Shown: positions 1 through 64,000 of the stretch, piece by piece | How the letters are laid out: each line of letters opens with the position of its first letter | How positions within the stretch are numbered: the stretch's first letter is position 1 | Source of the DNA: Amphibacillus jilinensis Y1 | Lineage (GTDB): Bacteria; Bacillota; Bacilli; Bacillales; Amphibacillaceae | Length of the DNA: 64,000 nt | Reading direction: 5' to 3' | Assembly: GCF_000306965.1 (NCBI RefSeq) | Contig: NZ_JH976442.1 | Span: 8,415-72,414 of the forward strand | Translations under genes and position numbers: made by a program | The notes under the pieces: model-generated | Told to the model about the DNA's origin: nothing | Database searches by the model: none | Seen by the model: only the letters and a program-made list of their open reading frames with translations

Positions 1-180
1 GAAGCCAATGGATGAGACTCCTTGAGGAATAGCCAGCCGAAGATCCACTTGAATAGCGCTTTTTCTACTCAAGTTAGCTGAGGTGATGCCTCAGGCTAGA
101 GCGTCACTATTTTACGACGTAAGGAGTGAAAATAGATGACGCTTTTGTGCCGGTGGGTGAAAGCGAGTCCATTGGCTGAC
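1..180. ncRNA. Unassigned multi-stem structured RNA candidate
   Basis: The segment folds into a closed multibranch structure. The closing stem pairs 4-12 with 168-176 (nine perfect pairs). Inside are hairpins 47-74, 76-97 (CTGAGG/CCTCAG around a 5-nt loop) and 101-142 (GCGTCA plus CTATTTT pairing with AAAATAG and TGACGC, about 13 pairs). No open reading frame explains it. I compared it from memory with lysine, M-box, yybP, SAM, T-box, cobalamin, c-di-AMP and FMN/TPP riboswitches, 6S, SRP and RNase P RNA and found no convincing match. No U-tract terminator follows on the plus strand, and the strand cannot be decided. It touches the window edge and may be incomplete. Confidence 0.5.
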
Positions 181-269
181 AGAACGATTTAATATTCGTG
201 TTTGGAACTCGTATAAGCAATTATGAAATTCATTCAGATAAGAAGTTATTTATTCTATAATCATTTCTA

Positions 270-374
270 CTACCTAAAAAACAAAACATAGACAATATTT
301 ACTATCCCCACAGTTATCGTAATTCCTCCAATAACTATGACGGTTAGAAACACTCTTCGTTGCTCTTTTTTCAT
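270..374 (-). CDS. Small hydrophobic single-pass membrane protein (34 aa)
   Basis: A 34-codon frame starts at ATG 372-374 behind a GGAGAG Shine-Dalgarno about 7 nt upstream and ends in TAG. The peptide has a basic N-terminus (MKKEQRR) followed by about 25 hydrophobic residues and a final arginine, so one membrane span with the N-terminus inside is expected. The family is not recognised. It lies next to the structured RNA at 1-180 and could share a transcript with it if both are read on the minus strand. Support is the good ribosome site and the clear membrane-protein composition; it is too short for certainty. Confidence 0.45.
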   Translation of the reverse strand: MKKEQRRVFLTVIVIGGITITVGIVNIVYVLFFR

Positions 375-933
375 ATCGATTCTCTCCATTCTTTTCTTTT
401 ATATTGTTATTACATTTCTATATAACATAAAAATAACTTCAATTAAAAAGGCTATTGAAACACCATTAATTGTTTGCACGTTACTTAAATAAAACAGGGA
501 TTTTGTAAATCTTAAGTAGCATTCTTTAAGGAAAACATATGTCAATATGTTTAACCGTATTCATCTATTGTGTATAGGTTTTTTATTAAAAATGTATGTG
601 ATCAGATAGCGAATGCGTTATATTTTAGAAGTTATATTACAATTTATGTATTATGCTTCAAGGCTACCACTTATTCCAATTATTTTCAATAACAAAAATA
701 TATAAATCCACATTTATTCCTTTTTTTACATTTTTCACATGTATCAATTTAGCAAGCTTTTTTCTGTTTAATGATGCAATGTGTTGCACTTAATACTAAA
801 TACCCTTGTATAAAGTTTATATTCCTCAGACGAAAGGATTGCCACTTCTCTTGTTCAGATTCTATCCTGCGATACGTCAAGTCAACAGCACTTAGGTTTC
901 ACAGCAGTTGACACTCATGCCAGACACAAAAAA
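375..933. other. AT-rich intergenic region without recognised content
   Basis: About 560 bases without a convincing frame on either strand. It contains scattered short inverted repeats and oligo-T runs but no riboswitch, tRNA or repeat-family copy that I could recognise. Confidence 0.5.
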
Positions 934-934
934 T

Positions 935-964
935 AAGCAAGAAGATACATAGATCTCCTTGCTC
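935..964 (-). terminator. Intrinsic terminator of cssRS
   Basis: On the minus strand AGCAAG-GAGAT pairs with ATCTTC-TTGCTT and is followed by a T-rich tract (TTATTTTTTG). It lies about 10 bases after the cssS stop codon. Confidence 0.6.
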
Positions 965-973
965 TATTGCTAA

Positions 974-2293
974 CTACAGCATGATAATAAAACGTGCACC
1001 ACCCATTGGAGAATGCTCAACTGTAATGGTACCATTGGAGCGTTGAACAATTGCCCTGGAAATCGCAAGGCCTAAACCGGTCTCTCCACCTTTTCCTTTT
1101 ATAAAACGTTCAAACAGGTGCGGCATTAATGCATCTTCAATCCCAGTACCATCATCATCAATAATAATTGAAATCCGTCCCGACTGTTGGGTTACTTCAA
1201 TATAGACCTGTGACTTCGCATGTCGGATCGCATTGGTTACAATATTCATCATCGCTTGTAGCATTTTTTCCTCGTCAACATGAATGGTCATGTCATCAAT
1301 CACTTTATGATAGAGGGCGATTTGTTGATCGGTAGCCAACGGTAAGGCCCTATCTACTGTAGCTTGAACCAATTCACTTGTATAAAGCGTGGTTTCTTGA
1401 TAAACATTTTCATCACTATCGAGCTTGGCTAATAAAATCATCTCATTAATTATTTTTTTCAAGCGTGCAATTTCAGCGACCATCACTTCAAGACCACGTT
1501 CTGATTCTTTTCCTTGAAAGACCCCATCTTTAATCCCTTCTGCATATCCTTGGATGGTCATTAATGGTGTTTTCAATTCGTGACTTGCATTTTGGAAGAA
1601 TTGTTGTTGTGATTTCATATAGCGTTGTAGTTCCGTGGCCATATCAATCACACTTTCTTCTACTTCTTTAATTTCACCCGTTGCTTTAATTCTTTCAATA
1701 TCATCAAAATGACGCTTTTCTATTTTCTTTAATTGATATCTCAATTGTGTGAGTGGTGTAACCAACCGATGTGTCAGATAATGCGTAAGCAAGATGATGA
1801 TCAGAATACCAACAAGAAAAACAATCATTAACCGATTAAAAAATGTTTGCTGAATTTCTTGTATATCATCCAAGGGAGTAATTAAAACAAGATCCCGTTC
1901 TAGCAAGTCTGGATACATCGGTAAAATGGAAACAACATAGTTTGTATCACCGTCAATCCATAGGGGTTGATCTCCTCTTGTTAAGTCATAGTGTGCAACC
2001 CATTGTTCTATGACGCCAATATCAAGTGAAGTGGAATAAAGCATGACTTGATCCATTGAGCGATCATAGACAAATAAATGGAGTTCTTCATCACTCAGCC
2101 AATTAGCAAAGTTACGTGGAGATACTTCACTAAAAAGAAATTGCGTTAATATTTCTCCTTTTTCCTGCAACTGATCTTGTTCATTTTGAATTAATACATT
2201 TAACAACAACGAATGAATAGTTACAGCAACGATAGCCATGGTAATGACCAGTAATGTAGTAAAAGCTAGCGTTAATTGTGTTTGTAATCTCAT
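974..2293 (-). CDS. cssS: Sensor histidine kinase CssS-like (secretion/envelope stress)
   Basis: Membrane histidine kinase of 439 aa. A first membrane span lies at about residues 8-31, an extracytoplasmic sensor domain at about 32-152 and a second span at about 153-172. HAMP/linker, then the HisKA H-box (SHELKTP, phosphoacceptor His238) and a C-terminal HATPase with N-box, DDDGTGI and GETGLGLAIS glycine motifs follow. Its start overlaps the response-regulator stop by four bases, so the two are translationally coupled. The neighbouring divergent HtrA gene is the known CssRS target context in Bacillus subtilis, where CssS senses misfolded secreted protein. The CssS name rests on that context, the length close to the B. 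subtilis protein (about 450 aa) and the CssR-like partner. Confidence 0.85.
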   Translation of the reverse strand: MRLQTQLTLAFTTLLVITMAIVAVTIHSLLLNVLIQNEQDQLQEKGEILTQFLFSEVSPRNFANWLSDEELHLFVYDRSMDQVMLYSTSLDIGVIEQWVAHYDLTRGDQPLWIDGDTNYVVSILPMYPDLLERDLVLITPLDDIQEIQQTFFNRLMIVFLVGILIIILLTHYLTHRLVTPLTQLRYQLKKIEKRHFDDIERIKATGEIKEVEESVIDMATELQRYMKSQQQFFQNASHELKTPLMTIQGYAEGIKDGVFQGKESERGLEVMVAEIARLKKIINEMILLAKLDSDENVYQETTLYTSELVQATVDRALPLATDQQIALYHKVIDDMTIHVDEEKMLQAMMNIVTNAIRHAKSQVYIEVTQQSGRISIIIDDDGTGIEDALMPHLFERFIKGKGGETGLGLAISRAIVQRSNGTITVEHSPMGGARFIIML

Positions 2294-2988
2294 TGCTCAT
2301 CCTCGTTTTCACAACTCAATCGGTAACCATAACCCCAAACGGTTTCAATAGGCAAACCATCAATTTTTTTACGCAAACGTTTGACAAGATCATCAACCGC
2401 ACGATCACTACCAAAATAGTCGTCACCCCAAATCAATGATAGCAGTTCTTCACGTGAAAAAGCGCGATTTTGACTTTGAATAAGGTTGGATAAAAGCTCG
2501 TATTCCTTTGCTGTCACCTCTATCTCCTTACCGTACCAGAACACACGTCTATCTGTTGCTCGAACAACAAGCTCTCCAGCCTTATACTCTGTTGTTGCTA
2601 AGTTATCCGACTTCTCTTGCACAGCTGAAGTCCTCTTAAATAAACGTTTGACACGGGCGACAAGCTCTCGTGGACTAAATGGTTTCGTTAAGTAATCATC
2701 GCTACCTAATTCAAGACCTAATATTTTATCGACTTCTTCATCTTTAGCTGAAATAATCACAATTGGCACTTCACTTTGCTGGCGAATTTTCTTACAAAGT
2801 TCATAGCCATCCATACCTGGTAGCATAATATCAAGAATCCACATGTCGGGTTGTTGCTCGCGAGTCATTTCCCAAGCATCCTCTGCATTATCTACCATTG
2901 ATACCTTGTAACCATCTTTTTTTAAGTAAGCCGAAACAATGTCTCTTATGTTCGGGTCATCTTCAACAATAAATATATGATAGGGCAT
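2290..2988 (-). CDS. cssR: OmpR-family response regulator CssR-like
   Basis: Response regulator of 232 aa. The receiver domain (about 1-118) has the acidic pocket (ED at 9-10), phosphoacceptor Asp53 in WILDIMLPG and the conserved Lys in LTKPF. The C-terminal winged helix ends with YFGSDRAVDDLVKRLRKK and VWGYGYRL, close to what I remember of B. subtilis CssR. It is the first gene of the cssR-cssS unit and divergent from htrA, whose transcription it probably activates on secretion or heat stress. An oligo-Gln/Thr-rich linker (about 119-133) joins the domains. No other assignment fits as well. Confidence 0.85.
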   Translation of the reverse strand: MPYHIFIVEDDPNIRDIVSAYLKKDGYKVSMVDNAEDAWEMTREQQPDMWILDIMLPGMDGYELCKKIRQQSEVPIVIISAKDEEVDKILGLELGSDDYLTKPFSPRELVARVKRLFKRTSAVQEKSDNLATTEYKAGELVVRATDRRVFWYGKEIEVTAKEYELLSNLIQSQNRAFSREELLSLIWGDDYFGSDRAVDDLVKRLRKKIDGLPIETVWGYGYRLSCENEDEQ

Positions 2989-3086
2989 CTCTCCAGCCTC
3001 CTTTATCTAGCTTTATTTTCCCACACTTATACCCAATCTGACCAGTTAAAAATCTTCCATACTTTTTTCACAATTATACCGAATTA

Positions 3087-3114
3087 TTGCCAAATGTGAT
3101 CGTTATACTATAAA
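3087..3114 (+). promoter_or_regulatory. Candidate htrA promoter
   Basis: TTGCCA (3087-3092) and TATAAA (3109-3114) are separated by 16 bases, about 50 bases before the htrA start. The 176-base cssR-htrA divergent region is where CssR would bind; I could not define its box by eye. Confidence 0.45.
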
Positions 3115-3164
3115 GTGTAGCAGAAATTCAGACAATTTTTTATCAAAAGGAAGGAGTGGAAAGT

Positions 3165-4445
3165 ATGAGTGAATTCCATGATCAACATCAACCAAATGAT
3201 GAAGAGCAGCAGTCAATATCTAACGATCAACCATCACAGGTGATCGATCATCAGATCCATTCAAATGCAGAAGTTAATCAAGAGGATAAAAAAACAACGC
3301 CGAATGCTTGGATGATTTGGCTTAGCGGGCTTACAGGTGGACTAACCGTTGCGATCATCGGTTTTCTCTTATTATTTACTGGGCTTATTCCATTAAATAT
3401 AACTGAGCAAAGTGAAGATATTGTTAGCCAAGAAACCACTTCGCAAAATGTCATTCAAACGTCGACAGCAGATGATGGCGTTTCATCAGAGGTATTAAGT
3501 AATGTAGCGGGGGCAGTCGTTGGCATTGCCAATGTTCAATCGCTTGACTTGTGGTCGGATAATGCAGAGTCAGGTTCAGGCTCAGGTGTTGTCTATAAAA
3601 TCGAAGATGATCGTGCCTATATCGTGACGAATCATCATGTTATCGATGGAGCAAATGAAATAGAAGTTATTTTATCAGACGATGAACATGTGAATGCAGA
3701 GTTACATGGTTCAGATGAACTCACAGACTTAGCTGTTCTATCCATTGATGCCGAGCATGTAGATACAGTCGCCACTTTTGGTAGCTCTTCTGACTTAGTC
3801 GTTGGAGAATCAGCAATTGCTATTGGAAATCCATTAGGGACTGATTTTGCCGGAACAGTGACAAAAGGAATTATTAGTGGCTTAGATCGTTCACTTGATG
3901 TTGATTTGAATAATGACGGTACCGCTGATTGGAACGTTGATGTTATTCAAACGGATGCAGCGATTAACCCTGGGAACAGTGGTGGAGCACTCGTTAATCG
4001 TGCTGGTGAAGTGATCGGCATCAACTCAATGAAGATAGCATTAAGCACGGTAGAAGGTATTGGATTCGCGATTCCAATAGATGAAGCCCAACCCGTAATT
4101 GAACAACTTGAAACAAATGGCTCGATAACGCGTCCATTTATGGGTATTAGCGCCATTGACTTCTCGAGTGTACCCCAACAGCATATTCAACAAACATTGA
4201 ATTTGGATCCTAATGAAATTGAAAGCGGGATTGTCATTGCCGAAGTTCACCCTGGATCTGCAGCGGATCAAGCCGGACTCAATGTTTATGATGTTGTCAC
4301 TACCATAAACGGGGAACCTATCGACGATATGATGGATCTAAGACAGTATTTGTATTCGGAAACAGAAGTTGGCGACACGATAACGATTACTTACTATCGT
4401 GACGGTGTAGCTGAAGAAACAACAGTTACTTTACAAGGCGAATAA
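3165..4445 (+). CDS. htrA: Membrane-anchored serine protease HtrA/DegP family
   Basis: Quality-control protease and chaperone of the cell-surface side of the membrane. ATG 3165 is chosen because AAGGAGTGG lies just upstream; an in-frame GTG at 3156 is inside that Shine-Dalgarno site. The 426-aa protein has an acidic Gln-rich cytoplasmic N-terminus (1-47), one membrane span (about 51-76), a trypsin-like domain with the triad His158 (NHHVIDG), Asp188 (DLAVL) and Ser272 (NPGNSGGAL), and a C-terminal PDZ domain (about 325-426). It faces cssRS, the expected stress regulator. B. subtilis has HtrA and HtrB paralogs; the cssRS neighbour there is HtrB (YvtA), so the paralog name is uncertain. Confidence 0.93.
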   Translation: MSEFHDQHQPNDEEQQSISNDQPSQVIDHQIHSNAEVNQEDKKTTPNAWMIWLSGLTGGLTVAIIGFLLLFTGLIPLNITEQSEDIVSQETTSQNVIQTSTADDGVSSEVLSNVAGAVVGIANVQSLDLWSDNAESGSGSGVVYKIEDDRAYIVTNHHVIDGANEIEVILSDDEHVNAELHGSDELTDLAVLSIDAEHVDTVATFGSSSDLVVGESAIAIGNPLGTDFAGTVTKGIISGLDRSLDVDLNNDGTADWNVDVIQTDAAINPGNSGGALVNRAGEVIGINSMKIALSTVEGIGFAIPIDEAQPVIEQLETNGSITRPFMGISAIDFSSVPQQHIQQTLNLDPNEIESGIVIAEVHPGSAADQAGLNVYDVVTTINGEPIDDMMDLRQYLYSETEVGDTITITYYRDGVAEETTVTLQGE

Positions 4446-4452
4446 AACAACC

Positions 4453-4583
4453 AATCAGTGGGCATTTTTGCTCTTTCCCCACTGATTGAAACAACATATT
4501 AACGCCCGTTATTTATCGCCTAAACAGAAGGGATCTGCTCTTTATTTTGAGGCAGGCATTTTATAACGGGTATCTGTGATAAA
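4453..4583 (+). repeat. Dispersed intergenic repeat, copy A
   Basis: First complete member of a repeat family that recurs through the window. Its parts in order are: a 5' hairpin with arms AATCAGTGGG and CCCACTGATT (4453-4487); a spacer; a long stem in which CGCCTAAA pairs with TTTTGAGGC and the outer CCCGTT pairs with AACGGG; and a terminal TATCTGTGATAAA mini-hairpin. In other copies the outer pairing is GTCCGT/ACGGAC, so this copy carries compensating changes. It lies between convergent htrA and the acetyltransferase genes. Confidence 0.8.
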
Positions 4584-4590
4584 CGATTCA

Positions 4591-4622
4591 TTCATAAAAG
4601 ATTCCCCATTATCTTTTATGAA
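4591..4622. terminator. Perfect 12-bp inverted repeat, probable terminator
   Basis: TTCATAAAAGAT pairs with ATCTTTTATGAA around an 8-nt loop between convergent genes. The T/A composition fits a weak bidirectional terminator after htrA. Confidence 0.45.
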
Positions 4623-4633
4623 TTTAACATAAA

Positions 4634-4661
4634 TCCGCTCATCTTATCAATGGTGAGCGGA
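4634..4661. terminator. Bidirectional terminator of convergent htrA and acetyltransferases
   Basis: TCCGCTCA pairs with TGAGCGGA (12-nt loop), followed by T-rich sequence on both strands, 45 bases after the end of the minus-strand acetyltransferase gene. Confidence 0.6.
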
Positions 4662-4705
4662 CTTAACTTTTAATCAATTGCCTCACATTTACTCAACATG
4701 GAGAG

Positions 4706-5164
4706 TTAGTTGAGATTTTTCGATTTTTCAAATAACATATCAACATGCATAATGTCATCTTCTAAATAATGATCAGAAATCGGCTTAAAACCAAACGATT
4801 GATAAAATTTAAGCAAATAGACTTGCGCATGAATTTTAATTTGATTTTCTTTCCAATCTTCAGTAATGGTCCTTATTGCTTGATCGACTAGCTTACGACC
4901 ATAGCCTTGTGCTCGATAAGTTGGATTAACCATAATTCGACCAATCGAAGCATAGCTGTCAAGAACACCTTTAGGAATTAAGCGTGCATAAGCAACCACT
5001 TCATCCCCTTCTTTTGCAAATAGGTGGACACATGTTTGATCAATCCCATCTACTTCTGGATAAGCACAGTTTTGTTCAACAACAAAAACAGCCACTCGAC
5101 TTTGCAAAATGTGATAAAGTTCATCTAAAGCTAATTGCTCAAATGTTTTAGCTTCCCAATACAT
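4706..5164 (-). CDS. ElaA-family GNAT N-acetyltransferase (second tandem copy)
   Basis: Acetyl-CoA-dependent N-acetyltransferase of unknown substrate, 152 aa. The N-terminal half carries the ElaA hallmark RVAVFVVEQNCAYPEVDG, followed by the GNAT core: the ARLIPKG strand, the acetyl-CoA loop IGRIMVNPTYRAQGYGRKLV and the C-terminal FYQSFGFKPIS. Its ATG at 5164 lies inside the 3' end of the preceding paralog (17-base overlap), so expression is coupled. The two proteins share layout and many motifs, which indicates a tandem duplication. The cellular target of ElaA proteins is not established. Confidence 0.85.
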   Translation of the reverse strand: MYWEAKTFEQLALDELYHILQSRVAVFVVEQNCAYPEVDGIDQTCVHLFAKEGDEVVAYARLIPKGVLDSYASIGRIMVNPTYRAQGYGRKLVDQAIRTITEDWKENQIKIHAQVYLLKFYQSFGFKPISDHYLEDDIMHVDMLFEKSKNLN

Positions 5165-5615
5165 TTAAATCCGCCTCCAATAACATATCAACATGCCAAA
5201 TATCATAATCTAGATACGGTTCTGATATAACACGGAAGCCAAAGGAACGATATAACTTTTCTAAATAGGCTTCAGCTTGAATTTTAATCACCGGTTCCCC
5301 CATGTTAATTAATAAATGCCTCAAGCCTTTTTCTAACATCATCTTACCATAACCGTAGCCTCTTTCTGTTGCTTTTACAATCACACGACCAAAAGAAGCC
5401 TCAGGATAAAAATGTCCACTTGGGATTAAGCGCATATAAGCGACAATTTCATTACCCTTCTTTAAAAATAAATGATTGGACATTTGATCGTAATTATCAA
5501 AGTCTTGGTAGTGGCAGTTTTGTTCAACGATAAAAGTATCTGTACGCAATTTGGCTATTTCATACCACTCCCTATTGTCTAATTCATTAAAGCTTTTAAG
5601 CCTCCAGTTTAACAA
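5148..5615 (-). CDS. ElaA-family GNAT N-acetyltransferase (first tandem copy)
   Basis: 155-aa paralog of the following gene, with RTDTFIVEQNCHYQDFDNYD, MRLIPSG, FGRVIVKATERGYGYGKMML and LYRSFGFRVIS. The start is taken as TTG at 5613-5615, preceded by AAGGGGTG at a suitable distance, because homologs begin at the WxLKSF segment; a longer frame from about 5657 lacks a ribosome site. It is the first gene of a two-gene unit and reads away from repeat copies B and C, which occupy its promoter region. The substrate is unknown. Confidence 0.82.
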   Translation of the reverse strand: MLNWRLKSFNELDNREWYEIAKLRTDTFIVEQNCHYQDFDNYDQMSNHLFLKKGNEIVAYMRLIPSGHFYPEASFGRVIVKATERGYGYGKMMLEKGLRHLLINMGEPVIKIQAEAYLEKLYRSFGFRVISEPYLDYDIWHVDMLLEADLNVLGS

Positions 5616-5701
5616 GACATCACCCCTTAAATTCTCTCTATTAGTAAACGAGCACAATAAAATATATGCTTGTCCACTTATTTGCGATTAAATGAACTAA
5701 C

Positions 5702-5832
5702 AATCAGTGGGGTTTTCGTTTTTCTCCTACTGATTGTTAGTTGAATAAATCAGGACATTAGCTCCCGCCTAAATAGATGACTATGCTCTATTTTGAGGCG
5801 GACCGTTTTACGGACGGTTAACTGTGATAAAA
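5702..5832 (+). repeat. Dispersed intergenic repeat, copy B
   Basis: Near-consensus copy: 5' hairpin AATCAGTGG...CTACTGATT, the segment GTTGAATAAATCAGGACATTAG, CCGCCTAAATAG pairing with CTATTTTGAGGCGG, then TTTTACGGACGGTTA and CTGTGATAAAA. It stands in tandem with copy C between divergent genes. Confidence 0.85.
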
Positions 5833-5841
5833 CGAACCTTC

Positions 5842-5980
5842 AATCAGTGAGAGTGTTCTCCTCGCACTGATTGGTAGCTGAGTGAATCAGGACATTAGCG
5901 ACCGTTAACGCCACTCGCTTAATTGACCAACTCTGTCTTTTTTGAGACAGGCGTTTTACGGACGGTTAACTGTGATAAAA
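5842..5980 (+). repeat. Dispersed intergenic repeat, copy C
   Basis: Tandem neighbour of copy B, ten bases apart, same orientation. The central stem is different in sequence but still paired (CTGTCT with AGACAG; AACGCC with GGCGTT), which is a sign of selection on structure. It ends with the common TGTGATAAAA, about 30 bases before the next start codon. Confidence 0.85.
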
Positions 5981-6010
5981 TGATCATAACAAATTTGAAA
6001 GGATTGTGGT

Positions 6011-6877
6011 ATGGAAATGACTAGAATTGGTTTGATTGGAACAGGTGTAATGGGAAAGGGTATCGGTTTAAATCTTATCCGCGCAGGTCATGAACTCCAC
6101 CTTTATACACGAACAAAGGAGAAAGCTAAAACGTTAATAGAGCAAGGTGCCACTTGGCATGATCGAATCCCAACCGTTGCGGAAAATTGTCAAGTGATCC
6201 TAACCATTGTTGGCTATCCAAGTGATGTAGAAGACATTTATTTCGGTTCGACAGGCATTATTGCAAATGCAAAACCAGGCAGTCTTCTAATTGATATGAC
6301 CACTTCAAAACCTGCACTTGCAGAAAAAATTGCTATAGAAGCGCAACATCAGCAATTAATCGCTTTGGATGCACCCGTATCAGGCGGGGATATCGGTGCA
6401 CAAAACGGAACGCTTTCTATTATGGTCGGCGGTGATCAAACTGGTTTTATACATGCGCGACCTTTATTTGAGATCATCGGTGAGAATATTATCCATCAAG
6501 GACCCGCTGGAGCTGGACAGCATACGAAGATGTGTAATCAAATAACCATCGCTTCTAATATGATTGGCGTTTCAGAAGCAATGGCTTATGCGAGAAAAGC
6601 GGGACTAAATCCGGATCAAGTATTAAAGAGCATTACCTCAGGTGCAGCAGGAAGTTGGTCGCTCTCTCATTTAGCACCAAGAATGATTAATGAAGATTTC
6701 AGCCCAGGATTTTATGTCAAACACTTTATTAAGGATATGTGTATCGCCCTCGAGACCGCAGAAGAAATGGAGCTTTCTACTCCTGGATTACAACTTGCCT
6801 ATCAACTTTATCAACAATTGGCGGAAGCGGGCGAGCAAGACAGTGGAACACAAGCCTTAATCAAACTTTTCAACTAA
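6011..6877 (+). CDS. NAD(P)-dependent beta-hydroxyacid dehydrogenase (3-hydroxyisobutyrate dehydrogenase family)
   Basis: Cytoplasmic oxidoreductase of 288 aa that oxidises a beta-hydroxyacid or reduces a tartronate-semialdehyde-like substrate. Visible motifs are the Rossmann loop IGLIGTGVMGKGIG (about 6-19), the substrate loop DAPVSGGDIGAQNGTL (about 120-135) and the catalytic Lys173 in GAGQHTKMCNQ. The family includes GarR, MmsB and B. subtilis YkwC, to which the size and motifs are close; the exact substrate cannot be read. It is monocistronic, starting at ATG 6011 after AAAGGA and ending before a strong terminator. Confidence 0.88.
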   Translation: MEMTRIGLIGTGVMGKGIGLNLIRAGHELHLYTRTKEKAKTLIEQGATWHDRIPTVAENCQVILTIVGYPSDVEDIYFGSTGIIANAKPGSLLIDMTTSKPALAEKIAIEAQHQQLIALDAPVSGGDIGAQNGTLSIMVGGDQTGFIHARPLFEIIGENIIHQGPAGAGQHTKMCNQITIASNMIGVSEAMAYARKAGLNPDQVLKSITSGAAGSWSLSHLAPRMINEDFSPGFYVKHFIKDMCIALETAEEMELSTPGLQLAYQLYQQLAEAGEQDSGTQALIKLFN

Positions 6878-6918
6878 GGTTCGTCCATGTTTGTCATTTG
6901 TTAATCAATCGCTTATAT

Positions 6919-6971
6919 AAAAAGCCTATCACGAATGCAGATGTTCCAAAGGCATTCATGATAGGCTTTTT
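6919..6971. terminator. Strong bidirectional terminator
   Basis: AAAAAGCCTATCA pairs with TGATAGGCTTTTT, extended by GAATGC/GCATTC, between the dehydrogenase and the convergent minus-strand gene. Confidence 0.85.
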
Positions 6972-6986
6972 AAGTTATGTCAAACA

Positions 6987-7289
6987 TTATTGTTTTCGAA
7001 GACTGTTTTGATACTGAGCAACTACCCATGCCAAATCATCATTACCATACACCTGTAAAACTTCGATTAAAAGTGGTGTATCAATCTCATCTGCTTGCTC
7101 CGAAGCTACCGTATGATCGATACTTTCAACCAACTTGTCTAATCCCTTTTGATGCGGATATGCCTGTTGATAAACGACGTATGGATCTAATTGATGATTA
7201 ATGCACCATTGCGCAAACAAGAGAATCATCTGATCTTCCCCCGCTTGGTATTGCTCGATAATATATTGCTCACGTTCTTTTTCATTCAT
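6987..7289 (-). CDS. Conserved hypothetical protein (100 aa)
   Basis: Small soluble acidic protein with no signal or membrane segment. It begins MNEKEREQYIIEQYQAGED after a GAGGTGA ribosome site and appears helical throughout (FAQWCINHQLDPYVVYQQAYP). I recall similar short helical proteins in Bacillaceae but cannot assign a family or function. It is a single gene between a terminator and the divergent trhO. Confidence 0.7.
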   Translation of the reverse strand: MNEKEREQYIIEQYQAGEDQMILLFAQWCINHQLDPYVVYQQAYPHQKGLDKLVESIDHTVASEQADEIDTPLLIEVLQVYGNDDLAWVVAQYQNSLRKQ

Positions 7290-7487
7290 AGTGAATCACC
7301 TCATCTGTCAAAAATATAACGTCTACAACAGTGAATTGCAAATTTCATCAACTATTGAGACTTTTTAACTTAAACAACTAAAAGGTTGAAAAAGTAATTT
7401 GAATTACTTATAATTAGAGATTGCAAGAGACTCATGATTACCCCTACATCCGTATCTTGCAAATACGATAAATAGGTGGTTAGAAAA

Positions 7488-8456
7488 ATGGAAAATTATC
7501 AAGTATTATTATACTACAACTATGTCAATATTGATGACCCTGAGAGATACGCTGAAGAGCATAAAACATTTTGTGACTCCCTAGGACTTAAAGGGCGCAT
7601 CCTTGTTGCTAAAGAAGGGATCAACGGAACGGTCTCCGGAACGATTAATGCCACACAGGCCTATATGGATGCTATGCATGCTGACCCTCGCTTTAGTGAG
7701 ATGCCCTTTAAAATTGACACAGCCGATGGACACGCTTTTAAAAAGATGAAAGTTAAGCCTCGACCGGAACTTGTCACGCTACGGTTAGGAGAAGAGGATA
7801 TTAACCCTCGTGAAGTGACTGGCAATTATCTAGAACCCAAAGCATTTTACCAAGCGATGAAAGATGACAATACGATTGTGATCGATGCGCGTAATGATTA
7901 CGAATATGATCTCGGACATTTTCGTGGTGCAATACGTCCAGAAATTCGTACTTTTCGTGAATTACCACAATGGATTAAAGAGCATAAAGAAAAATTTAAG
8001 GACAAACGTATCTTAACTTATTGTACCGGCGGTATTCGTTGTGAGAAATTCTCTGGTTGGTTGCTTGAACAAGGCTTTGAAAATGTCAATCAACTTCATG
8101 GAGGTATTGCAACTTATGCTAAAGATACGGAAACCAAAGGACAGCTTTGGGATGGTAAGATGTATGTTTTCGATGAACGCATTAGCGTTCCGATTAATCA
8201 GGTTGAACACGTCATTGTTGGTAAAGATTACTTTGATGGTACACCTTGCGAACGCTATATCAATTGCGGGAATCCTGAATGCAACAAGCAAATTATTTGT
8301 TCAGAAGAAAACGAGCATAAATATTTAGGTGGTTGTACTCATGCATGTCGTACACACCCACGCAATCGATATATTGACCAAAATCAGTTAACAAACGATG
8401 AAGTTGAAGCTCGCTTAAGTGCGATCGCTAAAGAAGAACAACATAACGCCATTTAA
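7488..8456 (+). CDS. trhO: tRNA uridine(34) hydroxylase TrhO, rhodanese family
   Basis: Oxygen-dependent enzyme that makes 5-hydroxyuridine at the wobble position of tRNA, the first step to mo5U in Gram-positive bacteria. ATG 7488 is used because AGGTGG is 7-8 bases upstream; an in-frame GTG at 7476 is inside that site. The 323 residues comprise an acylphosphatase-like N-terminal domain (about 1-95), a rhodanese domain with catalytic Cys179 in [12 protein letters not shown], and a cysteine-rich C-terminus ([26 protein letters not shown]), all typical of the YceA/YbfQ family. Confidence 0.93.
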
Positions 8457-8498
8457 AAGTTAAGACGAGGAGATTTCCTAAGAGAATATACAAAAAAC

Positions 8499-8533
8499 AG
8501 TGGGTAAGGTTATCAGCAGATGATCTTACCCAC
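8499..8533 (+). terminator. Terminator after trhO
   Basis: AGTGGGTAAG pairs with CTTACCCACT around a short loop about 40 bases after the stop codon; the following tract is T-rich but broken. Confidence 0.6.
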
Positions 8534-8637
8534 TATTTATGGTAGCGTGAAGTGAAGGAAAACGCGAGGCCTCTTTTCTGATATTAACCAATAGTTTTGA
8601 TTCATTCCTTTTAACGATACCATAATAAACTTTCACT

Positions 8638-8745
8638 TTAATCAATGGGCCATTTCATTCATCTCCCACTGATGGGTCGTTGAGGGAATCAAAACATTAG
8701 CGTCCTAGCTCCGGCTTAAAATAGATGAACTCTGCTCTCTATTTT
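8638..8745 (+). repeat. Dispersed intergenic repeat, copy D (degenerate)
   Basis: Recognisable by ATCAATGGGCC...CCCACTGAT, GTTGAGGGAATCAAAACATTAGCGTCC and ATAGATGAAC...CTCTCTATTTTTTGA. The 3' GGACGG and GTGATAAAA parts are lost. It lies in the promoter region of the glutathione peroxidase gene. Confidence 0.6.
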
Positions 8746-8795
8746 TTGACATTGTTATTAGAGCTTGCTATCTTTGAATTAAGGAGGTGCTTCGC

Positions 8796-9269
8796 ATGAC
8801 CGTTTATGATTTTACCATTACAACAATAGATGGCGCAGAAAAATCACTCGCTGATTATCGTGGCAGTGTACTATTAATCGTTAATACGGCTACAAAGTGC
8901 GGTTTAAAAAATCAATTTAATGGCTTACAACAACTCTATGATGATTTCAAAGATCAAGGATTTATTGTGTTGGGTTTTCCATGCAATCAATTTTTACATC
9001 AAGAGCCTGGAAGCAACCAACACATTCAACAAACTTGTCAATTGAACTTCGGTGTTAATTTTCCGATATTTAGTAAGATTAAGGTGAATGGAAAAGATGC
9101 ACACCCCCTTTATCAATATTTAACCAATCAAACATCAGGGGTGTTAGGTGGGGCAATCAAATGGAACTTTACTAAATTCCTTATTAATCGCAACGGTGAC
9201 GTTGTTAAACGATTTGCTCCTACCACAGAACCGGAAGAGATGGTTGAAGATATACAAGTTTTGTTTTAA
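8796..9269 (+). CDS. Glutathione peroxidase family thiol peroxidase
   Basis: Peroxide-reducing enzyme of 157 aa in the Cys-GPx (BsaA/GpxA-like) group; in Bacillaceae such proteins usually take electrons from thioredoxin rather than glutathione. ATG 8796 follows AAGGAGGTG. Motifs are NTATKCGLKNQF with peroxidatic Cys35 in place of selenocysteine, GFPCNQF and the KWNFTKF tryptophan-asparagine motif. The gene is likely monocistronic or co-transcribed with the following methyltransferase, 115 bases downstream. Confidence 0.9.
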   Translation: MTVYDFTITTIDGAEKSLADYRGSVLLIVNTATKCGLKNQFNGLQQLYDDFKDQGFIVLGFPCNQFLHQEPGSNQHIQQTCQLNFGVNFPIFSKIKVNGKDAHPLYQYLTNQTSGVLGGAIKWNFTKFLINRNGDVVKRFAPTTEPEEMVEDIQVLF

Positions 9270-9384
9270 AGCTCTCATGACTAAAGACATAAGATTCTTG
9301 GGAAGAGAGTCTACTTGATTGATCATGGTATAAACTACAAACAGCGGTTTCTTTGTATCTTTTAAAATTTTAGGAGGAATTTTT

Positions 9385-10218
9385 ATCAACAATTTATTAA
9401 ACCAGTTGCATGTACCTTTACGATTTGAACAAGCTGATAATGCTTTTTGGCAAAATCCTTATATTTCTAAACAATTATTAGAAGCTCATTTAAGTTCTAA
9501 TACTGAAGGCGCTAGTAGGAGTTTTGCGTTTATTGATAAATCCATTGATTTCATTCAACAAATTGCTCCCCCAAAAGCTTATCAAAAGGTATTAGATTTA
9601 GGTTGTGGTCCGGGCCTTTATAGTGAGCGATTAGCCAAAATTGGTTATAAGGTAACAGGAATTGATTTCTCTGAAAACTCGATTCATTATGCTAAAGAAC
9701 AAGCAAAAAAACTAGATTTTGATATTGAATATCGCTATGAGAATTATTTGCAATTAAATATTTCAAACATCTATGACTTAGCCCTATTAATATATTGTGA
9801 TTATGGTGCTCTTGCGCCTGAAGATCGAAGTAAATTACTTTTAAATATTTGGAACAGTTTAAAGAACGGTGGACAGTTGTTATTAGATGTTTTCTCTCAG
9901 AAAAAATTTGATCAGTTCAAGGAGGAACAATATTGGAGTTTTAATGAAAATGGTGGTTTTTGGTCAAAGCATTCTTATGTAGCGATCGGTAGAAATCTTA
10001 AATATTCTGATAGAGTAACATTAGAGCAAACAACAGTGGTAACCGATGATAAAATAGAAACCTACAACATTTGGCATCAATTCTTCACAAGGGAATTATT
10101 AATCGAAGAGGTAACTGCTGTAGGGTTTACTATAAAAGAAATTTACGATGATGTTTCTGGAAAAAACTATACCGAAGGCAATCAAACGATTGCTTTATTG
10201 ATAGAAAAAAACGAATAA
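9385..10218 (+). CDS. Class I SAM-dependent methyltransferase with probable ATC start
   Basis: Methyltransferase of unknown substrate. Motif I is VLDLGCGPGLYSERLA, followed by the acidic end of strand 2 (VTGIDFS). A perfect TAGGAGGA (9371-9378) is placed for initiation at ATC 9385, giving a product beginning (M)NNLLNQLHVP, which resembles the N-terminus I expect for this family. The nearest conventional start is TTG 9406, 28 bases after the Shine-Dalgarno site and too far. No in-frame ATG or GTG exists between the upstream TAA (9331) and 9406. Either a rare ATC start is used or a start codon was lost by point mutation. The rest of the frame (about 277 aa) is intact. Confidence 0.75.
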   Translation: MNNLLNQLHVPLRFEQADNAFWQNPYISKQLLEAHLSSNTEGASRSFAFIDKSIDFIQQIAPPKAYQKVLDLGCGPGLYSERLAKIGYKVTGIDFSENSIHYAKEQAKKLDFDIEYRYENYLQLNISNIYDLALLIYCDYGALAPEDRSKLLLNIWNSLKNGGQLLLDVFSQKKFDQFKEEQYWSFNENGGFWSKHSYVAIGRNLKYSDRVTLEQTTVVTDDKIETYNIWHQFFTRELLIEEVTAVGFTIKEIYDDVSGKNYTEGNQTIALLIEKNE

Positions 10219-10663
10219 ATTGAACCATTGATTAGGAGGCTAGCCATTAATAGACTAGTCGTCCTCTCACATCGTCACAGCATGATGCATAGCTTTACTT
10301 TTCTACATGTCACCATCTAGGGAATTCTAGTTCAATTTAGTCATTCATTTGCTGTTCATGTTTAGTCCTTCGCCTTTAATTCCTCTTGAAAGTGGTCTTT
10401 ACTACGACGCTATGCGTACCAATATCAGCGTTTCACTAACTAGAAAAAAGCATTGAGTCTGAGACAAAACAAAAATATGTTTTGTTCCAGACCCTGGCAT
10501 CCTTACTTTATTCTAATTACTCTTTGCAACAAACGTTTCTTTCATTATTTGATCGTTTTCGTTTTGCGTCCATTTCTCTTTCATTTCTTCTAGCCATCAA
10601 TATTCACCCCATGCTTATTTTGCATAAAAGTATCGATCTCACCTCGTCTAAAGTAAAATTCAG
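10219..10663. other. Intergenic region between convergent genes
   Basis: No convincing frame. It contains short palindromes near 10233-10262 and the GAGACAAAAC hairpin listed separately. A 61-codon plus-strand frame at its end lacks a ribosome site and overlaps the permease 3' end, so it is not called. Confidence 0.5.
10453..10495. repeat. GAGACAAAA-type hairpin, short member
   Basis: AGTCTGAGACAAAACA pairs with TGTTTTGTTCCAGACC. On the minus strand it is followed by T-rich sequence and could terminate the ABC transporter transcript. Its arms resemble the outer arms of the elements at 18841-19259 and 38402-38525. Confidence 0.55.
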
Positions 10664-13246
10664 TTAGATATTCTCTTGTTTTAAACCATCTATGATATTT
10701 TCCTTCTTAATTTTACCACTAGAATATAGCATGGCAGCACTGACAATAATAAAGATCATTACGATTACAAACAGAATGCCCATCCATGGTAGCATAAAGC
10801 TGTATTCAAAGGTTTCTTGCATGGACCAGTAAATCAAGAACATCACACCAACACTGATTGGTAATCCATAAATTAGGGCCTTTATTCCATAAAAAATACT
10901 TTCATAATTAATCATTTTGTTAAAGCCTTTTGGCGTCATACCAACAGACCTTAGCATCGCAAATTCACGTTTACGCAATGAAATACTCGTCGAAATCGTA
11001 TTAAAAATATTCGCAATCGAGATTAACGAAATCAAGGTGATGAAACCATAGATGAAGACGGATAACAATAAAATCAACTGTTGGTCCTCTTGCCTCCTTT
11101 GGTAAACATTGTAGACATGCATAGATGACTCTTTCACATCATCTATTGCCTCTTGCGTTACCATTGGGTCTGAACTGTTCATGTATAGGTAGTGATTCCC
11201 ATCTGATTTTAAGTCTTCTGTGATTAAATCGTCAATCATGTTATTGGAAACAATTGCAATTAGAGTGCCCGGACTCGCTAAATTAATCCCCATTGGAACG
11301 TGATCCGTTAATGTACCAATCTCTATTTCGCTTACATCCTGCTCTTCCTCTATTTCATGATTATCGGGATGTAGACTAAGCCGTTCTCCAGGCTCAGTAT
11401 AAATAGATTTTTCTTCAATGATCTTGCCTGATCCATTGTAATGTATGCTCTTATCAATCACAATTGCTGTAGCATTCTCCTGAGCATTGGGATCAAAGTT
11501 AATCTCTTTTGCATAGGCTTGAAAACTCTCATCATCCAACGCGACTAAATTTATACTGTAATTATATTTGCCGTCTTGCAATGCCTCTTCATCGCTCTCA
11601 ACAGATTCTTTCAAACTCTGCGCAATGTCTGATTGATCAATCGATGTTGAAAAGTAATATTCTTCAATCGAACTAGATTCCGTCACATGACTTAGATTAG
11701 CAAACACGTCTACGTCTAATTCCGAGATTTCATCACTACTGAATATTTGAATGTCATAATTATAATTAGCTTGCGTTAATTCCAATCCTTTCTCTAAACT
11801 AGAGGTGAAAAAGGTAACGGTCAAAAACAAAACAATGCTGATTATTAAGGAGAAAACAGTGGCTTGATATCTCCGTTTATTTCTTTTTAAGTTTTTCAAA
11901 CCTATTTCCGCTTCAAGTCCAAATATCTTTCGAACAAGTTTCGACGTTTTTACTGTTTTCTTAGACAGTTTGACATCTTGTGTTTGCCTGATGGCATCGA
12001 TCGCAGAAATCTTAGCTGCTTTTCGCGCTGGGAGATAGGTAGAAATAAAAATGGTAACGATTGAAACACTACAGGCGACTAAAATGGAAACTGGTGTTAC
12101 CACCACTTCAAGCCTCTGGGTCGTATATAATGCGTCACCAATCAAGGTGTTAATAAAATGGAAAGTAATCGCCATCCCAACAAGACCAGCTACAATTCCA
12201 ACAGGAATACTCATTGCGCCAATAACTGCCCCTTCAAAAAAGACCGAGTTTCGCTTCTGTTTTTTCGTCGCGCCTACACTCGAAAGCATTCCTAAATGTC
12301 GCGAACGTTCCGAAACACTAATAGCAAACGCATTATATATAAGCGAAACAGCACCAACAATAATCACAGCCATAATAATGCCCACTAACGAGTACATAGT
12401 TGCTTGTAAACCATCATTACCAGTCACACCATAATATCGGAGTAATTCACTGTTATATCTGATATTTTCGTGTTCAATATTATGTTGGTCAGCAAAATTT
12501 TCGGCATGTTGATAAAGCGATCGATTGATCTTATTAAGTACAACCGATGCATTGACCGTATCTGTTGGCGTCAATAGTTCCTCATCAAGATAGCTAATGA
12601 CTGTATAACCGGGTGACCAATAAGGTTCCCATTCTGGTCGAGCAATCGTACCCACAATCTCGTATGTTTCTGTCTCTGTATTATCCAACTGCTCACTTAT
12701 CTCATTGTCTTCATTCCGTCTAAGTGAATCATCTTGTAACAATTCACGATCCTCTAGGTCATAAGAGCGTTTACCCACATCGATGGTTAATTGATCACCA
12801 ATTTGATAAGTTACGTTAGCATTATCTGCAATAGTATCCGAGATAACAATCTCTTTTTCAGCTCTGGGTAGACGACCACTCGTTAATGCAATTGGAAATC
12901 GCTCCAAGCCTTCTGAACTATATTCCTTAATAAACAGATAAGGCTTTTCGGTATTTTCTGAGTTTTCTAGCACCGCATAGCCACGATCATTGGAAATGAT
13001 TAGATCTTTTGTTACATCATCCTGTTCAATTAGACTTAATTGTTCGGAATTGATATTCTGGTATTCAACGTGCCATTCTCCACCCCTTGCGATGGTTTCC
13101 CTTTTCATCAAATCCACAAATGAAACACCAATGGTTGCCACTGCGGTCAGCATCGCTACAGAAATAATTACACCGATAATGGTAACGAGCGTTCTTCGTT
13201 TGTTCTCCTTTAAATGTCTGATTGTCAGTTTATTGATGACATTCAT
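10664..13246 (-). CDS. ABC transporter permease with two FtsX domains
   Basis: Integral membrane protein of 860 aa in the MacB/FtsX permease class. Residues about 18-40 form the first span, followed by a large extracytoplasmic domain (about 41-280), then a three-span FtsX block (about 285-420, with the SERSRHLGMLSSVGAT coupling segment). A second copy of this layout follows: span at about 465-485, extracytoplasmic domain, three spans with SLRKREFAMLRSVGMT. It overlaps the ATPase gene by four bases and sits beside a dedicated two-component system. Such modules commonly export or detoxify envelope-active peptides or lipids; the substrate is unknown. Confidence 0.87.
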   Translation of the reverse strand: MNVINKLTIRHLKENKRRTLVTIIGVIISVAMLTAVATIGVSFVDLMKRETIARGGEWHVEYQNINSEQLSLIEQDDVTKDLIISNDRGYAVLENSENTEKPYLFIKEYSSEGLERFPIALTSGRLPRAEKEIVISDTIADNANVTYQIGDQLTIDVGKRSYDLEDRELLQDDSLRRNEDNEISEQLDNTETETYEIVGTIARPEWEPYWSPGYTVISYLDEELLTPTDTVNASVVLNKINRSLYQHAENFADQHNIEHENIRYNSELLRYYGVTGNDGLQATMYSLVGIIMAVIIVGAVSLIYNAFAISVSERSRHLGMLSSVGATKKQKRNSVFFEGAVIGAMSIPVGIVAGLVGMAITFHFINTLIGDALYTTQRLEVVVTPVSILVACSVSIVTIFISTYLPARKAAKISAIDAIRQTQDVKLSKKTVKTSKLVRKIFGLEAEIGLKNLKRNKRRYQATVFSLIISIVLFLTVTFFTSSLEKGLELTQANYNYDIQIFSSDEISELDVDVFANLSHVTESSSIEEYYFSTSIDQSDIAQSLKESVESDEEALQDGKYNYSINLVALDDESFQAYAKEINFDPNAQENATAIVIDKSIHYNGSGKIIEEKSIYTEPGERLSLHPDNHEIEEEQDVSEIEIGTLTDHVPMGINLASPGTLIAIVSNNMIDDLITEDLKSDGNHYLYMNSSDPMVTQEAIDDVKESSMHVYNVYQRRQEDQQLILLLSVFIYGFITLISLISIANIFNTISTSISLRKREFAMLRSVGMTPKGFNKMINYESIFYGIKALIYGLPISVGVMFLIYWSMQETFEYSFMLPWMGILFVIVMIFIIVSAAMLYSSGKIKKENIIDGLKQENI

Positions 13247-13926
13247 GACCGAATCACCTCATCTTTAGCGATCCTGCCATCCTCAATGGAAATCACCCGA
13301 TCAGCTTGGGCAGCTATGCGCTCATCATGACTAATCACAATCAGCGTTTGATTGTACGTTTTATTAAATAGCTTTAATAACTCCATAATTTCACTGCTGT
13401 TCTTACTATCTAAGTTACCAGTCGGCTCATCAGCTAACATCAGTGCTGGATTACTAATTAATGCTCTTCCAATCGACACCCGCTGTTGTTGTCCGCCAGA
13501 GAGTTGATTCGGCAAATGGGATAAGCGATTCTCTAACCCCAAACGCGCGACAATCGAATCCAGTTGTTTTTTTTCAACTTTATGTTGATCTAATAACATG
13601 GGTAGCGTAATATTTTCTTCAACAGATAAAATAGGGATAAGATTGTAAAATTGATAGATTAACCCGATTTGACGTCGTCTGAAAATTGCTAATTTCGTCT
13701 CATTCAACTGATAAATATCCGTATGATCAACAAAGACACTACCACTTGTTGGTCGATCAACACCACCTAACAAGTGTAATAAGGTTGATTTTCCAGATCC
13801 AGACGGACCAATGATTACAATAAATTCACCCTTCTCAACTGAAAACGAAACATTATCCAGTGCTTTAACTGCCATGTCCCCTTTACCATAAACTTTAGAT
13901 AGATTTTTTATTTCTAAAATACTCAT
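13243..13926 (-). CDS. ABC transporter ATP-binding protein (MacB/LolD/SalX type)
   Basis: Cytoplasmic ATPase of 227 aa that powers the FtsX-type permease downstream. Walker A is GPSGSGKST (40-48), the Q-loop IYQFYNLIP, the signature [15 protein letters not shown] (about 142-156), Walker [14 protein letters not shown] (about 161-173) and the switch His in VISHD. It starts behind GGAGGTAAC, and its stop overlaps the permease start. The preceding promoter carries a row of GTGAC repeats, the likely binding site of the adjacent response regulator. Confidence 0.92.
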
Positions 13927-13957
13927 TAAGTTACCTCCATAAATTATTATTACCGCT

Positions 13958-14012
13958 AGTATATCTATCTAAAGTGACGATAAGGTGACTGAACAAGTGA
14001 CATTTTAGTCAC
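13958..14012 (-). promoter_or_regulatory. Promoter with GTGAC operator repeats upstream of the ABC genes
   Basis: GTGAC occurs at 13974, 13985 and 13997, 11 and 12 bases apart, and its inverse GTCAC at 14008. AAGTGACATTTTAGTCACTT thus forms a palindrome, with two extra direct repeats toward a minus-strand -10 box (TATACT, 13958-13963). The -35 region is poor and overlapped by a repeat. This is the usual layout for activation by an OmpR-type regulator bound on one face of the helix. Confidence 0.6.
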
Positions 14013-14243
14013 TTATAAAAAAAGCGCTCTCAAATGCAGTAGCAGACAAATACGCCAACGCGGATTGCTGGTATAAATTCAACGACTTGATTCGTTTGAT
14101 CATCTCATGCAATGACCACTTTGCTGCTGTTTTTCAACAGTTTTAAGTGTGTTTATGAATTAGGATGATTAGGAAAATAATTGATCAAAAGTAAAGTAAC
14201 AAAGCATGACTTCCATACATTTCTTAGAATAAAGTGCATATCT
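14013..14243. other. Intergenic region between the two-component and ABC genes
   Basis: No gene or clear terminator seen. The 317-base gap after the kinase gene plus the promoter at 13958-14012 indicates that the ABC genes are a separate transcription unit. Confidence 0.5.
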
Positions 14244-15248
14244 CTATATGACTTGCTTATAAAATTTAATTTGAAATTGCGCGCCTTGCCCTGGTTGACT
14301 GATCACTTCGATCGCCCCACCTTGACTTTTAATAATACTGTACGCCATGGCTAAACCAATACCCACACTGTCCTCATTTGCATTTTTCCCTTTATAAAAC
14401 CGTTTGAAAATATAAGGGATATCTTCTTTTGGAATACCAGGACCATCATCTTCAATTGTTATCTCCGTGGATAATGCGTTTTCCGAAAAGTTGATTTTGA
14501 TCGTCCCCTTATTCTTACTGTGTTCGACACAATTTTTTAAGATATTGAGGATTGCTTCCGCTGTCCAATTCAAGTCTCCTAAAAAAGATACTGTCTCATC
14601 ATTTCCGACCACGAGCTTTAGTTGTTTTATATCAATTGAAATCAAAACTGGTCCGACAGCTTTTCGAATTAAATCAAGTACCTTTACCTGCTCTTTTTTA
14701 AAGAGCACCGTCCCGGCATCTATCTTTGAAAGCTTTAATAATGAGGACACTAACCACTCCATTCTTTCTAATTGCACACTAATATTACGGGTGAATTCAA
14801 TTCGTTTTTCTTCATTCAACTTTGAATCCCTCAACAAATCAGCCATTACCATCATTGATGTCAGCGGTGTTTTTAGTTGGTGTGAAATATCAGAAATAGC
14901 ATGGATTAGCTTGATTTTATCCTCGCGCAAAAGTGATCCCTGCTCAGAAAGTATCGTCGTCACTTTATAAATTTCATTCTTTAAAATACTAAGTTCGCCC
15001 TCTGCATTATCACGCATATCAAGACTATGATCGCCATTCGTTATTCGCCTCAAATAATCGGATAGTCTTTCAATTTCTCGATACCGCCAGCTGGTAAATA
15101 ACAGACTGCAACTCATTAACAAAAGAGCAGTTATTAAAACAAACACGGTTGCTTCAAAAGATAAAAAGACTCGAGCTAGTCCTGTGGCAATTAGACTAAC
15201 TAGACTAAAAATGATGAGGTAGTATCTGATTTCTCGATTGCGTAACAA
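14244..15248 (-). CDS. Intramembrane-sensing histidine kinase (BceS-like architecture)
   Basis: Histidine kinase of about 334 aa with two N-terminal spans (about 9-29 and 33-53) joined by only a few residues, so there is no external sensor domain. This is the architecture of kinases that detect signals through a partner ABC transporter. HisKA has SHQLKTPLTSM with His123, and the HATPase has DDGPGIPKED and DSVGIGLAMAYS. The start is taken as TTG 15246-15248, placed after GGTTGGTGAT and one base beyond the regulator stop; GTG 15278 is an alternative without a ribosome site. The adjacent ABC exporter is the probable sensing partner. Confidence 0.85.
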   Translation of the reverse strand: MLRNREIRYYLIIFSLVSLIATGLARVFLSFEATVFVLITALLLMSCSLLFTSWRYREIERLSDYLRRITNGDHSLDMRDNAEGELSILKNEIYKVTTILSEQGSLLREDKIKLIHAISDISHQLKTPLTSMMVMADLLRDSKLNEEKRIEFTRNISVQLERMEWLVSSLLKLSKIDAGTVLFKKEQVKVLDLIRKAVGPVLISIDIKQLKLVVGNDETVSFLGDLNWTAEAILNILKNCVEHSKNKGTIKINFSENALSTEITIEDDGPGIPKEDIPYIFKRFYKGKNANEDSVGIGLAMAYSIIKSQGGAIEVISQPGQGAQFQIKFYKQVI

Positions 15249-15249
15249 A

Positions 15250-15942
15250 TTAATCACCAACCTTATAGCCCATGCCACGAACCGTTCTAACCAATGTTGG
15301 ATTTTGTGGATCCTCTTCTAACTTCTCTCGTAATCTTTTAACGTATACCGTCAACGTGTTATCATTAACAAAGTCCCCAGTCACATCCCAAATCCGCTCC
15401 AGTAGTTGACTTCTCGTTAACACTTGTCCAATATGATTAGCAAAGATCAGCAATAATCGATATTCTAGGGCTGTCACGAAGACTTCCTCATCATTTTTAT
15501 AAACTTTGCCGGCCAACGTATTAATCCGAATATGATCAATCACAATGATATTCGTTTCACTCTGTGTGTTCGTTTGGGTATGGTAACGACGTAACACCGA
15601 CTTAATCCGCGAAAGCAACTCCCGAACTCGAAATGGCTTCGAAATATAATCATCCGCTCCCATATCCAGACCCATCACCACATTCACTTCATCATCAAAT
15701 GCCGTCAAAAAGATCACCGGCTTCTCACTTTGCTTCTTCACCAACGCACACAAATCATAACCACTACCATCTGGCAACGACAAATCAAATAAACAGAGAT
15801 CAATCTCGGCTAACTGTTGCTCAATTACTTTTTTCGCTGACGCCATATCATGACAAAGCACTGTCTGGTATTCCTCCTGTTGCAATGAGTACTCCAAACC
15901 CGAAGCAATCGTTTTTTCGTCCTCCACTAATAAGATCTTCAC
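15250..15942 (-). CDS. OmpR-family response regulator of the ABC-linked two-component system
   Basis: Response regulator of 230 aa from GTG 15942, which lies after AGAGGTGAT; the longer frame to 16011 has no ribosome site. The receiver shows VEDEK, phosphoacceptor Asp53 (LFDLSLPDG) and ISKPF. The winged-helix half ends with DNTLTVYVKRLREKL and VRTVRGMGYKV, typical of BceR/YxdJ-type regulators. It is transcribed before its kinase. The predicted target is the GTGAC-repeat operator at 13974-14012 in front of the ABC genes. Confidence 0.9.
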   Translation of the reverse strand: MKILLVEDEKTIASGLEYSLQQEEYQTVLCHDMASAKKVIEQQLAEIDLCLFDLSLPDGSGYDLCALVKKQSEKPVIFLTAFDDEVNVVMGLDMGADDYISKPFRVRELLSRIKSVLRRYHTQTNTQSETNIIVIDHIRINTLAGKVYKNDEEVFVTALEYRLLLIFANHIGQVLTRSQLLERIWDVTGDFVNDNTLTVYVKRLREKLEEDPQNPTLVRTVRGMGYKVGD

Positions 15943-16112
15943 ACTATCACCTCTGATTAATTTCTTAATTGGCATTTTCAAAAGGCTTTGAGTCTTACCA
16001 ATCAACACCATAGAACATTATCTTTATTATTTCATGGAAAGAAAGTAACGATTTCACCCCATCTTAAAAAATGTCCGTCTTAAGCTATCATCTCGAATAA
16101 CTTCGAGTTTGA

Positions 16113-16379
16113 TTAGCCACGATACTTTATTGCCAATCCCTTCAAGAAGTTCCTTGCGTATCGATCACCACATTCTTTATAATTTCGATGCCCTTCTTTT
16201 CGCAGAACTGCACTCAGTTCACTGTTCGATAGATAAACGCCTGATTCTGCTAAAAGAGCAAGGATCTCTTCACTTGTTAGTGAAAGTGCGATTTTAACTT
16301 TTTTAAGCATAACATTATTGACATTTCCCTGATTCAAATCATGTTTTTGAGGTTCTTTCTGTCTTGAATCCTGTTTTCC
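16113..16379 (-). pseudogene. DUF1456 (YehS-like) gene, 3' part, separated by the IS insertion
   Basis: The frame runs from about GGAAAACAG (16371-16379) and reads GKQDSRQKEPQKHDLNQGNV, then NNVMLKKVKIALSLTSEEI and a C-terminus EGHRNYKECGDRYARNFLKG. This is the second repeat of DUF1456 proteins. The matching N-terminal half lies at 18187-18427 on the same strand, and the join AAA-AGA-GGA-AAA restores the family sequence FKRGKQ. The two halves are about 1.8 kb apart with a transposon between them, so the gene is broken. DUF1456 has no established function. Confidence 0.85.
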
Positions 16380-16499
16380 TCCCTCAATAAATTAATATAT
16401 TCTTAGAATTTCAACGCTTTACTTCTTATTTCTCTTGATTACTTGAAGCTCACGCCAGGTGCACTTACTATTGTTTCTAAATTATAATAAATATGGAAT

Positions 16500-16765
16500 T
16501 TAGATGACATACGTCGGACAAGGTAACGGACTTTTTTCCATTAAATGGTTAATAACGTATGATCGCACAATGGATCTCCACTTTCACATGGCGGTGGACC
16601 CTCCCACGTCTCTCGGCGTCAATGCGCGTAAATTCCTTCGTTCGACCTGACCATGGTGGAGGCCGGAAATGCTCCTTTAGTGGGTCGTTGCCCTGATGGA
16701 TGTAATAACGACCGGCTTCTCCGTGCTTCAATTGTCAAAAGTTTGATTGTAAAACGATGGTACTG
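16500..16765 (-). ncRNA. Candidate bridge/seek RNA of the IS110-family element
   Basis: The non-coding stretch after the transposase stop is far more structured and GC-rich than its surroundings. On the minus strand GGTCGTT and AACGACC (16683-16713) enclose a 17-nt loop, and GGTCCAC...GTGGAGATCC forms a second stem-loop with a loop of about 12 nt. IS110-family recombinases use an RNA from a non-coding end with loops that read target and donor DNA; in IS1111 elements it lies 3' of the transposase, as here. The exact ends and guide loops were not resolved. Confidence 0.5.
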
Positions 16766-16772
16766 TTTTTTG

Positions 16773-18059
16773 TTATGCTGCTTCCGGTGTGTCTGAAATC
16801 ATTGGGATATCCCGAATCATTTGTTCTTCACTGAATGTGCAGTTTCGTGTACCTATTAAGAAAAAGATCTTAATTAATTTCCTGCTTAATGCGATAAAAG
16901 ATTGCTTTCCTGACAATGGATTGGTCGTTCGATAGCGATAATAATGGTGTAGTTGTTTAAAACCATCATTGTGTAATGATAAGGGTCTGGCCACTTGATA
17001 CAATAAGTTTCGCAGTCTTTTACGTCCTCGTTTGGTGATAGTTGTCTGACCCTTGAAGTAACCTGATTGGTTCAACTTTAAATTTAATCCCGCTAATTTA
17101 ATGATTTGGCGTGGATCTTGATAATTCGATAAATCACCAACTTCTGCGAAAAAACCAGCAACAGTAATGGCGCTGACACCTTTGATCGCCATCATCTCTT
17201 CAGAACCAGGGATGTGAAGAACGAGTTCTTTTAGTTGTGCTTCGAGAGCGATTAGTCGTTCTTCCAACGCCTGATACTGATCAAGAAGATAACGAATCTC
17301 TTGGCGTCCCATTTGTAATCCTACTTGAAGGCCCACGCTATTTTCTGCTACTTCTTTTAAGGCCTGAATACGTTTGATTCCCACTGCCCGTGTTGCAGCC
17401 TGTTTGACTTCCATCAGTAAGGTTTCTTCAGATGCCGCTCGAATATCTTCTGGCAAATAACCCTTATCTAGTAAATGGAAGGCAGCTTTTCCTGTCCAAT
17501 CTTTAAAGACCGTCAGAAACTCTGGGAAATAGCGATCTAATGCATTATGCATTTGCGCTTTAATCGACGCTATATCCTCTTGAATCATGTCATAGAGCTT
17601 CATACCTTCTCGCAATTCCGCATAAACATCCTCTGGTAACGTTGGTTCGTGGTAACGACCGTCACGCATGACCTGTGCGATGACTTTCGCATCTTTTGTG
17701 TCATTCTTCGTTGGAGAATCGTCGTCCATTTCCTTGAACCGCTTTACCTTCATCGGATTGACAACCACCACGGAAATGTCTCGCGCCTTCAAATAATAGG
17801 CTAGATTAAGCCAATAGTGGCCAGTAGGTTCCATACCAATTAGTAAATTAGGTCGGTCATGTTGCTCGGACAGGTTTTTGGCCCATTCTATCAACGCTAA
17901 GAACCCTTGATAAGAATTGGTGAATACCAGTCGTTTCACCAGATCTCGACCACGATCATCTATTGCCCGTGCTACATGTTTGTGTTTGGCTACATCAACC
18001 CCAATGATCAAGCTTTGCTCGTTGACTTGTGCTATTCGTTTATTTTGTGTAAAATCCAT
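16773..18059 (-). CDS. IS110-family DEDD transposase
   Basis: RNA-guided recombinase of 428 aa. The N-terminal RuvC-like DEDD domain shows GVDVAKHKH (first Asp), GMEPTGHYW (Glu) and KNDTKDAKV (Asp pair). A coiled-coil linker lies at about 195-280. The C-terminal Transposase_20 domain has IPGSEEMMAIKGVSAITVAGF and a Ser in the LSGKQSFIALSRK region. The frame is intact and full-length, with GGAGGACTTCTAAT before the ATG, so the element may still be active. Confidence 0.93.
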   Translation of the reverse strand: MDFTQNKRIAQVNEQSLIIGVDVAKHKHVARAIDDRGRDLVKRLVFTNSYQGFLALIEWAKNLSEQHDRPNLLIGMEPTGHYWLNLAYYLKARDISVVVVNPMKVKRFKEMDDDSPTKNDTKDAKVIAQVMRDGRYHEPTLPEDVYAELREGMKLYDMIQEDIASIKAQMHNALDRYFPEFLTVFKDWTGKAAFHLLDKGYLPEDIRAASEETLLMEVKQAATRAVGIKRIQALKEVAENSVGLQVGLQMGRQEIRYLLDQYQALEERLIALEAQLKELVLHIPGSEEMMAIKGVSAITVAGFFAEVGDLSNYQDPRQIIKLAGLNLKLNQSGYFKGQTTITKRGRKRLRNLLYQVARPLSLHNDGFKQLHHYYRYRTTNPLSGKQSFIALSRKLIKIFFLIGTRNCTFSEEQMIRDIPMISDTPEAA

Positions 18060-18186
18060 ATTAGAAGTCCTCCTTCGGTACTTAATTCGAGGTCATGCAT
18101 GACACTCTCTATCGTACCAGGGGGACTTTTTTTATGCATTTGTCAGATTCGGCGATTATCCTTCAAATTTTCTTATTACAGGAATG

Positions 18187-18427
18187 CTCTTTTAAATGCA
18201 ATAAAACCATTTAAAAATGCATTCAACATATTGTTGTCGCAATGCTTGAGATATTCACTTTCCGAAAATTGATCCGAATCCTTATGGTCACTTTGTTGTT
18301 TCGTCAACATTTTTTGTATGTCTTCTTTTCTTATTTCATAATCACCCAATCTAAAAATCTCAACCATTTCCATATCCTTTAGATCTATCGCATACCTTAG
18401 TCTCATTAATATATCGTTATTATTCAT
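18187..18427 (-). pseudogene. DUF1456 (YehS-like) gene, 5' part, truncated by the IS insertion
   Basis: Starts at ATG 18427 after GGAGGACAACA and reads MNNNDILMRLRYAIDLKDME, then FLNGFIAFKR, the first repeat of DUF1456. After FKR the frame runs into IS sequence and stops within three codons. The remaining half is at 16113-16379. A truncated 80-residue protein could still be made. Confidence 0.85.
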
Positions 18428-18840
18428 TGTTGTCCTCCAATATTACTGCAATTAATTATTATTATAATGCTTTCACCTTGGTCATCCATTAATTTTCCAA
18501 AATAGCTTTTTCTGTTATCCCATCACTTCAAACAATCCAAGCGACGCTTTTCATTTAGATAGGGCATCCAGGTGCATGCGGCAACATCCCATCTTATTAC
18601 CTCAAGTTCATCGCATCTAATCGTTATTCGGCTTCGCTTTAAATCATATGTTAGGTTGCAAGTCGTTTGCTAATTCTGTTATACATAACCCAAAAAACTT
18701 TAATCCTATAACAACTTCTTTCTATTACTATCCAACTAAGTATTTTAGCATAGGCATGTCGATGATTTAGAAGCAAGTCATCCATCACATCGGAGCCGAT
18801 TCATCTCCGGCGAATATGTTCAGCAATTTAATAAAAGACG
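18428..18840. other. Intergenic region with a possible gene remnant
   Basis: No intact gene. On the minus strand about 18528-18630 reads CDELEVIRWDVAACTWMPY then LNEKRRLDCLK before a stop. The composition is protein-like, but there is no start codon or ribosome site, and I cannot name the family. Confidence 0.3.
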
Positions 18841-19259
18841 AGGTCGGGACAAAAGAGTAACTAAATAAAAAAAATCCGAACATTAATGTCTCAATGTATA
18901 TAGCGCTTCGGCAAAACACTTCGCTTTCACTCTCCCTAGCACAAGGGAGACATCTTGGTAAACGCAGTGTCTCCCTAGCCGTGGGCACGGCTTCGGGCCT
19001 ACAGGATGTAGGTCAGTTAGACGTTGTCCCAGGACGGGACGGGGTTAGTCTAACATTCCTTCACTGTGTGAAGAAGGACACTTCACACGATGGATCGTCA
19101 GCTCGAGCTGTTCTCACAGGATAAGGAAAGCGTCCTCGATCGTACATCGCACGAAGAAAATCGTTCGATATTTTCGAGGAGTCTACGTGTTTTACCTACG
19201 CTTAGTTGAGAATGGTCGGATATTAAATTTCACTATTTAGTTATGTCACAGACTGGTCT
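18841..19259. repeat. Hairpin-array element with about 45-bp terminal inverted repeats
   Basis: Imperfect inverted repeats (GGTCGGGACAAAAGAG...AACTAAATA at the left, TATTTAGTT...GTCACAGACTGG at the right) enclose a run of perfect short hairpins: TCTCCCT/AGGGAGA, GCCGT/ACGGC, CCTACA/TGTAGG (18998-19012), GTTAGAC/GTCTAAC enclosing GTCCC-AGGAC-GGGAC (19016-19054) and CTTCAC/GTGAAG. It is GC-richer than its flanks and has no gene. Parts recur inside repeat copies J and K with compensating changes. It lies between the DUF1456 remnant and the end of the riboflavin operon. Confidence 0.75.
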
Positions 19260-19288
19260 TTATTTTAATCTTTATTTATACGACAGCT

Positions 19289-19756
19289 TCAATTTAATGT
19301 TTTAATTAAATTGGCCATTTCAATGGCTGAAACTGCTGCTTCTGCCCCTTTGTTGCCTGCTTTCGTCCCCGCTCGTTCAACCGCCTGTTCAATCGTTTCT
19401 GTTGTTAACACACCGAAAATAACGGGTAAGCCAGAAGACATAGCCACTTGTGAAACCCCTTTTGCCACCTCATTACACACATAATCAAAATGTGGGGTAG
19501 CCCCCCTAATCACGGTTCCTAATGTGATCACCGCATCATATCCACCTGATTCGGCCATTTTTTTAGCGATCAACGGTATTTCAAATGCTCCAGGTACCCA
19601 AGCTACGCTAATATTTTGCTCTTGAACCCCGTGACGTCGAAGGGTATCTTCCGCCCCACTTAATAGTTTACTTGTAATAAATTCATTAAATCGTCCGACT
19701 ACAATACCAACTTTTAAATCTGTACCGACCAAATTCCCTTCAATATGTTGTTTCAT
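19289..19756 (-). CDS. ribH: 6,7-dimethyl-8-ribityllumazine synthase
   Basis: Penultimate enzyme of riboflavin synthesis: condenses the ribityl-aminouracil from RibD with 3,4-dihydroxybutanone 4-phosphate from RibBA. The 155-aa protein has the typical [16 protein letters not shown] start, [13 protein letters not shown], the [21 protein letters not shown] active-site stretch with its phosphate-binding and catalytic His, and [24 protein letters not shown]. It forms the icosahedral or pentameric lumazine synthase and is the last gene of ribDEBAH. Confidence 0.96.
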
Positions 19757-19768
19757 GTTAAATTCCCC

Positions 19769-20959
19769 CTAATCTTTAAATAAATGACCTAGTTTTGATT
19801 TTTTCGTAAACAAATAGTGTTTATTATCTTGATTTGCTTTAATCTGTATCGGTCGACGTTCAATGACTTCTATGCCATAATCAGTCATACTACTCATTTT
19901 ACGTGGATTATTCGTTAATAGAATAATCTTTTCCGCACCCAGATTTCTAATGATTTGGGCACTGACTGCATAATCTCGTAAATCATCGGCAAAACCGAGT
20001 TGGTGGTTTGCTTCAACGGTATCATAGCCTTCCTCTTGAAGTTTATAAGCCTTTAATTTATTAATTAATCCAATCCCTCTGCCTTCTTGACGCATATAAA
20101 CAAGAATACCTTTTCCGGCGTCCTCAATCTCTAATAAAGCTTTTTCCAATTGAGGGCCACAATCACAACGATATGAACCGAACACATCACCAGTCAAACA
20201 TTCAGAGTGAATCCGTACCAGTGGGATATCATCTGGAGTGATCTCACCCTTTATTAAGGCTAAATGTTCTTTTCCTGTTGCTGTTTCCGTAAATGCAGCC
20301 ATTTTAAATTGACCGTATTCAGTAGGCAGCTTTACTTCAACCTCTTTATTAACCAATTGATCGTATCGTTTGCGATACTGTATTAAATCTTGAATCGTAA
20401 TAATTGGCATGTTCTCTTGTTTTGCCAAACGTTGTAATGATGGGAGTCGGGCCATCGTACCGTCTTCCTCCATAATTTCACATATCACACCTGCCGGAAA
20501 GGCACCTGCTAATCTCGCTAAATCAACCGCTGCTTCGGTATGACCTTGACGGGAAAGCACCCCCAATTCTTCTGCAATTAATGGAAAAACATGACCTGGT
20601 CGTTTGAAATCTGCACCTGTTGCTTTCACATTTATTAATGCTTGAATCGTCTCAGAACGTTCATAAGCGCTAATTCCAGTGTGTGTGCTTATATGATCAA
20701 CACTAACCGTAAATGCCGTGCCATGTGCGTCGGTATTACTTGCAACCATTTGTGCTAAACCCAATTGATCTGCCGTTTGCTTAGTGATTGGCGTGCAAAT
20801 CAACCCTTTTCCTTTTGTCGCCATATAATTAATCGCTTCAGGTGTCGCATGCTCTGCTAACATCAGAAAATCACCTTCATTTTCACGATCCTCATCATCT
20901 ACTACAATAATGATCTCACCCTGTTTTAACGCGGTTAGCGCTTCGTCAATTGTATGCAT
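19769..20959 (-). CDS. ribBA: Bifunctional DHBP synthase / GTP cyclohydrolase II
   Basis: Supplies both precursors of riboflavin. Residues about 1-200 are the RibB domain (ribulose 5-phosphate to DHBP), with [11 protein letters not shown] and [13 protein letters not shown]; about 201-396 are the RibA domain opening GTP, with the zinc cysteines in [17 protein letters not shown] and the RQEGRGIGL motif. The 396-residue length is normal for the fused Bacillus form. It sits 12 bases before ribH and 13 after ribE in one operon. Confidence 0.96.
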
Positions 20960-20972
20960 TTATCATCCCTCC

Positions 20973-21626
20973 TTAACTAAAAAAACCATAGCGTTGTAAC
21001 TTTTCTTCTGTTAAATGAACGGGGTTCTTCGGCTCTTCACGTTTGTTCAGTAAACGATCAATATATTTTGCCAACATATCAAATTCTAAATTAACATGAT
21101 CACCCTGTTGCTTTTCACCTAAAATCGTTGCAGCTTGCGTTTCTGGAATTAACGAAATAATAAAACCGCTCTCGGTTAGATCAAAAACAGTTAACGACGT
21201 ACCATCAACTGTAATGGAACCTTTTTCAACTAAGTAACGCATATCAACCGGGTCCACAGTAATTAACATATATTTTGCGTTTGACTCATACCAGATCCGT
21301 TCAATGATACCCACACGGTCAACATGCCCTGAAACAAAATGACCACCAAAACGCCCATTAGCTGCCATTGCACGTTCCAAGTTGACAATTGATCGAATCG
21401 TTAATCGACTTAACGCTGTATCACGGAAGGTTTCAGGCATGACATCCACTGTGAAACCTTTTTCATCAAATTTAATGACCGTTAAGCATACCCCATTAAC
21501 TGAAATGCTATCGCCAATTTTCACATCTGCTAGCACTTCACTCGCATGGATCGTCAACGCCATACTTGCTCCCTGTTTAGTCATTGCTTGTATCGTCCCT
21601 TTTTCTTCAACAATCCCTGTAAACAT
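20973..21626 (-). CDS. ribE: Riboflavin synthase alpha subunit
   Basis: Dismutates two lumazine molecules into riboflavin and a pyrimidine returned to RibH. The 217-aa protein starts with the invariant MFTGIVEEKG and has two lumazine-binding repeats: NGVCLTVIKF with GHFVSGHVDRVG in the first, and DGTSLTVFDL in the second. It begins six bases after ribD. In B. subtilis the same protein is sometimes called RibB/RibE, so the symbol varies. Confidence 0.95.
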   Translation of the reverse strand: MFTGIVEEKGTIQAMTKQGASMALTIHASEVLADVKIGDSISVNGVCLTVIKFDEKGFTVDVMPETFRDTALSRLTIRSIVNLERAMAANGRFGGHFVSGHVDRVGIIERIWYESNAKYMLITVDPVDMRYLVEKGSITVDGTSLTVFDLTESGFIISLIPETQAATILGEKQQGDHVNLEFDMLAKYIDRLLNKREEPKNPVHLTEEKLQRYGFFS

Positions 21627-21632
21627 TCTCTA

Positions 21633-22718
21633 TTATGCCTCCTTTTTTAATCGGGCAATCATTTTAATATCTTGCCCAATTTGCGTAACCGATTCAAATT
21701 GTAGCGGAATCGCATCAGCCATTTGTTCAGGTGAGTAACCACCGACAACATTAACCGCATCTTGACCGCCAAGTAATTTGGGCGCGACATACCAATGACA
21801 CACTTGAAATGCTTTCGCTTTAATAAAGCTTGCATGAACTGCACTTCCACCTTCGACATATAATGATTGAATACCGAGTGAGCCTAATACCTGTAACAAG
21901 TGACAAATTTCAATTGTCGCTTGTGCCATGTCAATCACTTTAACATGCGGATATTTAGCTTTGAATCCTTCTACATCTGCGTCGTGACCACAGACTACCC
22001 AAGTCGGTGCTTGTTCATTTAGAATATGTCGGTCTGCTGGAATTGATAAATCTGTTGATAAAATAATTCGAATGGGATTTTTTCCGTTCTGGGGCTGACG
22101 AACGGTCAGGTGAGGATTGTCGGCTTTTATCGTTTGACTACCGACAAGAATCGCATCATGTTTAGCACGTTCATTATGCACATCTTCTCGCGCTTGCTCT
22201 GATGTAATCCATTGACTATCTCCTGTGTTTGTTGCAATCTTACCATCTAATGTCACCGCCGCTTTCAAGGTGACAAATGGCCGCTTATTTTTTATATAAT
22301 AAAAGAATCGTTCATTAATTTGACGCGCGCGTTGTTCATCGATTCCAAGCTCAACTTCAATACCTGCATCTTTAAGCATAGCGATGCCTTGACCAGCTAC
22401 TTTAGGATTTGGATCGACAGTGGCAATATATACACGTTTAACCTTTTTCTCAATCAACAACTTCGCACAAGGTGGTGTTTGACCATAATGTGCGCACGGC
22501 TCTAATGTAACATATACATCAGCACCTTCTGCATGGTCACCGGCCTGCTGTAATGCTAGCACTTCTGCATGACCTTCACCTGCTTTCAAGTGACTCCCAA
22601 TACCAACGATCCGACCTGCTTTGACCACCACCGCTCCAACTGATGGATTAGGACTTGTTTGTCCAATCGTGCTTTCTGCTAAGCTAATTGCTAACGCCAT
22701 ATAGTCGTGTTTATTCAA
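21633..22718 (-). CDS. ribD: Bifunctional pyrimidine deaminase / uracil reductase
   Basis: First gene of the riboflavin operon, 361 aa. The N-terminal deaminase has the zinc site HAEVLAL and PCAHYGQTPPC; the C-terminal reductase has LKAAVTLDGKIAT, GDSQWITS and YVEGGSAVHASF. It converts the cyclohydrolase product to the ribityl-aminouracil used by RibH. Its leader carries an FMN riboswitch and terminator, so the whole ribDEBAH operon should be switched off by FMN. Confidence 0.95.
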   Translation of the reverse strand: MNKHDYMALAISLAESTIGQTSPNPSVGAVVVKAGRIVGIGSHLKAGEGHAEVLALQQAGDHAEGADVYVTLEPCAHYGQTPPCAKLLIEKKVKRVYIATVDPNPKVAGQGIAMLKDAGIEVELGIDEQRARQINERFFYYIKNKRPFVTLKAAVTLDGKIATNTGDSQWITSEQAREDVHNERAKHDAILVGSQTIKADNPHLTVRQPQNGKNPIRIILSTDLSIPADRHILNEQAPTWVVCGHDADVEGFKAKYPHVKVIDMAQATIEICHLLQVLGSLGIQSLYVEGGSAVHASFIKAKAFQVCHWYVAPKLLGGQDAVNVVGGYSPEQMADAIPLQFESVTQIGQDIKMIARLKKEA

Positions 22719-22744
22719 TTGATAACCTCCTTTCTAACTAAATT

Positions 22745-22778
22745 AAAAAAGCCCCAGATGTATTGACAACTGGGGCTC
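22745..22778 (-). terminator. FMN riboswitch expression-platform terminator
   Basis: On the minus strand GAGCCCCAG pairs with CTGGGGC, followed by TTTTTT, between the FMN aptamer and ribD. It is the off-state terminator of the riboswitch. Confidence 0.9.
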
Positions 22779-22834
22779 GGTTTATTTTACACGATTACTA
22801 AATAAACATACGCAAAAAGCATACATTATTTAAT

Positions 22835-22980
22835 TCTTTTTCTCATCCAGACTTTAACTGTCGGCTTTGGAATTTCACCAAATCCACCTTCTCAGCAGAA
22901 GCTGATCCGGGTCACGGACTTAAGGTATAGCGGCTACCTCTTACCGTCGGTCGGGAATTACACCCTGCCCCAAAAGAATT
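22835..22980 (-). ncRNA. FMN riboswitch (RFN element)
   Basis: Read on the minus strand it has the conserved blocks GGGGCAGGGTGTAATTCCC, GACCGACGGT, AGTCCGTGACCC, GGTGGATTTGGTGAAATTCC, AAGCCGACAGTTAAAGTC and TGGATGAGA. It precedes ribD and is followed by the GAGCCCCAG terminator, so it controls transcription of the riboflavin operon by FMN level. Confidence 0.97.
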
Positions 22981-23069
22981 ATCCTATTCAATTGAGAGTA
23001 TTTTACCACATTAGTAGCCAAAATGCACATAAAAAATTCAATTAACTTCTCCGTTTGATTCTAAAAGCT

Positions 23070-24623
23070 TTAATTAAGAGCATGGTTGAAATAAATCGGA
23101 TTGGTAAAGGCCAATAATTTTGACCGTTGATTTGTTCGATCATACAACTCTGCTCTTATCCATTTCAAATCAGTGGGCACACCAGTGAACGTCAGCTTTT
23201 GATCCTCTTCAGTTGCTGCCAATTCACACTTGTTCGACATTAACACCCATTGAATCGTTTGATCACCTTGCAACCATTGTTCTGAAGTCACACTGATTTC
23301 AACTGCTTCATCACTCGCTTTAATATGATCGCCAATGTTATATGTTACACCGCCTGCTACAGCTGTTAATAATAGTGGTGGTCCATAAGAAATGGTCATC
23401 GCACCCTTTTTTATTGCCGTGATAAAGGCCTGCCTAAAGCTAGCTTGATTAGCTATGCTTGTCTCATCAACATGTACATATGTAAAAGCTAGGTCCGGTT
23501 GTTCTTCCTCATTATGATGCCAATCCCTTCCCGATGTGGCCGGAATCTTATAGCCCTTATTTAATAATGATGTCCAAAAATGAAACGCCTTCTGATTATA
23601 GTAACGACTGCTTGGATCGCTTCCATTCCACACCTCAATAAAATCAATATTATCAATACGATTCATCCAAAACTCCCAGTGACAGCCTGTTCCTAATGGG
23701 TTTCCCACCCGAAATGGGTGAGCTATTCCAGCAATCGCGCCTTTTTGATGAATGTTCGCTAACCCCTGCTCGAGATCAGTTGGCCCCACAGAGCGCCAAT
23801 CCGTGTAGGTGAGCTCTTGGTAGCCTAACGTGAGCATATGGCCGTAAAAGGTCGTCCACTCAAGCCCGTATAAAAACTGAATGTCTGCTGCGGCATTTAT
23901 TGTACTTAATTCTTCAAGTGGGCTAACCGTATTGTGGTCTGTAATAGCGACAACATCTAATCCCAATTGCTCTGCGCATTCAGCAATTTCTTTTACAGAT
24001 TGGCGACCATCACTATGATTGGTATGCACATGTAATTCTGAACGTAGCCATTTCTTCGCTTCATTAGCACGAAATAGAGGTTGCTGCTCCGCCTGGTTAA
24101 GAGGCAACTCATCAACCGTTAAACGATGATGCCAAGGGGCATACGTTAATGATCCTTGCACTTGACTGATTCTCATACCTTCAACCTTAAGTCTAAAGGT
24201 ACACGATGGCGTCACAATCGCATGCGCACTCACGGTAATGCTCCACAATCCAGCAGGCAACAAACCTTTTAGCATGCCAGGCGAAACTTCTTCCTCACTC
24301 CACACAAGCTTTTGTGTAGCCAGATGACAGTGACGTGCTCCTCTAAACCCATTTGGATCATCAATAGAAAGGGTTAAAAGATTTTTTAGTGGTAAATATT
24401 TATCAACTTGACTGACCCTGTCTCCGCCATTCCAGCCATCATAGCGATCAAGGGCATGTGAAATGATGTGCTGCGCTTGAACATCATCATCCAAGTAGGC
24501 TGGTGAAAAGTCAAAGCTGATTACTAGTTTATCTATCTCGATCGGCATGAAAAACGTAAATGCTGAATGCGACTGGGTACTTTCTCGTGACAATGTTGCT
24601 GTCGTTTCAAATAGTGTCTGCAT
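23070..24623 (-). CDS. CehA/McbA-type PHP-domain metallohydrolase
   Basis: Predicted phosphoesterase of 517 aa. A family-specific N-terminal beta domain (about 1-195) precedes the PHP domain with SELHVHTNHSDGRQ, VVAITDHNTVSP, GLEWTTFYGHML, IAHPF and TSGRDWHH, which are the metal-binding His/Asp clusters. ATG 24623 is chosen because MQTLFETTATLSRE is the usual family start and CAGGAG lies upstream; the longer frame overlaps the preceding broken gene. No signal peptide is seen. The substrate is unknown. Confidence 0.8.
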   Translation of the reverse strand: MQTLFETTATLSRESTQSHSAFTFFMPIEIDKLVISFDFSPAYLDDDVQAQHIISHALDRYDGWNGGDRVSQVDKYLPLKNLLTLSIDDPNGFRGARHCHLATQKLVWSEEEVSPGMLKGLLPAGLWSITVSAHAIVTPSCTFRLKVEGMRISQVQGSLTYAPWHHRLTVDELPLNQAEQQPLFRANEAKKWLRSELHVHTNHSDGRQSVKEIAECAEQLGLDVVAITDHNTVSPLEELSTINAAADIQFLYGLEWTTFYGHMLTLGYQELTYTDWRSVGPTDLEQGLANIHQKGAIAGIAHPFRVGNPLGTGCHWEFWMNRIDNIDFIEVWNGSDPSSRYYNQKAFHFWTSLLNKGYKIPATSGRDWHHNEEEQPDLAFTYVHVDETSIANQASFRQAFITAIKKGAMTISYGPPLLLTAVAGGVTYNIGDHIKASDEAVEISVTSEQWLQGDQTIQWVLMSNKCELAATEEDQKLTFTGVPTDLKWIRAELYDRTNQRSKLLAFTNPIYFNHALN

Positions 24624-24938
24624 CAGCACATACTCCTGTTGCTTTTGTCCAAATGAGCTGTTCAGATTGCTCACTCGTTAAGCGGCTTCGAAAGCTATCA
24701 TTTAGATGAATCATGATACCTGTCTTTTCATTATATGAAAGAACTTTGATGCCTTTTACCGTCACAGATGGAAGGTCTGGATTAATCAGTCGAACAGAGA
24801 ACTGTTCCACGTCCGAAAAACGTTTCTGACCTGGCAGTTCGATCGCTACTGTAAAATGGTGATAAGGTCCTGTATAGACGGCCCAAAAATGTTCGTTGGA
24901 TCGGAAGCAGATACGTAGGCATTTAGATTATTTGGCAT
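24607..24938 (-). pseudogene. Frameshifted gene of unknown function upstream of the PHP gene
   Basis: A frame starting at ATG 24936-24938 (MPNNLNAYVSASDPTNIF) is followed in another frame by WAVYTGPYHHFTVAIELPG and a further 75 residues ending VCADADTI. The switch is at the A-run 24885-24889 (T-run on the coding strand); one extra base would give a single protein of about 110 residues. Its end overlaps the PHP gene start by about 17 bases, suggesting an old operon. The family is not recognised. A sequencing error cannot be excluded. Confidence 0.6.
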
Positions 24939-24987
24939 GGTAACTTAATCTCGTTTCTTTCAAGGCTAATTATAGTAGTTCCTTATC

Positions 24988-25020
24988 CGGCGCGTTTTAC
25001 GAACTGTTATCTGTGACAAT
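24988..25020 (+). repeat. Dispersed intergenic repeat, 3' fragment E
   Basis: Only the last segment remains: GGCGCGTTTTACGAACTGTTATCTGTGACAAT, next to the toxin promoter. Confidence 0.5.
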
Positions 25021-25028
25021 ATCTGTGT

Positions 25029-25034
25029 TATAAT
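25029..25034 (+). promoter_or_regulatory. Extended -10 promoter of the toxin mRNA
   Basis: TATAAT preceded by TGT (extended -10), about 66 bases before the toxin start codon; predicted start site near 25041. Confidence 0.6.
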
Positions 25035-25099
25035 CACATTACGATAGAAAGCTTATAGGGTGGTAGTCATTCCTTCCCCGAGGGGAGGTGATGCCTATT

Positions 25100-25183
25100 A
25101 TGACCATCTATGAAAGTTTAGTCATTATGATTAGTTTTGCTACACTGATTGTGATGATAACGAAACATGATGATCATAAGTAA
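25100..25183 (+). CDS. BsrG/TxpA-type small membrane toxin (27 aa)
   Basis: A 27-residue peptide beginning MTIYESLVIMISFATLIVM and ending in KHDDHK. The start, the hydrophobic centre and the charged tail match the annotated 'putative holin-like toxins' of Bacillaceae; B. subtilis BsrG begins MTVYESLMIMI. The strong Shine-Dalgarno AGGGGAGGTGAT lies upstream; an in-frame ATG at 25091 is too close to it. The 5' leader contains ATAGGGTGGT (25055-25064), able to pair with the terminator arm ACCACCCTAT (25186-25195), as in type I toxin mRNAs that hide their ribosome site by long-range folding. It is likely toxic to the membrane if freely expressed. Confidence 0.8.
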   Translation: MTIYESLVIMISFATLIVMITKHDDHK

Positions 25184-25323
25184 AAACCACCCTATCTAAG
25201 CAACTTTGCTTGAAATAGGGTGGTTCTCCCAATTAATAAGGATTACCACTCTTGGGCAATCTGTCGTAAACCGTTAAGGTGTTAGCCGCACCTTAGCGGT
25301 TACTTTTATTTTTGTGATGATCT
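25180..25323 (-). ncRNA. Predicted antisense antitoxin RNA overlapping the toxin 3' end
   Basis: A minus-strand promoter (TATAAT at 25330-25335, TTTACT 16 bases upstream) would start an RNA near 25323. It would contain the hairpin ACCGCTAAGGTG...CACCTTAACGGT (25270-25300) and end at the bidirectional terminator, whose minus-strand side has a TTTTT tract. About 140 nt with 3' overlap to the toxin mRNA is the same design as RatA, SR4 and SR5. Confidence 0.6.
25185..25225. terminator. Bidirectional terminator shared by toxin mRNA and antisense RNA
   Basis: AACCACCCTAT (25185-25195) pairs with ATAGGGTGGTT (25215-25225), with an inner AAGCAA/TTGCTT stem. The minus strand has the better U-tract. 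Confidence 0.8.
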
Positions 25324-25444
25324 CCTTACATTATACCAAATTAACCAATGAAGTAAAGCAACGGTCATTTTCAACTGTTAGTTTTCATGTCTTGGCTGTT
25401 CCCTATCAGTTAAAAAATGTCCCCGGTTTAGGATCGTTTTTTAA

Positions 25445-26368
25445 CTATTCTTCTCCAAGAATACGCACTTCTCGCTCAAGTTCCACACCAAAGTTCTCTT
25501 TAACTTTAGCTTGAACCATTTCAATAACTGCAATATAATCTTTAGCGGTTGCATTATCTTTATTAACAATAAATCCAGCATGCTTAGTTGATACTTCAGC
25601 ACCGCCAATCCCTTTTCCTTGCAAATCACTATCTTGAATTAATTTCCCAGCAAAGTAGCCTGGTGGGCGTTTAAAGACACTGCCACACGAAGGATACTCT
25701 AACGGTTGTTTGGATTCACGTCGTTCAGTTAAATCATCCATTACTTCCTTAATAACCGCTTGCTCTTTATGTTGCAGCTGAAATCTTGCTTCAATCACAA
25801 TATAACCGTGGTCAGGGATATTGCTCGTCCGGTAGTCAAGTTCAAGTTCATTTAATGCTAGCGTTAATTTATTACCTGTTTTGTCAACAACAACTGCTTC
25901 TTTTAAGCAATCTTTAATTTCACCGCCATAAGCCCCTGCATTCATATACAAGGCGCCACCAACCGTCCCTGGAATACCACATGCAAATTCCAAGCCGGAC
26001 AGCGATTGCTCGAGTGCATAATAAGACGTTTCAATTATACGCGCACCACTTTGAGCGATCACCACCTCACCATCATGCTGTATGCGATTTAAATGTTTTA
26101 ATGACATGACAATTCCTCTAATTCCACCATCTCGAACAATCAAGTTCGATCCATTGCCTAATAAGGTGAACGGGATTTTTTCTTGATTGGCTAACTTTAC
26201 AATCGCCTGAACGTGCTCAACAGAAGTTGGCATGACAAAATAATCAGCCTTACCTCCTAATTTTGTATAAGTATAATTACGAATCAGCTCATCAATAAAT
26301 AGATTATTTTCACCAACAATATCAATTAATGCTTGTTTAATTGAATGACCGCTCGTCATTTCCATCAT
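25445..26368 (-). CDS. murB: UDP-N-acetylmuramate dehydrogenase
   Basis: FAD enzyme that reduces enolpyruvyl-UDP-GlcNAc to UDP-MurNAc in peptidoglycan precursor synthesis. The 307 aa show the FAD-binding TLLGNGSNLIVRDGGIRG, the central FACGIPGTVGGALYMNAGAYGGE and the C-terminal SCGSVFKRPPG with catalytic Ser and FAGKLIQ, plus a final Glu-containing EREVRILGE. It starts with MMEM; ATG 26359 (MTSGHS) has the better ribosome spacing to AAAGGATG. It is monocistronic between the toxin locus and pncA. Confidence 0.95.
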   Translation of the reverse strand: MMEMTSGHSIKQALIDIVGENNLFIDELIRNYTYTKLGGKADYFVMPTSVEHVQAIVKLANQEKIPFTLLGNGSNLIVRDGGIRGIVMSLKHLNRIQHDGEVVIAQSGARIIETSYYALEQSLSGLEFACGIPGTVGGALYMNAGAYGGEIKDCLKEAVVVDKTGNKLTLALNELELDYRTSNIPDHGYIVIEARFQLQHKEQAVIKEVMDDLTERRESKQPLEYPSCGSVFKRPPGYFAGKLIQDSDLQGKGIGGAEVSTKHAGFIVNKDNATAKDYIAVIEMVQAKVKENFGVELEREVRILGEE

Positions 26369-26460
26369 CCTTTAAATGATTGTTGCAAATGCAAATTTGC
26401 ACAATCTCAATTATAGCAGTAGTCCTTCTTAACGCCAATAGCAATTCAACACTGTTTTTG

Positions 26461-27018
26461 TCAGACGACCTTTGCACCGAGTGTAGATTGAAAATGTCCA
26501 AGCGCCCATTCATGGCCTTGTTGATTAAAGCTAGCTACCGCATCTTTATAAATAACAATATTAAAACCTTTATTATAAGCATCTATCGCTGTATGAAGCA
26601 CACAAATATCAGTACACACACCAATAATGTGCATCTCCTCTATGCCACGTTCTCGCAACTTTATTTCAAGCTCTGTGCCTACAAAAGCACTATATCTCGT
26701 TTTATCGAAATAAAAGACATGCTCTTGTTTTTTTATAGATTGGTAATAGGATTCAAGTTGACCATATAATTGACGGCCGATCGTGCCTGCAATATTGTGA
26801 GCTGGAAATAGTTGCGTTTCAGGATGATAAATATCGTTTTCCTCGTGACGATCAATGGTAAAGGCTACAAAGTCACCAGCCTCAACAAACTGCTTAGTTA
26901 TCGCTAGTACGTTGCCCTCAATTTCTTGTCCTGGCTTTCCACAAGTCAACTTTCCATCTTCAGCTACAAAATCATACGTATAATCGACATGAATTAAACC
27001 ACGCTTCACCTTTATCAC
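26461..27018 (-). CDS. pncA: Nicotinamidase (isochorismatase-fold cysteine hydrolase)
   Basis: Deamidates nicotinamide to nicotinate for NAD salvage. The 185-aa protein has the triad Asp12 (HVDYTYDF), Lys106 (FDKTRYSAF) and Cys139 (GVCTDICVLHT), the metal ligands in DRHEENDIYHPET and the typical EGHEWAL-like QQGHEWALGHF. It is close in layout to B. subtilis PncA as I remember it. It reads away from the divergent chemoreceptor gene; the shared upstream region contains repeat fragment F. Confidence 0.92.
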   Translation of the reverse strand: MIKVKRGLIHVDYTYDFVAEDGKLTCGKPGQEIEGNVLAITKQFVEAGDFVAFTIDRHEENDIYHPETQLFPAHNIAGTIGRQLYGQLESYYQSIKKQEHVFYFDKTRYSAFVGTELEIKLRERGIEEMHIIGVCTDICVLHTAIDAYNKGFNIVIYKDAVASFNQQGHEWALGHFQSTLGAKVV

Positions 27019-27070
27019 CTCTTTAAATTCGTTAACTTATTTTAACTTGAAACATAAACCGATGCAATAA

Positions 27071-27137
27071 AACGCCTCTTTAATCTACTCTCTATTTTGA
27101 GGCGGAAGTTTATGGACAGTTAGCTGTGGTAAAAGCG
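27071..27137 (+). repeat. Dispersed intergenic repeat, fragment F
   Basis: The 3' half only: ACGCCTCTTTAATC, CTCTCTATTTTGAGGCGGAAG, TTTATGGACAGTTAGCTGTGGTAAAA. It lies between divergent pncA and the chemoreceptor gene. Confidence 0.65.
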
Positions 27138-27259
27138 AGCATTAACGAGACGCCTTTTCAACACTGTGTTTCTTATCTAAAACCTTACATTTAATTTACG
27201 AATACTTAATAAACAATCGTTATACTGCTTATAGATGAAATGGAGAAGGGACGAATTTT

Positions 27260-28957
27260 ATGAAGAATCAGAAAAAGTCAAAAGGCTTCACAATGGCAAA
27301 ACGCCTGATCTTATTAACAGGACTATTACTTTTAGTATCGAATGTAATCATAGGTTTGACTTCATTTATATCCGCTAAAAACTACACGATTAAACAGGTA
27401 GAACAGCGACTCATAAGGGAAGTTAATTTAATGGGTCACATTGCAAGCAATTTAAATTTTGTTTATATTAGTGATTACAGTTATTTCTTCCAACAACTTG
27501 AAACCCATGTCCGCGAACAGCAAGAAACCCTTATAAATGATGAATTATCATCCGACTTCTTTTACATTACAGACCAAACCGTTACACCTTTTCAAGTAAG
27601 TCATGATACCATCACAAATGTTGACAATCACTTAATCGAGGATATTCTTGACCAACAAGAAGGTATTATCCACACAAGCATTGATAATCAATCTTATACA
27701 CTGGCATTTCAGCCGATGCCTGAAATTGAGGGCATCTATGCTATTATTGTTCCGGAAACAAGCTATATGACCAACGTTAACGAAATTAAACACTCTACTA
27801 CAATCGTAACATCAATTAGTTTACTTGCGTCCATTATAATCACCATCATTTTCATGAGAGGTGTAACCCATCCCATAATAAAGATGCAAAAAACCATGCA
27901 AGAGGTGAGAGAAGGACGTTTAGATCAAACAAGAAAAATTACTTCAAGAATTCCAGAATTGGCTTCTTTAGCCGAGAGTTACCACTTAATGGTCAAACAA
28001 ATGACAAACCTGCTTGTTCAAATCAAGGAGACAACGAGAAAAGTTAACTTAACAGGCTTAAATTTACAGCAAGCTTCTGAACAAACGTTAGCATCTAATC
28101 AAGAAGTTATAAAAGCAATGGACCACGTTAAAAGTGGTGCAGAAATAACGACTACACAAACAGAGAACAACAACCAGGTCACTCAAACGGTTCAGCATTT
28201 AATCACAAATGTAAAGAAACAATTAGAAAAAGCCTCCGCCCGATCAAGCGAGATGAATCAGGCAGCCTCTCAAGGCGAAGCCTATATGCAGGGTCTTATA
28301 CAAACCTTAACAACGTTTGATAATGAAATTGCGAAATCAACAGCATCAGTAGAGCAAGTAAGAACAGCCTCTAAATCTGTTAACCAACTTATAACGGAAG
28401 TAGAAAACATAACTGATCAAACAAAATTATTGGCGTTAAATGCTTCTATTGAAGCAGCTAGAGCAGGCGACTCTGGAAAAGGGTTTGCAATTGTAGCCAA
28501 AGAGGTGAGTCACTTAGCTGAACAATCAAAGACGACTACAGATAAAGTCTTTGAAACGATTAAGCAAATGTTACAAGCCACTGAGCAAGCGGTGAGTGTA
28601 ACGAAACAGGTTGCGCAAGAGAGCAAAAATAATCATACATATGCTGAAAATACAAAATTAGCTTTTTACAACCTATTAAATGAAATAGAAAGTGTTAGTC
28701 AATCACTAGAACTCGTGGGTAGTGAAATGGAAGCATTGAAAATGACGTTACCAAAAATAGATGCCAGTTCTGAACAATTATCCAGTATATCTCAAGAAAC
28801 ATTAGCAAGTTCAGAAGAATTAATCATAGCAAGTGAAAGCCAAGCCGACCAAATCGAAAAAACTTATCAAATGGGATCAACCCTCCTTGAGCTAGCTAAT
28901 CGTCTCAAAACACTAATAGATCCTTTCTATTTTGAAACAGAAGATGAAGATAAATAA
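27260..28957 (+). CDS. Methyl-accepting chemotaxis protein
   Basis: Transmembrane chemoreceptor of 565 aa. First span at about 14-37, a small extracellular ligand domain (about 38-178), second span at about 180-200, a HAMP domain, then the long coiled-coil signalling domain with the CheA/CheW tip [20 protein letters not shown] and [15 protein letters not shown]. Gln/Glu-rich helices hold the methylation sites. The external domain (about 140 residues) is too short for a double Cache domain. The ligand is unknown. It is a single gene starting after GGAGAAGGGACG. Confidence 0.9.
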
Positions 28958-28963
28958 AGCGTT

Positions 28964-29012
28964 CCTTCGACCCGCTTCTATTTTGCGCTAGGTGCTTTAT
29001 GGACGCTTAAAG
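28964..29012 (+). repeat. Dispersed intergenic repeat, fragment G (degenerate)
   Basis: TTCTATTTTGCGCTAGGTGCTTTATGGACGCTTAAAG matches the 3' half of the consensus loosely. It directly follows the chemoreceptor stop codon. Confidence 0.4.
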
Positions 29013-29051
29013 TATAATTACTAAAATAGTTCCTTTTCTATCACAAGAAAA

Positions 29052-29089
29052 CAAGCAAACCTTAGTCATATTGACCAGAGGTTTGCTTG
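29052..29089. terminator. Bidirectional terminator between chemoreceptor and argF
   Basis: CAAGCAAACCT pairs with AGGTTTGCTTG around a 16-nt loop between the convergent genes. Confidence 0.75.
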
Positions 29090-29104
29090 CCTCATTAAAA
29101 ACAT

Positions 29105-30055
29105 TTATTCAGTCATTAAAGCAATCATTAATGCTTTCTGTGCATGTAAACGATTCTCCGCTTCTTGAAAAACAACCGAATGATCACCATCAATAATTTC
29201 AGCTGTGACTTCTTCGCCACGATGCGCAGGCAGACAATGCATGAACATATAATCTGCTTTGGCGTGCTTTAATAACGCTCCATTGACTTGATAATCAGCA
29301 AATAATACTTCACGTTTTTTCTGTTCATTTTCTTGTCCCATACTTGCCCAGACATCAGTGTAGACAACATCTGCATCCTTAATCGCTTCAATCGGATCTG
29401 TTGTCACTGTAATCGTTACACCATTCTCATTTGCGATTGCTTGCGCCCGTTCAACCATTTCCTTTTTCGGCAAATAGGCCTCTGGCGCTGCAGTACTGAA
29501 ATCCATTCCCATCTTGACAGCTCCAACCATTAACGAATGGGCCATGTTATTGCCATCACCAATGTAGGCCATTTTTAAACCAGATAATTTCCCTTTCACT
29601 TCTTCAATCGTTTGTAAATCAGCTAACACTTGACAGGGATGATAATCATCTGTTAATCCATTAATGACTGGGATCGATGCATGTTCAGCCAGTTCTTCGA
29701 CATCTGATTGGTGAAACGTCCGAATCATTATACCGTCCAAATAGCCTGAAAGTATTTTAGCTGTATCTGAGATCGGTTCACCTCTTCCTAATTGCAAGTC
29801 ATTGGTACTCAGAAATAAGCCGATGCCACCAAGTTGATAGATCCCTGACTCAAATGATACCCGTGTACGTGTTGAAGATTTTTCAAAGATCATTCCTAAC
29901 ACTTTACCTTTTAATGGTTGATAAATTTGACCAGCCTTTTGCTTCGCTTTAACATCTTTGGCCAATTGTAATAGATAAGTGATTTGCTCGGATGTGAAAT
30001 CAAACAACGTCAAGCAATCATTACCTTTTAATTGATTCGCTACATTAACAAACAT
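29105..30055 (-). CDS. argF: Ornithine carbamoyltransferase
   Basis: Makes citrulline from ornithine and carbamoyl phosphate. The 316-aa protein carries the carbamoyl-phosphate motif SSTRTRVSFE, the HPCQ motif (DDYHPCQVLADLQT), the SMG loop DVWASMGQE and HCLPAHRGEEV. It starts two bases after carB, whose product supplies carbamoyl phosphate, so it is the last gene of carA-carB-argF. A catabolic role (arcB) is unlikely in this context. Confidence 0.95.
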   Translation of the reverse strand: MFVNVANQLKGNDCLTLFDFTSEQITYLLQLAKDVKAKQKAGQIYQPLKGKVLGMIFEKSSTRTRVSFESGIYQLGGIGLFLSTNDLQLGRGEPISDTAKILSGYLDGIMIRTFHQSDVEELAEHASIPVINGLTDDYHPCQVLADLQTIEEVKGKLSGLKMAYIGDGNNMAHSLMVGAVKMGMDFSTAAPEAYLPKKEMVERAQAIANENGVTITVTTDPIEAIKDADVVYTDVWASMGQENEQKKREVLFADYQVNGALLKHAKADYMFMHCLPAHRGEEVTAEIIDGDHSVVFQEAENRLHAQKALMIALMTE

Positions 30056-30057
30056 CT

Positions 30058-33000
30058 TTACACCTCTACTTTCACCTTATTAAGATCATTTACACCGTTT
30101 TGATAGCCTTTCAACGTGTTCGGCTCAACTTCTTTATGTTGCCAAGCATTGAGGTAAGCCGTTAATGTCTCGATACGACTTAACACGACCGCTCCAACCA
30201 TGAGCCCTTGAGCACGGATCATTGGCGATTGTTGATCACAGACAACATTAAATTGCTCATTCTCAATAGCCATTTGCGCATCTTGCTCGGTTAGTACATG
30301 ATCGACTTGATAACCATTGGCTAATAAAAGTTGAGCTGTATCTTTTGTCGCTACTACTTTCCCAGTTATTGTCTTTAATGCCTTTATCAATTCCTCAGAT
30401 ACACTTGCTATTGACAAAAATAGACCTTTCTCTTCGCTAATTGGTAAGAAATGTTCTTCTTTCCAACCAAAAGCTTTAGCTAGTGCAGCTTCAACCGTGT
30501 TGCCAATACCTATCGCTTCACCTGTTGACTTCATCTCTGGAGACAAAATCGGATCAACACCTGGAAGCTTTGTTGAAGAGAAGATTGGCATTTTGACAGC
30601 ATAGAAAGGGACTTCTTTATGCAACCCAAGCATCCAACCTTGATCACGTAATTTTTTTCCCATTTGGACCTTTGTAGCAAGATCAATCATTTCCACACCG
30701 GTTATTTTACTTGCAATCGGCACGGTCCGCGATGCTCGCGGATTAACTTCTAACACGTAAATCGTTTGACGATCCTCACTCATTACAAATTGAATATTAA
30801 TAATGCCTCTTATATTAAGATATTGTGATATTTTTCTCGTGTAATCTTCAATTGTTGCTTTATGTTCAGACGTTAAATTCGGTGCCGGAAAAATGGCTAC
30901 ACTGTCGCCAGAGTGAACACCTGCACGTTCAACATGTTCAAAAATGCCAGGAATTATAATATCTTCACCATCACACACTGCATCAATCTCTACTTCGTCA
31001 CCTATAATAAATTGATCAATCAGTAGAGGGAAAAGCCGTGATGAAGGGGTTTGCTCGATTAACGTAGACAAGTAGTCATCAAGTTCCCGTTCATTTTTTA
31101 GCACAACCATACCTTGCCCACCAATGACATACGAAGGGCGCATCAGAACAGGGTAACCAATTTCCGCTGCAACAGCTTTAGCATCAGCAACTGACATAAC
31201 CGTAGCACCAGGGATATGCGGAATGCTTAAGTCATTGAGTAGTTGATAGAATTGTTCGCGATCTTCTGTTTTTTCAATCATAGAAAGATCCGTTCCAATC
31301 ACATTAATTCCATGCTGGCTTAGACCTTCGGCTAGATTAATTGCCGTTTGTCCACCGTATTGAATTAAGACACCGTCTGCTTGCTCCTTGTTTACAACCT
31401 GACGAACATCTTCTACCGTTAAAGGCTCAAAGTAGAGGTGATCAGCCGTACTATAATCTGTACTTACCGTCTCAGGATTGTTATTTATAACAATGGCAGC
31501 CACGCCTTGATCCTTTAGCGAAAATGCAGCATGAACAGAGCAATAATCAAACTCAACACCTTGCCCAATTCGAATCGGTCCAGAACCCAAAACGACCACC
31601 CGATGTTTTTTGTCTAGTGCTTCAACTTCATCATATTCTTGCCATGAACTATAGAAATATGGGGTGTCTGCCGAAAATTCAGCCGCACACGTATCAACCA
31701 TCTTATAACTCGCAGATAGATCCAGTTGATTTATTATATCAAGAACGGTTTGTTCCTCAATAGCGAGAAGTGAAGCTAATCTTGAATTTGGTATACTATA
31801 CTGTTTGGCTTGCTTTAATTCACTAGCTGCAACGTGTTCCCAACCTTTTTTAGAAAGGGACACTTCAAAATCAATCATGCGTTTGAGTTCTTCAAGAAAA
31901 TACTTAGTAATACCGGTAAATGCCTTTAACTGACTTATATTATAGCCCCGACGCAACATCTCGGCTAATAAAAAGAGGCGTTGGTCAGTTGGGCTAACAA
32001 TGCCTTCCTCTAATTGTTGATTTGTTAATTTTTCGATACCTGGACATACTAAACTATCTAATCCCAACTCTAGTGATCGAACCGCTTTGTTTAATGCAGC
32101 TGGGAAATTGCGCGCTAATGCCATGACTTCACCGGTCGCTTTCATTTGTGTACCTAGCGATCGATCCGCCTGATAAAACTTGTCAAAGGGCCAACGCGGA
32201 ATTTTCAAAGCGATATAATCAATTGCTGGTTCAAAGCTTGCATATGTATCACCCGTTATTGGATTTAACACTTCATCCAAATGATAACCCAGTGCAAGTT
32301 TTGCAGCAATCCGTGCAATCGGATAGCCGGTTGCTTTAGAAGCAAGTGCACTTGATCGACTGACCCTTGGATTCACTTCAATAATAATATAATCATCACT
32401 AGTTGGATCAAGGGCAAATTGAATATTACACCCGCCAATGACACCAAGTTCTCGAATCACTTTAACCGATGATGAGCGCAACATTTGATGTTGCTGATCA
32501 GTTAATGTTTGTGTAGGAGCAACCACTATACTATCCCCTGTATGTACGCCAACAGGATCAAAATTCTCCATGTTACAAATAATGACGCATGTATCATTAC
32601 CATCCCGCATCACTTCATACTCAATTTCTTTCCAACCTTTAACGCTTTGTTCGATTAATACTTGGTGAATCGGACTTTGGTGTAAACCATTTTTAACAAT
32701 CCGCGTTAGTTCCGCTTGGTTAGTCGCGATTCCGCCACCTGCTCCCCCCAACGTGTATGCAGGTCTGACAATAAGAGGATATTCAATCTGATTGGCAAAT
32801 TCACAAGCTTCTGCTACACTTTCAACCGATTGACTTTCTGCAATCGGCTCATTAATTTCTTTCATCATTGACTTGAATATTTCTCGATCTTCACCTTTTT
32901 GGATCGTTTCCAACGGCGTCCCTAACAAAGTGACTTGGTGTTGGGCTAACACCCCTGCATCTGTAAGTGCCATAGCCAAATTTAAACCGGTTTGCCCGCC

Positions 33001-33270
33001 CAAAGTTGGTAGGAGACCGTCCGGTTTTTCTTTGGCTATAATCTTACTAACCGATTCTACGGTAAGCGGTTCTAAATAAATCTGATCTGCAATATTTTCA
33101 TCAGTCATAATGGTTGCCGGATTATTATTAACAAGTATGACTTCAATCCCTTCTTCTTTTAGGGCAAGACAAGCTTGCGTCCCTGCATAATCGAATTCCG
33201 CCGCTTGACCAATTACAATCGGTCCGGACCCGATCACTAACACTTTTTTTATCTCTGTTAACTTAGGCAT
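30058..33270 (-). CDS. carB: Carbamoyl-phosphate synthase large subunit
   Basis: Synthesises carbamoyl phosphate from bicarbonate, ammonia and two ATP. The 1070 residues form two homologous ATP-grasp halves (about 1-400 and 545-930, each with a GSGPIxIGQ start and the NxNPxT loop) separated by the oligomerisation domain and ended by an allosteric MGS domain. It overlaps carA by eight bases and precedes argF, so it belongs to the arginine-linked synthase rather than a pyrimidine operon. Confidence 0.95.
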   Translation of the reverse strand: MPKLTEIKKVLVIGSGPIVIGQAAEFDYAGTQACLALKEEGIEVILVNNNPATIMTDENIADQIYLEPLTVESVSKIIAKEKPDGLLPTLGGQTGLNLAMALTDAGVLAQHQVTLLGTPLETIQKGEDREIFKSMMKEINEPIAESQSVESVAEACEFANQIEYPLIVRPAYTLGGAGGGIATNQAELTRIVKNGLHQSPIHQVLIEQSVKGWKEIEYEVMRDGNDTCVIICNMENFDPVGVHTGDSIVVAPTQTLTDQQHQMLRSSSVKVIRELGVIGGCNIQFALDPTSDDYIIIEVNPRVSRSSALASKATGYPIARIAAKLALGYHLDEVLNPITGDTYASFEPAIDYIALKIPRWPFDKFYQADRSLGTQMKATGEVMALARNFPAALNKAVRSLELGLDSLVCPGIEKLTNQQLEEGIVSPTDQRLFLLAEMLRRGYNISQLKAFTGITKYFLEELKRMIDFEVSLSKKGWEHVAASELKQAKQYSIPNSRLASLLAIEEQTVLDIINQLDLSASYKMVDTCAAEFSADTPYFYSSWQEYDEVEALDKKHRVVVLGSGPIRIGQGVEFDYCSVHAAFSLKDQGVAAIVINNNPETVSTDYSTADHLYFEPLTVEDVRQVVNKEQADGVLIQYGGQTAINLAEGLSQHGINVIGTDLSMIEKTEDREQFYQLLNDLSIPHIPGATVMSVADAKAVAAEIGYPVLMRPSYVIGGQGMVVLKNERELDDYLSTLIEQTPSSRLFPLLIDQFIIGDEVEIDAVCDGEDIIIPGIFEHVERAGVHSGDSVAIFPAPNLTSEHKATIEDYTRKISQYLNIRGIINIQFVMSEDRQTIYVLEVNPRASRTVPIASKITGVEMIDLATKVQMGKKLRDQGWMLGLHKEVPFYAVKMPIFSSTKLPGVDPILSPEMKSTGEAIGIGNTVEAALAKAFGWKEEHFLPISEEKGLFLSIASVSEELIKALKTITGKVVATKDTAQLLLANGYQVDHVLTEQDAQMAIENEQFNVVCDQQSPMIRAQGLMVGAVVLSRIETLTAYLNAWQHKEVEPNTLKGYQNGVNDLNKVKVEV

Positions 33271-34351
33271 GTTGTTTCGCTCCCTTTAAACATAATGACT
33301 CAACAAAATCTGCAAATATATGGTGCGTATCAACAGGTCCAGGATGTGCTTCAGGGTGAAACTGAACGGTTTGAATTGCCTTGGTTTTGTGCCTTAATCC
33401 TTCAACAGATTGATCATTAACATTTAGGTGTGAGATACACCATTGCGACTGATCAATCGTTGTTTCCTTAACAACATAACCATGATTTTGCGAGGTGATC
33501 ATCACTTTTCCAGTAGCCAAATCCTTTACAGGATGATTGCTACCACGATGACCATATGGTAAACGCGATGTTTTTCCACCAAAAGCTAAAGCAATTAATT
33601 GATGACCTAAGCAAATACCAAGCGTTGGATACGTTTCAGCGACGGCTTTAACTGTTGGCAAAAACGCGGAAAGACTCGCTGGGTCACCAGGGCCGTTAGA
33701 AAAGATAACCGCATCTGGATCTAGACTTTGAATCGTCAAATAGCTAGTATCATATGGAACCACTGTCACCTCACAGCCTGCCTTCAGCAACGCGTCTACA
33801 ATCGATTGTTTATGGCCGTAATCGAACACAACAACATGTTTTTCCAATAGATTTGCTTGCGGTGAATAATAGACGCTTTCTTTGACCGATACATGCTTTA
33901 CCAGCTCTGGATCAACCGACATTTGCACAGGCTGATCATTAGGATCAGTCGTTATCTTTCCGTAAACTTCGCCGTGCTCACGAATAATTTTTGTCAAGGC
34001 ACGTGTATCAATATCATAAAGTGTTGGTATCCCAACACGATTAACAAAATCCACCAGAGAGTAGTGCGATTGATAATGTTCAGGGTCAAAGCATGGTGTA
34101 GAAATAATTAATCCAGACAATGCGGTATGAACACTTTCATTTGTTTGGTCATTACAGCCATAGTTGCCGATCAATGGATAAGTAAGTGAAACGATTTGAC
34201 CTGCATATGAAGGGTCAGTTATAACCTCTTGGTAACCCGTCATCGCTGTATTAAAAACAAGCTCACCTTCTTGACAAAATGGCTCACTTAACCATTTCCC
34301 AGACAATACATCCCCTGTATTAAGAACCAAATAGCCTTCAAATTGATCCAT
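33263..34351 (-). CDS. carA: Carbamoyl-phosphate synthase small subunit
   Basis: Glutaminase subunit delivering ammonia to CarB. ATG 34351 (MDQFEGYLVL) follows AGGGGG; the longer frame to 34369 has no ribosome site. The product has 362 residues: an N-terminal CPSase domain with FNTAMTGYQEVITDPSYAGQ and a class I glutamine amidotransferase with FSNGPGDP, nucleophile LGICLGHQL and the His-Glu pair in FHPEAHPGP. It is the first gene of carA-carB-argF and begins after a terminator that separates it from argGH. Confidence 0.95.
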   Translation of the reverse strand: MDQFEGYLVLNTGDVLSGKWLSEPFCQEGELVFNTAMTGYQEVITDPSYAGQIVSLTYPLIGNYGCNDQTNESVHTALSGLIISTPCFDPEHYQSHYSLVDFVNRVGIPTLYDIDTRALTKIIREHGEVYGKITTDPNDQPVQMSVDPELVKHVSVKESVYYSPQANLLEKHVVVFDYGHKQSIVDALLKAGCEVTVVPYDTSYLTIQSLDPDAVIFSNGPGDPASLSAFLPTVKAVAETYPTLGICLGHQLIALAFGGKTSRLPYGHRGSNHPVKDLATGKVMITSQNHGYVVKETTIDQSQWCISHLNVNDQSVEGLRHKTKAIQTVQFHPEAHPGPVDTHHIFADFVESLCLKGAKQHA

Positions 34352-34388
34352 AACTGTTCCCCCTAACAACGAATAAATATACCTTAAA

Positions 34389-34405
34389 TTTTATAATTAT
34401 ACATA
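34389..34405 (-). promoter_or_regulatory. Possible ARG-box-like site before carA
   Basis: TATGTATAATTATAAAA on the minus strand resembles an ArgR/AhrC box with an incomplete right half, 40-55 bases before the carA start. Confidence 0.3.
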
Positions 34406-34416
34406 AACGTGTATAA

Positions 34417-34447
34417 GAAAAACTTGATTTATCATTAATCAAGTTTT
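34417..34447 (-). terminator. Terminator after argH
   Basis: On the minus strand AAAACTTGATT pairs with AATCAAGTTTTT, with a U-tract, between argH and carA. Confidence 0.75.
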
Positions 34448-34472
34448 CTCATTTCTATTAAAGCAAAGCGCA

Positions 34473-35900
34473 TTAAGTAACTATTAACTTCTTCAGTAAC
34501 GTTACTTTTCCTTGGATCCATGCTTCATGGTCCTCAAAAAATTGATAAGCTTGTTTAATTTGGTCATTGACACGATTTTTAGCCGTACCACCTGCTACAT
34601 CCCGTGCATTAACGACGGCTTTTGCTGATAAAACCTCATAAATATCCTCATCAATCGCTTTAGAAAAATCTTTGAATTCAGCTAATGATAGATCAAGTAA
34701 ATATTTACTTTGTTCAATGCTGTATAAAACGGTCTGCCCAACAATCGCATGCGCTTCACGAAATGGGATGTCTTTGCCAACTAAATAATCAGCTAAGTCG
34801 GTTGCATTCGAATAATCTTTCACAACCGCCTGATACATGATGTCTTTATGAACAGTCATCGTTCCAATCATTGGAGCAAATAATGCAAGCGCTCCTTTTA
34901 ATGTCTCAACCGTATCAAACATACCTTCTTTGTCCTCTTGCATATCTTTGTTATAAGCAAGGGGCAAACCTTTCAGCGTGGTTAACATCCCCATTAAATG
35001 ACCAAAGACACGTCCTGTCTTACCACGAACGAGTTCTGGCACATCAGGATTTTTTTTCTGTGGCATCATACTACTTCCTGTGCAAAAGGCGTCATCTAAT
35101 TCAATAAAGTTAAACTCAGCACTTGACCATTGGACAAGTTCTTCTGACAATCTCGATAAATGCATAATGACCAAAGACGCATCTGCCAAAAATTCAACAA
35201 CAAAATCACGATCACTGACCGCATCTAAACTATTTTCCGTCACACCATCAAAGCCTAGTTGATCAGCAACCAATGCCCGATCAATCGGGAAAGACGTTCC
35301 TGCAAGCGCCCCTGCTCCAAGTGGCGAACGATTGACGCGCTTCCAACTATCCGTCAATCGTTCAAGATCACGTTGAAACATAAAAACATAGGCCATCAGA
35401 TGGTGAGCAAACAGTACAGGTTGTGCACGTTGCAAATGCGTATATCCAGGTAAGACCGTATCTAAATTAGCTTCAGCTTGCTTTACTAACGCTTGCTGTA
35501 GCTCAAGCAATAGTGTGGCTATCGTGATTAGTGCATCACGTAAATAGAGACGCATATCAAGTGCAACTTGGTCATTACGGCTACGCCCTGTGTGTAGTTT
35601 CCCACCAACACTTCCAATTTGATCAATCAATAATTTCTCAACATTCATATGAATGTCTTCATTTGCCTCTGTTAATTCAGCTTCACCACGCTCAATTTGT
35701 GTGGCGACCTTTTTTAAGCCATCAGTGATTAGTTGTGCTTCTTGATTCGTGATGATCGCACATTCCGCAAGCATGTTTACGTGGGCGAGACTGCCTTGAA
35801 TATCAAACATTGCTAGCTTTTGATCAAATCTAATCGATGCCGTATATTCATCTACAAGTTGATTGGTTGGCTTTGTAAATCGTCCGCCCCATAATTTCAT
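34473..35900 (-). CDS. argH: Argininosuccinate lyase
   Basis: Splits argininosuccinate to arginine and fumarate. The 475-aa protein starts [20 protein letters not shown], has [13 protein letters not shown], the TxxxPH-like [11 protein letters not shown] and the fumarase-superfamily signature [12 protein letters not shown] with catalytic Ser. Its ATG overlaps the argG stop by four bases, so the two last steps of arginine synthesis are coupled. Confidence 0.96.
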
Positions 35901-37156
35901 TGTTTGACCGCTTCCTTTACATCAATCGTTGTTTTAGTAATGGATGCTTTTTTATTTTGTTGAGCACCTGTTACCGTTTCATGCACTTGTGTCGGCAATC
36001 CCCATAATTTAATAAAACCTAGTGCCGCTTCATGATCAAATGCATCTCCTTCAGAATATGTCGCTAGATCGATATCATAAAGCGAGTGATCTGATTCACG
36101 ACCAACGACAAATGCTGTACCTTTATATAATTTCACTTTTACATTACCTGATACATATTGTTGCGTTTGCTCAATAAAGGACTGCAAAGCATCGGTAAGT
36201 GGTGAATACCACAAACCATCATACACCGTTTGAGCTAATTTCTGTTCAATAATCGGCTTAAATTGCGCCACTTCTCTCGGTAACGTTAAAGCTTCTAACT
36301 CTTGGTGAGCAGCAATTAGTGTAACAGCAGCTGGCGCTTCGTAGATCTCTCTTGATTTAATACCAACTAAACGATTCTCTACATGATCAATTCTACCGAC
36401 ACCGTGCTTACCTGCAATTTGATTTAAGTGTAAAATTAATTCATCTAAGTCCATTTTCTCACCATTTACTGCCGTGGGCTTTCCTGCTTCAAAGCTAATT
36501 TGAATCGTTTCTGGTTGATCAGGCGCATCAACCGGGTCAGTCGTCAAATCGAAGGCGTCTTTTGGCGCTTCAGCCCATGGGTTTTCTAAAATACCACATT
36601 CATTACTTCTTCCCCATAAATTTTGATCAATACTATATGGACTTTCTTTTCCAACCGGCACTGGAATCCCGTGTTTATCTGCATACGCTAATTCTTCATC
36701 ACGCGTCATCTTCCATTCTCTTACCGGTGCGACAATCTTCATATTAGGGTTTAATGCGGTAAAAGCAACATCAAATCGAACTTGATCATTCCCTTTCCCT
36801 GTACAGCCATGTGCAACAGCTACTGCACCTTCCTTCTCAGCGATGTCAATAAGTACTTTCGCGATTAGCGGACGTGATAGTGCTGAAATTAAAGGATACT
36901 TTCCTTCATATAATAAATTAGCTTGTAGTGCTGGTAAAACATATTCCTCCGCAAATAGTGCCTTAGCATCAACGGAATAAGATTTAATTGCGCCAACATC
37001 AATCGCCTTTTTCTTTACAAATTCTAAATCTTTTCCTTCTCCTACATCTAATCCTACTGCGATGACATCATAGTTATATTGATCTTGTAGCCATTTGATC
37101 GCAACAGAAGTATCTAATCCACCTGAGTAAGCTAATACAATTTTGTCTTTTGTCAT
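35897..37156 (-). CDS. argG: Argininosuccinate synthase
   Basis: ATP-dependent ligation of citrulline and aspartate. The 419-aa protein has the P-loop-like [43 protein letters not shown] and [10 protein letters not shown]. It is longer at the C-terminus than the E. coli type but normal for Bacillaceae. It is the first gene of argGH, about 55-90 bases downstream of two ARG-box-like sites. Confidence 0.96.
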
Positions 37157-37209
37157 ATTTAATCTCCCCTTAATGGTTGTTATTTATCATTTAATTTCGA
37201 TCAGCTTTC

Positions 37210-37248
37210 TTTTGTATTATTATGCATTAAAAAGAATAATAATTCAAC
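37210..37248 (-). promoter_or_regulatory. Tandem ARG boxes upstream of argG
   Basis: On the minus strand TTGAATTATTATTCTT and AATGCATAATAATACAAA lie three bases apart. Both fit the ArgR/AhrC pattern TGNATNNNNATNCA approximately, and pairs of such boxes are the normal operator of arginine genes. Confidence 0.6.
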
Positions 37249-37421
37249 CCTTATTTGCATTTAATTAAAGAAAAAAACAGCAAAAAATTGTTATTATTGT
37301 TTAGGTTAAAGCTGAATTCCTTTGCAACTCACATATTCAACACATTTAATATTTATACATATGTAACAAACTTTCGGCAAAATCGTCTGATTGAGTACCA
37401 AAAGGATTGGAGGGACAAACA

Positions 37422-38276
37422 TTGAGGACAACATTGTTTTTTATGTTACTGACATTATTTTTTATAACTGGATGTAACCAGGAACAACATGATAATACAA
37501 TGATTAGCGAACGATCTGAAGCATCCTTAGAGTCATATGACTTAAATAACGATCAAGAGATAGCTGAAGATACAGTAAATGAGTTGAACGAGGGTACAGA
37601 AGAAAATCGCAAGATTATTTATAACGCTTTTCTTAAGCTAGAAGTGGTACAATACTTAGATACGATTAATTCAATTGAAGATACACTCAGTCAATACGAC
37701 GGTTACATTGTGTCTAATCAAACCAGCCGAATAGATGAACATCTATACGATGGCGAATTAATCTTGCGTATTCCAGCAGCGTTTTTACACAATTTTATCG
37801 ATACACTTCAAACAGAAGCCATAACGATTCATCATCAAAACATAAGTGGTGAAGACGTAACAGAAGCATATGTTGATTTAGAAACACGCCTAACATCAAA
37901 AGAAAAAGTAGAGGAAAGGCTCATTTCACTTATGGAAGAAGCGGATTCAACCGAGGATTTATTAAATATATCGAATGAGTTAGCGGATGTTCAACTTGAA
38001 ATTGAACAATTAAAGGGACAAATACATTACTATGAAAATCGGGCTGAACTCGCCACTATTCACTTATCAATTTCCGAGCAACGAACTGATCCTGTACATG
38101 ATCAAAATTTAAATGTTTGGGACAGAATAAAAGATCAATGGCTGACAAGTTATAATATCTTAGTAGTGGGCACGATCAACTTTTTTATCTTTATTATTGG
38201 CAACTTACCTATCTTATTGATATTATCAGTGCTGGCTTGGTTCATCCACAAATATTATGTGAAAAACAAAGGATAG
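37422..38276 (+). CDS. DUF4349 lipoprotein with C-terminal membrane anchor
   Basis: Exported lipoprotein of 284 aa. TTG 37422 is chosen because GGAGGG lies 7 bases upstream; an earlier in-frame TTG precedes that site. The signal peptide ends in the lipobox FITGC (Cys18). DUF4349 follows (about 70-230) with NAFLKLEVVQYLDTINSIED, a coiled coil around LENISNELADVQLEIEQLK-like sequence and a hydrophobic span at about 250-275. The function of DUF4349 is not established; a surface or division-associated role is sometimes suggested. Confidence 0.82.
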   Translation: MRTTLFFMLLTLFFITGCNQEQHDNTMISERSEASLESYDLNNDQEIAEDTVNELNEGTEENRKIIYNAFLKLEVVQYLDTINSIEDTLSQYDGYIVSNQTSRIDEHLYDGELILRIPAAFLHNFIDTLQTEAITIHHQNISGEDVTEAYVDLETRLTSKEKVEERLISLMEEADSTEDLLNISNELADVQLEIEQLKGQIHYYENRAELATIHLSISEQRTDPVHDQNLNVWDRIKDQWLTSYNILVVGTINFFIFIIGNLPILLILSVLAWFIHKYYVKNKG

Positions 38277-38301
38277 TCACACGAAAAATTTAGAAATCAT
38301 T

Positions 38302-38390
38302 AATTGTTAGTTGAGTGAATCAGGCCATTAGCGTCCGTTATCACCCACCTTAATAGATTTAACGTTTTATGGACATTATGTTGATATAAA
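38302..38390 (+). repeat. Dispersed intergenic repeat, copy H (partial)
   Basis: Contains TTAGTTGAGTGAATCAGGCC, ATTAGCGTCCGTTATC, CACCTTAATAGATTT and GTTTTATGGAC. The 5' hairpin and part of the central stem are lost. It lies between convergent genes. Confidence 0.65.
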
Positions 38391-38401
38391 GAATTCGAAA
38401 G

Positions 38402-38525
38402 CTGGGACTGAGACAAAAAACGATGCAAAATACGCACGGTCCACCTTAGAAACAGCGACGTGTTTGTATACTTAGCTAAACGGTCCGGCATTCACCTTTT
38501 CCATCATGTTTTTGTCCCAGCCCTT
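38402..38525. repeat. GGGACAAAA-type inverted-repeat element
   Basis: GCTGGGACTGAGACAAAAA and TTTTTGTCCCAGCCC form the ends of a 124-bp element; inner parts CGATG/CATG and CGGTCC/GGACCG also pair. It resembles the outer arms of 18841-19259 and sits directly downstream of ddl, where it may also terminate transcription. Confidence 0.65.
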
Positions 38526-38532
38526 ATCAACT

Positions 38533-39636
38533 TTATTCAAATACAGCGCTTTTTAACTGTTGTTTACGACGATGACGTTCGAAGGCTAATTCAATTAAAC
38601 GATCAATTAACGCTGGATAATCAATACCCGTAATTCCCCATAGCTTTGGATACATACTTATTTTCGTAAACCCAGGGATCGTATTCACTTCATTAACAAT
38701 CAGTTGATCGTCTTCTTTCATAAAGAAATCAACTCGAGCCATTCCCTCACAATCCAACGCCTTAAACACCCGCAAAGCTTCCTCTCTGACTTTTTCCGTT
38801 TGTTGATCGGATAATTGAGCCGGTGCAGATAAGATCGCACCCGTTTCATTAATGTACTTCGATTCATAGGAATAGAAACCATCTTGCGGTAAAACTTCAC
38901 CCGGTAATGAAGCGATTGGTTTTTGATTTCCTAGGACAGCACATTCTATTTCACGACCAACAATTGCTTCTTCAATCAAGATTTTATCATCATATAAGAA
39001 AGCTTCATTAATACCTAGATCAAATTCAGCTTTGGTGTTAGCTTTAGTCACACCAACTGAGGAACCTTGATTAACAGGTTTAATGAAAACAGGTAATCCT
39101 AGTTTATTCTTAATCTCATTAAAATCAATCTCACTTTGTTGATGTTCTTTATACACAAGCCCCTTCGCAACTGAAAGGCCAGCACCACTAAGAATCCGCT
39201 TAGCAAAATCTTTATCCATACTTACAGCAGAACCAAGAAGATCAACGCCTACAAATGGCAAATTCAATATTCTTAATAGCCCTTGTAAACTCCCATCTTC
39301 TCCAAGTGTTCCGTGAACAACCGGAAAGATAACGTCCAACTGTGCGAGAGGTTGATTTGTCGTAACATTTATCACTTGAGCTGCAGATTCACCTGGTATA
39401 ACCGCTACATGTTGGTTGCTATGATGTAATGCGATCGCTTTGGGATCTGTAGCATTTAATAAGTATGAATCTTGATGATTGAGGTGCCATTTTCCTTTTT
39501 TATCAACACCAAGTAAAACCACATTATATTTTTCTTGATCGATTGCCTCAACAATATTTTTTGCCGATTGCAATGATACTTCATGCTCAGCTGATTTACC
39601 ACCAAATACGATTCCCACTGTTATTTTCTTCATCAT
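38533..39636 (-). CDS. ddl: D-alanine--D-alanine ligase
   Basis: ATP-grasp ligase making the D-Ala-D-Ala of peptidoglycan precursors. ATG 39636 (MMKKITVGIVFGGKSAEHEV) follows GAGGAG. The 367-aa protein has the HGTLGEDGSLQGLL serine loop, FIKPVNQGSSVGV, EREIECAVLG and the C-terminal EVNTIPGFTKISMYPKLW. The YSYESKY loop near 'FYSYESKYINE' indicates a Tyr-type (D-Ala, not D-Lac) enzyme, so intrinsic vancomycin resistance is not predicted. Confidence 0.95.
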   Translation of the reverse strand: MMKKITVGIVFGGKSAEHEVSLQSAKNIVEAIDQEKYNVVLLGVDKKGKWHLNHQDSYLLNATDPKAIALHHSNQHVAVIPGESAAQVINVTTNQPLAQLDVIFPVVHGTLGEDGSLQGLLRILNLPFVGVDLLGSAVSMDKDFAKRILSGAGLSVAKGLVYKEHQQSEIDFNEIKNKLGLPVFIKPVNQGSSVGVTKANTKAEFDLGINEAFLYDDKILIEEAIVGREIECAVLGNQKPIASLPGEVLPQDGFYSYESKYINETGAILSAPAQLSDQQTEKVREEALRVFKALDCEGMARVDFFMKEDDQLIVNEVNTIPGFTKISMYPKLWGITGIDYPALIDRLIELAFERHRRKQQLKSAVFE

Positions 39637-39677
39637 ATTTCTCCTCATTTCATAGACTCTGTATGATTACTCTATTT

Positions 39678-40106
39678 TCAATGACTAGATTGGTCTTTAG
39701 GTTTTTTCACTAACGCCATTATACCTGCTATGACATATAACAAGCTACCAAACAACGCAAATCCCATTTGAAGGAAGCTTGTTAACCCACCGACAACCAG
39801 TAATAAAATACCAGCTGGCTTGGGGCGACGATTCTCTTTCAACATCCTAATTGCCAATAGTCCTGTAACAACAACTATTACAGCTATAGCAATCATCAAT
39901 ATACCATTTACTCGAAGCGCATCAGTAAACTCTGTTAAGCTCAGTATCTCTGCATCATCCACCTCTGCAATGAGACCACTGTGCACATCCGACATAACTT
40001 CTTCATCACTTAATGCCCTCAACACATTAATGCCAGCAATCCCTAGAAAGATAAAGATAATACTGCCTAGAACAATTAAAGCCATTTCAACTTTCCTGTT
40101 TATCAT
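39678..40106 (-). CDS. DUF4064-like four-helix membrane protein
   Basis: Membrane protein of 142 aa with predicted spans at about 7-29, 62-84, 97-113 and 115-133 and a short acidic loop between the first two. Start ATG 40106 (MINRKVEMALIVLG) follows GAGAGGAGAT. Similar to the DUF4064 proteins of Firmicutes; no function known. A disrupted paralog follows upstream (40238-40695), so the pair arose by duplication. Confidence 0.75.
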   Translation of the reverse strand: MINRKVEMALIVLGSIIFIFLGIAGINVLRALSDEEVMSDVHSGLIAEVDDAEILSLTEFTDALRVNGILMIAIAVIVVVTGLLAIRMLKENRRPKPAGILLLVVGGLTSFLQMGFALFGSLLYVIAGIMALVKKPKDQSSH

Positions 40107-40237
40107 AGATATCGTATCTCCTCTCACTTTCTCACCTCATTATGTATTCTAACACGTTCAATCGTTCTTCCACTACATTTAATTCATCCTAGATTGTTTA
40201 ATAGCTATATGTTGATTGCTCCGACTCAATGCCACAA

Positions 40238-40695
40238 TTAAAATTTCACACTGTTCATTTCGTCACTATTTTTTTCTATTTCTAAATCATCAGGTTGATC
40301 TTTTGATTTTTTTATTAATACCATCGCACCAGCGATGACATATAACAAACCACAAACCACAGCTAGCCAGATGCGAAACAAAATTGTTAAGCCTCCGACA
40401 ATCAACAGTAACACACCAGCTAACTTAATTCGGCGATTGCCTTTCAATAGGCTAATTGCTAATACACCTACAACAATGCCTATAATAGTTACGACTTCAA
40501 TAAATACGAGAAGTATTATAAAAGTATCATTAATAGCACTGAATCTCTATAACTCTCAACAAAGACGCCAACCATTTCCCCTATCATCCCTGCAAATAGT
40601 AGACCTATTAATCCAGCGACACTATACATCCCAAAAAGGGCATAGAAAATACTGCCTAGAACAATTAAAAACTTCTCCACTTTCCAATTTACCAT
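40238..40695 (-). pseudogene. Frameshifted DUF4064-like paralog
   Basis: Begins at ATG 40695 (MVNWKVEKFLIVLGSIFYAL) after GAGAGGTGAT and runs to RDS, then continues in another frame as INDTFIILLVFIEVVTIIG and LLKGNRRIKLAGVLLLIVGG to 40238. The N-terminus, inner motif and C-terminal VIAGAMVLIKKSKDQ align with the intact neighbour. The frame change is near 40533. One or two indels in AT-rich sequence explain it; a sequencing error is possible. Confidence 0.7.
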
Positions 40696-40829
40696 CCTTC
40701 ATATATCACCTCTCAAATCCTTACACCATTATGTATTTTAACACATGCGATCGCCGCTTCACTATGCTTCATTAAGCCTAAATGCTTTAAGGGGTTTAAG
40801 ACCTATATCAAGACGTCGCTCGCAGAAGT

Positions 40830-40943
40830 CTTATCATAGATAACCACGTTCGACTAGACATAGAGCGTAAATCTTATTTATTTAGACGAGCGCTAAGGAT
40901 CTGACTTACTCAACTATGACCGCTACCTTTCTGATTGAAGGTT
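40830..40943 (-). repeat. Dispersed intergenic repeat, inverted degenerate copy P
   Basis: Read on the minus strand: CCTTCAATCAG, AGTTGAGTAAGTCAG, TTAGCG, TCTAAATAAATAAGAT, GCTCTATG and GGTTATCTATGATAAG in the family order. It is the only copy I found in the opposite orientation and the most decayed. Confidence 0.5.
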
Positions 40944-41080
40944 TGTTTATGCAGACGGAAAAAGCATCTATCTATTTCTTCGATTTTTGCCTTGTCACAA
41001 CATGTTCAATCACCAGCATTATGACGTTGCGCTCGTAAGCGCTTAAATTAACTTTTTTCAAAAAAAGCATTAAAAAAGAC

Positions 41081-41109
41081 TTGAATTTTCTGAAAAATAG
41101 GTTTATGAT
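41081..41109 (+). promoter_or_regulatory. glnK-amtB promoter
   Basis: TTGAAT (41081-41086) and TATGAT (41104-41109) with a 17-base spacer; predicted transcription start near 41116. Confidence 0.65.
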
Positions 41110-41127
41110 AAATTACATAACTTAAGA

Positions 41128-41144
41128 TGTTAACTATCCTTACA
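41128..41144 (+). promoter_or_regulatory. GlnR/TnrA operator downstream of the glnK promoter
   Basis: TGTTAACTATCCTTACA is an exact match to the GlnR/TnrA pattern TGTNA-N7-TNACA. It lies about 12 bases after the predicted start site, a position for repression rather than activation. Confidence 0.65.
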
Positions 41145-41160
41145 TGGAAGGAGCGGTAAA

Positions 41161-41502
41161 ATGAAAAAGATTGAATCAATCATTCGTCCCGAAAAGTTTG
41201 AAGTCTTACGTGATGCTTTAGCAGATGTTGGTGTTGGCGGCATTACTGTATCGGAGGTCGCTGGTACCGGGAAACAAAAAGGCCAAACCGGTGTGTTTAG
41301 AGGGACGCCTTATGAGATAAAGGTTGTTCCAAAAATTAAGATTGAAATTGTTGTTCCTGAAGCAAAAGCTAATGAAGTCATCGATTTAATTATCGAGACA
41401 TGCAGCACCGAACAAATTGGTGACGGGAAAATTTTTGTATATCCTGTCGAAGATGCAATTCGAATCCGTACAGGCGAGCGCGGACGAGAGGCCGTACTTT
41501 AA
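41161..41502 (+). CDS. glnK: Nitrogen regulatory protein PII (GlnK type)
   Basis: Trimeric signal protein that reads 2-oxoglutarate and ATP/ADP and gates the ammonium channel encoded next. The 113-aa protein has the T-loop GVFRGTPYEIKVVPK with Tyr51 (the uridylylation position in proteobacteria, not known to be used in Bacilli) and the C-terminal DAIRIRTGERG. It starts after GGAAGGAG, 24 bases before amtB. B. subtilis calls the homolog NrgB/GlnK but has the reverse gene order. Confidence 0.94.
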   Translation: MKKIESIIRPEKFEVLRDALADVGVGGITVSEVAGTGKQKGQTGVFRGTPYEIKVVPKIKIEIVVPEAKANEVIDLIIETCSTEQIGDGKIFVYPVEDAIRIRTGERGREAVL

Positions 41503-41526
41503 TAAATAGAAGGAGTGAAATACATT

Positions 41527-42888
41527 ATGTTAAAGAAAATTGGACTTTTATCATTTATTGGTTTATTACTGGCATCCCCTGTGTACGCTGAAACAGGTGA
41601 AGCTGTTTCACAAGCAACCGCAGATATGCTTTGGGTTATGCTGGCCGCTTTCCTCGTATTCTTTATGCACGCTGGCTTCGCAATGGTTGAATCAGGTTTT
41701 ACTCGGGCTAAAAATTCATTAAATATTATTATGAAGAACTTTTTAACCATTAGTATTGGACCTATTTTATTTTACCTGATCGGATATGGCGTCATGTTCG
41801 GCTCATCCGCTGGATCATTTATCGGTTCAGATAGCTTTTTACTAAGTGGCGTTGAAGATATTGGCTTCTTCGTTTTCCAAGCTATGTTTGTTGCAACCTG
41901 TGCAACGATCATCTCTGGCGCGGTTGCTGAACGAATGAAACTAGGTATGTATGTGTTAATTGTTATTGCCATGACTGGGGTAATTTATCCAGTAGTAGGA
42001 CATTGGATTTGGTCAGACGATGGTTGGTTAGTTAATATGGGCTTTAGTGATTTTGCCGGTTCAACTGTTGTTCACCTTACTGGTGCAGTTGGCGCACTAA
42101 CTGTTGTATTATTCTTAGGACCTAGACTCGGTAAATACGCCGGCAAGAAAATTAATGTAATTCCTGGACACAATATCCCCATGGGTGCACTAGGTGTTTT
42201 CATTCTATGGTTAGGATGGTTTGGCTTTAACGGTGGTAGTACATTAGAAGCTGATCCTTCATTGGTTCCTATGGTTATAGCAACAACCTTAATGTCTAGT
42301 GCTGGCGGACTTATTTCAACAGCATTGTATTCACAATTCCGCTTCAAACAAATTGATGCTTCGATGGCATTAAACGGCGTGTTAGCTGGTTTAGTCGGTA
42401 TAACAGCTGGGACAGCAGAAGTTTCTATTGTCGGTTCAATTATTATTGGTTTAATCTCTGGTATCATTTTAGTTGAAGGTGTTACATTCATTGATACAAA
42501 ATTAAAAATCGATGATCCTGTCGGTGCAACAAGTGTTCACGGCTTATGTGGAATTTGGGGAACCTTAGCAGTCGGGCTATTCTCACTAGACACTGGATTG
42601 TTTTACGGATTTGGAGTTGGTCAATTAGCCGTTCAAGCCATTGGGATCATCGCTGTTATCGCATGGACAATGGCAACCGTTGGCGGATTCACTTTTATCC
42701 TAACACGCTTCTCTTCTATTCGTGTATCTGAAGAAGAAGAAATCATAGGTCTTGATATTTCAGAGCACGGTTCTAGCGCTTACGAATTTAAAGATACCCT
42801 TTCCGGAAAGGAAACGATGGATAAAAACGGGGAATTTGGATTGGCCGATCGTTTGAATAATTTAAATGATAACAAAGCAACTTCCTAA
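41527..42888 (+). CDS. amtB: Ammonium transporter Amt
   Basis: Trimeric channel for NH4+/NH3 uptake under nitrogen limitation. ATG 41527 follows GAAGGAG; a GTG at 41515 is part of that site. The 453-aa protein has a cleavable signal peptide (to about PVYA-ETGE), eleven predicted spans and the pore His pair (STVVHLTGAVGA and SVHGLCGIWGTL). The soluble C-terminal tail is the GlnK contact. It is co-transcribed with glnK. Confidence 0.95.
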   Translation: MLKKIGLLSFIGLLLASPVYAETGEAVSQATADMLWVMLAAFLVFFMHAGFAMVESGFTRAKNSLNIIMKNFLTISIGPILFYLIGYGVMFGSSAGSFIGSDSFLLSGVEDIGFFVFQAMFVATCATIISGAVAERMKLGMYVLIVIAMTGVIYPVVGHWIWSDDGWLVNMGFSDFAGSTVVHLTGAVGALTVVLFLGPRLGKYAGKKINVIPGHNIPMGALGVFILWLGWFGFNGGSTLEADPSLVPMVIATTLMSSAGGLISTALYSQFRFKQIDASMALNGVLAGLVGITAGTAEVSIVGSIIIGLISGIILVEGVTFIDTKLKIDDPVGATSVHGLCGIWGTLAVGLFSLDTGLFYGFGVGQLAVQAIGIIAVIAWTMATVGGFTFILTRFSSIRVSEEEEIIGLDISEHGSSAYEFKDTLSGKETMDKNGEFGLADRLNNLNDNKATS

Positions 42889-42902
42889 TAAAATGAAACT
42901 TC

Positions 42903-43027
42903 GATTCAGTGGGCATTTTCGTTCTTCGCCCACTGATTTGAACCAAGACATTACTGTCCCACCTAAATAGATTAATATCTGCCCTCTATTTTGAGATAAG
43001 GCTTTACGGACAGTTATCTGTGATAAA
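42903..43027 (+). repeat. Dispersed intergenic repeat, copy I
   Basis: 5' hairpin CAGTGGGCATTTTCGTTCTT and CGCCCACTG, then ACTGTCC pairing with GGACAGT (compensated relative to GTCCGT/ACGGAC), CCTAAATAG, CTCTATTTTGAG and TTATCTGTGATAAA. It lies 15 bases after the amtB stop. Confidence 0.82.
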
Positions 43028-43054
43028 TATTAGTTTCTCCTTTTATCATATAAA

Positions 43055-43095
43055 GAACGAAGGCTTCCATCATTGATGGGAGCCTTCGTCTTTTT
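43055..43095. terminator. Strong terminator between amtB and the PfpI-like gene
   Basis: GAACGAAGGCTTCCATC pairs with GATGGGAGCCTTCGTC, followed by TTTTT on the plus strand. Confidence 0.85.
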
Positions 43096-43130
43096 AAGCT
43101 ATTCACTTAAGTACCTTATCGATCCTTAAA

Positions 43131-43655
43131 CTAGCTCTTTGCCAACTGATCAGCAATCGCTTTGACATAAGGTGGCAAATCAGGTGGCCTTTGGCTTGAA
43201 ATAATATGTCCATCTGTCACCACCGGTTGATCAAACCAAGTCGCACCAGCATTAGTCATATCATCTTTTATTCCGGGCGTACTCGTTACTTTAACCCCAT
43301 CTAAAATATTAGCAGAAATAAGCACCCATCCAGCATGACATATCTGACCAATCACCTTTTTTTCTCGATCGAAGTGGCGAACATATTCAATGACTTCTTG
43401 ATATCGCCTCAATTTATCAGGCGCCCAACCTCCAGGAACTAGCAATGCATCATATTGATCCGGATTCACTTGTGAGAAACTCACATCCGCTTGTGCTGGA
43501 ACACCGTATTTTCCAGTGTGCGTTTTGCCCGCTTCCTTACCTACTAGCACCACAGCTGCCCCCTCTTCCCTTAACCGAAGAACAGGGTACCATAACTCCA
43601 GGTCTTCAAAATCATCTTCGACAAGCGCAAGCACCTTTTTATTTTCCAGTCGCAT
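43131..43655 (-). CDS. DJ-1/PfpI family protein
   Basis: Glyoxalase/protease-like cysteine hydrolase of 174 aa. ATG 43655 (MRLENKKVLAL) lies after GGAGGGGTGAT. Key features are GWAPDKLRR, the nucleophile elbow IGQICHAGW with Cys106-His107 and TSTPGIKDDMTNAGATW, all typical of the PfpI/YraA subgroup. These proteins protect against carbonyl stress or act as general stress proteases; the precise role is open. Single gene facing the amtB terminator. Confidence 0.88.
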   Translation of the reverse strand: MRLENKKVLALVEDDFEDLELWYPVLRLREEGAAVVLVGKEAGKTHTGKYGVPAQADVSFSQVNPDQYDALLVPGGWAPDKLRRYQEVIEYVRHFDREKKVIGQICHAGWVLISANILDGVKVTSTPGIKDDMTNAGATWFDQPVVTDGHIISSQRPPDLPPYVKAIADQLAKS

Positions 43656-43748
43656 ATCACCCCTCCTTTTCAATCTACATTACAGATATATTAACCCTTA
43701 TCGAAACGCTTTAAACATTAACCACATGATGAAAACGAAACTTCAACC

Positions 43749-43978
43749 TTCAATCGGTGAGCTGGGAGACTACAAGATGTAGGTCATGCAGACGTTGCCA
43801 CAGGACGTGGCGATCTTAGTCTGTAACCCTTCTTAAGGACGTGCCGGTTCTAGTCTGTAATCCTTCTGCATTTTTAGTCTACGACCTTACTTAGTTGAGT
43901 GAATCAGCCCATTAGCACCCTCTTCGAAAGATTGAACGCTACTCTAGGTGTTTTACGCGTCATTATCTGCGAAAAATG
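43749..43978 (+). repeat. Dispersed intergenic repeat, copy J with inserted hairpin array
   Basis: Starts with CAATCGGTGAG (5' arm), then instead of the simple hairpin holds GACTACA/TGTAGGTC (43768-43785), CAGAC/GTCTG enclosing GCCAC-AGGAC-GTGGC (43789-43823), further TTAGTCTACGACCTTAC units, and then resumes with TTAGTTGAGTGAATCAGCCC, ATTAGCACC and TTATCTGCGAAAAA. Its 3' end overlaps the last codons of thiE. Confidence 0.7.
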
Positions 43979-44594
43979 AACGCACAGCTTCTTGAGGATG
44001 CTCAGCCGCACTAATCGCAGAAATAACCGAGACACCGTCTGCTCCAGCTTCTTTTATTTCATTTTTATGTTCTGCTTGAATACCACCAATCGCTACTATA
44101 GGTAAAGTACCAACTGCCGCTCTTATCTGAGAAATGCCTTTTAAACCAATCGGTTCTTTGGCGTCAGTTTTTGTCGTTGTTCGATAAATTGGGCCCACAC
44201 CAAGATAATCAGCTCCATCTTGTTTAGCTTGGACAGCTTGTTCCACAGAAGTTGCCGACACACCAACAATCATCCCTTTTGGTGCAATGGCCTTAATTTC
44301 TTGAATCGATTGGTCTTCTTGCCCGACATGGACACCGTCTGAATCAATAGCTAGCGCTAAACCAACATCATCATTAACAATAAAAGGAACCTGATATTGC
44401 GCACACAACCTTTGCATTTCTTTGGCTAAATGAAACTTGTCCAACCCAATTCTAGCACCTGGACCTTTCTCGCGGAATTGAAAACAAGTAATCCCACCTA
44501 GCAACGCTTGCTCAAGGACATCCAACGGATCTCTCCCAGGTGTATTCATACTTCCTAAAATGAAATAAACATTTAAACATGCTTTATTAAACAC
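43953..44594 (-). CDS. thiE: Thiamine-phosphate synthase
   Basis: Couples HMP-pyrophosphate and thiazole phosphate. The 213-aa TIM barrel shows GGITCFQFREKG, FIVNDDVGLALAIDSDGVHVGQED, GVSATSVEQAVQAKQDGADYLGVGPIY and VAIGGI. It starts at GTG 44594 after GGAGCG, four bases after thiM. Its last codons (encoding about FFADNDA) lie in the 3' end of repeat copy J, so the C-terminus was probably altered by the repeat. Confidence 0.93.
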   Translation of the reverse strand: MFNKACLNVYFILGSMNTPGRDPLDVLEQALLGGITCFQFREKGPGARIGLDKFHLAKEMQRLCAQYQVPFIVNDDVGLALAIDSDGVHVGQEDQSIQEIKAIAPKGMIVGVSATSVEQAVQAKQDGADYLGVGPIYRTTTKTDAKEPIGLKGISQIRAAVGTLPIVAIGGIQAEHKNEIKEAGADGVSVISAISAAEHPQEAVRSFFADNDA

Positions 44595-44598
44595 GCTA

Positions 44599-45399
44599 TC
44601 ACGCTCCTTTTACACGTTCAACAGACAGACGCCCTTGAACATGTTCAGCCGTTGTATAAGACAGCGCATCCAGAAAAGCCAGCTGAAATTGACCTGGATA
44701 TTTAGCCTGCTCATTGGCTAACTCAGCCGCAACTGTATAATAGCCTACCGCTGCAGTTGCAGCTTCAAGGGTTTGAAGATCTACCGCTAAAAATGCGGCT
44801 GTTACGGCACTTAATAAACAGCCCGTCCCCGTGACTTGGGTTAAAATAGGCGCACCATTCTTTACAAGGATACTCTCCTCTGCATCGGCAACAACATCCT
44901 CTTGACCTGTAACCATTACAGGAATATCAAGCTTCTTAACCGCTTGTCTAGCAACGTAAAGGTGATCCAAATCACCACGTACATCAACACCGCGCACATC
45001 AGCTTTCACCCCTGCAAGTTGGCTAATTTCACCTGCATTCCCTCTAATTAAATTTAACTTTACTTCCGACAAAATGCGCTCAGCCGCCTGATTACGCAAA
45101 GTGGTCGCACCGACACCAACCGGATCAAAAACAACTGGAATGCCTTTTTGATTAGCAGATTTTCCGGCAATAACCATAGCTTCTACTAATTCCGATGTCA
45201 AGGTTCCAATATTCAAAACAAGGGCATCAGCATTATTTGCCATTTCTGCAACTTCGTTATGATCGTGCGCCATAACAGGGGCAGCCCCAAGTGCATATAG
45301 TCCATTTGCAGTAAAGTTCATCACGACTTGGTTGGTTATATTATGCACTAAAGGTTGCTGCGACTTAACCGCTTCTATAATCGCCTTTGTATTTATCAT
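44599..45399 (-). CDS. thiM: Hydroxyethylthiazole kinase
   Basis: Phosphorylates salvaged thiazole. ATG 45399 (MINTKAIIEAVK) follows GAGAGGAGATG; the longer frame inside thiD is unlikely. The 266-aa protein has PLVHNITNQVVMNFTANGLYALGA, the DPVGVGATTLR motif, RGNAGEI and the nucleotide-site VTGTGCLLSA. Middle gene of thiD-thiM-thiE. Confidence 0.94.
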   Translation of the reverse strand: MINTKAIIEAVKSQQPLVHNITNQVVMNFTANGLYALGAAPVMAHDHNEVAEMANNADALVLNIGTLTSELVEAMVIAGKSANQKGIPVVFDPVGVGATTLRNQAAERILSEVKLNLIRGNAGEISQLAGVKADVRGVDVRGDLDHLYVARQAVKKLDIPVMVTGQEDVVADAEESILVKNGAPILTQVTGTGCLLSAVTAAFLAVDLQTLEAATAAVGYYTVAAELANEQAKYPGQFQLAFLDALSYTTAEHVQGRLSVERVKGA

Positions 45400-45401
45400 A
45401 A

Positions 45402-46223
45402 TTACGCATCTCCTCTCTGAGTTGGCAAACCTTTTAATCGATACCCCCAATGATTAGTCGGACCGTTTCCTTTACCAATACCTAACGGAAATCGAATTGC
45501 ATCCGTAATAAATTGCTTTGCAAACGAAACAGCTTGATAGGTATCCTGACCTTTGGCTAATTCTGCAGTAATAGCAGCTGCAAACGTACACCCCGTACCA
45601 TGAGTATGCTTAGTTTGATATCGATCCCCAACGAAATGTTCTATCTGTTCACCATTGTAAAATACATCAATAGCTTGCTCCTCCAAGTGTCCACCTTTTA
45701 TAACGACCGAGGATGCCCCCAAATCATTTACAATGTAACGGGCCGCTCTTTCCATTTCATTTAAACCTTCAATTTTTTGCCCAATTAATATTTCTGCTTC
45801 TGGTAAATTAGGCGTTACTATGGAAGCTAGCGGTAATAGCAAGTCACGGATAACAGCTTGCGACGCAGTCTCCATCAAAGCATCGCCACTAGTCGCAACC
45901 ATAACAGGATCCATCACATAAGGAATGGAAGGGCACTTCTTTAAATATGTCGCAATTAACTCCATCATATCAATTGTAGAAATCATACCTGTTTTTATTG
46001 CATCTGGTTCAATATCATTAAATACGCACGCCAATTGTTGTTCAATAAAAGTGATCGGCATATTCTCAACAGCTTGTACGCCCAGTGTATTTTGAGCAAC
46101 AGCTGACGTTAATACACTCATCCCAAAAACTTGTCGCTCTTGGAAAGTTTTCAAGTCCGCTTGTATACCTGCCCCTCCAGTAGGATCAGTTCCCGCAATA
46201 GTTAGAGCTGTTTTCACTAGCAC
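45402..46223 (-). CDS. thiD: Hydroxymethylpyrimidine (phosphate) kinase
   Basis: Phosphorylates HMP to HMP-PP. The 273-aa ribokinase-fold protein has IAGTDPTGGAGIQADLKTFQ, MDPVMVATSGDALM and TKHTHGTGCTFAAAI. Start GTG 46223 lies after AAAGGAGGAAAAG. First gene after the TPP riboswitch. With ThiM and ThiE it makes a salvage pathway; no ThiC, ThiG or transporter gene is visible here. Confidence 0.93.
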   Translation of the reverse strand: MLVKTALTIAGTDPTGGAGIQADLKTFQERQVFGMSVLTSAVAQNTLGVQAVENMPITFIEQQLACVFNDIEPDAIKTGMISTIDMMELIATYLKKCPSIPYVMDPVMVATSGDALMETASQAVIRDLLLPLASIVTPNLPEAEILIGQKIEGLNEMERAARYIVNDLGASSVVIKGGHLEEQAIDVFYNGEQIEHFVGDRYQTKHTHGTGCTFAAAITAELAKGQDTYQAVSFAKQFITDAIRFPLGIGKGNGPTNHWGYRLKGLPTQRGDA

Positions 46224-46302
46224 TATTTCTTTTCCTCCTTTAATAATGTAGCTTTTATTTATCTTAACGCTCCCTTTATCCCAACCTATATTTTAGAGCG
46301 AT

Positions 46303-46333
46303 AAAAAACCACCCCAACGAATTGGAGCGGTTA
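46303..46333 (-). terminator. TPP riboswitch terminator
   Basis: On the minus strand ACCGCTCCAATTCG pairs with TTGGGGTGGT (imperfectly) and is followed by TTTTTTAT, between the TPP aptamer and thiD. Confidence 0.8.
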
Positions 46334-46370
46334 TCTTTTTAGATAAAGAAAGGTAGTCTATGACAACGCC

Positions 46371-46460
46371 CCACTTCCCTCCGTTGGTACTAGCCAAATC
46401 AGGTTCAAAGGGACCAAAGAAAAAACTTTATCTCAGCGTTTAATACGCGCCCCTAGTGGA
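46371..46460 (-). ncRNA. TPP riboswitch (THI element)
   Basis: Minus strand shows the conserved blocks TCCACTAGGGGCGC, CGCTGAGATAAAG, CCCTTTGAACCTGATTTGG, CTAGTACCAACGGAGGGAAG and the closing AGTGG. It lies upstream of thiD with a terminator between, so thiDME should be repressed by TPP. Confidence 0.96.
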
Positions 46461-46518
46461 TAGATATATGATTATATTTACACTAAAACACTTATCTCTT
46501 ATTCTGTCAAACTATTCA

Positions 46519-47058
46519 TTAATGATTAATAACACCCATCGCATTTAATGGCCAAATTCGAAACACAACTTCTCCGATTATAGCGTCTTCAGAAATCACT
46601 CCAAAATTCCGACTATCTCGGCTAATCGGGCGATTATCACCAAGAACAAAATATGAGCCTTCTGGAACAACATGATAGCCTTGCTCTTCCTCCAAGTCAT
46701 AGTTATAAGTGAACAACTGATTATCATGCAATTGCACCTTTAACTCATCTAAGTAATCCTCTTCATAAGGTACATCATTGATGTAGAGGACATCATTCTC
46801 TATTTTAATTTGATCTCCAGGCAAACCGATCACTCGCTTAACATAGTTATCATCTGCATCAGGTGCATAAAATGCTATTTCATCAAAGCGATCAATAGAA
46901 CTGATTTTACTAATAATTATGCGATCGCCATCACGAAGATTAGGCAACATTGAGTCACCTTTTACTATTGAAGGCGTCATGACAAATTCTCTAACGACAA
47001 ATACAATAACCAAAGCAATAATTATCGCTTTTAACCAAGAAATGATTTCCTTTACCAT
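46519..47058 (-). CDS. lepB: Type I signal peptidase
   Basis: Membrane-bound Ser/Lys protease that removes signal peptides. The 179-aa protein has one N-terminal span (about 8-25), catalytic Ser36 in TPSIVKGDSMLPNL, catalytic Lys74 in NYVKRVIGLPGD, and the box E VLGDNRPISRDSRNFG. Single-span and short, it matches the SipS/SipT group of Bacillus. Single gene. Confidence 0.93.
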   Translation of the reverse strand: MVKEIISWLKAIIIALVIVFVVREFVMTPSIVKGDSMLPNLRDGDRIIISKISSIDRFDEIAFYAPDADDNYVKRVIGLPGDQIKIENDVLYINDVPYEEDYLDELKVQLHDNQLFTYNYDLEEEQGYHVVPEGSYFVLGDNRPISRDSRNFGVISEDAIIGEVVFRIWPLNAMGVINH

Positions 47059-47204
47059 TTAAGTCATCCTCATTTTCTATCAATATTAATCTTATTATAC
47101 GATTAAATTCCAGTAAAAGCTACCAATTAAGTAAGCGCAGATTCACTAAAATTTTTACATATCTCGACTCGTCTTTTGGTAACGGATATAAAAGGACCAC
47201 TTAA

Positions 47205-47411
47205 TTAGCGGACGAGGTCTACAAGAAGTGGCGGTCTTATTCTGTAATCCTTCTTAAAGATGTGAAGCTTTTAGTCTACGATCTTACCCATCCTCCGATT
47301 GATCGTTGGGCGGATCAGAAGATTAACATGCGTTATCTCCCACCTAAACAGATTTTTTCTCTTCTCTATTTTAGGACTAACGCTTTACAGATACTTATCT
47401 GTGATAAAAAT
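47205..47411 (+). repeat. Dispersed intergenic repeat, copy K with hairpin-array remnant
   Basis: GAGGTCTACAAGAAGTGGCG, TCTTATTCTGTAATCCTTC and TTTTAGTCTACGATCTTAC resemble the array in copy J. The repeat core follows with GTTATCTCCCACCTAAACAG, TTCTCTATTTTAGGA, GCTTTACAG and TTATCTGTGATAAAAA. It lies between lepB and the flavodoxin gene. Confidence 0.65.
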
Positions 47412-47441
47412 GAGCGCAATGGTCTCATTGCGCTCATTTTT
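47406..47441. terminator. Terminator at the end of the flavodoxin gene
   Basis: AAAAATGAGCGCAATG pairs perfectly with CATTGCGCTCATTTTT around a 4-nt loop; it works in both directions and abuts repeat K. Confidence 0.85.
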
Positions 47442-47895
47442 ATTGATTATTCTTAAGCTCTTCAATGAACTTATTAGCAAATTGTTGACATCTTTCAATA
47501 TCGTCTTGGTCCGGAGTTAAGTCGACTTTCAATAAGGGTTCAACCACTGTTGATCCCACCGCATTAAATTGCTCAGCCATTATTTCTAATGCCACCCCAT
47601 AAGCAGGGTAATAGGAATCACATGAGCCAAAAAGTCCGACTAATTTTCCCGATAAATCTTCTTCACCTAAGTCTTGATGGAAATCTTCTACTTCATAAGG
47701 GAGCTCTCCGTCTCCCCATGTGTAAGTACCAAACAGAATTGCATCATAATGAACGAGATCAAAAGCTGCAATATCATCAATATCAATCTGAAATGACTCA
47801 ACCGTAAAACCCAAGGACTTTATTCGCTCACCAATAGCCCCAGCCATTTCTTCAGTATTACCTGACATGCTCGCATAAACCAAAACAATTTTCAC
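47440..47895 (-). CDS. Flavodoxin, Fur-regulated
   Basis: FMN electron carrier of 151 aa that can replace ferredoxin. The phosphate loop is YASMSGNTEEMA (about 7-18), the isoalloxazine loops are GTYTWGDGELPYE and GSCDSYYPAY. It is expressed from a promoter with a Fur box in its spacer, so it should rise in iron limitation. Flavodoxin may also serve as the reductant of the PFL activase encoded about 4 kb away, an inference from E. coli. Confidence 0.92.
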   Translation of the reverse strand: MKIVLVYASMSGNTEEMAGAIGERIKSLGFTVESFQIDIDDIAAFDLVHYDAILFGTYTWGDGELPYEVEDFHQDLGEEDLSGKLVGLFGSCDSYYPAYGVALEIMAEQFNAVGSTVVEPLLKVDLTPDQDDIERCQQFANKFIEELKNNQ

Positions 47896-47922
47896 ACTTG
47901 TTCACTCCCTCTTGACTATATT

Positions 47923-47947
47923 AATTGATAATGATTATCAATGTCAA
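47923..47947 (-). promoter_or_regulatory. Fur box inside the flavodoxin promoter
   Basis: ATTGATAATGATTATCAAT (47923-47941) is a perfect palindrome with the classic Fur core. On the minus strand TTGACA (47942-47947) precedes it, and the palindrome fills the spacer to a TTAATA -10, giving direct steric repression by Fe-Fur. Confidence 0.85.
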
Positions 47948-47957
47948 GAGTTGCTTT

Positions 47958-48761
47958 CTACGATGACTTCGGATTGTTCGCTCTATCATAACAAGCAACG
48001 AGAACCTCTTCCATCATTTGATCAAATTGATACTTATCAAATACCTCTAGCGCAGCTGCTGTAACTCCCCCAGGGCTAGCAACATCATCAATAAGATCTT
48101 TAGGGCACTTCAAATCTGACGTTAGCATCTCTGCAGCCCCTCTAACCATTTGGGCTACAAGTTGTTTAGCCACAACTTCAGAAACACCTGTATCTTCAGC
48201 TTTTCTAATTAACACATCTGCCATCCGATATACAAAAGCTGGCGAACTCCCTGTTATCGGCGTTAAGGCATGTACTTGTTGCTCCGTTAACTTTTTAAAC
48301 TTACCAATACTAAACAATATTTTTTCAACAAAATATTCTTGTTCATCTGTTACATGTGTACCGGGCGCAAACAACGTCATCGATTCCCCTTTTGATGCTG
48401 CAGTATTCGGCATTACCCACGCAACAGCAGCTTGATCAGGGAGGCGTTCTTCCATATAAGAAATATCAACTCCGGCAGCTACCGTTATAACGAGTTGATC
48501 AGTCATCACTTGCGCCAAGTTAGCTAATACATCTTCGTGTGCTTCTGGAGGCATAGCCAAGATCACTATATCTTGATCTGATACATGTTCCTGCCACTGG
48601 GTTGTGGCATCGACACAAAACCTTCTCTCCACTTCACTCAACCGCTCATGATTACCATTATTAGCAACGAGTATATTAACAAAGTCCGCTTTCTTCAACC
48701 CTTTTATAATCGCCTGCGCCATTCTACCTGCACCAACGATTAATATTTTTTCGTCCGACAC
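47958..48761 (-). CDS. proC: Pyrroline-5-carboxylate reductase family protein
   Basis: NAD(P)H enzyme for the last step of proline synthesis. GTG 48761 is chosen because GAGGAGGGTG lies about 8 bases upstream; the longer frame starts within that site. The 267 aa have ILIVGAGRMAQAIIKGL, MPNTAASKGESMTLF and the signature ITGSSPAFVYRMAD...VASPGGVTAAALEVF. It resembles the ComER/ProC group; ProC is more likely given the complete signature. Single gene with the flavodoxin promoter just downstream. Confidence 0.85.
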   Translation of the reverse strand: MSDEKILIVGAGRMAQAIIKGLKKADFVNILVANNGNHERLSEVERRFCVDATTQWQEHVSDQDIVILAMPPEAHEDVLANLAQVMTDQLVITVAAGVDISYMEERLPDQAAVAWVMPNTAASKGESMTLFAPGTHVTDEQEYFVEKILFSIGKFKKLTEQQVHALTPITGSSPAFVYRMADVLIRKAEDTGVSEVVAKQLVAQMVRGAAEMLTSDLKCPKDLIDDVASPGGVTAAALEVFDKYQFDQMMEEVLVACYDRANNPKSS

Positions 48762-48968
48762 TTTTTTCACCCTCCTCAAGTACTATGCATTTACCATTTT
48801 TAAAATTCCCCACCAATTTGTAGCCGCTTCAAACATTTAAATGCCTCTTATCCTTATGTAGTCGATTGAAGCAAGTTGCTCTCCATTTCTACTATACCTC
48901 TACGAACGAAGCTTGACAACGTTATCTAAAAGATAATTTATTTTGATCATCCTTTTAGCTAGAAATAA

Positions 48969-48998
48969 AAATCGATGAAGCCTAGACTCCATCGATTC
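48969..48998 (-). terminator. Terminator of ohr
   Basis: AATCGATG pairs with CATCGATT around a 12-nt loop, followed by TTTTTATTT on the minus strand. Confidence 0.75.
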
Positions 48999-49007
48999 CT
49001 ATCAGTT

Positions 49008-49427
49008 TTAGACAGCATCTACTTTTAGTTCAACATCAACATTGCCTCTTGTTGCTTTAGAATACGGACAGAAGTCATGGGCCTGTTTAACCAAATCTTC
49101 CGCTTCTTGCTGTGAAACACCTTTAATTTCCACGTGTAGAACAACAGCTATTTTAAAACCATTATCTGCACTATCCTTTAATAAACTGACATCAGATGAT
49201 AGCGTTGATTCAATATTTTTTTTGGCTTTTGAGGCCATTAAATTTAATGCACCATCAAAACAAGCGGCATATCCAGCAGCAAATAGTTGTTCAGGGTTCG
49301 AGCCCGTTTCACTACTTTTACTTGCGGGATCAACTAAATTTAAGTCAATCACACCATCATCAGACTTAACATGACCTTCACGCCCACCTTGAGCTACAGC
49401 ACGCGAGGTAAATAATACATCACTCAT
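49008..49427 (-). CDS. ohr: Organic hydroperoxide resistance protein (OsmC/Ohr family)
   Basis: Thiol peroxidase for organic hydroperoxides, 139 aa, dimeric. The two catalytic cysteines are Cys56 in AACFDGAL and Cys120 in HDFCPYSKA, with the conserved NPEQLFAAGYA and the N-terminal Arg in GGREGHV. OhrR is not seen nearby. The region upstream contains a 20-base palindrome (49561-49580) and a repeat fragment; neither is clearly an OhrR box. Confidence 0.93.
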   Translation of the reverse strand: MSDVLFTSRAVAQGGREGHVKSDDGVIDLNLVDPASKSSETGSNPEQLFAAGYAACFDGALNLMASKAKKNIESTLSSDVSLLKDSADNGFKIAVVLHVEIKGVSQQEAEDLVKQAHDFCPYSKATRGNVDVELKVDAV

Positions 49428-49500
49428 TCTTTTATCACTCCTTAATATATTAGCCTCTAGATTAACTATTCCTTTTTTATCAATTATTAAACATAAAACC

Positions 49501-49545
49501 TTTAATCATTGAGCATTTTGCTCCTACTAATGGGTCGTTGGTTAC
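49501..49545 (+). repeat. Dispersed intergenic repeat, 5' fragment L
   Basis: TTTAATCATTGAGCATTTTG, CTCCTACTAATGGGTCGTTG matches the 5' hairpin and the start of the spacer; the rest is missing. Confidence 0.5.
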
Positions 49546-49560
49546 TAAGAAGATGTGATT

Positions 49561-49580
49561 ATTAAAGTAATTACTTTAAT
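49561..49580. promoter_or_regulatory. Perfect 20-base palindrome
   Basis: ATTAAAGTAATTACTTTAAT reads the same on both strands. It may be an operator for ohr or for the decayed gene to the right; the binding protein is unknown. Confidence 0.4.
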
Positions 49581-49663
49581 CAGATCATTACGACTACGCT
49601 ACAATTAAACCATACACTACCAGCTAATCATTCCAAAAAATACTTTAGGAAATCTAATGAGGC

Positions 49664-51386
49664 GATGCTTGGAATTTCATCACAAACAGAGAAGGTATTA
49701 TCAAGTTTTGGGAAGATGGCTTAAAGCGAAGTGGCCAATTCGAGAATGTGATTACCGTCGGGATGCGTGGCGAACAGGATACAGCCATCATGGGGAAAGA
49801 AGCAACGTTAGCAGACAATATCAACATGCTTCAAGATGTATTACAAAACCAAAATCAACTCATCCACAAACATATACACCCTGATCTATCAGAGGTACCT
49901 AGGATGCTCGCCTTATATAAAGAAGTAGAACCTTTCTTTTATGGTGATGAAAATACTCCAGGGCTTATACATTCAGAGGAACTTGAAGATGTCATATTAA
50001 TGCTTTGTGATGATAACCATGGCAATCTCCGGACTCTACCAACAAGAGAAATGCTTAATCATAAAGGCGGCTATGGCATGTATTATCACTTTGATTATCA
50101 TGGGGGTCCGATTTCATACGAATGGATCAACAGCTCTTACTTACCTAAAATTTGGGAGCAGATGACCATGGCATACGATTTTGGTGTCCGAGATCTTTGG
50201 ATTGTTAACGTAGGTGGTATTGCTACTCAGGAATTCCCATTATCTTATTTCCTGGACTTAGCTTACGACTTTGATAAATGGGGTACAAACGCAATTAACC
50301 AAACTGACTTTTATACCAAGCATTGGATTGAACAGAATTTTGCAAACAAATGCACTGAGGAACATCAAGAAAAGTTGTTTGACCTAATAATAGGTTATAC
50401 AAAGCTCGCCCATAACCGACGACCCGAAGCGATGAATGTCAATGTTTATCACCCCGTTAACTACAAGGAAACAGACTTGATGCTTTCGAAAATTGATCAA
50501 CTATTGCAAATAGCTGAAGAGCTTTATCATGCTGTCGATCCCGACAACCTTTCTGCTTATTTCGCTCTTGTCTACTATCCAGCGGTAGGGAATTTAAACC
50601 TTCAAAAGCTATGGCTCCTTACAGGAAAAAAATAATGCCGCTGCCAAACGAGGCAAACTCAAGGCAAACAAACAGGCTGAACAGGTGCGGGCTTGTTTAA
50701 AAAAAGCTTGTTGAACAGTACCAAACGATTGAAAATGGGAAATGGTATGGACTTGGACTATCTGAACATATAGGCTTTACGCATTGGAATGAAGATGAAA
50801 ACCAAAACCCAGTGCTTATGCAGGTGTGACCAGCTAATAAGACCAGGCTCATCATCACCGTCGACGGAACCGAACAGCACACTGAAGGTTCACCATGGCA
50901 CCAACACAAAAGGTGAATTGAACCAATTCCAAGTGATCCAAGGCTACGGTAAAACCTTATCCGCCGTTAAAGCCTTCCCAACGACAGAGCATTTTGTGCT
51001 CAAAAAAGATGCTCCTTATCTCGACTATCAATTTATGTTAACAGAAGCAGGCAACTATGAGCTAGAACTATACATGCAGCCGTCTAAATCCAGTAACCAA
51101 AGTAAGTAAGCTATTTTGCGGCATTCAAATTAACGATGATGATGTGAAAACAGTTAACATTCTACCTGATGACTACCGTGTTAACGGCCACACCTGGGCA
51201 GAAGGGGTGCTAAATAATATCCATAAGCACGTTAGTACAATTAAAGTCAAGAAAGGTGTAAATTTGCTACGCATCTATGCTATCAGTCCAGGATTTGTCT
51301 TAGAAAAGCTCGTTATTTATTCCAAAGCAAATAAGCCAAAAGCTAGCTATCTTGGACCACCAGAAACTTATTATGTAGGAAAATGA
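49664..51386 (+). pseudogene. GH115 alpha-glucuronidase, truncated and frameshifted
   Basis: The translation matches the glycoside hydrolase 115 family: NREGIIKFWEDGLKRSGQFE, VITVGMRGEQDTA, LCDDNHGNLRTLP, GMYYHFDYHGGPISYEWINS, DLWIVNVGGIATQEFPLSYF and YHAVDPDNLSAYFALVYYP. The first 250-300 residues are absent, with no start or ribosome site. The rest is broken by indels in A-runs near 50627 and 50700, a stop at 50827 and more shifts to 51109; two C-terminal pieces (to GPPETYYVGK) remain. GH115 removes methylglucuronic acid side groups from xylan, so this is a lost hemicellulose function. Confidence 0.85.
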
Positions 51387-51471
51387 CGATCAGATTCATT
51401 TTGCACAAAACCGTGTATTCTTTCCTTTTTTAGTATGTTCCTTTGTTAAATTCAATTGCTTATAACGCAAA

Positions 51472-51503
51472 AAACACGCACGATAAAAATCGTGCGTGTT
51501 TAC
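51472..51503. terminator. Bidirectional terminator
   Basis: AAAACACGCACGAT pairs with ATCGTGCGTGTTT around a short A-loop, about 70 bases downstream of pflA on the minus strand. Confidence 0.75.
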
Positions 51504-51573
51504 TCTCAAAAGATAGCGACAAATAAAATCACCGGGAGAAAATCGAATCCCCCCTACACATTGAACGTTCAAT

Positions 51574-52320
51574 TTATGTTAAAGCAATACTCTTTTTCCG
51601 CGTTAAAATAGCCTCTGCATTTTTCACCCGTTCTTCAGAAGGTGGCTCTATACCTTCTAACGGATAAGACAGACCTAAATTCTCCCATTTGTAAACACCT
51701 AACTTATGATAGGGCAAAACATCGATTCGATCAACATTAGATAAAGTTGTAATGAAATCCGACAAGCGCTGTAACAATTGATCATCATCACTGCCACCCG
51801 GAACCAACACGTGCCGTACCCAAATTGGCACTTGCTTCTCATCCAAATAACGTGCCATATCAAGAATGTGCTCATTAGACACACCGGTAAGTTCTTTATG
51901 CTTATCGTTATCAATTTGTTTCAAATCAAATAAAATCAAATCAGTTACTTCCATTAGCTCATCTAAAGTTTTAATAAAACGAGGTGAACGACTGAAACAG
52001 CCACCAGATGTATCAATACATGTATGGACACCCAATTTCTTAAGCTCAGTAAATAATTCAAGTAAAAATTCGGCTTGAATCAATGGTTCTCCACCACTAA
52101 CTGTCACACCACCATTAGAAGATTCGAAAAATGGAATATAAGATTTAACATCTTCAACAATTTCTTGAACTGTCATCTCTTTACCACCGGTCATCTTCCA
52201 TGTATCTGGGTTATGGCAAAATTGGCAACGTAACAGGCATCCCTGGGTGAAAATGATATACCGCAAACCAGGACCATCTACTGTACCTAAGGTTTCTATT
52301 GAATGAATGCGACCTTTCAT
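51574..52320 (-). CDS. pflA: Pyruvate formate-lyase activating enzyme
   Basis: Radical SAM enzyme that installs the glycyl radical on PflB under anoxia. The 248-aa protein has the cluster motif [15 protein letters not shown] (Cys28, Cys32, Cys35), the SAM-binding [11 protein letters not shown] and DTSGGC. It follows pflB after 65 bases containing a perfect hairpin, so it is probably co-transcribed at a lower level. Confidence 0.95.
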
Positions 52321-52347
52321 GTTGTTCCCCTCCTAAATTTGATAAAA

Positions 52348-52373
52348 GTAGGAGAAGATAAATCTTCTCCTAC
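52348..52373 (-). promoter_or_regulatory. Perfect intercistronic hairpin between pflB and pflA
   Basis: GTAGGAGAAGATA and TATCTTCTCCTAC-like arms form a 26-base palindrome without a U-tract. It looks like an mRNA-stabilising or attenuating hairpin rather than a full terminator. Confidence 0.6.
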
Positions 52374-52385
52374 AGCTAGAATTAT

Positions 52386-54644
52386 TTATAAACTATCATG
52401 GAAAGTACGATTAATAACATCGATCTGTTGTTCTCTTGTTAACTTAATGAAGTTAACAGCATAGCCAGACACACGAATGGTTAATTGCGGATATTCCTCA
52501 GGGTGCTCCATAGCATCCAACAATGTTTCACGATCAAACACATTAACATTTAAGTGATGACCTTTTTTCTTAGCATATCCATCAAGCATCGCCGCAAGGT
52601 TGGCTTTTTGAGTGTCTATATCTTTACCAAGTGCTTTAGGAACAATTGAGAATGTATTAGAAATACCATCTAATGAATAGTCATACGGCATTTTAGCAAC
52701 AGAATTCAATGATGCTAACGAACCATTTGTATCACGACCATGTAATGGATTAGCCCCAGGCGCGAATGGTTCTCCCGCTTTTCGGCCATCTGGTGTATTT
52801 CCTGTTTTCTTACCGTAGACAACATTTGACGTAATGGTAAGAATAGATTGCGTATGAACGGATTGACGGTATGTTTTATGCTTTTTAATCTTATTCATAA
52901 ATGCTTTAACTAAATCAGAAGCAATTTCGTCGACACGATCATCATTGTTACCGTATTTAGGATAATCTCCCTCGATTTCATAGTCAACAGCAATACCATC
53001 TTCATCGCGAATCGTACGAACTTTTGCATGTTTAATTGCACTTAATGAGTCGGCAACAACTGATAATCCTGCAATCCCACAAGCCATTGTACGTAAGACT
53101 TCACGATCGTGAAGTGCCATTTCAATTCTTTCATAGCTATATTTGTCATGCATGAAATGAATAATGTTAAGTGCATTCACATAAACACCAGCTAACCAAT
53201 CTAACATGACATCATATTTTTTCTTAACTTCATCATACTCTAAATATTCAGAAGTGATTGGTGCGTAGTTAGGCGCTACCTGCGCTTTTGACTTTTCATC
53301 GACACCACCATTAATCGCGTAAAGTAAAGCTTTTGCCAAGTTTACACGTGCACCGAAGAATTGCATTTGCTTACCAATACGCATTGCCGATACGCAACAT
53401 GCGATACCATAGTCATCGCCATAATGCGTACGCATCAGATCATCATTTTCATATTGGATTGAGCTTGTTTTGATCGACATCGCAGCACAATATTTTTTAT
53501 AATTATCTGGTAACTGCTCAGACCATAATACCGTTAAGTTAGGCTCTGGTGCTGGTCCTAAATTATCTAGTGTGTGCAAGAAACGATAAGAGTTCTTCGT
53601 TACTAACGGACGCCCATCTTCAGCAATACCCGCTAATGATTCTGTTACCCATGTTGGGTCACCACTGAATAATTCATTATATTCAGGTGTTCTAGCAAAC
53701 TTAACTAGACGTAGTTTCATAACAAAGTGATCAACTAGTTCTTGTACTTCTTCTTCAGTTAGCACGCCATTTTCAAGATCACGCTCAACATAAATATCTA
53801 AAAATGTTGAGACACGACCAAGACTCATCGCAGCACCATTTTGTTCTTTAATTGCTGCTAAATAGCCAAGATATAACCATTGAAAAGCTTCTTGAGCAGT
53901 AGTTGCTGGCTTAGAAATATCAAAACCATAAATATCCCCTAATTGCTTAAGTTCTTGAAGCGCACGAATTTGTTCCATATGCTCTTCACGATCGCGGATA
54001 ATATCTTCTGACATGACACCATTTCCACCAATTAAATCCAACTCAGCTTTTTTCGCTTCAACTAATTTGTCTGTACCATAAAGTGCCACGCGGCGATAGT
54101 CACCAATAATTCGACCACGGCCATAAGCATCAGGTAAACCTGTTACCACACCTGCACGACGCGCCGCTCGAATTTCTGGAGTATAAGCATCAAATACACC
54201 CTGGTTATGCGTTTTACGATAATCCGTAAAGATCTTCTCTACTTCTTCATCTAGCTTATATCCATAAGATTCTGCTGATACCTGCGCCATACGAATACCA
54301 CCATATGGTTGTAGAGAACGTTTGAAAGGTACATCTGTTTGTACACCAACCACCTTCTCTTTACCTTTGTCAAGATACCCCGCATCATGTGAAGTGATGG
54401 TTGATACAATCTTTGTATCTAAGTCATAAACACCACCACGCTCACGTTCTTCTTTTGTTAAATCCATAACGCGATCCCACAATGCTTTCGTTGCATCTGT
54501 CGGTCCAGCTAAAAACTCTTCATTACCCTCATATAAATTGAAATTTTTTAAAATAAAGTCACGGACATCAATTTCTTTTTGCCAGTTACCATCAACGAAA
54601 CCATTCCAAGGATTATTTTTTGTAACTTCTTCTGCTACTTTCAT
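52386..54644 (-). CDS. pflB: Formate C-acetyltransferase (pyruvate formate-lyase)
   Basis: Glycyl-radical enzyme converting pyruvate and CoA to acetyl-CoA and formate in anaerobic growth. ATG 54644 ([16 protein letters not shown]) follows GAGGTAACGG. The 752-aa protein has the adjacent catalytic cysteines in [12 protein letters not shown] and the radical Gly727 in [10 protein letters not shown]. The length is normal for the Firmicute enzyme. The promoter has an Fnr-like box near -42. Confidence 0.96.
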
Positions 54645-54699
54645 TTCCGTTACCTCCTCATTTTTCAACACTTTTTTAATACCATATCATCTTACTTAA

Positions 54700-54743
54700 A
54701 GTATATACCCTTACTAGCTAAAAATAAAGTGAAAAAGATCACA
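54700..54743 (-). promoter_or_regulatory. pflB promoter with Fnr-like box
   Basis: TATACT (54700-54705) is the -10 on the minus strand; its start site would be near 54693. AGTGA-AAAAGA-TCACA (54728-54743) matches TGTGA-N6-TCACA in 9 of 10 positions and is centred near -42, the classic activating position. A Rex contribution is possible because the half-sites are similar. Confidence 0.6.
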
Positions 54744-54963
54744 TTTTAAAACTGTTATAATAAAAGTTCATATTTTGTTCAAATTTTAGTTAACTAAAGC
54801 GATGATATAGTATCTAAATTATGATAACGCTATATTAGCTGTTTTTATCGCATTTTAATTAATTGAAATTGAAGTTATACATCGTCCTTTTTAACACGTA
54901 ATTTATTCTGTGTCATTCTGTATTACTTATTTTATATATTAATATTAATACAGGTGAATCTGA
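54744..54963. other. Divergent regulatory region between pflB and the iron ADH
   Basis: AT-rich sequence without a gene; includes an imperfect palindrome around ATGATAACGCTATATTAGC. Nothing else recognised. Confidence 0.4.
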
Positions 54964-55077
54964 ATGGATTCCAAATATCAACAAATTCCTCTTGCTTCAC
55001 CGTTTGTCATAACCTCCTATCCAAAGACATATACTAACACCACTGTGCTTATTACTTTACTTATCTTTTATTTGTGA
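54964..55077 (+). CDS. Possible 37-aa peptide upstream of the iron ADH gene
   Basis: ATG 54964 after AGGTGA opens a frame MDSKYQQIPLASPFVITSYP followed by KTYTNTTVLITLLIFYL and TGA. It has a hydrophobic C-terminal third. It ends 29 bases before the next start codon. It could be a leader peptide or the truncated N-terminus of a membrane protein; the family is not recognised. Confidence 0.3.
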   Translation: MDSKYQQIPLASPFVITSYPKTYTNTTVLITLLIFYL

Positions 55078-55106
55078 CCATTATATAAATAAGGAGGCGA
55101 TATAAA

Positions 55107-56279
55107 GTGAATAACTTTATCTTTAACAACCCTACAAAACTTATTTTTGGTAAGGATATGTTAAACCATTTAAAAGAAGAGATCCCCACTTATGGTAACC
55201 GTGTGCTACTCGTTTATGGTGGAGGTAGCATCAAGCGCAATGGACTCTACCAGGAAGTGCTTGATCTTTTAAATGAAATAAACGCTGAAATATTTGAGTT
55301 ATCAGGTGTCGAACCAAACCCACGCGTCACGACAGCGCGTAAGGGGATTGAGATCTGCAAAAATGAGCAAATTGATTTTATCTTAGCTGTTGGTGGTGGA
55401 AGCACAATCGACTGTGTCAAAGCTATTGCAGCTGGCGCCAAATCGGAGCATGACATCTGGGATATTGTTACAAAAAAATATCAAGCTAAGGATGCATTGC
55501 CGTTCGGAACTGTCCTTACGTTAGCAGCAACTGGTTCGGAAATGAATGCAGGCTCGGTGATTACGAATTGGGAAACAAAAGAAAAGCATGGATGGGGAAG
55601 TGCGGTCACTTATCCTAGATTTTCTATTTTAGATCCTACATATACATATACTATCCCACGCGATCAGACTGTATATGGGATCGTTGATATGATGTCACAT
55701 GCACTTGAACATTATTTCCATCACGAAACCAATACGCCATTTCAAGATCGGATGGTAGAAGGCTTATTAAAAACAGTAATCGAAACGAGCCCTAAACTGC
55801 TAGCTGACCTTGAAAATTACCAGCATCGTGCTACTATTTTATACTGTGGGACAATGGCTTTAAATGGGATGGTCAATATGGGCTATCAAGGCGATTGGGC
55901 AACACATAACTTAGAGCACGCTGTTTCTGCAGTTCACGACATTCCTCACGGCGGTGGGCTGGCTATTTTATTCCCAAACTGGATGAAGCACGTGCTAGAT
56001 GAGAACGTGGCACGTTTCAAAAAATTCGCCGAGCGCGTCTTTGACATTGAACAAGGTGCCCTTTCGGATCGCGAGGTTGCTATCAAAGGAATAGACGCTC
56101 TAAGCGATTTCTGGAAGTCAATCGGAGCGCCAAGTCGATTAGCAGATTATAATATTAATGAAGAAACCATTGCAGAAATGGCAGACAAAACAGTCACAGC
56201 GCATGCAAGCTTTGGTAATTTTAAAAAGCTAACACGCGAGGACTCTGTTGCGATTTATCAAGCAAGTCTAATCGAGTAG
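55107..56279 (+). CDS. Iron-containing alcohol dehydrogenase (butanol dehydrogenase/YqhD type)
   Basis: NAD(P)H-dependent alcohol/aldehyde oxidoreductase of 390 aa. It has [11 protein letters not shown] (NADPH-type glycine motif), [20 protein letters not shown], the metal ligands in [38 protein letters not shown]. Start GTG 55107 follows AAGGAGGCG. The last codons (Ile-Glu-stop) come from the 3' end of a group II intron remnant inserted at the gene end; the decayed paralog at 57812 ends at ...KASL. It likely reduces aldehydes in fermentation. Confidence 0.92.
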
Positions 56280-56680
56280 GGGGGTGATTAACCCCCGTCC
56301 CCTCACACCACCGTACATACCGTTCGGTATACGGCGGTTTCATTTAAGTCCAACGTGCAGTTTCGTATCTACCAAATAGACTTTTAAGTTCTTGACCTGC
56401 CCCCCAGTATTGATTATTAAGTGCTCGACCTAATATCGGGCTATGTGACGTCCGTCAATAGCCTTTCTCGTGTTCCCCCATTCCCATGCTTTACCTGGTT
56501 CAATACCACAACGAATCAGATTTTTCTTTTTCGTTGTGGTTTTCTTCCATTCTTTCCACCGAATCATTCGCAACCTTCTACTCACCCAGGCATCTAGCGC
56601 TTTGAATATAGAGGGGGGGTTCTGCTAATTGGTAATAACCTAGCCATCCCACTAAGTATTGATTAAGTGTCTCACTCCTT
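56271..56680 (-). mobile_element. Group II intron remnant (domains V-VI and maturase C-terminus)
   Basis: On the minus strand AACCGCCGTATACCG and CGGTATGTACGGTGGTG (about 56302-56341) form domain V. GGACGGGGGTTAATCACCCCC plus CTACTCGAT forms domain VI and the 3' end at about 56271. Upstream, 56345-56670 translates in pieces as LNQYLVGWLGYYQLAE, KALDAWVSRRLRMIRWKEWK, LIRCGIEPGKAWEWGNTRKA and LGRALNNQYW...KSLFGRYETARWT, the maturase/X domain of intron reverse transcriptases, with at least two frameshifts. The RT domain and 5' intron part are gone. Confidence 0.85.
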
Positions 56681-57080
56681 TTCTCCATATTTTTTTGATT
56701 TATAATTAATACATATCTCTAATCTTTCAGTATCTTTCCTACAGGCAAAGCCAACTACCTTTCTCACTAAGGGAAACGTCCTTCCTAAGAATTAAACAAC
56801 GCTTGTAAATACTATCGATCACAACCTCTTTCTTAATTTAAATAATTAGTTAAAGCCAGTAGAAACAAGACACCTTTACAAAATTATTTATGGTAATGAC
56901 TTTACATTTAAATGTAAAAATGATACCATAAATGTAAAATAGATGGGATTAGATATTCAAAAATATTACTGGGTGTTCTTGTTATGAGTATTTTATGGCT
57001 TCTTTTCCCTTCACCCAAGTTATAATAACTGTCTCTGCTAAGGTGATTTTGATCAAATGCAGTAAGAGAGGAGAATTTTA
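56681..57080. other. Intergenic region after the intron remnant
   Basis: No gene recognised. A palindromic pair TTACATTTAAATGTAA is near 56900-56916, and TTTTACATTTATGG-like repeats around 56888-56940 may be an operator or terminator. Confidence 0.35.
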
Positions 57081-57401
57081 ATGGAAGCGGATAAAGAGAT
57101 AGAAACAAGGGTAGTCATTTTTAAATCCTTGCTCATGCAAATGCTTCTCTATAGTATTGGAATATATTTGGTTGGTAGTTTTTTTTCTCCTTATCAATTT
57201 GACCCTTTATTACCCATAAGTTCTATAGTAGGAATAGGAATAGCAATGCCTGTCATTTATTACTTTTTGAATAACAGAAGCTTCGGACCCATGCACCTAC
57301 CAAAGGCATCGTTAGTAGTGATACTATCTCTTCCTTTTATAGGGATAACTGCGACTGCAACATATTTCAGTATAGACTATGTAATCAGCATAGTTATATA
57401 A
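57081..57401 (+). CDS. Small membrane protein of unknown function (106 aa)
   Basis: Starts ATG 57081 after AGAGAGGAGAA. Three predicted spans (about 14-32, 42-62, 78-104) and a charged cytoplasmic N-terminus (MEADKEIETR). It has no recognised family. It stands between the intron remnant and a strong terminator, so it is probably a single gene. Confidence 0.65.
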   Translation: MEADKEIETRVVIFKSLLMQMLLYSIGIYLVGSFFSPYQFDPLLPISSIVGIGIAMPVIYYFLNNRSFGPMHLPKASLVVILSLPFIGITATATYFSIDYVISIVI

Positions 57402-57457
57402 GGTGACAAATTATTATTAAGTAAGGTTGGCTTTCCCCAATTGAAAAGTACTGCGAC

Positions 57458-57496
57458 GAAATAATCCACTGAGGTATAGACACAGTGGATTATTTC
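57458..57496. terminator. Strong bidirectional terminator
   Basis: GAAATAATCCACTG pairs with CAGTGGATTATTTC, 55 bases after the small membrane protein gene. Confidence 0.85.
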
Positions 57497-57811
57497 CGTT
57501 TTATCCTTAAAATAGTCCCTTAGCTGCCATCGATAAAAAGAATGATATATCATGTTGATTTTCAGTCGATATCTTAACAATCATATATTCTTATAGCTCA
57601 TTTTCACTTCCTATACTGTTCCGATTAGATAATATTGTTCTCTAGGATCATTGGAATGAGTATTTAATGCGTTTGTTTTGAGAGTATAACAATCTAGAAC
57701 AACCGTTTAGTTTAATAGTCAACTCACCTAAAATCCCCCCTACACCTTACCGTTAATTCAATATTGGTTAAATGCATCGATGATAATCCTAATAGCATTT
57801 CGCTCACCACT
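57497..57811. other. Intergenic region without recognised content
   Basis: No frame with a ribosome site; the 3' part leads into an alcohol dehydrogenase remnant. Confidence 0.4.
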
Positions 57812-57952
57812 AAGGCATGGACAATTTTGGGGCCATCAAAAGAAACGATTGAAGTAATGGCAGATAAAACAGTCATTGCCAACCCTAGTTTCGGAAAGTT
57901 CAAACCACTTTCTCGAGAAGATTCAATCGCTATTTACAAAGCGAGTTTATAA
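57812..57952 (+). pseudogene. 3' remnant of a second iron alcohol dehydrogenase gene
   Basis: Reads TKAWTILGPSKETIEVMADK then TVIANPSFGKFKPLSREDSIA and IYKASL-stop, parallel to the C-terminus of the ADH at 55107 ([20 protein letters not shown]). The DNA differs enough that it is a paralog, not a fresh duplication. The rest of the gene is missing. Confidence 0.8.
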
Positions 57953-57958
57953 AAAAAC

Positions 57959-58106
57959 TTCAACCAGCAGCCGTTTTCGCGCTTCTCACATTGATTGGTA
58001 GTTGAGCGAAAAAGGACATTAGCATCCGCTAACACCCATTATAGATGGTCTCTTCCCACTATTTTCAGATGGGTGTTTTACCAACAGCTATCTATAGCTA
58101 TGAAAA
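57959..58106 (+). repeat. Dispersed intergenic repeat, copy M
   Basis: CAACCAGCAGCCGTTTTCG, CACATTGATTGGTAGTTGAG, ACATTAGCATCCG, then ACACCCAT pairing with ATGGGTGT and a terminal AGCTAT/ATAGCT mini-hairpin. Both pairings are changed on both sides relative to other copies. Confidence 0.7.
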
Positions 58107-58142
58107 AGATGGTGTGATTTTTTATCACATCATCTTTTTCAT
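58100..58142. terminator. Long perfect hairpin, probable terminator
   Basis: ATGAAAAAGATGGTGTGA pairs with TCACATCATCTTTTTCAT over 18 positions with one mismatch. Confidence 0.65.
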
Positions 58143-58319
58143 AGAACGAACACCCACCCCAATCTGTCAAAACGTATGACAGACCTCTGTTACATACGGA
58201 AACACAAACTCAGATTCGATGCGTTTCTTCCATTAAATATTATAGAAGAAATAGTTCTTAGTATAAAAATTTTTGATCAGCACATACTACTAAATATTAA
58301 TTATAGTAGGTGATAAATA

Positions 58320-58754
58320 ATGAATGAACAAGAACTTAAACAAACGATCATAAAAATATTAGATGATCATCAAATCGGAACGATGGCTACTATCGCTAAC
58401 CAACGCCCCCATTCTCGTTATATGACTTTTTTTCATGATAACTTCACTCTTTACACCGCTACATCCAAAGATACACATAAAGTAGACGATTTACGTCAAA
58501 ATCCATATGTGCATATTATCATTGGCTATTCATATGAAGGAATTGGCGATCAATATTTAGAGATTGAGGGACAATGTGAATTACATGATGAACCCTTGAT
58601 TAAAGACCGATTATGGAATGACAAATTAAAGCATTGGTTTTCTGGTCCAGAAGATCCTAATTATCTAGTACTGAAAATTACCCCTTCTGAGTTCCATCTT
58701 AAAAATACCAATGACCATCAAAACCATCGTTATAAACCAACGATATCAGATTAA
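58320..58754 (+). CDS. Pyridoxamine 5'-phosphate oxidase-like flavoprotein (general stress protein 26 family)
   Basis: Split-barrel FMN-binding protein of 144 aa. QIGTMATIANQRPHSRYMTF (about 18-37), YTATSKDTHKVDDLRQNPYVHIIIGY and YLEIEGQCELHDE match the family of YdaG/GSP26-type proteins. They bind FMN or F420-like flavins, and their substrates are unknown. Start ATG 58320 lies after TAGGTGATAAATA. Single gene followed by a terminator. Confidence 0.88.
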   Translation: MNEQELKQTIIKILDDHQIGTMATIANQRPHSRYMTFFHDNFTLYTATSKDTHKVDDLRQNPYVHIIIGYSYEGIGDQYLEIEGQCELHDEPLIKDRLWNDKLKHWFSGPEDPNYLVLKITPSEFHLKNTNDHQNHRYKPTISD

Positions 58755-58810
58755 AACAAGTGCTGTTATAGCCCCTATTTTAATCTAACTGCAACAGCCA
58801 CAACCTAAAA

Positions 58811-58846
58811 GTAGTATGTTTTAATCAAAAAAAACATACTACTTAG
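58811..58846 (+). terminator. Terminator after the PNPOx-like gene
   Basis: AAGTAGTATGTTTT pairs perfectly with AAAACATACTACTT around an 8-nt loop. Confidence 0.8.
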
Positions 58847-58906
58847 ACACCACAAACCTTATTATATCAAGGGTTGAAGTCTTAAAAAAACTTAGTTGTT
58901 TAATTA

Positions 58907-58924
58907 ATGTGAATAATTTCACAA
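58907..58924 (+). promoter_or_regulatory. Rex/Fnr-type operator upstream of adhE
   Basis: ATGTGAATAATTTCACAA matches the Rex operator pattern TTGTGAA-W4-TTCACAA in 17 of 18 positions and contains an exact TGTGA-N6-TCACA Fnr box. It is centred about 62 bases before the predicted start site. A second palindrome, TCACATTTATGTGA (58930-58943), is centred near -42. Confidence 0.7.
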
Positions 58925-58945
58925 ACCTGTCACATTTATGTGATT

Positions 58946-58971
58946 TTGTAAGCGCATACAGATGTTATGAT
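58946..58971 (+). promoter_or_regulatory. cre site overlapping the adhE promoter
   Basis: TTGTAAGCGCATACA (58946-58960) satisfies the cre consensus WTGNAANCGNWNNCW at every position. It overlaps the spacer before the -10 TATGAT (58966-58971), a position expected to give CcpA repression. Confidence 0.7.
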
Positions 58972-58999
58972 GAAATCAGAAAGAACGAGGGGGGATCAG

Positions 59000-59230
59000 A
59001 TGATATTAACAACATGGAAAGATTTTGGGACAGATGCAGAGTTCTATACGCAAGCAAACTTTGAAGAAGAAGTTAATGACAACTTCGAAGGTGTGTATTT
59101 TGAAGAGGGAAAAGACATTCCGAATTATATCTGGACAACACAATATGTTGTTGTCATTAAGAACAACACTAGAATGTTTAACGATGTCTCATTTGTTAAA
59201 GTTCCTCGTAACCCGTCGGTCCTTGTTTAA
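59000..59230 (+). CDS. Small protein of unknown function in the adhE leader (76 aa)
   Basis: ATG 59000 follows GAGGGGGGATC about 8 bases upstream and lies about 20 bases after the predicted transcription start of adhE. The acidic soluble protein starts MILTTWKDFGTDAEFYTQAN and ends VPRNPSVLV; it has no cysteine, signal or membrane segment. It ends 61 bases before adhE with no terminator between, so it should be co-transcribed and co-regulated with AdhE. The family is not recognised. Confidence 0.65.
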   Translation: MILTTWKDFGTDAEFYTQANFEEEVNDNFEGVYFEEGKDIPNYIWTTQYVVVIKNNTRMFNDVSFVKVPRNPSVLV

Positions 59231-59291
59231 GTGTTATTTTTTTGAACTCGTTTGCTCATTATTTCACATAAATTCTTAGGAGGGAAAACCT

Positions 59292-61898
59292 ATGGTCACA
59301 AAAGTCGAAAAGAAAAATGAAGTAAAAGAACCTACTGTAGCAGAAAGCATCGATGCGTTAGCAAATAACGCTCAGAAAGCTTTAAAAGAAATGAAAAAAT
59401 TAACACAAGAACAAGTTAATGACATTGTTAAAGAGATGGCATTAGCTGGTCTAGATCAACATATGTATCTAGCAAAATTAGCGGTTGAAGAAACCGGACG
59501 AGGTGTATATGAAGATAAAATTATTAAAAACATCTTTGCTACTGAATATGTTTATCACAACGTGAAATATGATAAAACAATTGGTGTCATCAGTGAAAAT
59601 GAACATGAAGGTATCGTAGAAATTGCCGAGCCGATTGGTGTTGTTGCCGGTGTAACCCCTGTAACTAATCCAACATCTACGACCATGTTCAAGTCTATCA
59701 TTTCTATTAAAACAGGTAACCCTATCATCTTTGCTTTCCACCCATCCGCTCAGAAATGTAGCTCTGAAGCAGCGCGTATTTTATATGAAGCTGCAGTTAA
59801 AGCAGGGGCTCCAGAGCACTGTATTCAATGGGTTGAAAAACCTTCAATTGAAGGAACACAAGCATTAATGAAACACCCTAAGGTAGCAACAATATTGGCT
59901 ACAGGCGGACCAGGAATGGTTAAGTCAGCTTATAGCTCTGGTAAGCCAGCACTTGGTGTAGGTGCAGGTAACGTACCTTGCTATATCAATAAATCAGCCA
60001 ATGTTAAACGAGCTGTCAATGACCTCATTTTATCTAAAACGTTTGATAACGGGATGATTTGTGCGTCAGAACAAGCGATGATCGTTGATAAAGAAATCTA
60101 TGATCAAGTAAAACAAGAAATGATTGATAACAACTGTCACTTCTTGACAGCAGCCGAAAAAACAAAAGTTGAAAAGCTTGTTATCAATGAAGATACTTGT
60201 GCCGTAAATCCAAAAATCGTTGGTATGAAACCAGTGAAAATTGCTGAGATGGCTGGCGTTAAAGTACCTGAAGATACAAAAATTCTAATTGCAGAACTTA
60301 CTGGTGTTGGACCAGATCATCCACTTTCACGTGAAAAATTAAGCCCAGTTTTAGCAGCATTTAAAGTAAATAATGCTGAAGAAGGTTTACAACGTTCTGA
60401 AGAAATGCTTGAATTTGGTGGTTTAGGGCACTCAGCTGTGATTCATGCAAGTGACCAAGAGGTTATTGATGCATTTGGTGCACGAATGAAAGCTGGTCGT
60501 CTGATCACAAATGCGCCATCTTCTCAAGGTGCGATCGGGGACATTTACAATGGTTATATTCCGTCATTAACATTAGGTTGTGGTTCTTATGGCGGTAACT
60601 CAGTATCTACAAACGTTGGTGCTATGCACTTAATTAATGTTAAAAAAATGGCGAGAAGGAATAATAATATGCAATGGTTTAAAGTTCCACCAAAAGTTTA
60701 TTTCGAAAAAAATTCAGTTCAATATTTAGCAAAAATGCCTAATATCACAAAAGCCTTTATCGTTACCGACCCGATGATGGTTAAACTCGGCTATGTCGAT
60801 AAAGTTCTCTATCACCTACGCAAACGCTCTGACTACGTACACTGCGAAATTTTCTCTGACGTAGAACCAGATCCATCTAAAGAAACAGTTATGCGTGGAG
60901 CAGAAGCAATGAATGCGTTCAATCCTGATGTTATTATTGCTCTTGGTGGCGGTTCAGCAATGGATGCTGCTAAAGGAATGTGGCTATTCCATGAACATCC
61001 AGAGACAGATTTTAATGGGATAAAACAGAAGTTCTTAGATATTCGTAAACGTGTTTACAAATATCCTGAATTAGGACAAAAAGCACAATTTGTTGCGATC
61101 CCAACAACATCTGGTACTGGATCTGAAGTTACTTCATTCTCAGTTATTACAGATAAGCAACAAAATGTAAAATATCCATTAGCAGATTATGAGTTAACAC
61201 CTGATGTAGCCATCATTGATCCACAATTTGTAATGACCGTACCAAAAGTAGTTACAGCAGACACTGGGATGGATGTGCTGACACATGCGATTGAAGCTTA
61301 TGTTTCTAATATGGCTAACGATTACACAGATGGTTTAGCTATTAAAGCCATTCAACTTGTATTTGAATATTTACCAAAAGCTTATCACAATGGTAGTGAT
61401 GAAGTGGCCCGTGAAAAAATGCATAATGCATCTACGATTGCAGGGATGGCATTCGCTAATGCTTTCTTAGGTATTAATCATAGTTTGGCACACAAACTAG
61501 GTGCAGAATTCCATATCGCTCACGGTCGTGCGAATGCGATTCTAATGCCACACGTTATTCGCTATAACGCTAAAAAGCCAAGTAAATTTGTTTCATTCCC
61601 TAAATACGAGCACTTTATTGCGGATCAGCGTTATGCTGAAATCGCAAAAGCGTTAGGCTTACCTGCTAAAACGACTGAAGAAGGTGTTGAAAGCTTAGTC
61701 AATGCTATTTATAAACTAGCTAAAGAGCTTAATATACCAATGAGCATTGCTGAAAATGGCGTTGACAAAAAAGATTTTGAAGCTAAAGTTGATTATTTAG
61801 CAGACCGTGCTTTTGAAGATCAATGTACAACAGCTAATCCGAAGTTACCACTCGTAACTGAACTAGCTGAGGTTTATCGCAACGCATTTAAAGGTTAA
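59292..61898 (+). CDS. adhE: Bifunctional acetaldehyde-CoA/alcohol dehydrogenase
   Basis: Reduces acetyl-CoA to acetaldehyde and ethanol with NADH. The 868 aa comprise an N-terminal acetylating aldehyde dehydrogenase (about 1-450; catalytic Cys in FDNGMICASEQA, NAD site GGPGMVKSAY), a linker and a C-terminal iron-dependent alcohol dehydrogenase (about 460-868; LGGGSAMDAAKGMW, HAIEAYVS, LGINHSLAHKLGAEFHIAHGRANA). It starts after AGGAGGG and forms spirosomes in other species. It disposes of acetyl-CoA from PflB. Confidence 0.97.
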   Translation: MVTKVEKKNEVKEPTVAESIDALANNAQKALKEMKKLTQEQVNDIVKEMALAGLDQHMYLAKLAVEETGRGVYEDKIIKNIFATEYVYHNVKYDKTIGVISENEHEGIVEIAEPIGVVAGVTPVTNPTSTTMFKSIISIKTGNPIIFAFHPSAQKCSSEAARILYEAAVKAGAPEHCIQWVEKPSIEGTQALMKHPKVATILATGGPGMVKSAYSSGKPALGVGAGNVPCYINKSANVKRAVNDLILSKTFDNGMICASEQAMIVDKEIYDQVKQEMIDNNCHFLTAAEKTKVEKLVINEDTCAVNPKIVGMKPVKIAEMAGVKVPEDTKILIAELTGVGPDHPLSREKLSPVLAAFKVNNAEEGLQRSEEMLEFGGLGHSAVIHASDQEVIDAFGARMKAGRLITNAPSSQGAIGDIYNGYIPSLTLGCGSYGGNSVSTNVGAMHLINVKKMARRNNNMQWFKVPPKVYFEKNSVQYLAKMPNITKAFIVTDPMMVKLGYVDKVLYHLRKRSDYVHCEIFSDVEPDPSKETVMRGAEAMNAFNPDVIIALGGGSAMDAAKGMWLFHEHPETDFNGIKQKFLDIRKRVYKYPELGQKAQFVAIPTTSGTGSEVTSFSVITDKQQNVKYPLADYELTPDVAIIDPQFVMTVPKVVTADTGMDVLTHAIEAYVSNMANDYTDGLAIKAIQLVFEYLPKAYHNGSDEVAREKMHNASTIAGMAFANAFLGINHSLAHKLGAEFHIAHGRANAILMPHVIRYNAKKPSKFVSFPKYEHFIADQRYAEIAKALGLPAKTTEEGVESLVNAIYKLAKELNIPMSIAENGVDKKDFEAKVDYLADRAFEDQCTTANPKLPLVTELAEVYRNAFKG

Positions 61899-61931
61899 CT
61901 TTCACTCCCCTATTTGAATATTTATATACCA

Positions 61932-61965
61932 AGAAGTCCTTCGTTCTAGTCGACGAAGGACTTCT
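61932..61965. terminator. Strong terminator after adhE
   Basis: AGAAGTCCTTCGT pairs with ACGAAGGACTTCT and is followed by CTTTTTG on the plus strand. It overlaps the last codons of the convergent small gene. Confidence 0.9.
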
Positions 61966-62194
61966 CTTTTTGTTCTAGTTGCTGCAATCGGTTTACATTA
62001 CGACTAATCAAGCTATCTAAAAACTGATCTATATCACCAGGAATTGGTGAATCTTCCGTTAAAACTAATCCTGCTTGACTACTTTTCAACAGCATCCATA
62101 ATAAATAGCTCACCCATTTACTTTGGGGCTCTTCTCCTACTATAGCAGCCTCTAGCTCGACTGCTAACTGTTGTAGCATATTTTCTGTGAACAT
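61946..62194 (-). CDS. Hypothetical protein (82 aa)
   Basis: Helical acidic protein beginning MFTENMLQQLAVELEAAI and ending QLEQKEKSFVD. ATG 62194 follows AGGGGGTGAGTG. The last codons form one arm of the adhE terminator. It is 10 bases downstream of the next gene and probably forms an operon with it. No family recognised and no membrane segment. Confidence 0.6.
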   Translation of the reverse strand: MFTENMLQQLAVELEAAIVGEEPQSKWVSYLLWMLLKSSQAGLVLTEDSPIPGDIDQFLDSLISRNVNRLQQLEQKEKSFVD

Positions 62195-62204
62195 CACTCA
62201 CCCC

Positions 62205-62750
62205 CTAACTCGTCACATTTAGTAACAACGGATTATCAACAGGTAAACCTTCTTCATCCCTATTACTATAATAGAAAGCATCTATTTTAAATTTATATTG
62301 CTCTTTAGTTGGCCAAGTCAACGTTAAATGTAAGGGTTCAGCTCGATCTGCTCCATTAACCTTCTCACCCAAATAGCTAAACCAATATTCTTCTCCCCCA
62401 TTTTGATGATCTTCTAAGAGCTGCCAGTTGGCTTTGATTTTTTGCTGATCTCTCCTATCCTTAGCTAATAAGTATTTCCCGGATATTTGATAACGAACAG
62501 AAGCATCTATCCTAACGCAAACTATTAGGTTTTCTAGTGGTTTGACTGTCCCATTAAGTATATGATAGCTCATATTTATACAAGACCATTCATCGCTTTG
62601 ATTTGATATATCAATTGACGAAGCCAAAAAAGAAATGACTTTATTAAAACTAGCATTTCGACTAGAATAATTTGATGCTTTTTCATAAAGTTCCTGCCAA
62701 CTACGATCCAAAGCTTCTAGTTTCGTCTTTACTTCCAACCATGATGTCAC
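62205..62750 (-). CDS. Hypothetical protein (181 aa)
   Basis: Soluble protein with an N-terminal helical part (MTSWLEVKTKLEALDRSWQE) and a beta-rich C-terminal half (VRIDASVRYQISGKYLLAKD, YWFSYLGEKVNGADRAEPLHL). The start GTG 62750 has GGAGGTG about 9 bases upstream. It is co-oriented with the small gene at 61946. No family recognised; no cysteine-rich or signal features. Confidence 0.6.
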   Translation of the reverse strand: MTSWLEVKTKLEALDRSWQELYEKASNYSSRNASFNKVISFLASSIDISNQSDEWSCINMSYHILNGTVKPLENLIVCVRIDASVRYQISGKYLLAKDRRDQQKIKANWQLLEDHQNGGEEYWFSYLGEKVNGADRAEPLHLTLTWPTKEQYKFKIDAFYYSNRDEEGLPVDNPLLLNVTS

Positions 62751-62948
62751 TGTTATACACCTCCATTACATTTTATAGTTAAATGGCTTTAATTATGATT
62801 GCTTTTATCTCTGCTCAGATCAATCATTTTTTTTAGAGGCACAACTTGTCCTTCTCTTTTGAAGTTATTCATGTTAACCTGTTCATTATTCATATAATCA
62901 GGATTGATATTCTCACTATCCGCTTTCTTAATTTACTTAAAAACGAAC

Positions 62949-63094
62949 CTTCAATCCGAGGCAATTTCGTTGTTCTCCTCCTGATTGCTAATTGCGTGAA
63001 TCAGGACATTAGCATCCGTTAGCTCCCGCCTAAATAGATTATATCTACTCTCTATTTTTAGGCGGGCATTTGACGGACGGCTATATGTGATAAA
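62949..63094 (+). repeat. Dispersed intergenic repeat, copy N
   Basis: Near-consensus 3' two-thirds: TGATTGCTAATTGCGTGAAT, CAGGACATTAGCATCCGTTAG, CCCGCCTAAATAG pairing with CTATTTTTAGGCGGG, TTTGACGGACGGCTATATG and GTGATAAAA. The 5' hairpin (TCAATCCGAGG...CCTCCTGATT) is weaker. Confidence 0.82.
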
Positions 63095-63140
63095 AAAAGA
63101 GCTATTTTCACTTTTTATGAAAATAACTCAAATGATACAC

Positions 63141-63830
63141 CTATTTCTTAGGCGGACAAGGTTTTGATGTCCCAGGGAAAACAACCGGACATTGTCGTGG
63201 AATAACCGGGGTCGGACATTCATCAACAGCTAACAGATCTCGCGGCTCACAGAAACTTGCTTCTAATTCTAATGTAACATCTGCAACAGCTTGAACGCTT
63301 TGGCATACATTTAAAGAAATGTCTACACTTTCTAATGCTGTCGCAACACAATTTACAGTTGCACTACAGGTTACATCTGAAATCCGAACAACGAGCCGTG
63401 TACCTTCTGGCGCACATAAGAAAACAGATTCAGGAATCTCAATCTCGATCGGATCAGATATTTCTAAAAATGGGGTAGTTCCGTCAAAACCAGTAAATTC
63501 AACAACTAACGATAATGTCTTTTCAAAGCTTACACGTTGCAATTCTACTTCTACACCATCAATTATAAATTCGCGATCTTGTCTATCCGCCGTTTCAACG
63601 ACAGTAATTTCCGCATTTTGTGGCAGTGGATTTCCGGTGGCTGGATCTATTAAATAGCATCTTACTGCTAAATTGCTAACGGTTGGTCCACAAGGATCAA
63701 TTGCAAGGGCACCGAGATCAGCCGCTGGTACATTTTGATTTACTGTTTCTTGAAGAATAACCCAGTCATAAACCTTCTCCGCATTAAAGCAAAGCAATTC
63801 TTCTTCGGGATGCGGTGGTCGATTTAACAT
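63141..63830 (-). CDS. Cysteine-containing beta-rich protein, possible spore-surface protein
   Basis: Protein of 229 aa starting MLNRPPHPEEELLCFNAEKV, YDWVILQETVNQNVP. It has about ten cysteines, repeated beta-strand-like VEL/VSLN segments and a Pro/Cys-rich C-terminus (CPTPVIPRQCPVVFPGTSKP). No signal peptide or membrane span. The layout (KVYDWV near the start, CxP tail) reminds me of Firmicute coat or exosporium proteins, but this is a weak analogy. ATG 63830 lies after GGAGTAGAGC. Single gene as far as the window shows. Confidence 0.65.
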   Translation of the reverse strand: MLNRPPHPEEELLCFNAEKVYDWVILQETVNQNVPAADLGALAIDPCGPTVSNLAVRCYLIDPATGNPLPQNAEITVVETADRQDREFIIDGVEVELQRVSFEKTLSLVVEFTGFDGTTPFLEISDPIEIEIPESVFLCAPEGTRLVVRISDVTCSATVNCVATALESVDISLNVCQSVQAVADVTLELEASFCEPRDLLAVDECPTPVIPRQCPVVFPGTSKPCPPKK

Positions 63831-64000
63831 ATGCTCTACTCCTTTACTGATTATTTTTATTTCAATAACAAAATATGTGTATAACCTTATTATGCTCTGT
63901 GCGATAGTCTATTTTCAGGTCATTTTATTCAAAATGGGCATCTGTTCATCATTATTCACCTTTACGAAACACCTAAGCTAAAAACATGCATATATTATAA
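63831..64000. other. Right edge of the window
   Basis: AT-rich sequence carrying the upstream region of the preceding minus-strand gene; no feature recognised. Confidence 0.4.

Follow-up and report, generated by a model that had tools for sequence, protein, structure and literature searches.

A repeat family of Amphibacillus jilinensis and many other Bacilli, oriented by replication and probably mobile through single-stranded DNA

Single-strand repeat elements are best known from the Gram-negative REP/RAYT systems. Among transposons, IS608 and ISDra2 have subterminal hairpins on one strand with guides at the 5' foot, use the lagging-strand template, and keep the 5' targets TTAC and TTGAT, respectively (PMC6006769, PMC5934647). 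A third point of comparison is given by the bcr1 group A repeats, which are 147-167 bp in size, abundant and intergenic, with mobile-element features, a conserved fold and a TTTAT motif (PMC6542083, PMC2267715, PMC3446304). The repeat described here was noticed in a stretch of 64,000 nucleotides of Amphibacillus jilinensis Y1, which we call the window and which lies in contig 9 of the host genome (3.84 Mb, 30 contigs). It is about 160 bases long and has no coding capacity.

The first-pass annotation of the window had proposed at least 15 members of the family, 14 of them in the same direction and one inverted. A sequence profile recovered all 15 of these places, with 14 on the plus and one on the minus strand, three of them (24988, 28964 and 49501) being weak short fragments (Table 1). 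A covariance model trained on 17 copies gave ten matches in the window at E < 0.001, nine on the plus and one on the minus strand, and the core motif with up to three mismatches was found seven times in the window and never in shuffled sequence. The overlap of one copy, at 43.9 kb, with the 3' end of thiE was also borne out. The module order described as constant varies to some extent: Bacillaceae-1-type cassettes and other inserts interrupt the first hairpin or the linker, and some copies are without the central stem. The terminal TTATCTGTGATAA mini-hairpin is typical of the genus Amphibacillus and is not conserved in other genera. The starts of the copies had to be moved about 12 bases to the left of 'AATCAGTGGG', since the ends are ATAAA...ATAAA.

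Table 1. Copies of the repeat and associated features in the window (window coordinates), and sites at which one of two Amphibacillus species is empty. CM, covariance model.
Feature	Position	Strand	Evidence
Copy A, complete	4438..4583	+	CM 104 bits; orthologous copy in A. cookii L310
Copy B, complete; first of head-to-tail tandem pair, ATAAA common to copy C	5688..5831	+	Profile 113.5 bits
Copy C, complete; second of tandem pair	5827..5979	+	CM 128.8 bits
Copy, 3' end decayed	8627..8782	+	CM 66 bits
Weak 3'-end fragment	24990..25019	+	Profile E 0.003
3'-half fragment	27079..27133	+	Profile E 2e-8
Weak 3' fragment	28976..29009	+	Profile E 0.001
Copy without most of first hairpin and part of central stem	38286..38390	+	CM 45.6 bits
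Sole window copy in opposite orientation	40830..40949	-	CM 46 bits
Complete copy, linker shortened	42889..43027	+	CM 93 bits
Copy, first hairpin invaded by Bacillaceae-1 cassette; 3' end overlaps thiE	43740..43975	+	Sequence; core and 3' half, profile E 2e-6
Bacillaceae-1 RNA (RF01690) nested in the copy at 43740..43975	43769..43835	-	Rfam 71 bits
Copy, preceded by Bacillaceae-1-type cassette	47228..47408	+	CM 69 bits
Weak 5'-end fragment	49496..49540	+	Profile E 0.04
Complete but diverged copy	57949..58098	+	CM 66.5 bits
Complete copy, best of window	62938..63094	+	CM 149 bits
Clean empty sites	L079:3773 vs L306; L079:9437 vs L306; L295:3237 vs L037; L075:17122 vs L305		

Two other features of the window are recorded here in passing. 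A sub-threshold BsrG-like match with a short hydrophobic ORF (25040-25296), possibly a type I toxin-antitoxin locus, adjoins a repeat fragment, and an Rfam group II intron match (56271-56339), possibly a remnant, abuts the end of an iron-containing alcohol dehydrogenase gene.

Across the host genome the covariance model found at least 150 full-length copies, and the core word with up to two mismatches gave 186 matches, versus one for the reversed-word control. Sampled host stretches totalling about 1.6 Mb contained 292 distinct profile matches, a number that is no estimate of density, as most of these stretches were picked as copy-rich. When 137 full copies were aligned, conservation fell abruptly outside ATAAAACGAACC...CTGTGATAAA, so that the repeat starts and ends with ATAAA; this alignment revealed no terminal inverted repeats at the repeat ends, and the insertion targets had nothing recognisable in common beyond ATAAA. 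From left to right the repeat consists of a first hairpin, CAATCAGTGGG/CCCACTGATTG, a linker, a second hairpin, GTCCGT.../...ACGGAC, with an inner stem, and a short tail. Short forms without the whole central stem occur at three host loci (L011, L012 and L023), where a deletion between the direct repeats TCCGTTA and ACGGTTA may have removed it. No family of Rfam 15 matches the repeat itself, and a literature text search with the hairpin sequence returned no paper on the repeat. A match to a known Rfam family or MITE would have counted against the first-pass annotation; neither Rfam nor the inverted repeats expected of a MITE account for the family.

The repeat is not confined to the host. An exact 25-base left-end pattern was present in many genera of Bacilli, including, among the matches listed, Paenibacillus-named records as well as Niallia, Sporosarcina, Oceanobacillus, Lysinibacillus, Cytobacillus, Neobacillus, Peribacillus, Psychrobacillus, Gracilibacillus, Terrilactibacillus, Evansella and others, and nucleotide similarity alone gave a match in 26 of 301 sampled Bacilli genomes (15 of 119 genera). 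Using 35 copies, mostly from different species and genera, we counted 82 two-sided compensatory cells in the two hairpins versus 24.5 +/- 4.9 in shuffles, with 82 reached by none of the 500; slid controls also fell short of it. The two hairpins are thus kept by compensatory change across genera. The covariation is weak within the genus Amphibacillus alone and strong only across genera, as would be expected if structure matters at the time of movement and the copies then decay. The tested strands, folded as single-stranded DNA, were far better than shuffles (z = -6.6 to -8.3). These searches of the genome and its relatives, including the one with a covariance model that the first-pass annotation had called for, establish a real, genome-wide family present in many genera. 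A few Bacillaceae plasmids of the plasmid collection match the repeat, and the phage collection yielded no match. A Klebsiella grimontii plasmid record (CP079755.1, 221561-221624) matches the left end of the repeat over 64 bases, which could reflect transfer, chance or contamination.

Many copies carry a Bacillaceae-1 RNA (RF01690) inside or beside the first hairpin or linker. Of 45 cassette matches in the host (from three queries, partly overlapping), 41 adjoin the repeat, always on its upstream side and in one relative orientation per query, and Rfam confirmed the nesting in Sporosarcina, Cytobacillus, Terrilactibacillus, Filibacter and others. At least in the genomes examined, the Bacillaceae-1 RNA family is largely cargo of the repeat. 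A second Bacillaceae-1 match in the window (18998-19065) has no detectable repeat copy adjoining it. Two more cassette types, unlike Bacillaceae-1, were seen at the linker site in other genera, one at L166, L167, L188 and L203 and the other at L140, L157, L164, L175 and L194.

Evidence of movement came from the comparison of orthologous loci between the host and Amphibacillus cookii, an approach already suggested with the first description of the repeat. Clean empty sites were found in either species, each with exactly one ATAAA (Table 1). In one example the empty site reads ...ACTACACATAAAACTG..., and the other species has ACTACAC-ATAAAGCGAAAC...GTGATAAA-ACTG there. The intact single ATAAA at sites without a copy indicates that the repeats are precise insertions. 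Both the target and the precision can be read directly from these loci: insertion takes place at an ATAAA already present there (TTTAT on the opposite strand), and this pentanucleotide flanks one end of the repeat and closes the other. Tandem pairs are head to tail in eight of eight cases, with the ATAAA shared, and the tandem pair of the window at 5.7-6.0 kb (copies B and C) is a single copy in A. cookii. The mobility is thus real and directed to a fixed pentanucleotide, and the empty sites alone do not tell a 5-bp target duplication from a junction of the IS605 type.

The orientation bias seen in the window extends to the whole genome, where 228 of 272 copies point against the replication fork and 44 with it (p = 4e-31; leading strand assigned from GC skew, region C2:520-676 kb left out). 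Orientation flips together with the skew at dnaA/oriC, being plus to the left of C1:1,329 kb and minus to the right, with the exception of one minus copy at C1 1,310 kb. The bias was present in every arrangement of neighbouring genes: the ratio of copies against the fork to copies with it was 40:6 between convergent genes, 36:7 between divergent genes, 118:26 between leading co-directional genes and 26:3 between lagging co-directional genes. The same ratio was 69:13 in A. cookii and 34:1 in genome G005, with a skew switch at about 440 kb; in genome G194 it was 75 of 100 among the matches listed, with a switch no more than about 60 kb from a dif match and with the origin inferred from the orientation flip itself. 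In the last 0.7 Mb of one arm of G194 before dif, the orientation was mixed (11:13), a difference from the rest of the arm that is not significant (p = 0.15). The comparison of orientation with replichore that the first-pass annotation had suggested thus shows that orientation tracks replication in the host and in three other genomes, and in the host it does not follow the transcription of neighbouring genes, which strongly supports the assignment of the strand. One region of the host departs from this rule. On C2 the GC skew flips at the dif match (519 kb), and the repeats keep their pre-dif orientation for 157 kb to the end of the contig, so that in C2:520-676 kb (L100-L106, L066 and L067) 15 copies point with the fork and five against it. 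Forks running past dif could explain this unflipped orientation. Arrest by RTP/Ter was considered for this region and rejected, as the host has no RTP gene.

This near-constant pointing against the fork suggests that the repeat jumps through single-stranded DNA exposed at the fork. Together with ends like those of IS200/IS605, the fork-locked orientation favours a non-autonomous element of the single-strand HUH type, and we consider it probable (about 0.6) that the repeat is a non-autonomous mobile DNA element moved in trans by a Y1/HUH-type enzyme via the single-stranded lagging-strand template. On that template the repeat is bounded by TTTAT on either side and has a hairpin close to each end, with TAAC before both hairpins; the TAAC is conserved, and the unpaired guide-like TTA/GTTA columns vary little or not at all. 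The two cut sites are identical and the two guide-like motifs nearly identical, as a guide-pairing model requires. According to this model, the active strand, 5'-TTTAT^CCCGCATTAAC-(hairpin 2)-...-CAACTAAC-(hairpin 1)-GAAGTTTCACTTTAT^-3' (^, putative cut), would lie on the lagging-strand template and be single-stranded at the fork. Both hairpins would fold there and be bound by a Y1/HUH-type endonuclease, supplied in trans, and both cuts would be set by the TTA of TTTAT pairing with the guide-like TAA(C) at either hairpin's 5' foot. Once excised, perhaps as a circular intermediate, the repeat would be inserted after a TTTAT elsewhere on a lagging-strand template. Three parts of this scheme are inferred, namely the enzyme, the circle and the pairing of the guides.

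The search for the enzyme did not favour this reading. No autonomous relative combining a Y1 transposase with the ends of the repeat was found in the host or the surveyed relatives, and no RAYT gene was found in the host genome. The Y1 genes of the host are one intact ordinary IS200 and one broken copy; this IS200 was rejected as the mobiliser because it ends in ...GCAA on the right and has hairpins unlike those of the repeat. Its left flank is TTAT in three Amphibacillus copies and not in a fourth copy from a relative. Only one Y1 gene lay between repeat halves (L254:1240-2085, in a relative), and it was rejected as an autonomous parent, given that homologous ISs share the interior only (query 130-784) and not the ends. 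It belongs instead to an IS200-type element inserted into the hairpin 2 loop of a repeat copy, and homologues of this IS occur without the repeat in L264 and L242. Across 41 genomes of the family, Y1 genes do not track repeat copy number: genome G011 has 94 copies and one distant Y1, and G015 has nine copies and no Y1 transposase. The absence of a matching transposase, the Y1-less G015, the unflipped orientation beyond dif on C2, the ATAAA at both ends (which would suit a target duplication as well) and a guide shorter and closer to the cut than that of IS608 count against the HUH-type reading. The earlier proposal of spread by a single-strand mechanism like that of IS200/IS605, relative to the fork, is supported in its orientation, empty sites and end architecture, and the enzyme it named (RAYT or TnpA) is not, as no RAYT or TnpA element flanked by repeat ends came to light.

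An alternative is that a DDE transposase or a similar enzyme moves the repeat as double-stranded DNA, in the manner of a MITE, with a 5-bp duplication of ATAAA and a bias due to later selection against one orientation. The empty sites and the ATAAA at both ends fit such a duplication equally well, and the term MITE-like has been applied to bcr1 of B. cereus (PMC3446304, PMC3733652). Nevertheless we regard this as unlikely: terminal inverted repeats are absent, the bias is alike whatever the directions of the neighbouring genes, and it is also alike in well preserved and decayed copies, although selection after insertion should make it grow with decay. Recombination of a folded single strand by a tyrosine recombinase at a short ATAAA crossover, as for integron attC sites or phage CTX with Xer, would agree with the folded strand, the crossover-like pentanucleotide and the orientation fixed by replication. 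Recombinases of the attC/Xer kind usually need binding arms, and the targets of the repeat share nothing recognisable beyond ATAAA, which makes this quite an unlikely route, even if a 'site-specific recombination-like mechanism' with TTTAT has been proposed for B. cereus repeats, according to the passage of PMC6542083 that cites it. Still less probable is a retroelement, for which the 3'-terminal TTTAT of a nascent strand would prime the copying of a transcript ending in AUAAA by a reverse transcriptase of the host, for instance that of a group II intron. The conserved structure is compatible with RNA, the strand bias is linked to replication, and the group II intron trace at window 56271-56339 is in keeping with it, but precise 5' ends prevail (171 hits are intact at both ends, 76 at the 3' end only and 33 at the 5' end only, and cassette insertions account for many of the hits that are short at the 5' end), and the ATAAA at both ends would be left unexplained. 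That the bias is a mere by-product of gene orientation or uneven ATAAA supply, both of which are themselves strand-biased, can be practically dismissed, since it is contradicted in the host genome by the bias in all four gene arrangements and by an intergenic ATAAA supply that predicts 47% of copies against the fork, the opposite lean.

Under the favoured HUH-type reading, a wider picture can be drawn only tentatively, of a Bacilli-wide, transposase-orphan family transposed as a single strand, whose orientation archives fork direction, including past dif, and which spreads captured cassettes catalogued as Bacillaceae-1 RNA. Hundreds of replication-locked insertions are a natural record of fork direction and a means of testing where replication ends relative to dif. 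Such a family in Bacilli with no visible transposase raises the question of which enzyme moves the repeat, and Bacillaceae-1 RNA as an insert in a mobile element changes the reading of that Rfam family.

Among known systems, Bacillaceae-1 RNA (RF01690) is physically nested in many repeat copies in several genera and is the insert, not the repeat itself. REP/REPIN elements, which are tied to Y1 enzymes through RAYT, are likewise palindromic, intergenic and present in hundreds of copies. The present repeat differs from them in having no GTAG-type tag, in being asymmetric and about 160 bp long, in forming direct tandems versus inverted pairs, and in a host without RAYT. The closest described repeat is bcr1 (bcr1-bcr3 of the B. 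cereus group), in a comparison of published descriptions and not of sequences: size, high copy number, intergenic position, mobility, conserved fold and TTTAT at the ends are all alike, whereas bcr1 is described as specific to the B. cereus group and our repeat is present in many genera. No B. cereus-group plasmid in PLSDB matches the repeat consensus, though bcr1 is reported on plasmids, and we did not find a replication-linked orientation described in the bcr1 literature. With IS200/IS605 elements (IS608, ISDra2) the repeat shares subterminal hairpins on one strand, the lack of terminal inverted repeats, guide-like bases at the hairpin foot, insertion on the 3' side of a kept target of four to five bases that is present once in the empty site (TTTAT versus the TTGAT of ISDra2), and insertion into the lagging-strand template, which for the repeat is deduced from orientation statistics. 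It differs from them in carrying neither tnpA nor tnpB, in its much larger second hairpin and in the identity of both cleavage sites, and compared with IS608 its guide is shorter and nearer the cut.

Follow-up and report, generated by a model that had tools for sequence, protein, structure and literature searches.

The hairpin-rich element at positions 18841-19259 of the 64,000-nucleotide stretch of Amphibacillus jilinensis Y1 DNA analysed here (the window) is probably a non-autonomous mobile repeat carrying a Bacillaceae-1 module, its palindromes being kept either for mobilisation as folded DNA or for tolerance of the insertion. On the minus strand, positions 18998-19065 match Bacillaceae-1 RNA (Rfam RF01690) with 66.9 bits over model positions 1-67 of 67. 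A second unit, located in a repeat designated copy J, matches at 43769-43835, also on the minus strand, with 71 bits over positions 1-67 of 67. The curated gathering cut-off of the family is 35 bits, and both units fit the full 67-position model, loops and internal loop included. The initial annotation of this DNA knew of no described family with such a layout and had set identity with an Rfam element as the observation that would speak against it; such an identity is what was found. By sequence, the AGGAC-loop hairpins can firmly be assigned to an already known, poorly understood family, and the novelty lies in the mobile-repeat context of this RNA family, not in the family itself. While Rfam describes a 67-nt small RNA, the module resides here within longer mobile repeats that occur dozens of times, and a sister species can have the corresponding repeat without it. 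Bacillaceae-1 was listed by Weinberg et al. in 2010 as a non-cis-regulatory RNA (PMC2864571), and BSGatlas contains eight copies in B. subtilis that had not been annotated before (PMC8208703).

The larger hairpin of the focal unit (19016-19054) reads GTTAGAC-gtt-GTCCC-AGGAC-GGGAC-ggggtta-GTCTAAC and consists of a 7-bp stem, an internal loop (GTT/GGGGTTA), and a 5-bp stem. Its counterpart in copy J (43788-43824) reads GCAGAC-gtt-GCCAC-AGGAC-GTGGC-gatctta-GTCTGT. As first described, both units are present, their AGGAC loops are identical, and the stem differences are paired changes. The units are not, however, perfect nested hairpins: each is interrupted by a conserved internal loop of 3 x 7 nt (GTT / GNNCTTA), which the earlier description omitted. 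The small hairpin CTACA-GGA-TGTAG, said to precede both units, precedes the first, whereas copy J has CTACA-AGA-TGTAG. AGGAC on the plus strand of the larger hairpin corresponds to GUCCU on the minus strand; the focal unit thus displays hairpin loops GUCCU and AUCCU on the minus strand and two GGA-containing hairpin loops on the plus strand, and the small hairpin loop of copy J is AUCUU on the RF01690 strand. The loop consensus of the family, which we take to be RUCCU, the reverse complement of AGGAY, agrees with the alignment obtained here. When compared with dinucleotide shuffles, folding of the entire 419-nt element gives z-scores of -5.2 (plus strand) and -7.1 (minus strand), none of 100 shuffles being equally good. 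Taken as a whole, the initial annotation is partly confirmed in its observation and partly supported in its interpretation; what it missed is that the element is a dispersed repeat of mobile type in which the hairpins form one removable module.

The element, termed type C, is a gene-less mosaic located 3′ of ribH; since it lies downstream of ribH on the minus strand, its transcription by read-through is plausible. Its left inverted end (18846-18893, plus strand, GGGACAAAAGNGTAAC...ATCCGAACATT) aligns with the right end (19209-19256, minus strand) as a gapped complement. These inverted ends, already noted in the initial annotation, are real: the gapped alignment scores 18.5 as compared to 9.4 +/- 1.7 (maximum 17.0) for shuffles, and the ends recur at other copies. 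Across the family, imperfect inverted ends of ~45 bp enclose variable inner modules in copies of 120-420 bp, too short for a transposase gene. The Bacillaceae-1 hairpins lie in a 124-bp module (18984-19107, ends ambiguous by ~4 bp at a CGTG-like repeat). Type C is regarded as a mosaic because its other parts are found alone in many genomes of the order. Its positions ~266-366 (window ~19106-19206), without Bacillaceae-1, match dispersed sequences in many of these genomes, and this part looks like an independent, undescribed repeat module.

Dispersal of the hairpins, which the initial annotation had anticipated in the form of other copies, is extensive: RF01690 has 79 matches in the 3.8-Mb genome of A. 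jilinensis (two of them assembly duplicates) and 132 in A. cookii. The A. jilinensis copies are almost all intergenic and reside in short repeats without genes, of which there are at least two families; their orientation relative to genes, taken as a test for an RNA gene in this genome, revealed no significant pattern. Copy J had been considered a second copy of the 420-bp element but is a member of another repeat family, type A, with only the ~70-bp hairpin module in common with the element at 18841-19259. Type A is commoner than type C. An alignment of 43 copies reveals sharp ends, ACGAACCTTCAATCAG...GGTTATCTGTG, with ATAAA adjoining on both sides; this pentanucleotide precedes the 5′ end in 13 of 20 copies and follows the 3′ end in 20 of 26. 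No clear inverted ends exist in type A, but a hairpin at the 3′ end, TTATC-TGT-GATAA, is clear, a palindrome at the 5′ end being less so. A third hairpin subtype (CCAACAGGATGTTGG...ACACAAGCG) occurs in inverted orientation within some type A copies.

Type A is represented in the window by copy J (43745-43975, plus strand, 3′ end approximate), a copy without RF01690 (42890-43022, plus strand), a partial copy at 47221-47403 (plus strand), and further partial copies at 4483-4578, 5726-5826, 5865-5974, 8665-8745, 27084-27128, 38303-38360, 57989-58093, and 62981-63089. All type A matches between 4483 and 63089 lie on the plus strand except for one 26-bp piece, in agreement with the genome-wide orientation bias described below. 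At ~38395-38525 lies a further short repeat, bounded by inverted GCTGGGACTGAGACAAAAAAC / GTTTTTGTCCCAGCCC ends, which is shorter in A. cookii. Other matches in the window comprise an FMN riboswitch preceding the rib operon (22831-22981), a TPP riboswitch (46359-46464), and a group II intron domain (56271-56339). Outside Amphibacillus, Kurthia sibirica contains eight same-strand Bacillaceae-1 copies within 4 kb (L139 113-3729), located both around and within an apparently decayed RHS/YD-repeat gene region.

Comparison with the sister species A. cookii, whose contig 12 is syntenic with the window at ~90% identity, reveals both insertion and module loss. At the ribH site, a type C element is present in both species, and that of A. 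cookii is devoid of the 124 bp holding the RF01690 hairpins; the size of the array is variable, as the initial annotation had envisaged. At the site of copy J, A. cookii keeps only the outer type A parts and no hairpin module, and opposite the copy at 42890-43022 it displays a clean empty site with a single ATAAA. The window together with a syntenic block of 200 kb contains 15 simple indels, six of which represent type A insertions in A. jilinensis; the corresponding empty sites contain an exact ATAAA/TTTAT in five cases and one with a single mismatch in the sixth. A 244-bp type A copy with RF01690 (G000:C1:290560) exemplifies the pattern: the occupied site reads ATCAT[TTTAT]CACAGATAACC...GAAGGTTCGT[TTTAT]AGCATT and the empty site of A. 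cookii ATCAT[TTTAT]AGCATT. A target duplication and a target plus an element end would give this same sequence. At another site, a type C copy of A. cookii harbors within it an RF01690-bearing type A copy, and A. jilinensis has neither. In a sample of A. cookii RF01690 regions taken separately from the 200-kb block, the flanks of only one matched an RF01690 site of A. jilinensis. Insertion of type A is well supported by these sequence comparisons. Type C is likely to be mobile as well, although no clean empty site for type C alone was found, the focal element included, which is common to both species. An IS110-family transposase gene (DEDD_Tnp_IS110, Transposase_20) at 16773-18059 of the window is absent from the orthologous A. 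cookii site (~18187). Three near-identical long copies, that of the window and those at G000:C9:99698 (L110 4699-5703) and G000:C13:38003 (L111 7053-8004), were considered as recent duplications including ribH, a reading that was rejected. The two outside the window terminate in NNNNNNNNNN, with runs of 10 N, and probably arose as artefacts of gap filling in the assembly; they were therefore left out as evidence for mobility, and the ribH copy number in the assembly is unreliable.

In the explanation we favor, RF01690 would be one of several removable internal modules of a gene-less mobile type C repeat. The same module is carried by the commoner type A family, which inserts at the short AT-rich site ATAAA/TTTAT: an empty site holds a single pentanucleotide, and an occupied one has it on either side of the element. 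A transposase would be supplied in trans. The module would often be lost by deletion; where hairpins persist, they would most likely be kept because the palindromes are needed as folded DNA for mobilisation, or alternatively because a compact hairpin makes insertion into intergenic regions or rRNA spacers tolerable. Both the trans-acting enzyme and the notion that selection acts on folded DNA instead of RNA are inferred. A search for a partner with the type C left-end pattern matched almost only miniature copies, and a motif scan of ~0.58 Mb of the A. jilinensis genome revealed no IS200-type TnpA.

The pairing pattern of the hairpins is consistent with this explanation. Among 37 diverse sequences, 151 alignment cells have both partners of a pair changed, as compared to only 3 with a one-sided change, which bears out the initial proposal of a structured nucleic acid with a conserved loop. 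In a broader set of near-intact stems, G-U pairs amount to 0.5% when the Rfam strand is read and to 1.9% for the AGGAC strand, much of the excess on the latter being supplied by the outer pairs. Ten TPP riboswitches of the same order, used as a control, contain 5.4% G-U and no A-C. The control values derive from Infernal alignments, as MAFFT plus RNAalifold did not recover the TPP riboswitch fold; the test is small, and its counts are non-independent events without phylogenetic correction. Near-pure Watson-Crick paired changes weakly favor base pairing in DNA, or mutation that corrects palindromes, over selection acting on RNA. They would fit selection for a DNA hairpin at least as well as selection for an RNA.

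Strand usage at rRNA operons bears on whether the motif acts as RNA. RF01690 matches were compared with the positions of 5S genes in nine genomes of the order with few contigs, from other genera. Of 41 copies no farther from a 5S gene than an rRNA operon extends, all 41 share the strand of the rRNA; they occupy 16S leader, 16S-23S, 23S-5S, and post-5S spacers. Genome G054 adds six of six rRNA-linked copies and Aquibacillus sediminis one copy directly before 16S, all on the same strand, whereas a single reversed copy adjoins a 16S gene (L320). As copies within one genome are not independent, these counts reduce, by genus and spacer position, to ~12 same-strand sites versus one. This rule is also compatible with an RNA function, and the motif could be an rRNA-spacer processing or antitermination element acting on the Rfam strand, from which the dispersed copies would be escaped derivatives. 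In several genera, copies directly precede 16S, occupy the 16S-23S or 23S-5S spacer, or follow 5S, and in the distance survey their strand is invariably that of the rRNA. This speaks for such a signal, but we consider it improbable: the operon position differs among genera, many genomes have dispersed copies only, roughly half of the order's genomes are devoid of RF01690, and G-U pairs are not enriched on the Rfam strand. Moreover, an insertion bias linked to replication predicts the same strand. rRNA operons are leading-strand genes. In A. jilinensis, the same RF01690 strand tends to be the G-rich strand (34 of 47 type A sites, p = 0.003), so that one replication-linked bias could explain both this tendency and the rRNA strand rule, selection on orientation being the alternative.

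The RNA of the rRNA-linked strand exposes UCCU rather than GGA in its loops, which argues against the opposite strand as a CsrA-binding RNA. According to that published hypothesis (PMC4333381), whose authors point to the reverse complement of Bacillaceae-1, the original discoverers having been unsure of the strand, CAGGAYG hairpin loops of an AGGAC-strand transcript would titrate CsrA as CsrB does. In favor of this hypothesis, CAGGACG and CAGGATG loops predominate in the A. jilinensis genome, which has csrA, and G-U pairs are commoner on the AGGAC strand. Yet we regard a CsrA sponge as very unlikely. The small-hairpin loop is often ACGAY, without GGA, in genomes with csrA, and all 41 copies near 5S genes, against the one reversed 16S-adjacent copy, have the UCCU-loop orientation. 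RF01690 occurs in 3 of 14 genomes lacking csrA as compared to 118 of 236 with it (p = 0.052, confounded by phylogeny), but as csrA is present in 236 of the 250 genomes of the order, and thus nearly universal, such co-occurrence says little. The csrA-less genomes themselves disagree: G054, a genome with 7% contamination, retains CAGGACG loops in its rRNA spacers, while none of the ten copies in G053 has GGA in the larger loop. In these ten (L292, L296, L300, L303, L306, L309, L311, L313, L315, L317), the stems are kept and the larger-loop GGA is lost.

A more specific version of the mobile-repeat explanation relates type A, in the manner of PATEs, to IS200/IS605 elements and has it mobilised by a TnpA that reads the hairpins and the pentanucleotide on the lagging-strand template. 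The specific 5-nt target at both ends without clear inverted ends, the 3′-end hairpin, and the strand bias relative to GC skew all accord with single-strand transposition. The lagging strand is the target of IS608 and ISDra2 (PMC6006769), and type A resembles PATEs (PMC3119063) in the absence of clear inverted ends, the 3′-end palindrome, the short fixed target, and core deletions between strains or species. A PATE would further be expected to have near-terminal palindromes at both ends and no target duplication. Still, this version appears rather unlikely: the scan of ~0.58 Mb contained neither TnpA nor a related element, an ordinary transposase making a 5-bp target duplication leaves the same sequence, the mechanism does not suit type C with its inverted ends, and the inner hairpin modules of type A are much richer than those of PATEs.

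Among other known systems, type C resembles MITEs in being short, gene-less, multicopy, and intergenic with inverted ends but differs from them in having no established parent transposon or target duplication. CsrB and CsrC share CAGGAYG hairpin loops with the plus strand of the window; however, each is one multi-site RNA gene, whereas the sequences described here are dispersed repeats whose rRNA-linked copies are transcribed on the other strand. By description, stem-loop repeat families such as the B. cereus-group repeat bcr1 and the B. halodurans repeat Bhal-1 are likewise multicopy, intergenic, structured repeats of Bacillaceae (PMC2267715), and the size and copy number of Bhal-1 (74 bp, 36 copies) raise the possibility that it might be RF01690. 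REP elements are defined as 20-40 bp palindromes, one end of which bears a GTAG or CGTC tag left unpaired (PMC3733652); by this definition the present repeats differ, since they are much longer and have CGTC at a loop. A literature search for an intergenic or rRNA-spacer repeat of such a kind in Bacillaceae retrieved nothing.

A broader proposal, which we put forward tentatively and with some doubt, is that Bacillaceae-1 is not a family of small RNA genes but a hairpin module of widespread mobile DNA, possibly transposed in single-stranded form, that has colonised the intergenic regions and rRNA spacers of many Bacillales in a preferred orientation to replication. Since 2010, RF01690 has stood as a small RNA of unknown function (PMC2864571). 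It now gains a concrete genomic biology as a mobile-repeat module for which insertion sites and empty alleles can be named and whose orientation follows a rule, and the question of its strand becomes testable. If mobile DNA explains the family, the small RNA annotation in many Bacillales genomes would need revising, and RF01690 would be an example of strong covariation without a necessary RNA function.
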